Assembly: GCF_019059575.1 (NCBI RefSeq)
Contig: NW_024881990.1
Location: forward strand, 431,654 to 495,653
Direction of reading: 5' to 3'
DNA: 64,000 nt
From: Amphibalanus amphitrite
Taxonomy: Eukaryota; Arthropoda; Thecostraca; Balanomorpha; Balanidae
In this document: one piece after another, positions 1 through 64,000 of the stretch
How the letters are laid out: every line of letters starts with the position of its first letter
How positions within the stretch are numbered: the stretch's first letter is position 1
Program-made: the position numbers and the translations under genes
Notes under the pieces: generated by a model
The model's database searches: none
The model's input: only the letters and a program-made list of their open reading frames with translations
Told to the model about the DNA's origin: nothing

Positions 1-2689
1 TGCACCAAGACAGTCACGTGTGGGTGCGGTTCTGCCAGTAGAGCAAGGTCGCCACAGAGTCGCGGGATCTGCCCTGTCGACTTGGTCAGCCCGTCTGGCC
101 AGTATATCCAACCGGCAGCCTCACAAATCGCCTCCAGTCTGGCAGTTGATCTACAGAAGTCTGCCTTATCAGTCTCGGCCGTCCGGGGAAACCACCCCAC
201 TGCGCCCCAGCTGCGGCCCATCCCCGACCACAGCTCTCTGTGATAGGCCGCCCGGGACCTGTAGGACTGCGTCCGAAACCTGGCAGGCCGTCCAACAAAT
301 GGCCGGCCCACTTCTACCGTCGCCAGCCAAAACACGCCGACACCGGAGGTGCTGACGTCATCAGAGGTGGTCAGTCAACGCCCAACGGGCCCAGGCCTCT
401 GTCGGCGGGTTTGGCCCGTGTATTGGCTGCGTCCTACGGCGAGATCCGTCACACGCCGGGGGCCGCCCGCCGGCCGGCACCTGTGCGCGAGTCCGCTACA
501 GCCGGTACTCGGTGACGCGACGGTAGTGACAATGCGTCATCGCGTCACCTGAGGCGGCAGCTGTGGCGCCGGCCTGCTGCGGCCAGGTGACCTCAGCTGC
601 AGCGTCGCTCAGTACGGCGTCTGTGTGTCATACCTCTCTCCACTCAGCACACATGAATGACCTGGACCAAGGTCAGACATGCAGAGAACGACACCCAGCG
701 GTCATCGCTCAGTCAGCCTACCATGACCCGCAGAGATGTCCCTCCAAGAGTACCAGGGTTGGCACCTGTGTCTGCAGCCAGAGGCATTACGGTCACCCAT
801 TGGATACCATGGTCGTTCCCGATGGCGCCAGTCACCTGTCGGGCGACCACGGACGGCGCCGGTAACCACAGCTCGGCCCGTCGGCCGCCCCATCGACCCG
901 TCGGTCATGGCGCGGCCGATCGATCGTTGTCACATCGATACCGACAAGCCCGACCTCAGGACACGGCCTGGCCGACACGCCACGGTGACCGCCCCTCTCA
1001 CTCCCCCTCCCTCAGACTGGTCGACGACCGGCCTCGGCGTCGTCCAAAATCCCTTCTACAAGCGGGTGCCGTACACTCCCTTCACCAGTTTTTGTAGATA
1101 TGTTTCCACAACGGTGGTCGCCTTTCAAATGGGCTAAGGGATTGCCTTTAGAGGTACAATTATTGTCACCCCCAGCTAGCGTAAATCACTAGTGGTTCAG
1201 CCCGAGGGATGTTTTAGAGGCGAAGGGTAGAGCGCAGTGCAGCTGGCGTCTCCAACTGCCAGCGCGAAGTCCCTCCGCGGCTGTTGTCCATGGTTTGACC
1301 ATCGGTATAACCCATCGTTCAGCCGGCGGCGAGGGCGGAGTGTTGTGTATCGGCCGGCACCGGGGGGCTCCGCAGGCCGGCCAGACACATAGCACGTCAC
1401 CAGCCATGGGTATTTCGGACCGCGTGTCAGCGCCGTGGGTATGTCTGGATGCCGGGTCGATGCGCGACCAACGGCCAGTCGGTGGCTAGGCGGCCGGCCC
1501 TGACCCCCGGTCGGCAGCTGGCTGACCTCGGCACCGTTCCAGAGGCGCACACATCGACAGGGAGGCACGCACCCCGGGCGGATGAGCACGCCAGCCAGCC
1601 GGCAATGGGCGGGTCGGCAGGCCACAACGCCATGGGTCTCATCAGACGCACTGGCAATGGCAGGGTATTCAGCAGTGACGCAACGTGGATTACAGGGAAC
1701 ATGAAATTCTAATAAATGTATGATAAAGACAGAGGTCGACTGTAATACATAATACAAGAGCAGCGGCCTCAACAGTTGCTCTATTATTGTCTTTTCACGT
1801 TCAGGCTTCCATGAAGGCTAAAACGATGCCAGTAACCGTGGCACTTTTGTACTGGGCTCTCCCCGAGCTCCGTTGAATGCCGCCAGACGTCGGCGCCGAT
1901 TACTCGCAACTGGGTAATGGTGTAATGGTCGAGAGCATCGGCGGAGCGCGGCGCACGATTGGCTCAACAGGCGGCCGCGGGTCGACGATCTTTGTAGGGT
2001 CTGATGGCAGTCGTGGACTCCCCGATTGGTCATCAAAGGACAACCCTCGACGGCCAGAACGGAGCCGTCGCCCCTAAACACAAGCCATCAGGAAGGAGCT
2101 AACTGTCCGTCTGTCACTGTCCGCCGGGGAATCCAGCACAAAACCGACACACGGCAGCCGGCGGCCGGCCATACGTCCGATGAGCGACAGACAGCGGCCC
2201 ACTTGGGCCACCTGGCGCACACAGCCGGCTACCGGCGGTCCCCAGCAGCCGATCGGCTCCGATCCAACCCGTCACACCGCTCGGCAACAGTGGTAAACTG
2301 AGGCACGATCGCCTAGTCTGACCCCGCAACAGAGAGCGCTGCAGCGAGCCGGGCCTTCACACTTGCAATGTAACTATAACAGGCTGAAACCAAGGCCCTA
2401 AAACTACTGCAAACTGAAACGAACAACGAGGGTAGAAGTTGAGACGCGGCGCCGAAACAGAGATGCCCTCTGATTTGGGACAAATCAGCTCACATCTGTA
2501 ATTTCAGGCTGTGTAGTTGTTGAATTTGATTACCTTGGAAGTATTTTGAACCTAACTATTTGAAGTCAAAAATTCGATTCAAACTTTTCGATGGAATACC
2601 GCTGATCGGAACAAAAAAATTCATGGCTGAGTGATTTTTTATCTTGTTTGCTGTGACATCCTATGGATCCGGGACAAAATAGGTAAGTA
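1..2689. other. Intergenic DNA, no gene seen
   Basis: GC-rich non-repetitive sequence to about 2.3 kb, then a more AT-rich stretch. The open frames here (the longest is 191 codons, minus strand 1197-1772) have no recognisable domain, no consistent splice context and the low-complexity composition expected of GC-rich non-coding DNA. It lies beyond the 3' end of the NHS-family gene and could belong to a neighbouring transcription unit outside the window. Confidence 0.6.
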
Positions 2690-3070
2690 CAGCCCTCTGC
2701 AGACTGCGTGGTAGGTATTCCTTTTTCCACAATACGGATAATAACCCAAAGGCTATGTTATCAGTCGGTCAGAAATCATTGCACATGGATGCGCCAAGCT
2801 CCACTCCTTCCATTGGGTCGATCACTAAACAAAGTATACGCGCCATGTGTGGCAACAAAATGCAAAAAAATTGCATTGGGGGCAAATATAAACTTTTGGG
2901 TTTTGTTGCCAAACTGGATGGAAAATGTAGACATGATAAGCCCAATCTAAGGTACGGAGTCTAGCGCATCTTGCTGTTACGATTCCCGAGTGGCCAATAG
3001 CATAAGCATTCGCGTTATTCCCGGTTTTGTCGAAAACAAGAATACCTACCACGCAGTCTGCAGAGGGCTG
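2690..3070. mobile_element. MITE-like element with TA target duplication
   Basis: The left end starts CAGCCCTCTGCAGACTGCGT and the right end is its reverse complement. The inverted match continues for about 31 bp (through GGTAGGTATTC). TA dinucleotides flank both ends (2688-2689 and 3071-3072), as expected for the Tc1/mariner group. The element is 381 bp, with no coding potential and an AT-richer interior. The ends are almost perfect, so it moved fairly recently or is well conserved. The superfamily assignment rests only on the TA flank and the size. Confidence 0.8.
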
Positions 3071-3327
3071 TACCATGACGTTCCACTTTGATGTCAGCAA
3101 AACACCCATGTCAAATTTTTCTTGTGGAAATCAGCATACCACTTATCCTGACGATTACACTTATCACGAGATCTTTCAAAAACCTCTGTCGTTCTGATAT
3201 GTGCCCAGCCTGACCATCTGTTACGGTCGCCAGCGGCGGTGCTCACGCATTCGGTGGACCTTTCTCCGACCGCCCGTCACCGCTGGCCGCCGCGGACGCT
3301 TCACTGAATTCACCTCCCAGCAGACTA

Positions 3328-3640
3328 GCAGAGCGGAGAGGAGCGCGACGCAACAGAGAACAGCGGAACGCTCCGCCGAGTCCACACAACAGCAGAGCGG
3401 AGCGCAGTGCAACACAACGGAAAACAGCGGAACGCTCCACAGAGTCCACCCAACAGCAGAGCGGAGCGCAGTGCAACACAACGGAAAACAGCGGAACGCT
3501 CCACCGAGTCCGCTGCGCAACACAGGGAAGCCCGTCACAGCAACACATCACAACGGAGAACAGGGGAACACTGTACTTAGGCACAGCTCCCAGCAGATTA
3601 GCAGAGCGGAGAGGAGCGCGACGCAACAGAGAACAGCGTA
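3328..3640. repeat. 63-bp minisatellite
   Basis: A tandem array built on a unit containing AGCAGAGCGGAGCGCAGTGC and AACAGCGGAACGCTCCAC. Exact copies of the first block start at 3391 and 3454, a 63-bp period. Degenerate copies lie on both sides, including GAGCGGAGAGGAGCGCGACG near 3328 and again near 3605. The repeat keeps several frames open on both strands, and the 146- and 172-codon frames here are products of the repeat. Confidence 0.85.
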
Positions 3641-3649
3641 AAGCTCCAC

Positions 3650-6600
3650 TGAGTCCACAGCACAGTAGAGTGAAGAGCAGCATATCACAACGAACAACGG
3701 CGAGCTGGAGTGAGCCATGACAGTGATCCACAGCAGGCCATGGTAGACTACAGCGGACCATAGGAGCCCATATCCAGCCTATACCGTACCAACTGTAACG
3801 GTGGTAACGGCGTCCAGCAGCGTCTCACACGGCCGGTATAAGCAGTGTTCCTCAGAAGGACAAGAACGACGTGCACAAGCATTTACGGAGTGAAATTGAA
3901 AGATGCAGCAGTTAGGGCGATTTCTAAAGCATGTCACATCAGGCTGTGGGTATTTATAGACTCTAGCTCTAGCTAGACTCTAGCATTAGCAGACAGTAGA
4001 AAAGAAAAATGAACAGAGCAGTCTTATGATGAGCCAGTCAGACACACCAAATGGAGGAAGCAGTCACACTACATTCACATTCAGTGTCACATACTAATGC
4101 ACTTGCAATGCAACACAATATAGGCTTTGAAAGCCCAATTAAGGGCCCACGTACTGGGACAAACACTCACCACCAGGAAAGATGAAAGCAGCAGCACCAG
4201 AAGCCTGGCTGATTTGTCCATTGCTGCAGCACTATGTAGGGCCTGAAAAATAAGAACGCTATCAGTAGAGAAACATTACATCACTCCCAAGGCAATGACA
4301 CTGTTTGGTAGCTGCAAAATGTGCTCTTTGTTTGTGCTCTCATCACTGCATTCAATAACTGAAGGCACACTGAATTTGGCAAGAGATTTGGAAGGCTATA
4401 CATATATAATAAGTTAAAAAATAAGAATAATAAGAGGAATAATAAGAATAATGATGAATACAGATTAAAGAATAATAAGAATACAGATTTTATCCTCCTG
4501 AACCTGGACTGAAAATGACAATTCCAACATTGCACCTAAGCCTTGTATTGGTATCAGTATGTGCATTGGGCATGCCAAAGTGTGGCTGTGCCCACTGCCC
4601 ATGTTGATGTGGGTTATAGCTGGAATTTAGTATCATGTCAGAGAATGATGCATGGAAATAATAACAGTCCAATTAAAAAAGAACACACACAAAACAGAAA
4701 AACCTATTTGTATCAGCTATAATGAATATCTATAAGGTGCAGCTGTTCGCCAACGACATCAATGTCGATCTTGATAGGAAACCAGCTACACACACATTGA
4801 TCTGGTGATATTTATTTTCATAAATTGACTTGGAAAATGCTTTAAATTTAAAGTCTTTTGAAGACAGATAAGATAAGGCCTGGCTACACTATGCATTTTC
4901 TGCGTGCTTTTTTTTGCAAGTTCAAGTTTGCGTGATTTGCGTTCTATCGTTCTAGAATGAAACGACATTACATTTTTGTTATATGCTTTCCATACAAAAT
5001 TTTAATTAATATAAAAATTTTATCAACTTTTAAATAAATATTAAAGAAGTTATATAAGTAATAACTTTTTTCTAGAACGATATTACGCAAATCACGCAAT
5101 TCAGCTGCATCACGTTATGCGCATCAAAGTGTAGGACAACTTTCACTTGATTTATTTTTGATGGATTAATGAGCATGTATGAATACCAAAATTGAACAGA
5201 AATCAAAATGGCCATATCAACTAGACAAAGCTTAAATTTTGCTATAACTTACCCTGAGTGTTTCCCAACAGAACACACCCGGACTACGTCAGCGGTGTCT
5301 TTAGACGTGCATTCAAGAGGAGCAATAAATCAAGCAAGGAGTGTTCAAAATAAATCTAAAACAAAAACGAGAAAATCAAGAAGATTTCTCAGCCACGCCC
5401 AAATACTCGCGAGCCGAGCAACCGCAGCAAACCGACGCGCACCACCCGGGCACACAACTGCGACTAAACATGCGCAGTGCGCATAGCAGCTTACTCGTAA
5501 ACTACCCAATATGAACATTTGAAATAAATGACGTCAAATTTAACAATACCTACCTCACTTTAAAACTCAAACCTATGATATCGCTATATACATAAATAAA
5601 ACATTAAATTTGTGCTAGAGTCTTGTAATAATCGTACTTTTAGACCACTAAAAATAATTTACACTTTTTTTGTTAAAAATTACCGTGCACCTACGTCATT
5701 TTTTGTTAGGATTTCAAAATGGCTGACGTGAAAGGAATCCCTGTATGTACTGTTTTATCACTAAATAATAAGTATTCATCTATTACTAAGCAAAAGTACT
5801 TAAATATTTCTTATATAGAATTATAATTCTCTATCCAGATTTGGGCCCGAATAAATGGAACGCCGTCGAACCAGGGGTTTTGGACCGATATGGCTCCATT
5901 CCGGTTAGCCAGTCTTTGCCGTAGCGCTCCGGAGAGTTGGTAAGGTTTCGTAACGCCAAGTCCGGCTCCCTGCCGCGACGTGCCGTACGGTCAGGTCCGG
6001 CTGCCTCGTAGCTGCTCTGGCTTACCGAGGTTGAAGTACGGTCGAGGTAGGACACGGCTGATCCTCATAAGTTCGGCTATGGTGCGGGCTAGCTCTGGGA
6101 TATCGTGTGTCAAGCTCAAGACCATGCCCGTACTTCGGCCGGAGTGAGCGCCGGAGCCCAAATACGGCCCAGACCAATTTTACTGGCTTGGCTAGATAGG
6201 TAATAGGTGATTTAACAGTCAAGCCAAAATACCTTTACAAAATACCTAACTGCGTACGAGCACTATGATATCCCGAAACAAACTCCCATTGCGGGCTTTA
6301 ATCATTGATCAATCAACTTATAACGACCCTCTACGCTTCAGTCCAGCCTCCAGCTCAAATTCTATTCTCATCGGCCCTCGCCCCTCAGTAATCACATATC
6401 CATATCTGTCCAATGTCAGCCCAGCCAGTGCCTCTTACTCAGCTGTATGGAGGTGAACAGAAGATAATTCGAAGTTCTGAAGATAAAGCACCATGGCCGC
6501 TCCATGTTAATAGTAGCGAAGATGATGCTGGTTTTTGCGCTTCGAGGATTTACTAGCTTATTTGTTTCGCTCATAACACGCCCAACTATATAATACTACA

Positions 6601-7111
6601 TTCGTCGTTCCACCTATCATGCATTGATAAAGCTGAATATTTTGCTTGCGCATTTACGTAACCGTGCGCGTCTGTAGTTCCAGGCTCGTTGCGTTGTCCC
6701 CGTTCTCAGCTATGCTATGCAGATCCGCAAAGTCAGTGCTTACAGCTCTCATTCAAGTAAGATCGGTATATCAGCAATGTATTTTCTGAAATTGGGACCT
6801 AAGACAAGCAAGCAAATGCGTTATGCGAGTAGGTACACCTTCGTACATGCCCCACAAAGTCCGAGCACGATTCGCAGGTATCGCAGGATTCACCGCAGGA
6901 CCAGGTGTCCAGCCTTCTTGGACTGGGCGACATATGGATGAACACCGACATAAAGGAAAGCTCATGACTCATCATGCTTTACCGTAACAAAACTCAAACA
7001 GGTATGGGTCATTATAAGCGTTTGCAGTAATCAAACACCCTAAAAACATCATAAAACATCTAAAGCTGCCAATAACGAATAAAAAGCACGAAGCAAACAA
7101 AATTACTCCTG
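3650..7111. other. Intergenic DNA downstream of the NHS-family gene
   Basis: No gene recognised. From about 4200 to 5830 the sequence is AT-rich and includes a small MITE (4881-5135). A GC-rich island of about 400 bp at 5830-6230 interrupts it; its composition contrasts with both sides and it may be a repeat, but I found no terminal repeats. From 6230 to 7111 there is no visible structure until the poly(A) signal of the minus-strand gene. Confidence 0.6.
4881..5135. mobile_element. Short MITE with about 70-bp imperfect inverted ends
   Basis: The block TTGCGTGATTTGCGT + 2 nt + TATCGTTCTAGAA at 4928-4957 is repeated in inverted orientation at 5070-5099. The outer ends are also related: CTACACTATGCA on the left, and CTACACTTTGATGCGCAT as the reverse complement of the right. 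The core between the arms is about 110 bp of AT-rich DNA without an open frame. The target duplication is not clear, so the outer borders are accurate only to a few bases. Confidence 0.7.
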
Positions 7112-7117
7112 TTTATT
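7112..7117 (-). terminator. Poly(A) signal AATAAA of the NHS-family gene
   Basis: AATAAA on the minus strand (TTTATT on the plus strand), 103 nt past the TGA stop at 7222-7220. This spacing is normal for a short animal 3' untranslated region. Cleavage would be expected 10-30 nt further, around 7085-7100. No better signal lies between it and the stop. Confidence 0.7.
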
Positions 7118-7219
7118 GAACGTGACAGCTGCTGCCTGCCGTCTGGTGTCGATCTCTTCACAGCTTATCGTGTCATTTGTATTGTCACCGGCTGACAGCT
7201 TGATCCCCGCTCCCCCGGC

Positions 7220-10200
7220 TCAGATGGTGGTCTCAACCCGCGATGAGGGTGGAGACTGAGCGGGGGTCGGGTTCGAGACACCAGCCGCCGCCTTCGGCCG
7301 CTCAGAGCCGCTGGGCAGCCGGGCCATCAGGGAACGCGTCCGCTGAAACGGGCTGGCAGCCGGCGCCGGCGAGGGCAGCGCCCCGGCCGGCCGGCCCTGG
7401 AACTGATATCTCGAGATACTGCCGATAGGTGGCCGCTGATCGCCGTGTCTCGGCAGGCTGTAGGAGCGTCGGAAGCCGCCGGTGCCTCCTGCGGCCGGTC
7501 CTGTGACCGGAGTAAAGTGTCGCTCAGCAGCCAGCCCGGTCGGCAGAATACGTGCATCAGACGGAGCTGAGTACGGCGGCGGCGGCGAGGAGGGGCTCAT
7601 GCGCAGCGGCGCGCCGGCAGTCCGGTCCGGCGAGGACCCGGACGAGGAGGACCGAGCGTCGCCAGCCGCCGGGAACAGCTGTCGGCGGCTGGGCGGGCCG
7701 GCCGGCTGTGGCGGGGGCGGCTCCTCGCTCAGTTCATCCTCAGTCTCCGGTATAGTAGTCGCTATGACACTGGTACCCGGCGGCCGGCCGCGACGACCAC
7801 CGAATCGGTTCTGGAACAGCACGGCGCGCGCCGAGTTCCGAGCGTCCAGCGGTGACTGGGACGCCGGGCTGGCCGCCGGAGAGGCGGGGGTGCCTGCAGC
7901 AGCGGCGGCTCGCAGCCTCTCCGTGGCCGACCCACGGCCTGGCGCGCCGCCGGCCGGCGAGCGACCCTGGCGCGCGATCAGCTCCTTGAAGTCGTTGAGC
8001 GGAGTGGGTCTCGTGAGCTGGTTCCGAGTTGCCGGGGAGCGCGGTGCAGGGGGTCCGCCCGACCAGCTGCTGCGCTGGCCGGCCGGAGCGGCTCGCGGGC
8101 TGCCGCCGCCGCCGCTGGCTGCCCAGCTGGCACGCTGGCCGGGCTCACTGAGACGGGGCGCAGCGACCGGTGACCAGCCGCGACCAGCGCCGACCGTCGG
8201 AGGTCCGCGAGGCCGGGCGAACACCGTCGGACTGCCGTAGATCTGGGACCCGCCGGGGGTAGGCCGGGACACATGGTTTGCTGCCCACTGACGCTGCTGC
8301 TGACCGACCACAGACCTCGGGGAGAGAGGGGCCGGCGGCGGCGGAGGGGGTAAAGGACCCTGCCGACCGGGCAGCCGCGGGGACTGAGCCACCGGCGCGC
8401 CCGGCCCCTGCCTGCGCCACTCGGCTGCCGCTGCTGCTGCTGCCGCCTCCGGGGGACTGTACTCGAGGTCGGAGAAGTTGGGCGGCCGCGGAGCGCGCAT
8501 CTGAGGGGACAACTGGCAGCGGAGACTGCGTGAGTCTTCGGAGAGGGATGAGAGCGGCCGCGCCGGTGGTCCGCTGCCGTGACTTGTGTTCAGCGACGGG
8601 AAGTACTGCTCCATCTCAAAGTAAGAGGAAGAGACAGAGGCATCTGTGAGCGGCGTGGAGGCACGTGATGACACGCCTGACGACACGGAGTCGGGTGCCT
8701 CGTATCGAACGAAACTGGACCCGCCACCGTTGGTCGGAGCGAATCCGCCGTCATCATCTGAGCTCTCATCCGTCTTCGATTTTCTCTTGTCCTTGTTCTT
8801 ACTCTTTCCGGGAAGAGTGAAAAACCAGCGTTTCTTGTGTCGTTTCGTCTTGTGCGATTCCTCAGCTGGCGTGCTGTCGGTCTGCTGCCGACGCTCGGGG
8901 CTCGTTGGAACCTGCTCGGCCTCAGCCGGCCGGCGCTGCTCCTGCACAACCGGCTCCGAGCCGCGCACTCGCAGGCTGTAGCGACCGAAACCGAACGGAG
9001 AGCGGCTCTGTGGTCTGGGCGACTGCTGGCTGGCGGTCGCTGGAGGTGGCTGCGGGCCGGCTGAGGCAGCAGGTGGGACGTCGGGCAGCGGTCGGCCCTG
9101 TGGCGGTCCGACTGGCGTCTGCGGCAGGAGTCGATCCTGGCTCGGCTGTTGATGGCGACTGAGGCTGACACGCCGCTCAGCCTCCTGTTGAGGGTCGGAC
9201 GGACTCGGCGAGGGCACCCAGGTCTGACGGGGCCACAGCGGAGGGCTCTGGTAATGCCCCTCCGCCTGCCACTGCTGCGGGCCGCGCGGAGCCGTCAGCG
9301 GCGCACTCAGCCGGCGCGCCGGGTCCTGCTGCTGCGCCTGCTGCTGCTGCTGCTGCTGAGCCTGCTGGTACCGCTCGTACAGCTCCTGCTGCTGCCGGTA
9401 GGTGGCCACCAGCTGGGCGTACTGTCTCAGCGTGTACCGCTGCTCCGGCGGACGGCGCTGCTGAGGCATCGGACTCGGGTGTCGAAACACGTGCTGCTGC
9501 GGCGGCGCTGGCTGTGGTGTGCCCGTGGGACGCTGGTACACGGGCGCCGGCTGAGGCTGAGGCTGTGGTCTGTCCCCGGACGGCGGCAGGGAGCTGGCCG
9601 GGCCGCGCTGGTACTGCACCGGCGCAGAGCCAGGCGCCGGTACCCGCCGATCGGTCTCATTTTGGACGGCATCCAGCTCCTGCACCGACTCTCCGTCCGT
9701 GACAGAAGCGGTGGATGCAGAGTCTTTCTTTCCTCGCAGCAGCCGGAGACTGGAGTAGATCCGCGCGGCGGCGGCGGCGGTGTATCGCCTTACCGCGCGT
9801 CTATCCAGAGATCCAGAGCGCGACATCACTGGTGACGAGGCGGCCGAGTCCGAGACCCGCCTACTCAGCTCCTCGGCCGGCGCCCACGGCGGCGAGGACG
9901 GCGTGGCTCCGGCCACTGACGCTCGCCGCGCCGCCGCCGGCTCAGCGGCACACCGTACCCCGGCGTCGGTCGGCTGCCGGTCGTCCGTACCAACCGGCGC
10001 CGGGAACTGACGGGGCAGGGCGCGCGGACCCGTCATCGGCGAGGCCGGGGCACTGTACGAGCCGGGCCGGCCCTGGTACGGGTACCGGTACTGGTACTGC
10101 GGTACGGCCGGTCGTACCGGCACCGGCGCGTCGTACACGGGCATCTCGGGGCAGCCGGCGTAGCGCGCAGTCGGTCGGGAGGGCGATACTGCGAGCGCTG

Positions 10201-10266
10201 CCATCTGGCGCGGTAGGTCGGCAGTCGAGAGCAGGCTGTGCGAACTGCTGCACCACGACTCACTCC
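7220..10266 (-). CDS. gukh: NHS-family protein, coding exon 8 (last), residues 633-1647
   Basis: The acceptor is TGTTCCCCAG|GGAGTGAG. The first two bases finish a glycine codon begun in exon 7, and the frame then stays open for 1014 codons to TGA. The composition is disordered: Pro, Ser, Arg, Gln and Gly, with a Tyr-rich start (near residues 650-680), a basic stretch RIYSSLRLLRGKK near 790-805, a poly-Q tract (about 933-947), a basic block KKRWFFTLPGKSKNKDK (about 1109-1125) and many PPxxP-type proline runs. Near the end, NDFKELIARQG (1390-1400), followed by an ATERLR block, matches the conserved NHS C-terminal region (NEFKLLLLKKG in vertebrates). An acidic TIPETEDELSEE segment follows at about 1460-1475. 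No folded domain is visible. Long open frames opposite this exon are due to its GC-rich codon use. Confidence 0.93.
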
Positions 10267-10855
10267 CTGGGGAACAGAGACGCTGCGTCAGGACACGGCG
10301 CGGGTTTTCAGACAGCAAACATCCGAGACACGATCGAATGCATACATGAAAGTGGTTACAGATGCAAATACGAATGCTCGTAAATCAAATCAAATCAAAT
10401 TCGTAATGCCAGTACGGTTCCTGATCAATACTACTTCAAAGTTCAAACTGAGACAACAGCAATTGAGCTACGACTCAAGATACATAAAACGGCGATGGAA
10501 AAGTATGCTGGAACTGTATTGTGATGATGCACACTGCGGCGAAAAGTTTATGAAAAATTGCTCTCAAAACTAGTCAACCATCTGACAACGTGCAATATAA
10601 AGTCTCAAATGTGGCATGCATTCCTGGAATTTACTCAAGCATATGCAAACTAGCGGCGTCATTAGGGACTATGCTCGACCGTATCGTAAAAGGTCAGCGG
10701 ACCTATTTAGCATCGATTCGCCATCACAGATACACAGACACGGAACAGCACTCGAGAAAGGAAGCAAAGCTTTTGAGGTCGCACGGATACCAGATCTATT
10801 ACGAGCACAAACAGCTCCTACAGCGGACGTGTTTTTCACTGCGTCCACCACTCAC
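10267..10855 (-). other. Intron 7 of the NHS-family gene (589 bp)
   Basis: Borders on the minus strand are AATG|GTGAGT and TTCCCCAG|GG, phase 1. The interior is AT-richer than the exons on both sides. I see no other feature. Confidence 0.9.
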
Positions 10856-11927
10856 CATTGAGCCGGGACAGAGACGTCGAGTCGGGCGAGGGAGCCGCCT
10901 CCCGGGCTCGCGCCGGACCGCCGCTGTGTTCCTCTCCCTCCGCCTCTGGCCGGACGAGTGGCGGCGTGCGCGCGCTGCCGCTGCTGTCACCCGTATCGCT
11001 GCCCGTCCAGTCGGAGAGCGGCGCGCCCCAGGGCGCCTTGGGCGGCCGGCCGTCGCCCACCCAGCCGGAGTTGCTGCCGTCCTCGGGGCGCGGGGTTCTC
11101 TCCCGGTCAGAGTCGATGGTGGTCGAGCCGGCTCGCCGGCCCGGAGAGCCACGCTCGCCGTCCTCGCTCGCCGGAGGAGTCACCACACACAGTGACGGGA
11201 TGCGGCCGGTGGTGAGCGCGGTGCGACTGCGGAACTGCTCGCCATCTGTCTCTGAACCGCCCGAGCGCTGGGAGGCACCGCCAGGGGAGCGGGTCCGCGC
11301 GGAGCCCGTCGGCGGGGCGCCCTCTCTCCGCCAAGAGTCCAAAGAGCTGGCGCGCGGCGGTGGTGGGGGCCGGCAGCGCGGAGCCGTCCCACTAGAGCCC
11401 GCACTCAGTGTAGAGCTGCGACTGTCCGGCCGCGCCGGCAGCTGTGGTGCTCCCCGCAGGCCACTGTCGATATGGAAGGAGGTGTAGTATCCCTCAGCGT
11501 CACAGGAGAAGACGGAGCTGGTGTCTCCGTCTCCGTACTCTGGTGTGACGGTGTGCTCACTGGAGCCACTCTCGTCTGCCCTTCCACCGTCCGAGAGCCC
11601 CGAGTCAGCCGGCGATGCGGGCCGTCGGCGCGGCGAGCCGAGACCCTCATCAGCCGGAGAGATAGCGGTGCCGGAGTCGGCCGGCGACACGACACGCGGC
11701 TCCGTCTCTGCCGAGGTCAGGTCGGAGCCGCCGCTGCTGCCCCGCCCGCTGGAAGAGCCCTCAGAGACAGCGGCGGCGGCGGCGGGACGGCGGCGCACAG
11801 CCGGCCCCGGCCAGCCGGCGGTGGCAACGTACGGCTCGGGAGACGCCAGCTTCCTCTGCCGACCAAGGTGGTCGCCGCCGTCGACTCGCGATAGCTGCAC
11901 GTCGGCCATGGCGGCTCGCGGAACTCT
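10856..11927 (-). CDS. gukh: NHS-family protein, coding exon 7, residues 276-633
   Basis: The acceptor follows a pyrimidine tract and CCGTCCGCAG|AGAGTTCC; the donor is CTCAATG|GTGAGT. It is phase 0 in, phase 1 out, 1072 nt. The sequence is a Ser/Gly/Pro/Arg-rich disordered region with repeats of SPADSG/SPADEG/SPADSGLSD (about residues 355-385). Residues about 413-432, encoded by 11516-11457, hold the family signature VFSCDAEGYYTSFHIDSGL; vertebrate NHS has a Ser-Val-Asp-Thr-Glu-Gly-Tyr-Tyr-Thr-Ser version. A second short conserved block, PSLCVVTPPASEDGE, follows in the second half of the exon. An internal ATG at 11909 is not needed as a start because the exon joins upstream exons in frame. 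Confidence 0.93.
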
Positions 11928-13128
11928 CTGCGGACGGGGAGGGGGAGAGGGAGGGTCAGAACACAGGGCACCGGCGCGGCGGTCGCTCGTAAACCTACCG
12001 GCTCCAAACATCTGCCGCTGATGGCTCGGTCGGCCTAGTCGCAGCACTAACACCGGCTGCAGAATGGTGGGGGCGTGATTGGAGCAGGGGTTCGGCGGCC
12101 TCAGTTGGCAGCCGATCCACCCAGCGAGGCAGGGTGGATACCTTATCACGGGAATGACGTAATGCGACCCATCCCCGAATCCTGCTATTTCTCGGGCTAA
12201 TCAGAGACCGAATCGAAAACAACATTCGCCGGAGCTTTAGGAGACCGTAAACACCGGATTGTTTTGATGAGAAGCTCCCTAATTTGGAGTGCTAATATCG
12301 CTAATCCCAACATATTCACCACGGATCGTGTCCGCCCAAGTGATCCAACGACACACATAAAGCACCACGCCGCCGGCGTGACGCATAAATTCATGTCCTG
12401 CCGATCGGCACTAACCAACACCTGGACCTTTCACCTGGGTTGTGACCGGACGCCGTCACCGCGCATTACCATACCATGGCGGACCATACCAGTGACCAAA
12501 CAGGGGAGATCGGCATCGGCACCCGTCCCGACAGTCGCCGCACATTTCCATATCGGTGACCGCACCACCACGACCGCCACGCCATCGTCTCCAGCACCGA
12601 GCACAGACCGATCCGGGACGGATGGACAGACAGACAGACAGACAAGCTGCCCAGACAGCTAGACAGACACAGTGAGGCAGACAGAAAATATGCAGACAGA
12701 CAGACAGACAGATCACCAACATTACACATCCTGACCACACGAGCGCCCTTGCCAAACAGGACGTGGCTCACTTATACACTCAGGGGAACATCGCGCGGTT
12801 AGCATTGGGTGGCTACGCTCACTTATGGTAAAAATAAGTTGCATTATTAACGCCGCTGGTGGATCCAGTGAAGGGAAGACTATATCCATCCATTCCTCAA
12901 ATATCAAAATTTCGTGTAGGTACCAGAGCATGTAGTTACATCAGTCCCTATCGAGTCCTGCCGGGTTTGTCAGCGGACTGGACGACTGATCCGCCCCAGC
13001 GACAGGCGTATTCATGAAAGACGTCTACCACACGGATAATAATCATCGCCGCATGCATTAGGCGGCACGCGATCCGTGTATTTGCGTTTTTCCCGGACCG
13101 GGCTGATTCACCTCGGTCGCCTGCTCAC
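11928..13128 (-). other. Intron 6 of the NHS-family gene (1201 bp)
   Basis: The donor is GAACAG|GTGAGC after exon 6 and the acceptor GTCCGCAG before exon 7, phase 0. It contains a GACA microsatellite (12624-12712). Nothing else is recognised. Confidence 0.88.
12624..12712. repeat. Interrupted (GACA)n microsatellite
   Basis: Runs of GACAGACAGACA at 12624-12644 and 12693-12712, with degenerate copies between them. It lies in intron 6. The minus-strand frames through it read as repeated Leu-Ser-Val-Cys and are not genes. Confidence 0.9.
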
Positions 13129-13228
13129 CTGTTCAGGTGCTGTTCCGGGCCCGGGCCGGGGTTCCGTCTGTGTCTGCCGGTCGTCTGTGGGGACCTGTCG
13201 GCCGGCCGCCGCTGTCACCGCTGTCGAG
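13129..13228 (-). CDS. gukh: NHS-family protein, coding exon 6, residues 242-275
   Basis: The acceptor is CTCTGTTGCAG|CTCGACAG and the donor GAACAG|GTGAGC, 100 nt. It enters with one base that finishes a split Ser codon and leaves in phase 0. The peptide holds DDRQTQTEPRP, which matches the SECQTED block found at the same point in vertebrate NHS. It is the only exon found in the 11.9-18.1 kb interval that bridges exon 5 (ending phase 2) to exon 7 (starting phase 0), which is strong support. A second in-frame acceptor lies 30 nt upstream (exon would start at 13258), adding ten residues. Confidence 0.85.
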
Positions 13229-14190
13229 CTGCAACAGAGAGCCGCGCCGGTCACAGTACTGCAGAGGTGGGGGGCCGCGGGGAGGGGGAGGGGGCGATCG
13301 TGCCTGACCGACCGCAGGCCGAGTCAGAGCGCGGCGTGGGAGGAGGAAAACAATGCGGCTCTCCCGCTACCGACCGACTGCTGAGAGTCGGCAGTTATGA
13401 CTGCTGAGAGCCGGCAGTTACTGGGGACTGGGAGCGGACTGAGAGTCAGTGGTTACTGAGAGTCGGGACAGGCGTCTGTGGCTAGTGGAAGCGGACAAGG
13501 AGTGACACAGAGTCGGGAGATGGCCTTTGAGAGCCTGGATCAAGACCTTCAGCGGTGCATCTGATTTTGATGTGAGACATTCGTTAGCGCAGGACTTAGC
13601 TACCGACAACACTACCACAATTAAACGAATTACGAAATAGCGTGAGTATGTATCTAACAAGGTATAGCACTCGGTCAGATTAGGTCCCGAGGGCGGTGTT
13701 CCCAGACAATGGTCAGTCAGCCTTGGAGCGTTGGACGACCGGAAACGGTCCGGAAAGAACCCGTCCGTACAGTCGCCAGGTTAATTGGCAGGTGGACACG
13801 CGGGCAGTTTCGGGGAGAAAGTCGCCCAAATACGCCTGACCGGGTCGGCGACAGGGTAGGAAGGTGACGGGAAATGGACACGTTATCAGTGGATCTGATG
13901 GGGCGACATCAAAGGAACATAACCGCACGACAGGACAGTTTACATAACGCGACATCATGCGCGAGTCAAGTGAGATTAGACTAGTTATTAGAAGTGCTGG
14001 ATACAGCTGAACGACATTTTGAGATCAAAGACTGCGAGCACCTCTCCGATAAATATTTGTAATGGCTAACCACTAACTTCTCAGCGGTCACCCTACATCA
14101 CAATCTATGGATGAGCTGTGTGTCTGTATCACTGTGTCACTTATCTCGAGATAAGCTACCCCAAAGCCACCCTTTGTAACCCACCCTTAT

Positions 14191-15353
14191 CCCGCGCCCC
14201 GTAGGGCTACCGGCGGACCCTACCACCCGTAGGGGGGGGGGCGTTTCGGCCCCCCCCCCCTAAGATCTCGGAAATTTACCGGCCGATTTTCAAAATTCCA
14301 ACGGCGTTCGATAGCCCCACCCGGGAACTACCTTGTGACCAAATTTCATTGACCTAGGTCAAACCGATGACGTCACAGGTCAGGTCAAAGGTCGGATTTT
14401 CACCGTTCACAGGCATTTCAAGAAATGTGTTGTGAAATCGAGTAAATTGGTAAGTATTGAAAACCATCGATGGTACATTGTTCGTCAAACACATACTTCG
14501 CTATCTGAGGTCACTGATACCAGGTTAGGTCACAGACGTCAGGTCACTGGGGGGTCACAATATGAAAGTGTCGTGTGATACATGTTTTATGGTCCATTTT
14601 ACATGACAAATGCGATTATGTGGGTCAGGCAGCCTTTGGGGCCAGCTTAGGTCACGTTTTGGTGAAGGTCAGGTCAAGGTCAGGTCATATTAGGTCAAAT
14701 TTCAAAGTTTATATTTTTGCACAAAATGGGTATCGATTCGATGCAGCTCGTCACGGGGAGTCCAATGGTGGTCTTTGTTTTGCCTTACGTGGTCTAGAAT
14801 TGCCAAAAAATGAGTTTGAAAATTTGACGTCATCATTTTTGAACAGTTTTTTCGCTGTAACATGGCAAAAAAACGAGATATCGATCTGAAATTTGGTATG
14901 TAGATAGAAGACGGTAGGTACTATCACATATATTCCGGTTTTTTTTCCAAACTCAAAAAACTTTTTGGATTTTTTTGCTAATATATCCAAAAAATCGCAT
15001 TTTTGATTTTTGGGGTCGAAACTCAAAAATTTCAAAAATCCGAGATAGCAGTTTTGTAGCCCTGTCAATTCTACACCTTTTATGTTCTGATCATTTTTCG
15101 GTATCTTCAAAGCTGTAGGCCTGACAGCTCTTCTCACGAAGGTCTTTTTTCGGTCGAAAATGGCAGAACATGACGTCATTCTGACGTCATTTATGGCCAA
15201 CCTATCACAGCTTCTGGAAAAATTTTGGTCACAATGTGTAAAATTGATGCCCGGAGGGGTCCTGAAAGTTTGGTGGCGATATCTCCAGCCGTTTAGGAGA
15301 TATCGACGGAAAAGGACAGGGGGGCCGAAACGGCCCCCCCTACGGGACGCGGG
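14191..15353. mobile_element. Non-autonomous DNA transposon A (CCC...GGG family)
   Basis: 1163 bp, flanked on both sides by TTAT (14187-14190 and 15354-15357). The ends are CCCGCGCCCCGTAGGG on the left and CCCTACGGGACGCGGG on the right. Just inside lie G-run/C-run hairpins around GGGCGTTTCGGCCC (left) and GGGGCCGAAACGGCCCC (right). The left end has an extra 29-35 bp partial duplication. The interior has no long open frame. It has at least four TGACGTCA sites (14368, 14825, 15171, 15182) and many AGGTCA half-sites, some in tandem as AGGTCAGGTCA. A 4-bp TTAA-like target and CCC termini resemble piggyBac-type or other TTAA-targeting superfamilies. That is inference; there is no transposase to confirm it. 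Confidence 0.85.
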
Positions 15354-17489
15354 TTATGCCATTATCTACGGACTGGTAGCCCGCCTGGCACTATCAGTCC
15401 GGAGTTATCGCGCCCTGTTACTATGTCCCAAAGTTCAGAGTGTCTACATCACTGCCAATCCTCTCACTTTTGCTTCCAAAACAACGATCTCTCCCTGGGT
15501 TTGATGCTACTGATGCCCGCACTGCCTAGCCTAGTCTGAGTCACCGCTGTTTGTTTCCATTTCATTGATCCATGTCTTCGATGAGCATGCCGCTTCTGCG
15601 AATGTCTGGCACAGGAACACCACTTCTGACTCTTTTCCTGATGTGAAATCCCCCCTCTTTCCTCTCTACAGGGAGACGTTCCGCTGCTGTCAGCACAGAC
15701 AAAAACCGGAAGGAACTAACGGCTGGCAGAACGGACGCACGCTCGGCGCCGCAAAAACTCCGATCGATGTCGGGTACAAATGATCAGCAGGGCTCAGAGT
15801 ACACAAACGGCGCTGGAGGTCCGTCGTCCGAGCAGCGCCCCCCCTCTCGCTGGGGGGGGGGGGCAGAGTGGGGGTGGCGATGGAGCCAGTGTTTATCATC
15901 ACGTTAGTCATCCTAGCCGCTGTACATCTGCGCTCGTCGGCGCTCGGCGCTCACTCTCGCTCCACAGGTGGGGAGTGATATTGACGGGGACGCTCAGTCG
16001 TATACAGGTGGGGAGTGAAAACTGCGTAAGTAGATTCCATTCACCTAATCAATCAATCACACATTACGCTTTACATAATTGTGAGCTCCTCACTTTCATA
16101 CTCGATCACTTCCCGAAAGCTGCAAGGGAGGACTAGCAGGGTCGCTCCAGACGCACGCTCAGTCACATACAGGTAGCTAGGGGAGCGCCGTGCCTTGTGA
16201 GTATGCTAACGTCGGCAGGACGTGCCGTCGGCCACGGCTGCGGTTGCAGTTAGCTGCTCAGGTACGGTGGAGAGCGAGCCAGGGGTGGCGGGCCGGTCAG
16301 AGTGGTCACCCGAGGGAGGTAGGGAGCAGTTCCGCGGAGAGAGACAGGGGTGGCTCTGAATGACATTTCCGTCATTGTTTACTCTTGCACCGGCATTTCC
16401 GTCATCATTGTTTAGCTTAGCTCTATGAGTGGGGGTGGAGTGATACGCCAATCCATTGGCAAAGCGCCTGCCCATCTCATGTGAGATGATCTCCGGAGCA
16501 TGTCACGGTTCGATCACTAGGTACAATAGAGATGTTGAATACTATATATGGTGATAAACCATAGATACGCGATGCGTTCACATAGATACGCGATGGTGAT
16601 CGACGCGATGCGTTCGATCACCAGTTCAAACCTCACTAAGAATTATCGAATCAACTCAATTGTAGTAAGACGTCCAGCTTAAACGACCCGATGCAGCGCG
16701 GGGCTCCCACAGCAGGTTGGGTGTCACTGCATCTTCGAGACGTTGACTGTCGACAAGGCTCGGGTCAGAGGTGTACGCCTTATCGACAGTCACCATCTAT
16801 GCTAAAGCCGGACTCTGCAACCGGCAACACAACATCGAACCACTCGGTGGGTCCGTCTAGGGAGAGTTGCCCATATAAGGTCAGCGGCGGGCAGAGCTGA
16901 CCCTCTATTCACTGGGCCGTCGCCAAAACTGCAGGGTCGACAGGTGTGCTTCGTCCCACAGAAACTAGCTGGACCACTTGACCAGCCCTGTAAGAGGGGG
17001 CGGTACAATTTGGTATGTTCTACTGGCGACCGGCCGGTAGGTCGGCCTGGGTCGGGTTGGGGAGCGAGGGGATGGCAGGGAGCGAGAGTCAAGGCCTAGA
17101 CAGAGGCCAAGCGTCACGCCGAGGATCGAAGTACGAGGTATCGGTACATCGGACAGGGGGATAACACCGGTGTAAATGCCGCCGACAAAGAAACTGACAC
17201 CTCCGACCGTCGGCCGACACCGGCGTCAAACAAGTCCTGGGATGGGGAGTGGCGACTGATCAACAGATTCATCCCTCTCTGCAGTCGACAAAGAAGCCTA
17301 CTGAGAACGGTTCGTTCAGTCGAGTGACCGAGTTACCGATAACTGGTGGGTGGACTGGTGGTACCCGGCGTTTCTGAAGTTTTAGGAGAAGAGCAAGCAT
17401 CGCAGGGACGTTTGTGGACAGACGATAGCCGTGGGATATACCAGTACGGTCCCACAGTGACCACAGCACCGCGAGCGGGGCAGTGTTGG

Positions 17490-17497
17490 TATAAATA
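17490..17497 (+). promoter_or_regulatory. Possible TATA box (TATAAATA)
   Basis: TATAAATA on the plus strand, antisense to the NHS-family gene, with GC-rich sequence around it. No open frame or splice structure downstream identifies a gene, so this is only a sequence match. Confidence 0.2.
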
Positions 17498-18079
17498 CAC
17501 GGGAGAATCCAGCCGACTCGGTGCAGAGCAAACGGGCTGACTCATCCTGTCTCGTGCTCGTATCGTACCTTCACGATCCACACAACCCCCGCGGGTTGGT
17601 CATGGTCCACTCGAACCCAGCAGACCCCAATCGACCGGTCAAACCGTGCTCAGCATGTACCAACCATACTGGTCTCAGCACGGTGCTGCCTATCGTGCCA
17701 CAATACTGTACCAGCTGACCTGCCCCGTCCCAAACCAGTCGGCGCTCTCTGCATACTCTTCTGGGTGTCCAGCGCAAAGCTGGCTTGTCCTAGCTATCCA
17801 GCATATCCAGCATAGCTCCGACTGAATCGGTGTTCTGGCTGAGCGGTGTTCGCTGTTCAGCAGCTCACTTGTCTGTCAAGCGCGGCGCCGATCTCATCAG
17901 ATACTCTGTTTATCCCCTGCTCAGTGTCGTATCGGCTAAATCGGTGTCCTGTCTTTTAGCGGAACTGTCCATTGCAGTGTTGATGGCTGAATCGGACAGG
18001 GTGTCACTTCACTGTTTAGGCTCAAGAACTGTCTAAATTCGAGCATTCCTGTACGTTCACTTCGTCGTAGATGTCTCAC

Positions 18080-18186
18080 CTTGCAGACCCGACGTCCTCT
18101 AGCGCGCTGGACAGGTCGCTCGAGCTGCCGATGGTGTTTCGTCGCTGCTTGGAGCGTTTTCTCCGCCGCTTCTTCACGTACTCGTA
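18080..18186 (-). CDS. gukh: NHS-family protein, coding exon 5, residues 207-242
   Basis: The acceptor is CTATCGACAG|TACGAG and the donor TCTGCAAG|GTGAGA, 107 nt, phase 0 in, phase 2 out. The peptide YEYVKKRRRKRSKQRRNTIG is strongly basic and matches the vertebrate NHS block SVLQRRRKLRRRKTISGI. The basic stretch could serve as a nuclear-localisation or acidic-lipid-binding segment (inference). The Ser/Asp-rich end, SSSDLSSALEDVGSA, resembles the IDSDES segment that follows in NHS. Confidence 0.9.
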
Positions 18187-19008
18187 CTGTCGATAGACAC
18201 AGGGAGGGTCTGTGTCAGAGGATCCCTAATACAGCAGGGAGGGAGGGGAAGGGACGGGCCGTGCAACTGTGCAGACTCAGCGGCCTTCAGATCCACCTGT
18301 CGGACATAGAAAGGCGGCCGGTTCGTACAGCCTGCACGGACTCACGGTAACGACTCGTGAGCGGGCGGAGGGGAGGAGCGGACAGACCCAACCGTCGCCG
18401 GGTGGCCGGGGAAGACAATAGTTCCCCGAGTGAACGACCTTGGGTCTGGGTACTGTGGGAACAGCTGCCCAGTTCCGGGAACTAATGGCGTCATCACTGG
18501 ACAAAGCAGCCCAACTGGAGACACTACACGGCACAATACAGCAGTCATTGTCCCTTGTGAACGGGGCGGCTGCGGGAGTTCGTGCGATCAAGGGTGATTA
18601 GAACGAGAAACGTTCACTCAAACACCAGAAAGTCGAACGGATGTTCGCCGACGTCGTAAACACTCCCACACCCACCCCTTTACCCTTGAGCAAAGAGCAT
18701 GCCCTATTCCGTTCCCTCTACCATGATCATGGGAACTAACCAGCCCACCCACCTATCCAATGGACATACCCATGACTCATGTCCCTTCCTCTCAAGAAAT
18801 CCCGGAATCCCTCCATCCTTTTGTGCCAGGAACAATCCCCACCCGCCAGACTTCCCTCGATCAGAAAGCACACCTCTGTCCACCCTTCCCTGCTCTTACC
18901 AGGAACAAGCTCCATCCACCAGTCGTCCCTAGACTAGACAGCACACCCTTATCCATCCTTCCCTGCCCTAGTATACACATTACACACCCTCCGTCCCTGT
19001 CATCTCAC
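18187..19008 (-). other. Intron 4 of the NHS-family gene (822 bp)
   Basis: The donor is GGTGCAG|GTGAGA and the acceptor TCGACAG, phase 0. The plus strand is C-rich at 18690-18990 (CCATCC/CTTCCC-type imperfect repeats). No other feature is seen. Confidence 0.88.
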
Positions 19009-19077
19009 CTGCACCAGCGACCGGCGGAACTGGAGCTGCCTCTCGAAGCTGTGACCGGTGACATCCAGCGGAATCAC
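19009..19077 (-). CDS. gukh: NHS-family protein, coding exon 4, residues 184-206
   Basis: A 69-nt exon, phase 0 at both ends, with acceptor TTCCGGCCCAG|GTGATT and donor GTGCAG|GTGAGA. The peptide VIPLDVTGHSFERQLQFRRS corresponds to the vertebrate NHS block [20 protein letters not shown], one of the best-conserved short segments of the family. This exon is far too small for an open-frame search and was found by its peptide and splice sites. Exon 5 lies 822 bp downstream in the same phase. Confidence 0.92.
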
Positions 19078-20069
19078 CTGGGCCGGAAAGCGACGAGTCC
19101 GGGCGCGGGTCAGCCGGTCCGGACTGGGCAGTCGGCGGCCGGCCGCCTGAGGTCACGGCACGCGGTCAGCGAGCCCCACCCATCACGGCACGAGAGCACG
19201 GTCACGATACGAGATCACGGTCACGACAGCAGGTCACGGATCGATACACACGCGCGGCTCACGGCGACACGGCGGCCCTGGCGGCCCGGGCGGCGCTGTC
19301 GGCGCGGCGGCCGCGGCGGAGACACTGGCGTCGCTCGGTCAGAACTGGCCTGCACCCGTCACCCCTCCCTCCTTCCCCGCTCGGCTCGCCGCCGCGCCGC
19401 CGGCCGGTCGCCGCTGCAGGCAGGCAGGCCTACCTGCCCGACAGGCAGCGGAGGGAGGGAGGGGGCTTCGGGAAGGACGTGGCTGTCCAGACGTCGGCAA
19501 CCGGCGGGGAAACGGCGCACCGAGCCGAGCCCGCCACCAGGAAAACGGCGTGTATGACGTCGGCTCGTCGATGGAAGGAGATTTAGTGACGCTGACAAAG
19601 AATGAGCCCGATTGTGCATTAGAATTGGCCGAAGGACGGAGCCATAATTTTCCTCATGCAGACGACCTGAAGGTGCGCCGTCAGAATTATGCAGACTTGG
19701 TCAGAGATAGGTAAAAAACGTAGCATGTGAAGACATAAAATATGGCATGCGCCATGCGCTCATCAATTTTACACAACGACCTGTAATTTTCCTTTCACGG
19801 GGTGCATTGAACCGACTGGCGATTTTCTCCGAATCACGTCACTGCCTTGTCATTCCTTTCAGTGACATCAGACCCACACAGCCCATCGTGCTCTCTCAGA
19901 GGCGTAAAAAAGTCCCCTTAGTGACGTCAACACCACACTATTCGATGTCGAAAGCCTCCTTCCCATGGCCCATTCTGCTACAATGACGCCATCACCTCAG
20001 TCCTCCCTCAGACTGTCCCACATTCCATCCTGCAAGGGCACGACTGTTTTCCCCTCCACCTACCTCTGA

Positions 20070-20320
20070 GTGTCGTCTGGACTGTGTTCCCTTCCCTCAC
20101 CCATGTTCCAGACCTCACCTCACCCTAGCTCAGCTCCTCCCACAGGTCTGAGAGCGCGGCCTGGGCTGTGTTCCCTTCCCTCGCCCCACCCTAGCTCAGC
20201 TCCACCTACCTCTGACAACGGTCTGGGTTGTAATTCCCTTCCCTCACCCCTGTTCCAGACCTCACCGCACCCTAGCTCAGCTCCACCTACCTCTGACAAC
20301 GGCCTGGGCAGTGTTCCGAG
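20070..20320. repeat. Minisatellite, about 75-85 bp units
   Basis: About three copies of a unit with TTCCCTTCCCTCACCC, GTTCCAGACCTCACC, CCCTAGCTCAGCTCC and CTACCTCTGACAACGG in that order. Copies are clearest at 20089, 20170 and 20229. Some units lack the GTTCCAGACC part, so the length varies. Confidence 0.8.
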
Positions 20321-20733
20321 CCGGTTGTCGGGATGGACGGGCGATATCAGCTCCTCCTCGTCCCCACTCCAGTCAGGCAGCAGCTCAAACGCCTCCGGCT
20401 GAAACACAGGAGAATGTTCGTCAGTTTTCATACTCAGGAATTACCCGACGACCCATCCTTATCCTTGGACAATGGACAGTCTCTCTCGTTCCGACCTGGC
20501 AGTCACCTACACCAGCCAACCGTCGAGGACAGCTCAGCTGAAGCACACTCCTCAGGGGTGACTGTGCAGTGTGCATGTCCCAAGGGATGGGCTCAGCCGC
20601 CGCGGCGCACTAGCCACTGGTCACATAATTTTTATGACTCGCCCACTCACCCTCTGATCCGATAGCCTTGAAATGGGCTAGCTATGTAGACCAAGGGAGG
20701 CAACTAATCCAGCCAGACAGCCAAGCAAACATG

Positions 20734-20794
20734 CAAACAAACAAACAAACAAACAAACAAACAAACAAACAAACAAACAAACAAACAAACAAAC
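20734..20794. repeat. (AAAC)n microsatellite
   Basis: A perfect run of CAAA repeats of about 60 bp, preceded by a degenerate copy (GCAAACATGCAAAC). It lies in intron 3. Minus-strand frames read Cys-Leu-Phe-Val repeats, an artefact. Confidence 0.97.
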
Positions 20795-22824
20795 ATTAAA
20801 TGCTGTCTGGGCCACACACGCTGACTGAAACACATCAGTCACTGTCCTGTACGAATCACTAACCTCCTGCTGAATCACTGAGAATACACCCTCCCGGCCA
20901 CATCAATATATCTACATCACCTGGCTGAAGAACAAGGGGCTGCGGACGATTCCTAGTCTGTGAGGATCGTCATGGTCTACCCTCACCGGTCAAGACCGGT
21001 CCTGTACCGACTGACCCCAGAGCCTTCCCGGTCCCAAACCAACCATTGGCATACGACACGGCACGCGGCGGCCGTGCCAGTATGCAGGTACTCGGGCTAA
21101 TTGGCTACACCACAGCACCGTCCGCAGTCATGCGGTAGCGTTGGAGCCTCGGAGCCCGGTGGCACGGCCAGACGGGACCCGGCGGTGCCACCGCCATTAT
21201 ACAGCCGCCCTGGGACGCGGCCTACTCTCCTGAACTGTTCTGCACCGCCCGGAGACGGTCAGTGGTATGGGGATATCGGCCAACTCGTGCCGCAAACGAG
21301 ATAAGTAGCTGAGCGCAGAGGCAGAGGCGGAGGTGCTGATCTCTTCCTCCCCGGTCCATGATATACTCCTATACTCCCCAAGTCGCTATGAAATAACCTT
21401 AAGATGGTGGGGAGGGGGGGGGGGAGCAGCGGGAATAACCCATCGGTATCGGGCCGAGGTCCGGACTCAGTCGTCACTACGACTGCTGGACATCCCCAGT
21501 GCTTAGCGGCTCCCGCGCCGTTATCAGTTATTTACTGTCACAACTATGACGTCTTTTTTATCAGCGAGCCTTCAGTCGTTACAAGTCGTCGGTAAACATA
21601 CATACTTAAAGTCAATTTACGAACGCCAGTCCTCTAGTGACATCAGTGATACACCGCAACCCCAGGTCAGTCTCACATCAGTCCAAGTGATCAGTCGATT
21701 CGCCATCAATCCTATTTCACATTTAAACCGACGCCAGTCTCTCCTACATCACCATGGTGGCCGATTGGTGGTTGATGTCAAGAGACCATGCGGGTGCCGT
21801 GACAGCGCGTCCCACCGCCGCGCCGGGAAAAAGGGAGCCGCTGACAGGATTAGAAACCTACCGGCATTACATCATCGTCCCCGAATACCGCGGTTCTGCC
21901 ATGCTGCAGCAGCCGCCAGCCAGCAACTAACCACCGCGCCGGCAAGCTGAGACCGCCACGGCACGGCAAGGTGCGGCAAGGTGCAGCACAGCACAGGGCA
22001 GTCAGCGTCCATAGACCGGGGTAACGGGGTACGGAAAGGGCTGGAACGGGGGGCGAGGCAGGGTCGGCAACTGTTTGCTCGGAGCACCGATAGATACACG
22101 TTACATCGACAGGTCAACGACAACCCTCAGAAATGGGAGGAAGCCAGGGTGCAAAAATGCCGGGAATGGTATTTATTTGAGCACCACTATAACGTCAACA
22201 CTTCCATCGGTGCAGCCAGCGCCCCCCCCCCCCCCATCCAGTTCGGCCTTAAGTTATCTCAAGGCTCGACCCAGACTTACGACGCAGTAATGACTACTGA
22301 GTAACGCCCCATAACGAGTCACTATATTCTATTTGTGTCACCCCGTGGAAACAGAACGTATAACTGACGCAAATACTGTCATCGAACTGAGTGATGCATG
22401 ACTCCGAATCGCCTGCAGACAGGAGTATATTGCCTTTAATGACGCCGGCACCAGATTATGACAGCCATAAATGTTAAACTGTTTCGGACGGACGCACGAC
22501 ACCCGGTCAGTGACGGCGACACGGCAGGAGGCTTTCAGAATAATTGCAGGCTAAGTGGATACAGATGCCGAGCGCACCATGTCACGATATGCGTCACAGA
22601 TTAGCCACTATGCAGAGTGATGCTTCGAAGTCATCGGGACTCGGGAGGCACGGGGAATTACTTTCCGTGCAATGCACGCAGCGCCCGACACGAGTATTAA
22701 TATTTGCATACAGAACACCACTCTGTCAGCGCGCTCCAATGAACCGTTCTATAACTTCTACGTGTATATCCATTACCCAGCCAGCCATCCTGGTCCAGCA
22801 TCACGGTGCCTAAACTATGTCTAT

Positions 22825-23770
22825 CCCTCGCCCATGTAGGGGGGGGTTGGTGCAACCCCTCCCCCCTGAGGTTTTTCGGAAATAGTGCAAAAACGGCGGC
22901 GCGCAGCGCCGCCAAATTTTGGGTACCTTATGGGGCAAACCTTGCGCATCTTTTGATAAAAAAAATTTGACCGGGTCATGTCAGGTCACGGAGTTATGAC
23001 GTCACAAAGGGAACAGCCTCCGGCCGGATTTTCACAAACTGAGTGCCAACGCCCGAGGTTTCCTGCCGGTGGTACGGACATCGGTTGATGGATCGTAATG
23101 AAACTTCCCATGCATGTTGGGGCAAGTATTGGCTATCATATGGTATAAGAAACTTGACCGGGTCAGGTCAGGTCACGGAGCTATGACGTCACAAGAGGAA
23201 CAGCGTCCGGTAGTATTTTTGAAAAGCGCCCGAACCACTATTTTGCTAATTCTTGTCACCTCAATGGGAATATGCAGCAATATTAGCTTCTATAGGGAGC
23301 AAATGGACCTTCCAAATCCAAAAATACAATCAGATTTCAAAAATTTAAATTTTGATTTTTCGAATTTCTGCCGCCGACTGTGACCTTGCCGACTTCCGGC
23401 GCTCCCAACGCGCCATTTTTAGAGCTAGGGAAACGAAATAGATACCAAACGATAGAGAATTGATCAAGGAACACGATAGTGAAGGTTTCAAGTCGATATC
23501 TCCCACCGTTTTGCCGCAATCGCCGCGGAAAGTTGAAAAAGTCTATTTTTTCGAAAATTTGACCTTTGACCGGTCAAAAGTAGGTCAAATGTTGACCTAG
23601 GACCAAAAAATATACCACCAATCGCGAGATCTCGGCGAGAGCAATCCGTTGGTTTTTTCCGCTAAGCTCTACGACGCTCCGTTTTCAAAAGCCAAGGGGG
23701 GGGGGGTCGCACCAACCCCCCCCCCCCCCTGCATGGGCGAAGGTGGCAGATCGCCGTTTACGGGCGAGGG
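22825..23770. mobile_element. Non-autonomous DNA transposon B (CCC...GGG family)
   Basis: 946 bp, flanked by CTAT on both sides (22821-22824 and 23771-23774). The left end is CCCTCGCCCATGTAGGGG and the right ends CGGGCGAGGG, with a second inner inverted block CATGGGCGA / TCGCCCATG next to G- and C-runs around GGTTGGTGCAACC and GGTCGCACCAACC. The right end carries about 30 extra bases between the outer and inner repeats. It has an internal tandem duplication of about 187 bp (copies start near 22967 and 23154), each with the string TATGACGTCACAA and AGGTCA half-sites. No transposase frame. Same architecture and motifs as elements A and C. Confidence 0.85.
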
Positions 23771-24214
23771 CTATTGCATAAGCCTTTAGCCACCCTGGGG
23801 ACAGCTTATCAGACCACTAAGCAATGCGAAAATGGAGCACACTGATGCCGGCTCCGAACGTCATTATATCACACGTCACCGTTAGCAGGCCAGTATGTAA
23901 GCAGAGTATTACCGTCATTACGAGTAGATGGCAGACAGTATGGATGGGGATCCCGCTTCAGTGTGTTCCATTCGCGCATTGCCCTGTGGTCTGATAGTTG
24001 GCCCCAGGGTGGCTAAGGCTTGTCCCAAACGGAGAAAGCCGGTTGCATCGATGGGTTTATACCGTCTGACGGTCAGGCTCATCACTATCACAGTGGGGAC
24101 GGCACCTGCCCAAGGCCACGGCCGGGGGGGGGGGGGGGGGCGGTAACGCGGCATCCGTCGCCAACCGGTCCGGTGATTTCTTTGTCTCTCTGTCCGTGTG
24201 CCACTGTCACGGGG

Positions 24215-24365
24215 TGCCACGAGTTGACTCAGAGTCACGAAGAGCGCCACGAGTCGACTGAGAGTCACGGAGACAACACGAGTTGGCTCCGAGTCACGGA
24301 GAGCGCCACGAGTCGACTGAGAGTCAAGGGGACGTCACGAGTCGGCTCAGAGCCACGGAGAGCGC
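24215..24365. repeat. 59-bp minisatellite
   Basis: GCGCCACGAGTCGACTGAGA recurs at 24244 and 24303 (59-bp period), and a half-unit of about 30 bp (CACGAGTTGACTCAGAGTCA type) is repeated between them. The element at 22825-23770 lies about 450 bp away. An 18-base G run starts at 24124, near the array start. Confidence 0.85.
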
Positions 24366-26351
24366 GGCCGACCGGCTGAAGCGGCCGCCGACCTCGCCGG
24401 TTCAAAGCCAATCCCTGAATCGGACCCGTTCAGACGTCCCGGCTCCCGCAGCTGTCTGAGCCCTGTCGCAGCTGCGGGATAGGGAGTGTGGCCAAAGCTG
24501 GGATCGGGAGCTCCGTTATAGAGCTGAGAAAGTATAGGAACGGGAGCCCTGTCAGGGACGTTTGGTTCGGAAACGTCCCTACCAAACGTCCTCCGGCCTT
24601 GTCGACCGGAGGGTGGGGGATCGGGGATCCGTCGGCAGGCCGGTACTGAAGTCTCTTCTCAATGTGCAAACTGCAATGAACATACTCCTCACATATCCCG
24701 TCCGTATCACCTTATTATGTGTTGTGGTTCCCATAAAACACACATACTCGTAGCTGCGAAAGAGCATCCTACAAGAAAAAGTGCAGCCCGTGTGGGGCGG
24801 TAGCTGTCTAAGACTTCAAAAAACGTCCATTTGAATTATAATGATTGTGCCTGCAACTAGCATTAGCAGCACCCTAAACAATCTACAGCAGTCAAAGATA
24901 CCCACACCAGCACTCCTTTCCCGAATACTGACTAGCCATCTGAACGACTTTCGACACCACATTAGGCCAGAGCTGAACGCTGCTCAACCGTCCTCCAACG
25001 CCGTGCCGTGAGGTCCACACAACTTCACGGATACAGCCAACGGATTCGGAGCAAAAACTGCCACCATCAGATTACCCGAGTGAGCCAATTCGTGCCAAAC
25101 ATGGCCATCGAGCAGCATCGGAGCTGTCACCGACCGGTTCCCGGGGGCTCACAAACAAACAGCAGGTGCGCCGCAAACGACACAGATTCTGGCAAGTCAA
25201 CCTTCGGGGAGACCAGAGAATAGGCATAATCCCATCTATGTAAAATCAGTCGTAGAAGTCATTTATATGAACTGAGCACGCCACTTCTCCTAAGTGGTTG
25301 ACAAATCGATTTTGATTCTTGCACTGCAGAGTCCAGATTACTTTGATTTCTTCGTTCTGGATCGGCGCGCTCCTGCTCGGGTTTGAAGCTGCAGAGGCCA
25401 GTACCATTATTTTTCATCATGATCTGCCGGCGGCGTCATGACAGCGGTTGGATCGGTTCGTAGAAGAGTCGCGTCACGGGATTAACCCGACCGACCGGAC
25501 CGAACCGAACGGGACAACCGGTGGACGCGGCCGGCATCGCTGCTGCCATCTATTGGCCGGGAATGGAAACTGCTGAGCACCGGTACCTCGTGGCTCGTGC
25601 AACTTCATTGCATGATCGGCGTCTCACGAACTTAGCTGCCACGATGAAGCTATTAGCCAGGCACGGTTATGATCACGCCATTAGCTAGTGAGTTTGTATG
25701 CGGGGCTAAAAGAGTGAGTTTAAAATACCTGAATGATTAGCCGTTGCTTGGTTGGTCAGAAGTCGAAGATTTTGTTCGTTTATTGGGATTTTAGGGTGCA
25801 TCGACTGCAATAGTCATTTTGAGTAAGTCGCAGGTCGCTTTCGCCTGGGCGGCCAGTAAACTGGGCACTGGGAAGCCCATCGTAGATCGGTGGCTGGGAA
25901 CAGACACACTCCTTGCTGCCTGCCCTGTCTGGCGGTGTCTCTCTGGAGAAGATGGAGCGCAGTCTCCTCGTCTCAGCGGAGACAGGTGGGCGGTAAATCG
26001 ACTCAGCCTCTGGGAGCCAACGGCTGCCGGGGACGGCACACCGCGGGAGAACGGGCAGACAGACAGAAGGGTGAGCGACCCGACGGGCGGACCGATTGAC
26101 GGACGAAAGGGTAGACCAAACTTTGTTTGCATCTGTATCTTTTTCGAAAGCACATCTAGTTAGCAATGTTTTTCGTTTATTCGTCGAGCTTCCCATCGAT
26201 TGAGTGTCCCAAACGGACGGTGGAGCGGGAAGACATGTTACATTCGCGGATAAACATGACATACCCGTGTGTGTGTTACCAGCCGCAAGCAAATATCACT
26301 ATCGGTGAGGCCGAATGGGACCGCGAAATGGGAACAGGAAGCGACGTGGCC

Positions 26352-26357
26352 TATATA
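26352..26357. promoter_or_regulatory. TATATA inside a palindromic CCTATATAGG
   Basis: CCTATATAGG also fits the serum-response CArG-box pattern CC(A/T)6GG. Alone in a 13.7-kb intron it is weak evidence for an SRF/MADS site or a TATA box. It is notable only because SRF targets include actin-regulating genes, which is the likely role of the host gene. Confidence 0.25.
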
Positions 26358-27528
26358 GGCGGAGCTGTGAGCAGTAAACACACGACGCTATCGGTCTCGA
26401 ACAAACACACCGGTAGCGCTCCGCACTCTGGTGTAAACGGCCCATTCCACACAGTCGTTACGGTAAGATAGCGATCCCGGAGCAGGGAGAAGGGTTTCCT
26501 GGTCACTGCCGTCAAACGGTTCTCTCTTACGTGCACCTATGGAAAGGAATGTGAGAGAATGGTTACCCCCATGTTCAGTCGAAGTCTAAGCAATCATTCG
26601 TTTAACGGACTACGGAGCCCCACCGGATCAGCGTTCATCTTATTACAGCTGACGTCCTCTTTTTCAGGTCAATTTGTTCAAAACACTTCCCATCCACTGG
26701 CAGTAGCTGGCAGCTAGAATTCCTAGCTCGGGGCACTACGTTAGCTGCACCTGTATGCAGTGGCCTGTCGCGTTCCTCCGCCGGCAGCCCAAGCTTCGTC
26801 GGCGGACAGTACGCCACTCACAATGGCCAAGCGGCTATGTCACGACAGGGGACACCGCCGGCTGAACGACAAACACCCCAAACAATACGGACCGGACGAA
26901 TCGGCCACATCAGCGAGCAAAGACCGAATGCCGGCACTCGACAGGCACAAAGCCGACCGCCGCTTCAAAGGCCGGGCCGCGAGCGAGCTGGGAGCCGCCT
27001 GGTGGACAGGTACGGAACTACCGTTTTCTAGAACCGCCGTCGCGGCGCTGGTGTATAGGATGCCGTGGAGCGAGTTTGTTGTGCGGTGACAAGTGTTACG
27101 ATCATTGAGCATACACAATGATGCAGCGAACAGTGCAAGCGATGGAATACGCAAGGACAAGTCACGCTAAGAAGACGTGACAAACCGTGACGGAGTGTAA
27201 CCGTGACGTGACGCGACGGCGACATCAAAGGACAAGCCGCTAGGGGCGCTGCTGCCGTTTACAACAGCGAGTCGTGCATTCAGCACGCAGCAGCCGGCAC
27301 AGAGCGTATGCGCATGCACGAAAGAATGCCGATTCACGATTCGATCCAAATCTAGCAGCGACGTACGTTATATCCGTATATCGAGACCAGTAAGACCTTG
27401 AACCCCTGCTCTGCATCTCAAATGTGAGTGCAACGGCTGGCAGGTATACCAGCATTTCGCTCGCTATTCCCTCCACCACTGCTCTACACGTGAGCCGCGA
27501 CGATTCCCATGGCGTGCCGCCGATGACC

Positions 27529-27536
27529 TATAAAAG
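27529..27536 (+). promoter_or_regulatory. Possible antisense core promoter, TATAAAAG
   Basis: TATAAAAG is followed by a GC-rich stretch (GGCGGCGGCGGCGGTC) and, about 40 bp downstream, by a consensus 5' splice site GCGCG|GTGAGC at 27575. This arrangement would suit a short non-coding first exon on the plus strand, antisense to the NHS-family gene. No downstream coding exon was identified. Confidence 0.3.
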
Positions 27537-30500
27537 GCCGCCGGGCGGCGGCGGCGGTCGCTCCGGCCCCGCGCGGTGAGCTCCATCGCGGTGCTCTCCC
27601 GGGTAATTCAGCGCGCGGGAACGGTCCAGTGGCTCGGCGTTGCCGTTGCATCGGTCCATTGACCGGGCCGGTAGTATTCAGAGAGTAGGGAGACTGGGGA
27701 GGACAGAGAGGCGAGCGGGAACGATGGGGAGTGGAACCTGTCGAGATGGGCGGTAAGCATGTGAAGATGTAGACTAAATGGTGGGAAACTGTGGGGCCGA
27801 ACAGATGGCGGGCTCAGGATACGGGATAGGGGAAGTTGAAATGGGCACGTCAGCTGAATTTAATTCAGGGGCGCTGCGACGGAGAAGGTGAGGTGGAAAG
27901 AAGAGTCTGAGGGCTTCAAAATGACACAGAAGAAAATATACACATTCCCCTTCAGACGTGTGTATTATGTATCGTCTTTTCGTAATAATTATGCATCGTT
28001 TCCTCCATTTCTCGTTCGGAGTAAGGGAGACCCGAGTTGATTAATCAATCATCACCTGGATCTACTTACCCCTGAGGGAAGTGTGGAGTGTGGACTGAGT
28101 AATGCCATAACCATTGCCTCCTAACCTTGCATCAAGCAGTAGGTAGCTACTTATAGATCCCGTTAATAAAGTGAACCCTACACGGAAAACAACTGAAGCC
28201 ACAATCTGTCGTCAGCCATTGCCATCTCTTCCAGTCCCCACCACAGACTCAGTGCCAACATGTGATGTACCCACTGCCCAGCATGCCGTGCAGAGTACCA
28301 ACCGAGTATCTCCGCTCGGTCCAAGTGGGGAGAATCCGGGACATAACTCACCGTGCCGGGTCGAGCTCCGGTGGGCCCCTCGGGGCCGCTGCCAGCGCAG
28401 GTAAACAGATCACAAACGGGGAGGCACCGAGAGACGGTAGAGCGGCCGGCCGCACTGGACGGGACGGGAGGGATGGGAGAGACTGGGCAGGGCGTAGATA
28501 ACCCACTAGATAACCAGCCGAGTGATAGCTGGTCAGAGAGAAACAAACAATGAGGGGACGGGAAGGGATGGAAAGGAAGGGGAAAGCACTGGGAGGAGCA
28601 GGAAGGGACGAATAAGGAAATGGAGAATGGGAAGCGGGAAGGACGATGGGATGGAGTACGGAACGAGGCTGCCGGAAAAGATGGGGAAAGAGAGCTGAAA
28701 CGAGCTGGAAAATGGAATGAGGAACAAGATATGCAGTGGGAAAGGCACGGTGCCGAGGGCGAATCTACAGAAGAGTGAGTTCGACTAAATCGTGGCACTG
28801 AGCCAGGACTGAAATAAAAAGGGACGGAAAGAGAAGAGACGGAACGGAACAAAGGGTTGGAGGCCAAGACGGTAGACGGGAGACAAGAACGCGTGCACAA
28901 CAAGAACAGATCAACTAACAAGATAAGGCCAGTGGGCCACCTCAGGTCAGATTCGGTGAATTTGGGTCGCACCAGCAGGCTGACAACTAACAACTCCCAC
29001 ACCGCCGCGGTGCGAGACAGGGAGCCGTTGTTTGATGTGCAGATACCACAGCCGGCAGCCGGGCGGTACCCACCCCAGGGTAAAAACTTCCGTCCCGATC
29101 GGCCGGCAGGGAAAACAGGCCTTGAGAAGGCGGCTAGTCTGGCAAACAACACCGGTCGGGGAAGGTCACAGACGCACGCGGGTCTCTGACACAGAGAGGT
29201 GAGAGGAGAGATGAGAGGAGAGGTGATCCAGCAAATAAGGGCAGACGGCAGTTGACCCGGTGCCATCGGTTCGGTCGGTGGAGCAGTCAGGTCTGCAACC
29301 ACATGGCAGACAACCAGATTCACAAGTTGCAACACCGGGAAGACGAGCAGGACCGTCCGCGACAAACTGTCCCCATCACCGGGTTTCATAACCCTGTCAT
29401 CAAGGTATGCTATGATGCTAACAACTCTAGGAAATAAGCACTCCCAACCATCCACTCAGTCTTGATGGGGCTGTCCCTAACATCCGAAGGGACGATTTCG
29501 CCAAGGTCGCTTCTCAGGCGTGTCAAACGCTGGCGCACGGCGCAGAGCCCTAGGGCCGTTTAGACACATTAGTGACGGTGACGTGCGTTCTAAGACGTGT
29601 ATTTGACGAGCGGATGTGGCCAGGCGCGCCTGAGGCAGCGCTAACATCACAAAAACGATCACGCAAACTACCTACGCATCCAACAAAGGACGTGAAGAGC
29701 CGAAAAACTGTGCTGGGTAGTGGGTCTCACCGAATATAGCTATAAGGCAGCACATAACTCCTAACTATGCGTTTGTGCATGCCGTGACGTATTCAAATCG
29801 CATTACTCTTTTAGTTTTATCATAAAGACAGTCATTGTATTGTCGGTGTCAAGGACAATTTTTCTTCTACTGCTCTGAACAGCTCTGACCAGAGTGTTTG
29901 TGTAACTAAATTCGTCTAAAAGCACGTTCTAGCAAATAAACATTTACCCAAACATGCCGTCTCATGTTTGAGTGAGACACACACGTCAGGCAAATGATAA
30001 ACACAGACGGTTGGTAGAATTTAGTCGTGTCCTGGTCCGGCGAGGCGAAATGGGCTGTAGCCGCGGTCGTAACTGTCGCCCGGGGCGCACCCCGGTCCGT
30101 GCCTGAAATACATCCCGGCTCACGGCTGTCCGAGCGAGCTCTGGCTCACCCAAAGGGATTTCAGAGTAGACCGCAGGGCTCAGAATAACTGGCCAAGTTA
30201 GTGTCGGTAGTGGCACGTGCTGGTGACATCTGACCCCAGGGACCAGCCCGCAAAACGTGCTGTGGACCTTTAAATCCATGGATAGCCGAAACACGAGAGC
30301 AGCAGGCCCTGGAAGATCCGAGAAATGTTCCGATCCGATAGTTTCGATTTACTTCCCCAAAAGGCCAAGAATTTCAGGCCACAAAAGACCTCAGGTTCCT
30401 TCTAAATCATTAACAAAAAATAGCCTTAAAACAAACTGATTATCTCTGAACAACAAAGGAATCACAGCTGACACGTGTGGTGATACAGTGCCCTGTAACT

Positions 30501-30714
30501 CCCAGAAACAGCACTGCTGTGTGTTGAGGAGCCAGATGCACCTATCACTACATCCAGTTTCGTAACCGAGCTTCAGCCAGCCACCAGCAGGCAGCTCTGG
30601 CAAATTGAGCAGGGCACCGAGCGGAGGCCGGCCTTTTTAATTAGTCAGCTCTGGCCATGTCGTTATCCAATTACGGGCGTGGGAGGCTCCCAAGGACTGA
30701 GGGCGGCTGTCAGT

Positions 30715-31075
30715 GACGGAGGGGAGACTCGCGGAGACGGATTGGAGACTCACAGAGACGGATTGGAGACTGTTAGCGACGGAGGGAGACTGTCAGCGAC
30801 GGAGGGAGACTCGCACTTCACAGAGGCGGAGGAAGACTGGTTGAAACAAAGGGAGACGGTCAGAGGCGGATAGGAGACTGTCAGTGACGGAGGGGAGATC
30901 ACGGAGACGGAGGGGAGACTCACGGAGACAGATTGGAGACTGTCAGTGACCGAGGGAGACTGGCACTTCACAGAGGCGGAGGGAGACTGGCTGAGACGGA
31001 GGGAGACAGTCGGAGACAGAGGGAGACGGTCAGAGGCGGATAGGAGGCTCAAAAACGGAGGGGATACACGCAGAG
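30715..31075. repeat. Purine-rich minisatellite built on GACGGAGGGAGACTG
   Basis: Many imperfect copies of GACGGAGGGGAGACT and GACGGATTGGAGACTG, with a higher-order unit of about 180 bp that includes CGCACTTCACAGAGGCGGAGG (30811) and its copy near 30962. The plus strand is almost free of pyrimidine runs here. It sits beside the (GA)n tract. Confidence 0.85.
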
Positions 31076-31238
31076 ACAAAAGTAAGACAGTCAGATACAG
31101 AAACCACAAGAGACGGCAGAGGTATAGCAAAGAGCAGACTTCCTGAGGAGGTGGTCTCTGAAAAGACAGAGAAGAGAAACAGAGCACCGAGAGGAGGAAG
31201 AAAGAGAAAAGACGATAGAAAAAGGAGGAGAGAGAGAA

Positions 31239-31347
<109 letters not shown>

Positions 31348-32819
31348 GACAGAGAGAGACAGAGAGAGAGAGACAGAGAGACTTCCTCAGAGTACTGACA
31401 GTCGCCACTGAAGCGGGTGGAGGGGCCTCCCACCACAGGGTCACGCGATCTCTGTGATAAGGCGCCGGCAGACCCAATCATCATGTCATTACGGAACGAT
31501 AATGTCCTGTCGGGGAGCCGTGGGCGGTGACCGTCCTGACTGACAGGGCCCCTGGGAGCTCGTCTCCTTACTAACTGACCTGACCACCAGGACCCCTGAG
31601 AGCACCCGTCTCCTAACTTCCACGGCCTGACTAGAGTACGGACAACTCAGAGCCAGCTTCTTCTAACAAGGCCTCTAAAAGACAGGCTACTAAATTCCCC
31701 GACCTAACGGTTTCAGAGACTCGTGGTCCGCTGTCTGAATTGAGAGTCCACGGCAGATGGAGGGGTCATGGCCCGAGCCAGGGGGTGTTTTTGTTCCCAC
31801 TCGGAAACAGTGAGCTCCTCGTTAACATGGCCGTTTTTTATTATTTGGGAGCTATGATTCACTTGGCTGGGGTTGACAAAAAGGGTGATATGCTAATGCT
31901 TAACAAGCCGCAGCACAGCATTGTTCTACTCCCTGCAGAGGAAGCTCAGACGCTGAAGGGCAGAGAGACAGAGCAGCCACCCGGGCAGACAACCGCCCGG
32001 TGGACACACTGCCGCTCACGGTTTGACCGTTCTTTGTCAGATTACCTCGAGTGTAGACAAGCTCATAGACATTGAAATACTCTAATTTGAAAGCTCATTT
32101 GACGTGTGCCCAATTGTTCTGGTACATCAGTAAGCCGATTTGAATTATGTGCCACAAAAGATTCGACCCAATTACACGCTAATGAATAATCAATCATCAC
32201 GGCTTCAGGAACACGAAAGTACAAACAGCAATTGTGAATTGTTTCCTCTTGAAAAGCCGATCAGCTGTAGGCGTGGCGAGGATTAGTAGGAGCCATCTCG
32301 ACACCTTTTTTTTTAAACCCCACATTTGTTCTCCGGTGAATTTCAGACAAGTTGGTTAGAGACCTTCAAAAAAGGTACAATCACTCGATTTTTCTCAAGT
32401 TTGTCTGTCTTGGCAGATAAAGCAATACCAGAACAGGCCTACGAACACACATATTTGATCAGGATCGGACGATTGGACACTTTTAAAAGGAGGTCTTTCG
32501 AGCCTCCCGGAAATTCACGGGAGAGCAGATGTGGGGTTTAAAAAAAGGTGTCGATCTATCAGTACGGCGCATCGGTACACGGGTACACCGCGCCGTATCA
32601 AGTGTACAGATAGGATGAGTACGGGGCAGCCAGGGAAGACCTCCCATTGTGACATCATGTTTAGCATAGGCTCGGCCTCCGCTGACACAAGGAGGTCGAC
32701 GCGGCGGTTGATGTTTGGGTTTGGTCATTTCTACTCAGTACTCAGCATGCAATAGTCAGTGCTAGGTACTCGGTACACAATACCCAGTACTGAATACCCG
32801 GTACTCGATCTGTACTCAC

Positions 32820-32916
32820 CCGTCGCGTCTCGATGTCCAGCGGCACCGCCCTCTCTGCCGCCGGCCGGTAGGTAGGCGTGCAAGAGAAGAACTTTGAACT
32901 GCGCAAACCGTCGTTC
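32820..32916 (-). CDS. gukh: NHS-family protein, coding exon 3, residues 151-183
   Basis: The acceptor is TGTGTCGCAG|GAACGACG and the donor CGACGG|GTGAGT, 97 nt, phase 2 in, phase 0 out. The first base finishes the Arg codon split with exon 2. The peptide is NDGLRSSKFFSCTPTYRPAA followed by ERAVPLDIETRR. The phases agree with exons 2 and 4 exactly. I recognise it from context and splice sites more than from a strong vertebrate match, so it is somewhat less certain than exons 1, 2, 4 and 5. Confidence 0.85.
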
Positions 32917-35900
32917 CTGCGACACAGAGACAGAGAACGGTCTCAGCGGAGAACGGTATCGGTTCTCGGATGAGGCCGGTTTGTACACGTTACTGTGCGT
33001 GCTGAGTCTGACGAGGGCACCCATTGGACATTCTCCCGTCTTCATGGGATATAAATATACATTCAGATAACTGACGACTAGACAGACATTTCTCGCTCAA
33101 ACATCTGGTAATGTGGTGATAAAATCACATAATATGTCCGGTGTACAAAATGTCCGAAGAGGCTACTGCAGGGAAAACACGATGAAATAGATATGGGACG
33201 GGAGTAAGGCTGAGGACAGAGAAAAGACAAGCCAGCACATAACAGGACGGGACAGGAAGAGCCATGGGCATTAGGCATGAGCAAATAAATTTTTAGCCAG
33301 ACAGAGCAGGACAAGACGGAGACTTGAGCATAAGCACGCACCTTACGTCTCAAGTGTCGACTAGACCGTTAAGGATAGAACAGAGAAGGACATACCCGAA
33401 AGGACATGACGGGACAGGACAGCAGCGCACACGGCAGGGACCTCCGTGCGCGTCGCGTCTGTCGCCGTACGCCATAAATCACTGTCAGTTGCAGGCGCGG
33501 GGCGGCGGCAAAAACTGCGCGGCCGCGCGTCTCTGTGAACCACCACCCAGCTGAGCCAACAGGACCGCCATGCCGTCGGTCACTGACCGACACGTGGCAG
33601 ACGGGACGGACGACGGACAGCGACTGATGACTGACGAACGATGAGTGATGATTGATGGATGACGGCTGGCTGTACTACTCTACAAATGGACCACCGGGAG
33701 ACACAAACATTCCACTACATTCTGCTAGGTATGTCACAATTCGTACTGGGACTGCCCAGGACAGGATGGACTGAGATTCTCTCAGGAGGAACGAGTCGTT
33801 CGTCGGGGGAGGATAAGCCGTAGACTTCAACACGCCACACCTCCGCTGAAGAATACCCAGTTTCCGGTGCTTTTCCTGGAGTTTCCCGGAATTTCAGAAA
33901 ACTCGCCAGGAATGGAGATGAAGTTCCAGTCCATCAATCATCGGCAGAGAGTTTCCGACAGCGGGTCATTAGACTGCAGCGACGGCGAACGTCGGTATAA
34001 GTTATAACTAGTTATGTAGTTAGCTACAGTGAGAACCCTAACCGTCATTCATATGCCGCGCACAGCTCGCTACTGTGTAAAAACCAAACCCCGCTCCCAT
34101 AATAAATCTCAGAAGTCCATTGTAACCACGGCAGACGTCAGCCTGTCAGCTACCATTTTTACCATGTAGATAGGACAGCGCTATGAAGCTGTTGGTCATG
34201 TCACACCCGCTGTATGTCGCGCCGGGTCTGGGAAATGTCAGTGGCGACAGCTTAGCAGGCACGCGGTTCGGCCGGCGGGGACATCGGCTGGTCCCGAGCG
34301 GCCTATCATCCCCTTCTCTCACCGTGTCCGCCGCTAGGGGCCAGCCCTGAGCCGGTCAGGGGGCGGCTCGTGATCTTCTCATGAAAAGATGACAGTCGGG
34401 ACCACCCACAGGACCGCGTTCCACACGCTGTCGCAGAGCTGTCACACGCCGCGGCCGGCTGTCATCGCTGACAGTCACCTGTCGACACGCCACCGGCCGC
34501 TGACGGCCTCCCGAGCCACACTCCCGGCGCGGAGAGCCCTCCGTCTCAGCCTGTCACACTGTCACGACAGCCTTCACAGTGTCACTGTCACCGGTGTCAC
34601 TGTCAGTGTCATCACCGGCAGCGTCACTCCCTCACTTCCACACCTCAGCCCAGCACCGTACGGCCGCCGTCCACCGGGCCGGCCGACCGCACGGCCCGTC
34701 CAGCCGACTGGGCGCCACAGCATCACTGCGGTCGTCAGCGGCCACCGCTCCCCGCTCCGTCGGCTGCGGCGACGGCGACGCCCGCGGCGCGCCAGCCTCG
34801 CCGCCGGCGCGCCGTTCCACGCCGTTCACCTGTAATTGGCCGTGCCAATTAGAGCAGCTGCCGCAGGCAGGATGGCCGCGTCTGCGGACGGCGCGGTGGG
34901 CGCAGAGCGACTGACGAACGGACGAACGAGGGAGGAGAGAGGTGGAGACGGACCAGAGGGGAGAGGTAAGCATGGCCCGGACAGGCGGGAGACAGGAGCT
35001 AAATATGGACCGATGAGGGGAGGAACGGACCAGCAGGGACAGTCATCGCAAGTGATGGAGGTAAACGAACGCTTGCCACCTCTCGTGGTAGCAGATCACG
35101 GTCGTGTGTAATGTGTATTGTGTAAGCACTGGTCAATCCTTTTCCACTGGACAAGCACGCAAGATAATACTTCGGCTATCCATCCTCCCCACACAAATAT
35201 CATCACACGAGGATGTTCTCAGTCGTTGGTCTGAGAGCAGATCACCCCGAAGAAAACCGGCTGCCGCACGGAGCTGGGCGGTGCCGCCTCCGAGCGAACA
35301 TCCGTGTCAGATCGATCACCGTCGGTTGCGGACGGAGCGGAATACGCACTGATCCTCCGGCGATCCTGTATAACCGGTCCGTCCGGGGGCGATACGAGCC
35401 ACCGCAGCAGCCGATCGCTCCATGCATCGCACCCCGTCCTGATCCGGCAGATAACACACGGCTACCGCCCAGCCGCGGGGGCAGCGCCGATAATAAAGCT
35501 GGGACAGTGCGCAGGTCAACCCTAGGCAATGAGCAGATCACCATGCCGGGTGATAAGCAGGTCATCGGAAAAATAGCTGCGTCAGTCACCACGTCAGATC
35601 ACTGCATTCGCTTCTGGGTCAGCAGGACTCTTCCACTCTGACTCGACCCTCGCAGTTTGAGTGAGTAAGTTAGATGCTGACCGCCACCAGCTATTCATAG
35701 ACATGCAGCGGGATGAAAACCGAGTCGTTTATCGTGAATACATGTATGATCATAGATTTTACACTGAATTTCAGACCCGATTAAAACATTCCATCGGCGA
35801 GTCAAAATTATTAAACATTACTCGCAATTCACGCATAGCATACCTCACCGTGTTCACCTGTTGTTTTACAGGGCACAACACGGCACCCTCTTGACCGACA

Positions 35901-37504
35901 CTCCGCGGGTCACACCAGCGTCACAGCGGCGCGCTCACCGAACAAGGAGCTGCTCCAACTCACTCCATCAGTCTGAAGAGCCGGCCGATTATTTACAGAG
36001 CATTCCGCAGCGTGGACCAACGCCGATCAAACAATAACACCGGTACGCGGCCACGCAGAGGAAGGGAGGGGCAGCGGCCAGGTTCGGCAGCACCGAGACA
36101 CTCAGGAGGGGGAGGGGGCGGGGGACAAACGTGACGGGCAGCACGCACAAAGAGCACAAAGACGCCGGCGGAGAGTACCTGCTGCCAGCGCGGCGGGCCA
36201 GTCGTGACCTTGGAGATGTTGGTAGAGAGCAATCGGAAATGACGGGTCACGAAAGAGCTGCCGCCGGTACGAGACAAACGGGACGGGGAAAGGGACCACC
36301 TCGGTGCGAGAAGGGATGGGAGGGACTGAAAGGGCAAGACACATGGAAGACCACCGGGAAGGGACGAAAAAATGTGGGTTCACCTCTCACCAGACAAGAT
36401 AGATGAGCCAATACCGTTGAGATTGGCGGCTAAGGACGACTAGCGGAGGGACAGTAGGCGGCAGGTGGACTGTAATCGCCACGCCCCGTGTGGATTATCC
36501 ATGACGGTAATACAATACAATACTCGTACAATACGTAAGACAAGGGAGCGCACGCACGCACGCATGCACAAGAGCGACCATCGGCGGCGGTAGGCGCTCG
36601 GGCAGGGTCCGGTTACATGGCGTCACAGGGGCGTCACGACAGCGTCCCAGGAGCGTCACAGAGGCGTCACGACACTGGTCCGGTCGGCAGCATCTCTCAC
36701 GGGGGCGGCAGCGGAGCGTGACGATGTCGGCAGTGGAGTGCGACCGAGACAATGGTCCCCGGTGGGGCCTACAGCCGACGCACAGCCGGTGGGGTAGGAC
36801 AGCTGGCACGGAGCGAACGGTGCAGCTCACACTCCACACAAAGCCGGGGTATGACGGGGGTAGGGAAGGCTAGAGACTGGGAGACTGCTCAGAGGTGTGC
36901 TAGTGGACCTGGTGGCTGAAACCCCATTTGCATGTGGTTGTTAACCTGTTTGCTAGATGTAAGATATGTACCCTAGTTCAGTGACCATTGTCCATTCATA
37001 GTTCGACATACGATGAATGTCATTCATTGCTACCTCTTCGGCCACCTTGTTGGCTATCTGTCTTCACCATTCCCTTGCATCCCACCATTGCCTTTTGCTA
37101 CCGAGCATTACATCAGCCGGGAGTGAGCCCTCTCATGTTGGCTGAAAGGATGACCTCATGGGGTGGCTACCTGTAATAACACTGCCCTGCGGGAGCCACA
37201 GCAGGTGGGTACCACAACAGCCCGACCGCCCTGTTGTCAATCTGGCAGGTATATAACCTCAGTGCATATTTACATCTACCCTAGAGTGCCCATCCCAGCC
37301 GGAGCTGTGTTCCATCGCCTGACCAGTGACCACTTCTGCTGGGTTGCCATGGACCCTCATCAAGCCGCCGATTGGGTTGGGCCAATTAGGCGCACTGGCC
37401 ATTCGTAATGAGGCAGGTCAATGGATGGCTTGTAACGGATCAACCGTTCTCTCAGCCATTCAGATAAAGTACGAGTAGCCGCTCTCATCACCAGTCAGAC
37501 GGAC

Positions 37505-37735
37505 GAGAGGGGCAGTGCTGCGGAGTCAAAGTCGGAGTGGAGTCGGCAGTTCTGACCGGAGTCGGAATCAGAGTCACCGAAAATCCATCGACTACGCAGA
37601 CTTGGCAGGGTTGCGGAGTCGGAGACGGAGACGGAGTTGGAGTCGGAGTCGACAGTTCTGACCGGAGTCGCCGTTGGTTTTTGGAAGTCGGAGTCAGAGT
37701 CGGAGTCGGAGTCACCGAAAATTCATCGACTCCGC
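37505..37735. repeat. GGAGTC/GGAGAC array with a longer repeat of about 110 bp
   Basis: Runs of the hexamer GGAGTC (and GGAGAC) separate copies of a longer block: CAGTTCTGACCGGAGTCG at 37546 and 37650, and CACCGAAAAT(C/T)CATCGACT at 37576 and 37713. Frames on both strands read as Glu/Val-Gly or Pro-Thr repeats and are not genes. Confidence 0.85.
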
Positions 37736-38073
37736 AGCCCTGGAGAGGGGAAACTAGCGCCTAAAACAGCAGCGCATAGATGGAAAGGGAATCGACCGCT
37801 CCCACTCCCACGGCCCAGTACACCGGGCTCTCCCCTCGACGGCTAGACGAACCTAGGGAGCGACAGACCGCCACTCCCAGCAACAAGGCAGGAAATCGAG
37901 CCCTCCCACTAACTAGCAGCTCAGACAGATGACATTTCGATGAGATCATGCCTATCGACTAGCTGTTGATATCGACAGTAAGCCTCAAACAAGTTCAGAG
38001 AGCAGGAGCGAGAGACGATCGACGGCGTCTTTAAACGGTGCGATCTCCACACTCCCTCAAGTCAGACCAAATC

Positions 38074-38117
38074 AGACCATACCAGACCAGACCAGACCAG
38101 ACCAGGCCAGGCCAGAC
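38074..38117. repeat. (ACCAG)n / (GCCAG)n pentamer repeat
   Basis: About nine tandem pentamers, ACCAG changing to GCCAG, ending near CCCGGTCGGACCGGGCCC. Confidence 0.85.
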
Positions 38118-39477
38118 CCGGTCGGACCGGGCCCGGTGCATATGTAAGCGAAAAGACAACCTTGCCTGACTGAACAGACATCAATCAGTCCGTCTTCGGG
38201 CATTGTATGTATAACCACTCTCTGTGTGCCCTGTGCACTATGCTGCGAGCACTGTGCACGGTACAGGCGGGGACGGGGGCGGGGGCGGCGGCGGAAGGGC
38301 GGCGGCGGCAGGTCTGGAGACGGCGGCCAGACCCAGAACCGGTCCGCCCCTGTACTGGGGATACGATAGTCTCTCTCTGTCCATCTGCCACGCCTCCGGT
38401 CAGCAGAGGCGGCCTCCGATCAGCAGCGGTAGAGCCGAAATGAACGCGAAAAGTAAATGAGTGGTAAATAGAAACATAAAACCATGGGGAACTCGTCATA
38501 GGACTACATGAAACAGGTTTAAAGGCAGGATTGGTAGGTCCAGGTAGCTAAATAACCCTCCCCAGAACATCCAACACAGTCCGCCATTCCGCCCCGTGGG
38601 TTCATTACAGGCTGTTTCAGTCCAACATGCCCGACAATCCCCACTAAACCGTTACCATGCAGGCGGATTTAGACAGGAAATTTGGAGTGACAACGCGTAA
38701 CAACTAACGTTATCTCCTGCCCGACTGACGAGAGGGGCGGCCGCTGTTCCAAGGTGAGCGAGGTGGAATAAACTGGTCTGTAACTGCTGGCTGTTTCACT
38801 GTCTTTTGTCCCTCAAAGTCAAGCCCGTCTCGCCAGGTTAATTTCCGGCCACCTTGGTTATCCGCCGTCCATTCAGGCTTTACTCCAGTGCAGGTTATGA
38901 GAGCTGTTCGACGCTGTACGGAGGCTCGCACGCCCGACCGGGCAGGTAGTGACACCTAGCGGGAAGCTCCTGGAACTGTGTCACAGACCGGTGCGCAGTG
39001 CTGGTCGGGGTAAACGACGGAATATCTCACCCGGCATGATCTTGTCACAATTTCGATGCACTGATGAACACTTCGGCTCATAAAATACTGACGCCCACCA
39101 TCGACCTCCTACTGACCATGCATGTAGTGGGTTTCCTGAAGCATAGCCCCTACCGGCTCTGCAGTGACTAGCCCCTCGGTTTCTCCTGGACCTCAGTTAA
39201 CCCCACACCGTTCTTTGTTGATCAGCAGACGACCTCTTCTCAGCACGACTGACCTCTTCTAACCATCTAACCTGCCGTCGAACCTCCAGCTACCTGCCGC
39301 TCCCTGCGCTGAGCTGCAACTACCTTCAGCTACCCCTGACTTGCCGGCGGCTGCCGCTGGCCTCCACTGACTCTCACTGGTCCCGCACTGACCTGAACGA
39401 GTCCAGCTGCTGGAATACGCTGACCCCGTATTGACCTCCGCTGACCCTGCACTGACCTCCATTGACCCCATACTGAC

Positions 39478-39649
39478 CTGAACGTGTCGAGCTGCCGCAG
39501 TACGGTGACCGGACTGAGCACGGCCCGTCGGTACAGCCGACGGATGGCCGACGGCCGGCTGGCTGCCGTGAACATGTCCCGATCGGGCGCCTCCTGAACG
39601 CTGCTGAAGTGGTGTGTCCGCTGGCTGAACGTGCACAGATCGCTCTCCG
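39478..39649 (-). CDS. gukh: NHS-family protein, coding exon 2, residues 94-151
   Basis: The acceptor is CCCTGTTCCAG|CGGAGAGC and the donor CACGTTCAG|GTCAGT, 172 nt, phase 1 in, phase 2 out. The peptide ESDLCTFSQRTHHFSSVQE followed by RDMFTAASRPSAIRRLYRR aligns with the vertebrate NHS segment [20 protein letters not shown]...RPPCVEELHRHA, placed directly after the WAVE-homology domain in both. The split codon joining exon 1 (C) to exon 2 (CG) encodes Pro. A degenerate copy of the last 25 bp of the exon plus donor lies 85 bp into the intron. Confidence 0.92.
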
Positions 39650-42600
39650 CTGGAACAGGGTAGAAACAGGGTTAGAGTCTGTGGGGATATGCGGCAATCA
39701 GCACATGACATGCTATACTTGGACATGGCACAATACAGGCAACTCGGCACTGAAACAAGGCGACTTACAAGTTCAGCGGAAATAACAATATGTATATTGG
39801 TAGATATTGACGGTCCTTCACACAGAATTGACCTCTTTTTGGCAGCCTGCATAAATGAAATATGAAGCTGGGATAGTATAAGCCACCTGAAATAGGTGGG
39901 CATCAATTCTGATCAAATGCATTTTAGAGCCGGGACCCGCAAGAGATAACTGAGCATGAGGCAACCGACGAGCCTCGTTCGCTCTCACAGTGTGTCAGCT
40001 CTGTGACTGTGGCGAAGGTCACAGCTGTGACGGCGGCTCATCAGGGTACCGCTCGTTGCTCCCCTCCGCTCCCCGCTGACACTGAGCCGGTGACAATGGT
40101 CGTCTGAGAACAATACGGGGCCACGCGGCGCGGCCTTGGGCCGGGGCCCGGTACACCGGAGACCCCGCGGCACACGGCGGACGGCACGGCGCCGCGACCG
40201 GAGACCCGACCCGGCCGCACCCGGCTGACTCACCGGGGTGTGCGCCGTGCGGGTCATGACCCGCCCCACACTGCACCATGCACGCCGCGGCGAGCGAGTA
40301 ACTGGCCGCAGCAAGGCCGACCGACCGGGCAGGAGCACCCTTCCTGCCTGCCGGCTGGCTGGTTGGCCCAGTAACCCCAATGGTCGACTAGGGGTGGTGG
40401 CTCTTCCCAGACAGCTCGCCTCCTGGCTATTCACTGGCAATGAAGCCACCAGCAGGCACCTCAGACAAGCCCCTATGAGACAGAGCAGTGGACGGAGGCG
40501 GGGTAAGAGGCTGTATCTCCTCAGACCGACATACGTAGCACCTATAAACTAAGCAGCCTGATTAGGGACAGTGCACGCCGCACGGCCTTGAATGAGCGCG
40601 TCAGCCTAGTTCTGTGAGCCGTCACCGGGTCACAGTAAATCCGCGTCTGACGGTCTGTGCCGCGCGGGCCCGGTAAAAGGCCCGCTCCAGAGAAAGGCCG
40701 GAGGTCAGCCGGAGTCAGCCGGAGGAATGCAGCCGCCAGCCGGAGGGAAAAGCGGGCGCCCAGCTCGTTCTAAGCCGCGACAAATCACCTCTTTTGTCAG
40801 CGTTTCGGTCGGCTTTGATGACCCGGGCGGGGCGCCGGGCCAGAGGTCGTGACCGCCGACTCTCCCCTCTCGTGCGGACCGCCGTGGTCTCTGGTCTGGA
40901 TCAAGTGAACCACTGGCAGTAGTGGTCCCCGTGTCACAGAAGGCGGGACCAACATGAACGGGGAGTCTGCGTCAGAAGTCAGAACAGACCGGCCTGGCCG
41001 CGCTCAACCGCGCGGAGAGAATCGGACGCCGTGCAGTCCGATCGGTTACCGTTTGTCCGCTATCGTTACAGAGGTGTCGAAGGGATGGTCGAGGATGTAT
41101 TTAGGGCCTTGGTCGAGGACATCACCGAGCTGATGGCAAGAGGCAGAGGCTGCCTATAATGGGCCCGCTCGTCAATTTACTGGATACAATGGAATGCATT
41201 CTTGGATCACTGACATAAAGAAAACGCGATAAAATGTAAAACATCCTTTAGGGGAGGGTTTAATGTATTGCTGACGGTTCAAATAGGACGTTATCTTCAA
41301 ATTGAAAGGAAAATTATGCGTTTCTCCCCTATCAGTGTGAAATGCTCCGTGCGCACTGAATACAGTAGAACCGAAAAATACTCCTCATCAGCCTCAATCA
41401 GCCTCAATCAGTAACATGACTTAGCGCGCCCCGTCAAGTTGCGATAGACATCTGCAAAACGTGCCGCATTTTACGGCTGTGATAAAGTCACACATCGATG
41501 TCAAAAAAGGACAGCAGCCGGGCAGGTGCGCGATTCGCTGACAGCTCAGTATCCATTCACAGGCAGGTCACTGCAGGATGGAGGAATGCCACAGTTGGTG
41601 CAGCGCAGCCGCGTGCACTACCGGACCGCGCCACCGTACCTATAGCAATCTGCATACACATTATACAGGCAGCCCCGCAGCCGCGTCGGCGCACGGGCAG
41701 GCATGCCGCAATCACTCCACAGTCCGCACGGAGAAACTGGCTGCCGACTGGCTGACGGTGAGGGGGAGAGCTGCAAGAGCCGTCAGCACTCTCCACCGGT
41801 AAGGCACAAACTCACCAAGGTCTGAGGGATTGAGGGAGACGCGCTCATTTTGAAAGCGGGTCTCCCCATCAGGGTCTAGTAAATATCTCTGAACGAGATA
41901 TAGGGAGTATGCGGACGGCCTTCCTACGGCCTGCCCCGGCAAGACAACCCAAAAGGAAAGAACCCCAACCCATTAACTTCACAGTCAGCAGATGGCTGCA
42001 AATGTGATATAATAAAACAGCAGTCCCCCGATCCCACCACTCATTCCCACTTTTTAACAAAACCTTTGCCCGCCTCCCATTTGCATTTTTCCTTGTCTCA
42101 GTTGAAAGCCAGGCCGGTCGGTAAATCGTGCGGAACAGGACGACCAGCTGCTCTCGATCGGACGAACAGGAGCGGCGTTCACTGCTCGGCTCGTGGGCGC
42201 ACAAAACAGAAGCCACCGAACGACAGGGGGTAAAAAGCGGCGTCCGACACTAGTCAGGTTTCCCGGGAACCATCGGCTGAGTTGAGAATGCGAGGGAATG
42301 TGCATTGTGCATTCACTCTTCAGTCACCCGAGAACAACGCAGAAGGGAGTTGGACGCAGAACCATACAGGTAGAGACACTGCACGTGTCTCTGATACAGT
42401 CAAAGACGCTGCAGGTGAAATGATCAGAGGCCAGAGGGGACAGAAAGCTGCAAGTTGCATGCCATATCGCGGTCAGCAGCGTAAGGCGAGGCTTGCAGGA
42501 AGGGAGAAACACATATCTGGCGTGTTGCGCAATCACTCGAGCACGGCGAGCGGCACACCCGTTCGACGCAGGTGTTTGACGGTAGAGAGGCAGGGCGGAG

Positions 42601-42969
42601 GGGCTGGCTATCGGGGCGGCACTGAGTGCGGGGTGCGCCCGTACGGGGGACGGAGGGACGGCTGCGCTGAGGGACGGAATGAGGGGGACGGAGGGGACGA
42701 CTGTCGGAGTGGAGCGAGTTGAGAGGTGTGAGCGGTGCTCCCAAACGGGGGACGGAGGCAGGGGGATGGAGGGACGGACTGAAAAGGACGGCGGAGGTCC
42801 GGGCCGCTCCTGCAGGCGGGTCGGGTCAGCGGCCTCAGCTGCCTCTGCCGGTGCTGCGGTGGCGGCCCTGCATACCGTACACCGTCTCTCGGCGCGGCGA
42901 GAGCCGATAACCGGGCGGCCGGCGAGCGCGGCCGACCGGCGGACGGACGTGCCCGGACTGCCGGACAGC

Positions 42970-43140
42970 ACTGGCGACTGGGCCTAGTGTAACTGAGGGC
43001 CCGTACACATACAGGCGCTGGGGACTGGGCTCCGTGTCACCGGGGGCCCGTACACAATACACATACAGGGGCTGGCGACTGGGTACAGTGTGATCGGGGA
43101 CCCGTACACATACAGGCGCTTGGGACCGGGTACAGCGTGG
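42970..43140. repeat. Minisatellite, three copies of about 60 bp
   Basis: GGGGCCCGTACACATACAGG-type units, each followed by CGCTGGGGACTGGG or a close variant, at about 42997, 43046 and 43098. An extra ACACAAT is inserted in the middle copy. Confidence 0.8.
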
Positions 43141-43245
43141 CCAGTGGACGGCTCTCGTACTTACACATACATGCTGTGAGGCTCTGGCTGCTAAGGAAAG
43201 ACTACAGAGCCATGTATCGACAATGCCTACTGTAGGCATTTTGTT

Positions 43246-43335
43246 TTGAATTTGATTGGATTTGATTGGATTGGATTGGTGTTTTGGATTTGGATTGGAT
43301 TTGGATTTAATTGAATTAATTTTGGATTTGGATAG
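43246..43335. repeat. TTGGATT / TTTGGAT degenerate array
   Basis: Imperfect repeats of TTTGATTGGA and TTGGATTTGGA over about 90 bp, AT-rich, in intron 1. Confidence 0.85.
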
Positions 43336-43530
43336 CATACATTGAACAACGACCCAGCTTCGAGTCATAGCTATACCTACTGGCAGTTGTATCTCATTGC
43401 AGCTAACCGAGTCTCATTGCAGTTTCATGAGTGAGGTATATCTATTTAAGAAGCTGAGGCATGCACATACCTGGTAAGATTTAATTAATGCCTACTTCAG
43501 ACGTACATAAATGTAGCAATAAGTATACAT

Positions 43531-43596
43531 GATACATGGTGCATATATGCACCATGTATCTTACATGATACATGGTGCATATATGCACCATGCATC
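43531..43596. repeat. Two tandem 30-bp palindromes, 36-bp period
   Basis: Positions 43531-43560 are a perfect palindrome (half-site GATACATGGTGCATA). After the spacer TTACAT the same 30 bases recur at 43567-43596 with one change (TGTATC to TGCATC). ACAT-type sequence also precedes the first copy, so the whole is a 36-bp tandem unit that is itself palindromic. Confidence 0.9.
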
Positions 43597-44526
43597 TACC
43601 TATGTCAGCTACAGATACCCAGTGGTCTCGTCAACGTCCCACGACTCCCGTAGCGTGCCCCGTAACCGCCTATCCGATTGCCATACGATAACATGCCAGT
43701 GTCCAATCGACAGTCGAATGGGGTGCTGTCGGGGCCTCAGATACCGCCGGTCTTAGCCGACACGCCACACGCCACTCCGGACATGTACAATTCAGCAACG
43801 AACGTCACTGCAGTGTTTATGGGTAACAACTAACAGTCAATGATAACGAGCTGACATTCGTCGAAGAAAGACCAGGAGATGCGTCTCCTGACTACAAGAG
43901 CTATCATTAAAAGAAAAAAACTGTTGCTTATGAAGTTATGAATGAATGTGGGACGTGAGTATGATAGGTCTGATCAGGCCGGTTCAGGCCGGATCAGGCG
44001 CTCCGGTTCGTACTGGCATGTCGTCAGGCCGAACGCCTTTTCCAGCCTTTTTTGGGATGATTGGGCCTGATTGGGCCTGAAGTGACCGTAGTCGGAACCG
44101 GGCCTAAGAGAACATAAATACTCCAGCCTATTTTCGAAGTTACCCATAGAAGCATTAAAAGAGAAAGCCGGAGCGAGAGAGAAGAAAAAGATCTTGTCTT
44201 CTGCGAGACAAATTGTTTTCCCGTATCTTATAGCCCGCACAGTCAGTGGTTGTCCCTGTTTCACAGACACAATTTGTCCCGGTATGTACTACAGATTGCA
44301 CAATGCGCATCTTGTACTTGTCCCAATCTGGCACACCACACAACCAATGCCTGTCTCGAAACGAACACCCAGCCTTCGGAGCTCTCACACCCCACAGCAG
44401 CTGCAGTAAAGGCCAGCGGTGTGCGATCGATAAGGATCGGGATCGATAAAAGTTGTATCGGTAGCCCGCCCCTCGGTATGTGGTGTCAGAGCCAGGTCTC
44501 AAGAGCTCCTAAAAAACAGTAGGTAT

Positions 44527-44665
44527 CAGGCGCGGATACAAGGGGGGGGCCATGGGGGCCATGGCCCCCCCCCTTGGCCGATTTTTTTTTCAAAAATAAA
44601 ATAAAAAGTTAAAAAGCTGAAAAGGGGGCCTCCTGAAAATAAAGTGGCCGAAATCCGATGAGTTT
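44527..44665. mobile_element. Partial MITE copy, left part only
   Basis: It starts CAGGCGCGGATACAAGGGGG, then a GGCCATGG hairpin with G and C runs, a T-run, and AATAAAGTGGCCGAAATCC. The same order is found in the complete copy at 45142-45361. The right end is missing; the sequence runs instead into the 44755-45140 minisatellite. Confidence 0.75.
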
Positions 44666-44754
44666 TTTTTTAACCTACCCACTTAGTTATTTCTTAGAAG
44701 ACTAGCTGAGAAGACTTCTTTGTTAGAAGATTGGTAAAGCTTTTCATAACTTGG

Positions 44755-45140
44755 AGGTCTCTTATACTCACAGAGATGACCACTTTTACAGGGCCTCCTA
44801 ACCTGCATAGAGGGCCTCCAAGCCTGCACAGATGTCCTAACAAACACAAAATCTCTTAGCCTACACAGAGGCCTCCACTCGCATCCGAACAAAGGGCCTC
44901 CTAGCCAACACAGAGGGCCTCCTAACTCACACAGAAGGTCTCCTATCCTGCACAGAGGGACTCCAAGCCTGCACAGATATCCTCTTCGCCAACACAGGAC
45001 CTCTTAATCTCCACAGAGGGCCTCCACTCGCATCCACACAAAGGGTCTCCAAGTCTGTACTGAGGGCCTGCGCTCGCATCTGCACAGAGGGCCTCCTAGC
45101 TATCACAGAGGGCTTCCTAGTTCACATACAAGGCCTCCTA
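44755..45140. repeat. GAGGGCCTCCTAGCC / CTGCACAGA minisatellite
   Basis: About a dozen degenerate units of 27-35 bp built from GAGGGCCTCC(A/T)AGCC plus a CACACAGA or CTGCACAGA element. The array lies exactly between the partial and the complete MITE copies, which suggests it expanded from sequence inside or beside the element. Confidence 0.8.
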
Positions 45141-45141
45141 G

Positions 45142-45361
45142 CAGGGGCGGATCCAGGGGGGCGATAGGGACTATAGCGCCCCCCCCCCCCGGGCGACTTT
45201 CTCATTTTCTTTTTTTTGCAAAAAAGCATGATAGGGGGCCCCCAAAAATAAAGTGGACGAAATCCAGGCTTAAACTTTTGGGGGTAGGTAGGGCCCCCAT
45301 CGATGGGGGGCCCCCGATTCGGAATAGCCCCTCCCTTGGCAAAATGCTGGATCCGCCCCTG
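45142..45361. mobile_element. Complete 220-bp MITE with CAGGGGCGGATCCAG ends
   Basis: The left end CAGGGGCGGATCCAG is matched by CTGGATCCGCCCCTG at the right end. Inside the left end there is a G-run/C-run hairpin around GATAGGGACTATAGC, and an AATAAAGTGGACGAAATCC block. A clear target duplication was not found, so the superfamily is open. CAGGGGCGG-type ends are common among animal MITEs of the hAT type (recalled, not checked). Confidence 0.85.
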
Positions 45362-46256
45362 GTAGGTATGCAATGAATGCATACATAAAACACACATACT
45401 GTGCGTCAATCTGTAGTGTGATGATAGGTTCTGTAGAACAACGCCGAATTCTCCGTAGAATTTCTCGATATAAATGGCACAGTTTAAACGTTTAAGTTAG
45501 ATTTTGATGGATACATGAATAGGGAAAATAGCATGTCTTTCGCAACACTGCAGAATACTAGGCTCCTGCTTATCAATTAAAACCATAATAATAATCTAAC
45601 AAGGCGCGGGCCGTCGTAACCCCTTTAGCTTGGACCGAGCAATGCATCAGGCAGGCCGCAAAATTGGCGGAGAACCCGACACTACCAGGCAACTCTCTCC
45701 AGCCAGTCCCACTCATACAAAGAGAAGTAATTACCTGTGACGTTACATGTTTGTGCAACATGTCACGGGGTCAACCCATCGTCTTTTCCTTTCGCCGAGT
45801 TTCTGCGCCGCACCTCTGGCCATTCGCCAGGCGCACGCGCGCATAAAACTGCCGTAAATTTTCACTGCCAAACGACACTTGGCGTAGGTGAAATATGCGC
45901 TGGAATGGGCGGCATCGCCTGCTTGATAAATGGCCGTGTCCGTCATTAATTGCACCACTCAGCACACGGGAATGGGGATGACGCCACGAATATGCTGAAA
46001 TGGCGGCATGTGTCACAGTAGGTCACAGCAGCGCTTTTAGGTAGTACGCACGGCTGATCCAAAGATCACGATCATGTGTCAATCATTTGTCGCAAGACAG
46101 TCTCCAGATGTTTTGAGACATTCTTTTGATTGGTAGGTATTTGTGCAGCCATAAATCTAAGACTGGGCTGATCTAAAAAAGTAAAGCCCCGTCACCGCAA
46201 TGTTATGAAAGTGGCCAACATATTGCCCCAGGCCTAACTATAAAAGTTAAGGACTC

Positions 46257-46319
46257 AGATTCCAGAGCTGGAATCTGCACTGCTCCACAAGTACAGCTCT
46301 GTACTTGTGGAGCAGTGCA
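46257..46319. repeat. Two adjacent perfect hairpins
   Basis: The first is AGATTCCAG-AG-CTGGAATCT (46257-46276, 9-bp arms, 2-nt loop). The second, sharing the T at 46276, has 21-bp perfect arms (46276-46296 and 46299-46319, arm TGCACTGCTCCACAAGTACAG) around CT. Perfect near-loopless palindromes of this size are unusual in unique intron DNA. Confidence 0.9.
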
Positions 46320-47230
46320 TTGCTTAGCTGCAGGAGCAAAAAAAAAATGTTCAATCAGATCTGAATCATCGATTAAACTGTATCTAATAAAAACGACCAT
46401 CTAAGTACATACCTTCGACATTTGACAGATTGTCTAGATTTTCTCGTGACGCTGTGACACCTTCCACAAATTGAAGTTTTTTTTTAAGTCCCGACACGTT
46501 TCGTCAGAGCAAGTCCGCATATTATTTCCTAGTCCACAGCGTACCACATTTACTGGGATAGGATAACAAGTGACATCCGACAATACCTAAACGATCAATC
46601 ATAGGATGCAGTCTAACAAACAACAACCAAGACACTGAACCGACCTACCCCGTCCCATCCAGCGCGCGGGGCGAGAGCGCACCGCAGCGAGAGCGATCTC
46701 CCGGATGGGGGAGCGGGGAGGAGGGAGGGGAGGGGCGATCCAGGTGGAGGTAAGGCGATCTCGGGGAGGGCGGTCGGCTGGGCCGCGGGCCGACCCACAT
46801 TCCAGTGGCCCTGAGCGCACAGGCGGAGATGCTCGGTCCGATAACCGGCCGCCGCTGCTGCACGGCGCACGCTGCCGGGCTGGGAGCGAGTTGAGTAGTA
46901 CTCACACACGGCTGTCGGGCTGCAGGGAGTGGGCAGTGGGTTCTCATGCACGCACAGTGCAAACACGACTGCACGACACATGGGAAGGCTGTTTTCCATA
47001 CGCATAACACACAAAGACAGCGAAGGCTACTGGACTAGGTTTGATTGCGATCTTCAAGGTGCTTACATTTTACATGCGTAGACTGAACGCGGTTGGGCTG
47101 TGAAAGGCGCATTGGACCTGAGGTTGCAGGGTGAACGGGTCCGGGTAGTCCACTGAGAACGTGTTGAATAGTCCAGGTAAATAGGTTTAGGTGTGCAAGA
47201 AATATCTAGTTCGGGCAAGTGCAATGAATG

Positions 47231-47281
47231 CTACCGTCGACGGTAGACCGTCGTTCGGTAGACGGCCGTCTAGCGAACGAC
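47231..47281. repeat. Adjacent palindromes, 16 bp and 32 bp
   Basis: CTACCGTCGACGGTAG (47231-47246) is a perfect palindrome. It is followed at 47250-47281 by a 32-bp near-perfect palindrome with half-site GTCGTTCGGTAGACGG (one mismatch pair). The two share the words GTAGAC and CCGTC, so one probably derived from the other. Confidence 0.85.
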
Positions 47282-50200
47282 GAAGCATCGCCCGCACCAA
47301 TCATCTGCATGATGGCGGGGCGTCAGAGCGCCTTCCAGTGTTCCTCAGGCCTCAGATGTGACCTGATGTTCTAGACGCTATAGAGTTAAGATGTTCCAGA
47401 GATGTGGCCGCTCAAATGTCGGACAAGTATGCTGATCGGATCAATCGGGGTGGGTGTGTGGGGGCTGAATCAGAGCAAGGGAAAGGCACAACAGACGCAA
47501 CGGCCATGATGCATAAGGTCCTGATATGCACATTGCACATTGCACAGCTCGGTCTGTGCCACTGCTTTACAGGTGCCACTGCTATTGTGAGTCCAACAAG
47601 ATTGCTGTTTGCAGGAGATTGCAGTCCAACTATACAGGATTTTCTCTGAGTGAATACGACTGTGATCCATTTATATAAAGCTGCTGGCTGTTCATTTGTA
47701 GCTCAGTGCACCTCAACACGGTAATGATAGTTCTGCTTGAGATTGACATTGCATTGCAAGACAGCTGGATGACGGGCATAGAAACTCATTTCTACAGGAC
47801 TGATGACGACGTGAAACTGCACTCCATTTCTGCAAGAAGACAGCTGGCTGCCGAGAATCGAGACTGATCCCTACAGTGATCCCGGCCGTCGCCTGTCGAC
47901 AGTTTCGAAGGAGGATGACGTGGCTGAACTCCTCTCGGCGTGAGGAGCGGCCGACCGGTACGGGTGCTCGGCATGGAGAACTGAACTTTTTGTGCCGACA
48001 GACACGGCCGCCGTTCGGGCACAAAAACTCAATCAAGCCGGCTGAGGTGGAACACCGCCTCGGCGACTGAAGGGCTAGATGAGACGACAGAGCGGCACGG
48101 CGCGGCTCTTGGCTGTCGGCCCTGAGGATGTCGGCCCAGCGTTGTGGCCCTCAAGAAATCACCTTCCTTTATCCCGGGGTACTGCTGGCTGAGGAAGCGG
48201 ACAGTCTCCCGGTCAGTAAATCGCCCTCTGTCAGTGATAGGTGCGTAGCATTGGTCATTGTGTCGGTGCGGCGAGCACGGTCTGATCTCGGTGGTATGTG
48301 GGTGGTCCGACCGTCCCTTCCGCCGACCCTAATCACCCAGGACCGGCTGGGACCACCACTCAGGACCGTCCAAGCCGGTCCTGATTCACCACTGGAGACC
48401 GCCCGGGGCCCGGATGACGGATCCGACCTCCACCTGTAATTGAATGGGTTTGTGCACCAAGCACTGTACTCCTTCGGTGACTAATTTCAGCTGGAATTGT
48501 GATCCCGTTCTGAGAGTCATAACAAACCGGTTGGCATGTGCGGAGACTTGTTCGATGACCATTGCACTGGCCGAAAATTTAAGCACACAAACCCTCTCGA
48601 GTTGAGCAAAATGAGCATGGACCTGTTCCATTGGTAAACAAGGCTCCTCCTGCCCCTCTCAGGCCCGTGCCAGCCCGCACACAGCGACCGCTGCTGTCGT
48701 CGTCCCTCGGACTGCCGGCGGCAGTGACCGTCACACCGGCCCGGCCCGCACTGGCGACAGCCCAGTTGGCGAGTGACACCAGCGCGGCGACACCAAACAG
48801 TCCAAGACGGCGGGCGCCGCGCCGCGCTGCCACCCGACCGGCGCGGCGGTGACCGACGGTCAGCGGCAGTCAGCACTGGTCAGTGGTCAACAAGGGCCAG
48901 CATAGGCAAACAACGGTCAGAACCGGTCAGCAAAGGTCAGGATCGGTCCGCAGCGTCAGCATAGGCTAGCACAGATCAGCAATGGCCTTGGATCAGGTGT
49001 CAGGATGTCACCAGTAGTCAGCATCTGTCAAGCGGTGTTTCATCTGACGCGGCTGGTGGTTAATCACATGAAGTGGAACAGACCCCCTGTTGGAACCTCA
49101 AAAGTGTCGAATTCGCCCACATTAGCCGGTACTCAAAGGCGGACGTTCAGTCCATTAGAAGCTAAATCACGCTCGTAAGAAGCGGAGGATGAGTTGCAAT
49201 GTGTGAAATCCAATCTGCATGATGACACTCATAACCTTCATAGTATGCGAACCTGTTGGATTCTGCATGCCTGGTTTTATGTCGTCTGGGTCCATTTCAC
49301 GACATAAGCAAGACGAGATCGTGTAAACACACCTTGACACCGCTGTTTGATGACCGAACAAATTGGGGCGCGAGTCATATTCAGCAGCTCACTTTTGTTT
49401 AGACATAAATCGTGCCGCCAAGAGCGAGAAGACATATAACAGACGGCGCCAGTCTCTATTCCAGTCTTTCACCCATCTCCATCCACACCTTCTTCGACCC
49501 CCGTCGGCCACCGTCGCAGCTGTATCTCGATCGTGATCGACAGCTTTATCGTGGACTCCTACGAAAGACTCTCCCCAGTACTAACTGCTAACGAGATAAT
49601 TATTAGAGTTAATTGGCTGATTAGGTTCGAATCACGTGTTGAAGACTGCGTAGAAAGCACGACTACAGGACATTGACACTATTCTAGTCTCTTCGTTGCA
49701 TAAAATTATAATAAACTAAGGCGTGAATTCAGCCAAAAATGACTGGGAGATTATCATTTCAATCACAAGCCTCCTAACACAGCACGTGTAGTTCAGTTCG
49801 ATTTTCCATATAAGGCAAGAGTGAACTCTTTGCTGCAATGATTGGCTGGTACGGCTTATCGGGCTATTTTTGCAGCACGAGTGCCCCCCCCCCCTTGACC
49901 GGTCCGCAGTCCGTCGGCAGATCAGCACCTAATGCCCGAACAAACAGCAGATTACCGGACCGACACGACGGTCTCTGTTTGAATAGCTGCAGCTGATAGG
50001 TGCTGATGCAGCCATCATAGCCCAGAGACGCCGGCATGACACCGACACGGTCCATGGCGCACCTGGGATGTCATCTGTCTGAGGTCGGTCTGAGGGCTGT
50101 CTGACACCACCCTGACAGCTGGCTGACATATATCTGACAGCTGCAGTATGACAGAACAGGCCTAACGAAGATGCAAACTTTGGGACAATAACACTCGAAG

Positions 50201-51339
50201 GAGCGTCTTCCCACCAATGGAGCGGAGACACATTACCTACTGGTAGATAGGACGTAATCAGGCTATCTGAAGTCATCAAACCAGCCGGGCAAGCCCGACT
50301 AATTAGCTGAAGAGCGGCAGTTGCAGCTAATGAGGGTGGTAGCAGAGTTTGGATCGTCAATATATAGACTAGAATTGCGATAGACTCAACTGCAGCACAT
50401 TTGAGCACTCAGAAACGTTGCGACAAGTTTCAATGATTGCACACATTCCATGAGGTCTTATATCTAGCGTCATATTTGCCGGGGTCACAAAAGAATTCTG
50501 AAAGGGATCATGTGGTCGACGCCGGCTGCAGCCTAGTGGTAGCTCAATTGATCGTTGTGATTACATTTATGTATTGAATGATTATCGAAGCATAACGGTA
50601 GGTACACACTCAACGCTCGAACATTCATGTCTACAAACTGTACAAAGTCATGTCTACAAAGGTGTGTATTTACCTACCAGTTGATTCGAGCAGACAGTAG
50701 GTAACAGATAACCGCACGAGAAAACAAGAAGAACGACGACGCCTCAGTGTAATTATGCTCCGATCTTGTGGTACTTACATACATGCGGCTGGGCAGTGGG
50801 CATACTCTGCTCAAGCCTGTTCCTTATCCCAAAGGCAATGCATGTCTTTGCAACAGTCTTTCGCAATGCATGCCCGAGAAGGACATGACGTCAACCCATA
50901 GCGGGACGGCTTTTCAATAGATGGGACATTCCTGAAGCACTATATCTTCATTATTTCAGACATCATTCAAAATAAGCTCGATGTCCTCAGCCGCGACAGC
51001 CATTAAAAATCCTTTTGACCGACGATCTGAAGACCACACCTCTCCATGTTGAGCCCCAGCCATGTTATGACGTCACACGGTGAGTGTACAGACCATCCAG
51101 GAGAGCGTTAGAGCCGGAGAGCGGACCGGTTCGTTGTTGGTCGCGCGGTGGCACCGCGGAAGGAATGTTAATTAATGCAGGAGCGTCCTGCCGGATATCT
51201 CTATAATGGCGAGCCGGGCTGTCCGGGTAACGCTCAACGGGGCTGTAATTGAGGGAGGAGACAACCAGAGGAGAGAGAGATGAGGGAGGGAGGGAGAGGG
51301 ACAGACCCAGGGACGGAAAGAGGAAGAGGGAAAGCAAGT

Positions 51340-51430
51340 GTGAGAGGGAGAAGGAGAGAGAGAGAGAGAGAGGATGAGAGAGAAAGAAAGAAACAAAGAC
51401 AGAAAGAAAGAAAATAAGAAAGAGAGGAGG
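51340..51430. repeat. GA/GAAA-rich microsatellite
   Basis: GAGAGAGAGAGA followed by GAAAGAAAGAAA-type repeats, within a longer purine-rich plus strand from about 51250. Minus-strand frames here read Ser/Leu-rich and are not genes. Confidence 0.85.
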
Positions 51431-54400
51431 GAGAGGGGAGAGCAAGATGAAGGAGATGGAGATTGGAGATGACAGTAGCGAAGAGAAGCACCCATTACAT
51501 AGCGGTCGTTGTGTTGGAGATTGAATGGAGCGACAGGTCATGGGACAAATAACGTGATCGGGTGATGGAGTGACGCAGCCATTCAGATGATATCAGGTGA
51601 TGGCTGGCGTGGCTGGGTGATGGGAGGCTGATGGCCACCAACGGTCGCACATACTGATCAGCGCGGTCGGGATGGGAGCTGGGACGGCTCGTCCAGCGCT
51701 GCTGCTGCCTGGAACAGTGTGGCAGTGTGGCTGCAGCACTTGTAAGTACAGGGTTGAAGCAAAACAGTCGGACCACTGGTAACTTAAACTGAACCAGCCA
51801 GCATCATAGAAAGCAAAGATATCATGGCATGACTGAATCAGACAAGATAAGACTGACTTTTGGCCCAGACCTGTTAAAAAGGACTGAGCCAGGTCTAATC
51901 CAGCAGGTCTTGTCAGACTGACCCAGACTGGCCAACACAGAAGGCTTCATTCCACATTCACCGAAGTTAGTGCAACCAGAACAGGCTCGTTACGACTAGT
52001 CGACCAGTATTTCACTCTGACAGTGCCATACACCACCAACCACCAAAACAAAATAATTGAATCGAAAAAGTAACAGGGTCAGGTCAACCAGTCGCCATAT
52101 CCTACCGATCGCCAAAATCATTTAATAAAATATAACACGAGTAAATAAACTAAGAGTGTCCCGGCGCTCCAATAGACGCCGCAGCCCTGACATGTCTCCA
52201 GGGCCGTAGTGGGGCGGTCGGGTCATAAAATCGGTGCCCACTCAACCCTTACCTGCCACCGGGCCAATAACCAGGCCGTAATTGGGTGCCGTCGACCCTG
52301 GCGACGACCTGGGTGTATTGATCTCCGAGCTGTGCACGGCACAGCCGCACTGCAGGACCGCTGACCGGGTGACGGCAGGCGATCGGGCCCACCCGGACCA
52401 CCAGACTGACAGACTGCCGGCAGACAGTCCGGTGACAGTGACAAGCTAGTCTGCCCGACAGAATGTTTGTCCAATTGTCACCACCATGCCGCTCAGCTCC
52501 AGTTGTCGAGTGAACGAACACACCGCAACCAGCCGCACACTGGCCTCCGAAAATTAAATACCCACATAAATCGAACTGGATTGGGGTAATACCGATTAGC
52601 GAAAGGTAGACTATATCCCCGGAAAATCAACGCCCTAGCTGGATCCGTATTTCTTTGTCTCTACGGGATTCATAAATCTATACAAAGCCAGGCCCTAGCC
52701 CAGTTGTCCTGATCCCTATCCTGATCGGCGGCCCACACTGATAAGGTGCCGGTCGGACCTTTGGCGCCAGAGTCCGATCTGGTCTACCCGCACACCCACT
52801 CAGGTCGTCAGGTCAGTGGTCCAAGCTGGTCGTTACTGACACCTCCACGGGACACCATCAGCATACCACGCCGTCGTGGCGGTCGAGAGAGGCGCAGTTT
52901 GATCTCTCAGCTCTGAGAGCGGCGTCAGCTGATCGACTCCCAGCTCTGTGGAGAATCAGCAGGTTTATTGCTAACTTGACCCGAACTCATCCGTAGACTT
53001 GCCGATCCCTCAAGAAACATCCCAACACATCAGTGGAACACCGTCAGATCTTCCCAGCTTTGAAGCGTGTCAATATCTTAGAACGCTGAGGTAGATCGTC
53101 ATATTTTCTAGCTCTGAGGAGCATTACGATCCTCTCAGCCCTGGACAACATTTCTCTTCCAGCTCATAAAGAGCACCTTCAGAGGCATTTCTGGCTCGGT
53201 GGGAGCGCCGCCGGGCTCTCCTACGGACGGTGCTAATCGTCCTCGGTGAGCCCAGGGCCAGCTGCCCGGTTGTTGCTCCGCCCGCGTGTCGGTCTATTTC
53301 CTGCTCGGTAATGAGAGTAGCACGCGCGCCGTGCAGCTCTCTCCCTCGTCAGAGGAATACACCGAGCCCGTTATCTCCCCCTCTTTCCCCCTCCCTCTCC
53401 CGGCGCCACGCCTGCTCTCCGTACACTGCAGGTGTGGCTGGCAGCGGAGGAATGACCGCCAGATTCCCTGAGTGCCGACATGCGCTGTCGGCGTCTCTGC
53501 TCGACTCAGCTCGCGACGAGTCTACATACATATACTCGTATGACACAGCGGCGCTGGCCAAAAATGTAGCACTGGCGGATCAAGTGCGTTCAGGACCGGT
53601 TCTAGCAAATCACACCAATCATTCGGCCCACCCAGGGTGCTAGTAAAAGCCCTGGTCGGCATGGCAACTGTTATTATGACGTCATCGTAATCCCCGCCTT
53701 GAAAACACCCCCGAAAACGGCCCCAGCCCTCGCCATGAAACCACCGTAACTGCCAGGCTAAGCTGAATTCCGGAACCGGCGTGTAAAAATGGTAAGCTGA
53801 ATTTAATTAAACGCTGCGTTTGACGTGCGATGCCTGTGGTTCTCCCGGCGCTCGGCAACATGAGTTGGAGTCGAACGCAGCCATGAATCAGTCTCGCCCC
53901 CTCGGCTTTGCCAGGGCGCCTGACATCTACGTCATGGATGGTGACAGTCGATGTCCGCGGTTAGAACCTGATGACAAAGGTCATGATGACGCATATCACC
54001 GCCTGTTTGTGGGCGACGCGCCGATAGGGGTAGGGTAACGAACTAACGACAGGACACCGAGCCACAGCCGGCTACCGTCCACCTGGGGAGAGGACAGGGG
54101 AAGGGGAGAGGGGGAGCGCTGCCAGGTGTGGAGCGGGCTGGTCGAGTGGACAGGATGTCCACGGGGCCGAACATCCGGGATGACGTCATCAACGCGGGAG
54201 AAGAACGACGCGACTGGCCGATTAGGGTGATTATTTATTAAGGACATGCAGACAGGACATACAGACACTTCTGGTCGCCGGGAAAAGTGATCCGACCGAA
54301 ATATAGTGTGACTGGAGTTGGACGATGCGCCGTGACCTGGTGATATGTCGTGTCAGGTCGATTGGGTTAGACTGGTAGAAAATATCGCCTTCTGATCCGG

Positions 54401-56894
54401 TCTGAGCTCTGAAGAGAGAAACGAATGGAAGAAGTCCTAACTTTCCGTCTGTGGCCCATCACTGTCTGTAGAGGGAGGGGGGGGGGGGCACGCGAAGGGG
54501 CGGAGGCAGGTGGCTGAGAGGGGGCGGGACCGCACGGCAGCTGTTTGCGGAGCACGGAGGCGGGACCGTGACCGAGCACCAGCTGCTCCCAAAACAGAGG
54601 TACAGATGAGGTAAAATGAGGTCGTAATTTTCGACCGATTCAACTCGTGCCACAACTCAACATTGCTTCAGACGCCTAGCTGATGCAGCAATGGAGGGGG
54701 GAGAAACAGCATGCAACACATCCGGCAGCGACGCAGACCGTCACTCGTCCGAGCGACAGATTCTGAAACCGATCGGCTCCAATTTCAGCAGACGGAGTCG
54801 GCGTTTGAAGCGCTCGCTGCGTCGGCTATTTGACACCGTCTGGGCGCGGTGCGGGCGAGACATCGCGGCTGTTCCGCGTCGACAGATGAGATGATCTGTC
54901 TGAGCAACAGACGGTCTGACGGGAGGGCAGACGGCCAGAGGAAACCCGAGACGAAATGGCCTGTTGGTGCTCACACATACCATCGTCTCGGCATGCTCAG
55001 ATGTCCCACAAACACATCCGGCATCGGATTGCTGGACGTTGGGGTTGGGACGGGGAGTGTCTTGGTTGGTCATCGGTACAGGGCCGGATAAAACTCAAAC
55101 TCTGTGCGGACAACACGATCCATTTCCCGGTCGGAGCCTCTAACTAATACCTAAGCCTGGGACTAACCTAGAGTTGCACCTGACCGGCACAAAGCTTGCC
55201 TGGGGTCGAGAATTTGCCCGACGCCGGCACATGAACAACAAGGTAACGGGAACCAGTCGGGTCGGCGCTGAGGTTGCGCACCAACCGGCGCGCAGCGGGG
55301 AAAGGTCAGAAAAAGGTGCTCCACCGAGGTGAGGTCGACTCCGGACCTCGTAACACGTGCCGGAGAATCGGGTCCAGTGCCGGACAGAGCCCAGTGGCGT
55401 CGTTTCTTTGTGTCAGCGGAGCCGGTCGGGTCCGGCGGCGTTGGGTAGTCCCGTTACACAGGCTAATTTGTGCTAACCAGGGTCCGACCGTGCCGGTCAG
55501 CCGACTCCGGACAATGCCGGGAGCCCGCGCGGTCCAATCAACGTCCATTGGAAACTATTAATCCGTGACGCTAGATACCGTTCAGCGAAGAAGCTAAGTA
55601 TATATTCCACAGATATTCAGGTCGGTTTGAAATCGTACCTCCCCTGTAGCCTGAATAACCTACTATCCTGAACTGACTCGAGCTATTTGGCTCGAAAGGT
55701 CATGGAGTCTTGGCGTCGCCCACATCAGCGACGCCCAGACGCCGCCGATACGTTACGATCGATCGCTGTGAAAAGCACCCATGGACTGCTCAATACAAGC
55801 TTAGTCAATAGCCCAGCGTTTGTAAACACGCTTAGTTAGCTGGTGGTAAGCAAGATTCTGACCTGACATGACACTGCCGTCTATGTCATCGAGCTACAGA
55901 AGAACAGACGTCAACAAAGAACAAAATATTCAGCTGTGCAGCTCTGGCTGCTTGGTAAGCATATCTAAGGGCGGGGGCGACACGAATGACGCCGCATTCG
56001 GTCAGGACAGGGATGGGTGCAAACTCGGCACATGGGGAGCGGCCGTCCATACATTTGTGAGGGCGGCGCTGGGAGGAGCCCCTTCTAGGAGCGGCTCCAG
56101 CATTCGACCTTCAGAGGCTGCCTGTGGACTTTAGTGACACATTCGGCCGTTCAGTCAGCCATCAGGACATGTGTGTCCGTGTCTGAATAGAGCGCAGAGT
56201 TTCCTGCGTCGTTCTGGGAGTTTCCTCAATGGAAAGGAAACCGACAGCAATACTTCTGGAACGGTGTTGGGTGATTCAGCCGATACGGTCACCTTTACAG
56301 GGAAGGAGCGTGCCTTTTGTCACTTCAGCACGCTTCTAATGCTGGTTGTGTGGTCGTTAAAAGGTGGCGGCGCACCCCAAGCCTCCGCCTTAATTTCCAA
56401 CATTAATTACCCGCAAATGCATCGTAATAGCAGACTTCCATGGCTGCCACCAATCTGGAAATCGAGAATTGTGCAGTATCCATTATATGATACAGAACAG
56501 GATAGCATGAATGAAACAAACTGTTCTGTTCACAAAACGCTGCAGCATGTGAATGCTATTTGGTGAATGTCATTTATCAGCGCGCAGTGACTGCCCTAAC
56601 GAGCGTGCCCCGGCGGCTCTGAGCAGGGCCTGCAGATCGCAGCTGACAGTCCGGTGGACGATCGGAGGTGGGGGGTTATAATATATAGCCTTGGGTGGAG
56701 CTCTATCAGGCGTCAGCGACTGTCAGCTATAAACTTGCACGTCCGGCGACCGAAAATGACAAGAAAATAGAGAAAAGAACGCCGCTCTGCTGTGATGAGG
56801 AACACATCTGGTTTCACACAGGGGAGAATCAGAATAAAGCCCGTCATTTGAGGGGGCGCGCTCACAGAAATAGACAGAAAATCAGAACACTTAC

Positions 56895-57174
56895 GTATCG
56901 GCGTGTCTGTGTTCTTGAGCTGCACCACTTTGCGTCGGACCACCTCCACGCGGTTCCGCAGGACCTGAGCTCGGTCCGAGACGGTCACAAAGCTGTCGTG
57001 CAGCTCCTCGAAAATATCCTCAGCCGCCAGCACCAGACTGGAGAGCTGGTGCAGCGCAGTGGTGAGCGCTGCGTTGGCAGCGGCGCAGCTCTCATCCCCG
57101 CCATCACCCTGACCGGGCAGAGGCCGGCCATCGCACAGCTGCAGCGGGGAAATGTGTCGCAGATAGAACGGCAT
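56895..57174 (-). CDS. gukh: NHS-family protein, coding exon 1, residues 1-94 (WAVE-homology domain)
   Basis: ATG at 57174-57172 with an in-frame TGA nine bases upstream (57183-57181), so the start is secure. The protein begins MPFYLRHISPLQLC, parallel to the vertebrate NHS start MPFAKRIVEPQWLC. After a Gly/Asp-rich linker, residues 34-90 (NAALTTALHQLSSLV... to ...VVRRKVVQLKNTD) form the amphipathic helical WAVE-homology domain. In NHS this region is linked to binding Abi-family partners and to regulating lamellipodia (known of the family). The donor is CGATAC|GTAAGT, phase 1. The upstream region is CpG-rich and has no TATA box. Confidence 0.94.
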
Positions 57175-58536
57175 GGTCAATCACCGAGCGCAGCCCCGGC
57201 CCGCACCTCCTCACTGCTCGCCCACCGCCACACTGTCGCTAGCACTGCACCTCCGCAGCGCTACCACTGACTCCGCCTAGCGCCACGCTGACGCTGGCTT
57301 GCGCTCCGTCTCGGCAGCGTCGTCACTCCACCTTTACGCTTGCTCCATATCACTCCGTCCTCACCGAACTTCATCCAAAGACGGATCAGTCTTCACCTAC
57401 CAGTTGCCACAAGTCACGAGTGAAGATTTGTGCCGAAAGCTGGCACCGTTTCATACCGCAACAAGTTTCACGAAGCATCTGAGTTACAGCTCAGACAACA
57501 ACATGTCAGCAAAACATAAAACGAACGAAAACAATCTCACCACTTTTCGCTACCCTCCCTTTGCTACCACTACGCGTCTCACCACTTTGTAGGGACACGC
57601 GCGACTTTGCGCGCGACGAGCGCACGGGCGGCCTCGGGCAACCACAACAAACGCTACAATACTGGCGAGCCAGTGCGTCATTACCACGAGTTTCCCTGGC
57701 TATCCGCGTTGTTTGGGAAATGTTGCTATTTATCATTATTGTATTATTTTCCGAAAAATAATATTCAAGATAACTTAAATCAGCCATATATTTCAAAAAG
57801 TAAGCCTTACGCTAAGGTAAGTGAGGAGAATTGGGAAAATAAATGATTTTAGAGGGGAAATCACCTCTAAAAATAGTTTCCACTTCACTCACTAGATGTC
57901 AGCAAAATATGGCAATTATAGATGTCGCTAGCTCACTGACAGGCATCGTCTCTATTATGTTTTAGGGCCTTGGTCTCTGGGTTACGGACAAAAGTACGTA
58001 TCGCTAAAGTACGTAGGACAAAAGTACGTAAGCAAAAGTACGTAGGATTAAAGTACGTATCGCAGAAGTACGTACAGTATAAAGTACGTATGGACAAAAG
58101 TACGCCAGGGACAAAAGTACGTATCGCAGAAGTACGTACAATATAAAGTACGTATGGACAAAAGTACGTCAAGGACAAAAGTACGTATCGCAGAAGTACG
58201 TACAGTATAAAGTACGTGTGGAAAAAAGTACGTCAGGGACAAAAGAACGTATCGCAGAAGTACGTACTGTATAAAGTACGTATGGACAAAAGTACGTCAG
58301 GGACAAAAGTACGTATCGCAGAAGTACGTAGGGTATAAAGTACGTATGGACAAAAGTACGTCACGGACAAAAGTACGTATAGCTAATGTTCGTAGGGTAA
58401 AAAGTACGTATGAACAAAAGTACGTCACGGACAAAAGTACGTATCGCAGAAGTACGTAGGGTATAAAGTACGTATGGACAAAAGTACGTCACGTACAAAA
58501 GCCTACGTATAGCAAATGTACGTAGGGTATAAAGTA

Positions 58537-60103
58537 GGGTAGCCTTGGGCAAGACGCCCCAGATAATTTATTTTGCTACATAGGTACCTACTTTTATCTC
58601 ACATCACCTGGAAGGCCACATTTGTGCTCAATGTGTTCTTTGGACATTTTACTTTAAATTCCATCCCTCAAATTCATTCACTTATGATCGGACTCCCAGT
58701 TAGGAAGTGCTTTGTGAAGCAACTGCTAATGGGGCATTTTGCCCCAACCCCAGCCCCCAGGGCAAAACGCCCCACGGCCTGAGGCAAGAAGCCCCATACA
58801 CTAGATTAACCCTCGCGGGCCCGGGGGGCGTTTTTCGCCCCCCCCCCCCCCCCTCCTGGCGAATATTTGCGATAGCTCCCGAACGCTTAGGGATAGGAAA
58901 GCAAAACTTTCAGTACCTTTTTTCACATCAATTTGACATCTTCTGAAGTAAAAAGTTTGGACCTAGCCCCATTAATGACGTCACAAAGTCGATTTTTCTA
59001 GACCCCTGCACGGCAAACTTCGGTGTCACAGACGCGAACTTCAAATAGCTGCTAAAATAGAGTTTTAAAGATAAAGACAAATTACGAGCACGGTTGTGTA
59101 GCATTTGACCTAGACAAAAATACAAAAATAGTTTTAGTGACCTGAGATTAGAGGTCAGGTCAACGACCCCGAGCTGTGGTTTTAGTTTTTCGCAAATAAC
59201 TTCGACAAAAATGGTCCTAGAGCTACGGTAGTGGTACCATCGCATTTGTCTTGTCAAGCCGCGTCGAATGATACATATTTTGTTTTGTTTGGAAAAGGGC
59301 AAGTTTTATGTTGACCTCATGTTACCTCGAATGACCTTTGGTTGACCTTGACACATCAAAAGTCGTTTATGATGGATTCGTACCCGCTAATCACGAATCT
59401 GGCATCTATTTTCCTCTAAGCCTTTATTTAGAGCCTCCAGATGGCAAAATTGTCTTATTTATTATTACTAACTTGAATCAGTGAAATAGCCTCTAGCAAG
59501 GACTCTTTTCTGTGACCTTGACCTTTGAGCAGCCTTGTATCGTAAGATGAACCACAAACAGGGACCTGATAAGCCTCAAAACATTTCAAAACATCTTGGA
59601 AGTTGACACACAAGATGTACGAAAAAGTGTAAGTTTGAGGTCAATTTTGAGCATGACCTTGACCTTGACCTTTGATGTTGAGCACATTGTCGAAATTCTC
59701 AGATTCTCTTCTTTCGTTTGACACCCAATTTTACCGGTTTTATGCATCCTGCCGTCCTCTAGAACGCTCACTTTGAGATCACTACACATGTGCCGGTTTT
59801 TGCCTTTGACCTTGACCTCTGACCTTGAAAATTGACCTGAGGTCAAAAATTTTGGGTGCTTTAGAAGCGTCTCGTAAGGACCTTTCGTTTGGTATCGCTT
59901 TTGTTTGCGTAGCTCTCTTATTTACGGAGTTAGACAGGGGGGGGGGGGTGAAAAACGCCCCTCCCCGGGCTGCGGTGGTTGGAATTACCCCCCGGGCCCG
60001 GCCGGGTTAACAGAAGAGAGGATCTTTCCCCAGAACCCTGCCAGTTCCGAGAAACATCGGTGAGGTGTTTTACCTCGGCGGGGCGACTTGCCCCGGTCTA
60101 CCC
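58537..60103. mobile_element. TA-flanked transposon with GGGTAGCCTTGGGCAAG ends, carrying a nested insertion
   Basis: The left end is GGGTAGCCTTGGGCAAGACG; the reverse complement of the right end is GGGTAGACCGGGGCAAGTCG (20 of 24 bases match over the full repeat). TA lies at 58535-58536 and 60104-60105. Removing the element and one TA restores GTATAAAG-TA-CGTGTGGA, exactly an existing unit of the satellite array (compare about 58205-58222), so the insertion site is proven by the empty-site sequence. Without the nested element C and its duplication the element is about 366 bp, non-coding, with GGGGCATTTTGCCCC and GGCAAAACGCCCC motifs inside. Confidence 0.88.
58810..60006. mobile_element. Non-autonomous DNA transposon C (CCC...GGG family), nested
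   Basis: 1197 bp, flanked by TTAA (58806-58809 and 60007-60010). Left end CCCTCGCGGGCCCGGGGGGC, right end CCCCCCGGGCCCGGCCGGG; inner inverted blocks GGGCGTTTTTCGCCC and GGGTGAAAAACGCCC next to long C and G runs. The right end holds about 30 extra bases between the outer and inner blocks, as in element B. The interior has AATGACGTCACAAAG at 58975 (compare TATGACGTCACAA in B) and many TGACCT/AGGTCA half-sites, including GACCTTGACCTTGACCTTTG near 59660. No transposase. It sits inside the TA-flanked element. Confidence 0.88.
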
Positions 60104-60968
60104 TACGTGTGGACAAAAGTACGTCACGGACAAAAGTACGTATAGCAAATGTACGTAGGGTATTAAGTACGTACCCCACCCTTGGGTTAAGTTGATCAAT
60201 GTGTAATACCTTTCTTATTCTTTATTTAATGAGCATTTGTTACAAGGCATAGCAAAATTTATCGATGAGTAAATGGGCGAAATGGACAAAGTATATTATT
60301 TGGTATATGAATTTATTATGAGTTCCCTGTAGTATGGCAACAGAGCAGCAATAAAGAAAAGTGGCTCAACTTCTACTATACCCTACTTCTAGCATACGTA
60401 CTTTATACAATGCGTACTTTGACATACGAACCGTACGTACTTTTGGCATACGTACTTTTTACACTACGTACTTTTGCGTACGAACATTTGCGTACGTACT
60501 TTTGGTATACGTACTTTATACACTACGTACTTTTGCATACGTACTTTTGCGTACGAACATTTGCGTACGTACTTTTGGCATACGTACTTTATACACTACG
60601 TACTTTTCCATACGAACTTTTGCGTACGAACATTTGCGTACGTACTTTTGTCATACGTACATTTTACACTACGTACTTTTGCATACGTACTTTTGCGTAC
60701 GAACATTTGCGTACGTACTTTTGGCATACGTACTTTATGCACTACGTACTTTTTCATACGTACTTTTGCGTACGAACAATTGCGTACGTACTTTTGACAT
60801 ACGTACTTTATGCACTACGTACTTTTGCATACGTACTTTTGCGTACGAACATTTGCGTACGTACTTTTGGCATACGAACTTTATCGCCTACGTATATTTG
60901 CGTACGAACATTTGCATACGTACTTTTGTCCTACGTACTTCAGCGATACGTACTTTAGTCCTAAAATC

Positions 60969-61033
60969 GTCCGCGAGTACTGATGTGCATCGTGGTCATA
61001 TGACATGCACGATGCACATCAGTACTCGCGGAC
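60969..61033. repeat. Perfect hairpin, 26-bp arms, 13-nt loop
   Basis: Arms 60969-60994 and 61008-61033 (arm begins GTCCGCGAGTACTGATGTGC) are perfectly complementary. The loop GTCATATGACATG contains the palindrome GTCATATGAC. It sits directly beside the right satellite arm and about 730 bp upstream of the CCDC43 start. The size resembles a small-RNA precursor, but a perfect stem next to a foldback element more likely reflects transposon end chemistry. Confidence 0.9.
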
Positions 61034-61320
61034 AGACAGAAAATACGCACGAAAATACTGATTGCTTCAAAGAAATCATTTAGATAGATACCTACTAAGC
61101 TCTTGTCAAGAATAAGGCGTGGGCGCGGATGAACGAATAGGTCATTGACGATGACAGGTTGGGCCTTTCATAGAAAGGCTGGAAACAATGGATGATTATC
61201 GTAACTCAATAGCAAACAGCGAAAGAGTGAAAGGCATAAGGCATCTTTTTATTTAGTCCTGCTTTCTTCTCAACCCGGAGCCCTAATATAGACATTTACG
61301 ACGCACGAGTTGTTTACATT

Positions 61321-61387
61321 TGGCCAATCGGGAGCCTGTTCGACAGCAGTGCCAGCAGTTACAACCTAGCTACATTTGCTGACGTCA
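61321..61387 (+). promoter_or_regulatory. CCDC43 proximal promoter motifs (CCAAT, TGACGTCA)
   Basis: A CCAAT at 61324-61328 and a palindromic cAMP-response-type TGACGTCA at 61380-61387, about 370-440 bp upstream of the CCDC43 ATG, in otherwise unique DNA. CCAAT plus CRE is common in housekeeping promoters without a TATA box. The transcription start is not identifiable. Confidence 0.4.
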
Positions 61388-61759
61388 TGCAGTTCGTTGG
61401 GCATTTTTAGCAATTTTCTGTTGGATAATTGTTAAAATGTCACACTTTATTTATAATGTAATAAAATTTGGTCACTAAAGTTATTTGAAATACCACAATC
61501 TACAATTCAAAAGGATTTATTTTTGATAACCATGGAAAATGGGAGCGCTCATTGCAGCTCCAACAAGCCATGATGAACAGGGTTTTGAGCACTGGAAGTT
61601 GTTAGGCACGTTTGTCGAAGAGTGCAGGGGATGGGATAAGGGGTAAAAATTCGGTATTTTGGAAGTTTAGACGTGTAATAGTATCGTAGGTCTGCTGCAT
61701 GAAAAGTTCGGTCAAAAGTTTATTTGCAAGAACCTTATTTATCACCAACGCTGTACCCG

Positions 61760-61912
61760 ATGGAGGAGTTTCAAGCATGGCTCACAAACAAGTTATTGTC
61801 ACTGGAATCAGATGACAGTGTTATCACTGATTACATAAATGGGATACTTACGGGAGATGAATCTCAACCAGAAAAAGAGGAAGCATTACAGGGAATACTG
61901 TGTGGAATAATG
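61760..61912 (+). CDS. CCDC43: CCDC43, coding exon 1, residues 1-51
   Basis: The first ATG after an in-frame TGA at 61700-61702. Encodes MEEFQAWLTNKLLSLESDDS and onward to GILCGIM, then donor ATG|GTAAGTTG, phase 0. It covers the conserved start of the family (W-L-x(4)-L pattern, YINGIL, EEALQGIL). Confidence 0.95.
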
Positions 61913-62608
61913 GTAAGTTGACCAATTCATGCTATAAGGTTCATCAATGTTTTGTTACGATTTACGATTACTCAACTATGGGCATGAATCGGGTGGAATC
62001 TGAAGACAGAGTGTATGAGGGCATTTTAAGTCATGTGGCAACTAAGAAGTTCTCCCCCTCTTGCTGCCTTCCACAGGCTACTTGCCATGTGCTCTGTGCA
62101 AGTGAATAGTAAGAGCATTGGCCCTTGATCAAATTGCCCCAGGCATCCTGTTTTCATATTCCACCCATGAACACACTGTTTTCAGATTCCACCCATGACC
62201 CATGACAATGAAACATGATGTAAAGTGGAAGCAATTGATACAGCGTGAAATATATAAAATGATATCTGGAAAATTTCCAACTGAGATAGAATTAAGATAT
62301 AAACATCGGAAGAATGCAGAAAGAAAAAAGACATATGAACTGCTTACAACATGAGTTAGTTAAGAGAATATGTTATTAGTTACCTACAACATTAGTAAGG
62401 AAAATGTTATTAGTGTGTGATGATTTTGAATTGATATTTTCAGTCAAAACTACTTTTACTATAGGTTCCATGAACTATGAAGTCATACAAGGAAGTACCT
62501 AACATAGTGCCTAGGTACTTTTTAATTATTGTTAAACATGCTCTAATCTAATACTAGGTATTTAATGTACCTACCTGCTAAGTCCTTACCATGCATTTGC
62601 ATTTACAG
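61913..62608 (+). other. CCDC43 intron 1 (696 bp)
   Basis: GT-AG, AT-rich, no feature seen. Confidence 0.9.
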
Positions 62609-62707
62609 GAGTCAGGAGTGGAAGAGTTTTGCCAAGAAATATTTGCTAAATGGAATGAGTGCAATTCAACAAGTGCTAAGAATCAAGAAAATGGTGCTGC
62701 ACAGAAG
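62609..62707 (+). CDS. CCDC43: CCDC43, coding exon 2, residues 52-84
   Basis: Acceptor TTTACAG|GAGTCAGG, donor CAGAAG|GTAAAAC, 99 nt, phase 0 both ends. Encodes ESGVEEFCQEIFAKWNECN and a short polar tail, matching the family segment ending in a conserved Trp (human KEIVERWSE). Confidence 0.95.
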
Positions 62708-62993
62708 GTAAAACAACTTTTAACATCTGTTTCTTTTCAATATCTACACACAGTAGGATAACACCCTTAGTGGCTCAGGAAATAATTATCAGGGATTAAA
62801 AAGAAAAATATTGGCTTAAAGGTTTATAAATTTCTAAGCTTGTAAGATCACTGCACATACTCAGCATAGGTCATCATCATATCATCATTGATTTAACATC
62901 AATGATTTAAAGTGATGTCCACTGTCAGTGTCTACATATGTGAATGTTGGAATGATTTGAAGTCATGCTTTCTTCTTGGTGTGTTCCTGCCAG

Positions 62994-63122
62994 GTTGACA
63001 TTGAAGATCAACTGTCCAAGATCATGGAGCAGCAGAATCTATCTGCAACTGTCACAGAGAAGCCCAAGGTGTCCAATGCCGATAAAAAGCTAAAGGAAGC
63101 TATTCTCCAGCAATATGCTGAG
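62994..63122 (+). CDS. CCDC43: CCDC43, coding exon 3, residues 85-127
   Basis: Acceptor CCTGCCAG|GTTGAC, donor GCTGAG|GTATGT, 129 nt, phase 0. Encodes VDIEDQLSKIMEQQNLSAT to KKLKEAILQQYAE; the QYAE end matches vertebrate AQYADV exactly at the splice junction. Confidence 0.95.
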
Positions 63123-63361
63123 GTATGTTGACAAAAAGTTCAATGCTGTAAAATGAATGGAATGACAGTAGAACTGGAGTTGGAGGGGCGAGTGATAACT
63201 GATATGTGTAGGCGTGAGCTGTCAGACATGTTTAAATGTTATAAACTTAAATTTCAGTAGTGGCATATTGACCACACAAAATATACTTATTAAACCTAGA
63301 GTATGAAGCTCCCCGAGTTGACAGAAGTGAGTGACCCTGAATCCCTTTCATCTGTTGACAG

Positions 63362-63519
63362 GTGTCTGACCATGAGGAAGACGAGGAGGGCGGGGGCGAA
63401 GAGCAGCTGGAGGCGGGTAAAAACACCAACCGCGACGAGGTCACCCGCGAGGAACAGGAGCGGCGAGAGAGGATGAAGGCCGAGGCGGCCGCCAAACGGG
63501 AGAAGGACAAGCTGGACAG
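63362..63519 (+). CDS. CCDC43: CCDC43, coding exon 4, residues 128-180
   Basis: Acceptor TGTTGACAG|GTGTCTGA, donor TGGACAG|GTGAGC, 158 nt, phase 0 in, phase 2 out. Encodes the acidic VSDHEEDEEGGGEE segment, GKNTNRDEV, then a charged coiled coil ending AKREKDKLD. Marked GC increase compared with exons 1-3. Confidence 0.93.
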
Positions 63520-63697
63520 GTGAGCGCGGCGCCGGCTCACTGAGCTCGGGTCGGGACGTTGCGCTCCCTTCAGGGAATGTGGGCGGAATCAGGGTAACAT
63601 GTGGTCGCTCTGCTGTTTGGCTATGTATTTGCGAGTGTTCGACTGCATTGACGACGGTGAACTTTGAGCTGATGGTTACGCCGCGGTCTGTCCCCAG

Positions 63698-63775
63698 GGA
63701 GAAGCAGAAACACAGCAGGCTGAGCGAAAGGATAAGGAGAAGAAGCGCACCGCCAAAACGGAGAAGCGCAGATAG
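63698..63775 (+). CDS. CCDC43: CCDC43, coding exon 5 (last), with apparent one-base frameshift
   Basis: Acceptor GTCCCCAG|GGAGAAGC. In the frame set by exon 4 the exon begins REKQK, as in the family, but then leaves the conserved sequence and stays open to the window end. In the +1 frame it encodes QAERKDKEKKRTAKTEKRR and stops at TAG 63773-63775, exactly the family C-terminus (human ERKEKEKKRTQRGERKR). One extra A in the AAA at 63708-63710 would join the two parts with the same spacing as the human protein. No alternative donor or acceptor fixes the phase. A sequence error in the run is the simplest explanation; a real frameshift allele is the other. Confidence 0.85.
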   Translation, partial: GEAETQQAERKDKEKKRTAKTEKRR

Positions 63776-64000
63776 CACGCCACGACAGTGTGGTGAATGT
63801 AGGGGGTTCGACATGGCGCTGTGTGCGCTGGGCCCCCGCAAAAGTGATCTGGTATATGTAGAGTCTGACGGGATTGTTCTGGCTATGTTGGTCTGTCACG
63901 CAGTGTGTATATGCGTGGTGATACTCCTGGACTGGCCCCATCCGGTGCCGTCTGTGTGTTGTGTGTGCGTGCTGCCTGACGGAGCGGGTCAGTGCGCGGG
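63776..64000 (+). other. CCDC43 3' untranslated region (start), window end
   Basis: GC- and TG-rich, no poly(A) signal before the window end, so the 3' end of the gene lies outside. The exon 4 frame remains open across this stretch, but the sequence has no family similarity. Confidence 0.6.

Follow-up and report, generated by a model that had tools for sequence, protein, structure and literature searches.

The ends of the T. ni piggyBac element are lopsided, which one account describes as a puzzling arrangement; according to the same account, activity drops to roughly half when the spacing or the second repeat is altered (PMC7351741). The inverted tips of piggyBac elements have been summarized as 12-19 bp long and starting with CC[C/T]T (PMC2872659). 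Here we analysed 64,000 nt of the Amphibalanus amphitrite genome (contig NW_024881990.1, positions 431,654 to 495,653; hereafter the window), which hold three elements, E1, E2 and E3. With a probability of about 0.96, these are internally deleted non-autonomous members of a piggyBac lineage, moved in trans by the transposases of that lineage.

Three elements in the window

The original prediction placed three CCC...GGG transposons with exact 4-bp duplications (TTAT, CTAT and TTAA) in the window, and borders and duplications were found at exactly the coordinates claimed. Read as piggyBac elements, their parts are as follows.

14191..15353, minus strand: E1, non-autonomous piggyBac element, 1163 bp (LE at 15353, RE at 14191)
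14187..14190, no strand: TTAT, E1 target duplication, left
15354..15357, no strand: TTAT, E1 target duplication, right
14191..14206, minus strand: E1 RE tip CCCGCGCCCCGTAGGG
14226..14234, minus strand: E1 RE inner copy of tip bp 8-16 (CCCGTAGGG), 28 bp inward
14232..14258, no strand: E1 RE G-run/C-run palindrome, predicted site for the transposase cysteine-rich domain dimer
14368..14375, no strand: E1 TGACGTCA site (further E1 sites at 14825, 15171 and 15182)
15319..15353, minus strand: E1 LE, tip (15338-15353) plus palindrome
22825..23770, plus strand: E2, non-autonomous piggyBac element, 946 bp (LE at 22825, RE at 23770)
22821..22824, no strand: CTAT, E2 target duplication, left
23771..23774, no strand: CTAT, E2 target duplication, right
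22825..22866, plus strand: E2 LE, tip plus G-run/C-run palindrome
22931..23032, plus strand: E2 module copy 1, 80% to copy 2, with AGGTCA and TGACGTCA (22997)
23118..23219, plus strand: E2 module copy 2, TGACGTCA at 23184
23692..23770, plus strand: E2 RE, palindrome, inner repeat of tip bp 7-16, spacer, tip
58810..60006, plus strand: E3, non-autonomous piggyBac element, 1197 bp (LE at 58810, RE at 60006)
58806..58809, no strand: TTAA, E3 target duplication, left
60007..60010, no strand: TTAA, E3 target duplication, right
58823..58850, no strand: E3 LE palindrome
59937..60006, plus strand: E3 RE, palindrome, inner repeat, spacer, tip

As had also been predicted, subterminal palindromes (hairpins) of G and C runs lie at both ends of E1, E2 and E3, and the window contains four plus-strand occurrences of a common internal string, TGACGTCACA(A/G) (14368, 22997, 23184 and 58976), each within one of the elements. 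The left ends of the three are mutually related (58-66% over 89-183 bp). The view that they are non-coding transposons forming subfamilies of one group is upheld. Their 16-bp tips match at 12-15 of 16 positions and start with CCCT at both ends of E2, with CCCT and CCCG in E3, and with CCCG, a one-base departure from CC[C/T]T, at both ends of E1. A scan of the window for a 4-bp duplication, CCC...GGG and at least 12/16 tip matches returned E1, E2 and E3 only. Since the same scan on 20 dinucleotide shuffles of the window found 0-3 CCC...GGG candidates (mean 0.7, one shuffle reaching 3), the window alone is only suggestive; E1 and E2 are settled by the genome, where their copies have identical CCC/GGG borders and paralogous empty sites occur for four of them. 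Three ORFs of the window gave no Pfam match, and a guess that they have an NHS/GUK-holder identity was dropped.

Lopsided ends in 11 families

The lopsided layout of these ends is the one already known from moth piggyBac, and it persists here across 11 families or subfamilies while the letters have changed. In 11/11 families or subfamilies, the LE consists of a tip and a palindrome, and the RE of a tip, a spacer, a repeat of tip bp 7-16 located 26-28 bp inward, and a palindrome. The best RE match of LE bp 7-15 fell at offset 26-28 in all 11, with at least 7/9 matches at that offset in nine, versus 3/110 cross-family pairs; F5 and E3 reached 6/9 only, and E3 ties with offset 33. The best diagonal also lay at 26-28 in 41 of the 110 cross-family pairs, probably due to common G runs. 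F6b, a decayed second copy of F6 that lacks the 26-28 repeat, was excluded from the 11, and L078, an AT-type element outside the clade, gave a weak 6/10 match at offset 26.

By analogy with piggyBac biochemistry, the transposase core would bind tip bp 7-16, and a dimer of its C-terminal cysteine-rich domain would bind the G-run/C-run palindrome. The second core site of the RE, 26-28 bp inward, would lead to two dimers being loaded in phase, and the ends would be cut via hairpins and joined to TTAA; the transposases of the lineage would act in this way in trans on E1, E2 and E3. Because the spacing stays at 26-28 bp across 11 families despite the change of letters, the ends argue for selection on phased double binding. 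T. ni piggyBac is a genetic-engineering vector, and this natural series of 11 end pairs could be used for testing the role of the spacing.

Regularly spaced AGGTCA clusters

Beside the end layout, an unexpected observation was that of regularly spaced clusters of AGGTCA and TGACGTCA, present in 10 of the 11 families or subfamilies, phased at ~166 bp, and found also upstream of the transposase gene. We see an even chance that they are functionless remnants of a single ancestral module that was duplicated in tandem or inverted form. Such an origin would fit the 187-bp tandem modules (76% alike) of the autonomous relative A527, the 80% direct repeat of E2, the imperfect inverted repeats (250-308 bp) of F7 and F9 and the short motif-centred repeats of F8, as well as the common ancestry of the families, owing to which the cluster periodicities are not independent. 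It fits less well with the clusters of E3, F5 and F10, where self-comparison gave no repeat away from the ends, and of F6 and E1, where it gave only a 42-bp palindrome and only an AT-rich palindrome, respectively. The period also differs among families (peaks 158-198 bp), and on visual inspection the motif block is better preserved than the rest in four modules of A527. Tentatively, and with the odds against it, most families may be mobile enhancer arrays in which AGGTCA nuclear-receptor half-sites and CRE sites (TGACGTCA) recur in a ~166-bp nucleosome-like repeat at a fixed phase from the left tip. These arrays would have served the transposase promoter first and been retained in non-coding copies since transposition benefits from open, positioned chromatin. 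If the clusters are functional, the elements would scatter regulatory sites across the genome. A limited search of the published literature for AGGTCA in MITEs found nothing relevant, which does not imply absence in print.

Copies of E1 and E2: age, targets and empty sites

In the 807.55-Mb genome, where copies were taken in order of their similarity to those in the window and not as a random sample, E2 copies differ from their consensus by 0.39% and E1 copies by 2.1%. E1 and E2 are thus members of young families. The three elements had been described as diverged subfamilies and not recent copies; the reading as subfamilies stands, and "not recent copies" is wrong for E1 and E2 because both belong to recent families. 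Matched duplications at the CCC/GGG borders, which the original prediction had proposed to check in genome copies, were found at 63 of 70 loci, and the target was TTAA in 56 of these 63 and a tetranucleotide with a central TA in the remaining seven. For E1 (40 loci), 29 were TTAA/TTAA, four had other matched duplications (TTAT, ATAA, CTAT and ATAT) and seven were unmatched or truncated; for E2 (30 loci of 40 scored), 27 were TTAA, with one each of CTAT, CTAA and ATAA. The TTAT and CTAT of the window are therefore minority target sites, and the earlier doubt over TTAA, raised by these two targets, falls away.

Paralogous empty sites with a single target, recognized by comparing joined flanks with uninterrupted sequence, were found for 4 of 67 loci tested: L054 (two sites), L050, L005 and L007, the last reading TTAG. 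Matches were sought among fetched loci only, with L023, L027 and L042 left out, and none among these loci was an empty site for the window loci of E1, E2 or E3. L048 (three paralogs, 82-92%) and L009 (three paralogs, 82-85%) were not counted, as their targets differ (GTAAA and TTTC, respectively), nor were several further matches that proved to be self-matches or neighbouring elements.

The seven non-TTAA duplications and the TTAG empty site would also be expected of a lineage that, unlike piggyBac, has a relaxed target, NTAN. We consider this improbable: piggyBac itself is reported to insert at non-TTAA sites in 7% of cases in mouse cells (PMC3983033), and 7 of 62 independent matched copies (two of the 30 E2 loci have identical flanks) compare with that figure at p = 0.14, in a set ranked by similarity and not random.

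Autonomous relatives and their transposase

piggyBac had been the lead of the original prediction, which also proposed looking for autonomous copies, and the search bore it out: autonomous relatives of the E1 and E2 types share the type of ends, sit at TTAA targets and encode a PF13843 transposase (E 2.2e-69). A527 (L084:219-4181) is 3963 bp long with a TTAA target and a 646-aa transposase; A44 is 99.2% identical to it, and the C1173 copy measures 3969 bp. Positions 5-395 of E2 match the left part of A44 at 80.5% and positions 593-900 its right part at 83.5%, while the left part of E1 (1-1014) and positions 961-1169 match the C702 element at 77% and 65%. Over residues 89-638 the A527 transposase aligns with the structure of T. 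ni piggyBac (chain 6x67; E 2e-78), and the aligned region takes in the acidic catalytic motifs as well as the Cys/His pattern at the C terminus. In a tree of 16 rows, whose two PDB rows are partial segments of deviating composition (flagged by a warning) and in which piggyBat forms a long branch, three GC-run-end transposases group with T. ni piggyBac (support 100/99), and 11 other included in-genome piggyBac transposases fall outside that group.

Among 18 fetched of 116 transposase matches, we found no autonomous element near-identical to E1 or E2 (best 77-84%) and no autonomous partner for E3, and six of the 18 had no matched pair of ends; an exact autonomous partner of the youngest copies is one that we infer. 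L071, a 604-aa piggyBac with at least 10 near-identical scores listed, was rejected as the partner: it has AT-type tips and is nested inside a GC-run element. The GC-run end of L089 near the C18 transposase was likewise set aside, as its tip points toward the frame, which places the frame outside that element.

Several superfamilies besides piggyBac use TTAA targets, and the TTAT and CTAT of the window might suggest another 4-bp-target superfamily (Kolobok, Sola3 or similar) with piggyBac-like ends, but this is very improbable given that the autonomous relatives found, whose ends are of the same type, have a PF13843 transposase whose closest solved structure is that of T. ni piggyBac, and that, barring a chance neighbour, this transposase sits between sequences matching both sides of E2 and of E1.

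E3 within a larger repeat

The original prediction gave the three elements equal standing, which is not supported for E3 as an independent insertion. E3 is enclosed by a further feature:

57986..60961, no strand: foldback-like larger repeat with inverted TACGTA-rich tandem arrays, enclosing E3 (ends approximate)

Both flanks are common to 17 of 19 fetched E3 copies (of 40 scored), in one of the 17 partly on the right, and the remaining two have one flank in common. E3 is therefore mainly one insertion, and the fetched copies appear, from their flanks, to have spread mainly as a passenger of the larger repeat; among them, the common flanks rule out an independent family expansion. A target duplication of the carrier around E3 was looked for and not found.

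Comparison with known systems

Six elements of the same genome (L071, L074, L075, L078, L080 and L082) share with the window elements a matched 4-bp duplication, which is ATAA in L080 and TTAA in the other five, CCC or CCT tips and a PF13843 match, and at one end a palindrome centred near bp 24.5, clear in three, weak in two and absent in one. They differ in that they lack G/C-run ends and a clear tip duplication at 26-28 bp (L078 has a weak 6/10 match at 26), carry 0-4 AGGTCA per 2.7-3.1 kb and fall outside the T. ni piggyBac clade. piggyBat of Myotis lucifugus belongs to the same superfamily, and its LE is described as a short motif with imperfect palindromes; its RE, in the same description, is without a palindrome (PMC11707139), and the A527 transposase is far closer to T. 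ni piggyBac (2e-78 versus 3e-30). CMITE of Acropora corals is reported as non-coding, with CCC tips and TTAA, tied to piggyBac-like autonomous elements and able to form tandem arrays, but it is ~100 bp long, and the palindrome/duplication layout is not among the features given for it in that account (PMC2872659). Compared with T. ni piggyBac (IFP2), the window elements are non-coding and carry AGGTCA/CRE clusters, and the letters of tip and palindrome differ beyond CCC, the palindrome arms here being G and C runs. The two have in common the TTAA target, the CCC tips and a homologous transposase, as well as, from what is described for IFP2, an LE in which a 16-bp tip is followed by a palindrome at bp 17-33.

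Copies and target sites of the window elements

The original prediction had described three non-coding elements in the window, and their coordinates, CCC/GGG ends and 4-bp duplications were all confirmed:

14191-15353, E1
22825-23770, E2
58810-60006, E3

In the window alone the pattern is just mildly over chance (three found versus 0-3, mean 0.7, in 20 shuffles). Long open frames resembling exons of an animal gene were also seen in the window (7220-10318, 10836-12149 and 56713-57180, minus strand), with no Pfam match for any of them.

Using the elements as queries against 807.55 Mb of genome, we scored the best 40 of 6469 (E1), 1766 (E2) and 2621 (E3) first-look candidates, so that copy numbers are lower bounds; E1 and E2 copies were ordered by their similarity to the copy in the window. 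On average, copies diverged from their consensus by 2.1% for E1 and 0.39% for E2. TTAA was present on both sides in 29/40 E1 loci, with other matched duplications in four (TTAT, the window copy; ATAA; CTAT; ATAT) and seven unmatched or truncated. For E2, TTAA was found in 27/30 loci (two with the same flanks) and other matched duplications in three (CTAT, the window copy; CTAA; ATAA). The central TA was kept in 7/7 of these non-TTAA duplications. According to an excerpt of PMC3983033, 93% of piggyBac insertions in mouse cells are at TTAA, and the non-TTAA share here (7/62) was not significantly in excess of that 7% reference (p = 0.14). The TTAT and CTAT targets behind the earlier doubt about strict TTAA are therefore ordinary exceptions.

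E3 lies in a larger repeat:

57986-60961, foldback-like repeat carrying E3, TACGTA-rich inverted arrays, 64-bp and 73-bp units
57986-58044 and 60903-60961, inverted TACGTA-rich tandem arrays flanking E3, 92% complementary

Among the 19 E3 copies fetched (of 40 scored), 17 have both flanks in common with E3 in the window (for one, the right flank matches only in part), and the remaining two have one flank in common. The simplest reading is a single TTAA insertion into a foldback-like element, which multiplied afterwards, and the E3 duplication was accordingly scored once.

Empty sites and adjoining elements

For 67 E1/E2 loci, the two flanks were joined and matched against the fetched loci. Uninterrupted paralogs were detected for L054, where E2 lies within an element of family F9 (two paralogs, 98%, single TTAA), and for L050 (one, 97%). 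At L005, the remaining units of the surrounding tandem array carry a single TTAA. For L007, with unmatched sides, a 92% paralog reads TTAG. Paralogs of L048 and L009 were excluded as empty sites, as the site reads GTAAA and TTTC, respectively. No empty allele of the window loci of E1, E2 or E3 was obtained in this comparison of 67 E1/E2 loci.

By eye, 9/70 E1/E2 loci adjoin another CCC...GGG element of a different family across one common TTAA (L004, L023, L024, L026, L027, L040, L044, L062 and L063), as though new elements land in sites provided by those already present.

Transposase-bearing relatives

Autonomous copies, the proposed route to the transposase, were sought with PF13843, giving 116 matches in the genome, of which 18 were fetched (L071-L082, L084-L089). 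AT-type tips, without G-run/C-run ends, occur on both sides of six (L071, L074, L075, L078, L080, L082); no matched pair of ends was found within the stretch for another six (L072, L073, L076, L077, L079, L089); and six have G-run/C-run ends, forming three lineages.

Table. Transposase lineages with G-run/C-run ends
(a) A44, A527, C1173: 3.96-3.97 kb, TTAA on both sides
(a) C171: right end only
(b) C33: right end seen
(c) C702: 683-codon frame, nested 987-bp F7 element inside

The A527 transposase (646 aa, frame open) matches PF13843 at 2.2e-69 and Trichoplusia ni (T. ni) piggyBac at 2e-78; the A44 frame is shifted close to its end. The two sides of A44 align to E2 at 80.5% and 83.5% identity, and the gene between them is missing from E2. 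C702 is 77% identical to E1 and 84% to family F10 on its left side, and 65% and 72%, respectively, at its right end. For C33 (1.3e-56) and C702 (2.1e-66), T. ni piggyBac is a better match than piggyBat; for AT-type elements, piggyBat is the better match (L074) or the two are about equal (L080). In a 16-row tree, in which two PDB rows have unlike composition (a tool warning) and the piggyBat branch is long, T. ni piggyBac and the three lineages form a clade (support 100/99; the three alone, 88/83), with 11 other in-genome transposases outside. The elements make up non-autonomous families within the T. ni piggyBac clade and are of a known kind. AT-tip elements with open transposase frames were also seen nested in GC-run elements (L071:677-3349 in F10; L075:540-3531 in F6).

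End architecture

Seven additional families or subfamilies, F4-F10, were identified within fetched loci as adjacent elements or as hosts of nested ones; some are closely related, with 85% identity between E1 and F10 over 669 bp. In 11/11 (E1-E3, F4-F10, A527; the decayed second F6 copy, F6b, lacks the repeat and was left out), the best right-end match of left-end bp 7-15 is at offset 26-28. At least 7/9 positions match in 9/11 families versus 3/110 cross-family pairs, although 41/110 of those pairs likewise peak at this offset. Across ten elements measured, palindromes are centred at bp 24-31 on the left (F6b, 23.5) and 52-61.5 on the right, E3 excepted (40.5 by program, 54.5 by variant measurement). 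In six AT-type elements, a palindrome near bp 24.5 is clear in three, weak in two and absent in one, and no clear tip duplication was found (L078 weak, 6/10 at offset 26). Since AT-type piggyBacs mostly show the palindrome without clear duplication, the palindrome appears to be a general feature, with right-end duplication apparently a trait of the T. ni piggyBac clade.

Internal motif arrays

AGGTCA, which we take to be a nuclear-receptor half-site, occurs 16, 7 and 18 times on either strand of E1, E2 and E3 (shuffle means 0.53, 0.29 and 0.63), 15-21 times in each of F5-F10, 13 times in F6b and 13 times within 3.96 kb of A527, versus 0-4 within 2.7-3.1 kb of the six AT-type elements. F4 has the ends and no AGGTCA (0), against 18 in F7 (L004:624-1496; L062:507-1496); the motif is common and not needed for the ends. 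TGACGTCA, presumably a CRE, is missing from F4, F5 and F9. Clusters of the two motifs are spaced ~166-168 bp apart. The observed peak was reached by 0/2000 random placements with eight families (without F4, which has no motif, and F6b, and before F10 and A527 were included), likewise by 0/2000 with four picked as less related, and by 0-85/1000 with single families; these tests are not independent because the families are related. In E2, A527, F7 and F9, some modules are simple duplications. A527 has three to four 187-bp modules (L084:219-1631) upstream of its open transposase frame, carrying AGGTCA, GGTCAGGTCA and TGACGTCA, and TATAAAAGG lies 70 bp ahead of the first ATG. Our guess is that the clusters reflect nucleosome phasing.

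Comparison with known systems

A limited literature search found no description of the conserved end plan and the motif arrays. In the T. ni piggyBac right end, a 5-bp insertion altering spacing and randomisation of the second repeat each lowered activity by about half (PMC7351741, excerpt), and the elements here also follow this lopsided end plan. The coral CMITEs form tandem arrays (PMC2872659, excerpt), a likeness to the adjoining CCC...GGG elements described here.
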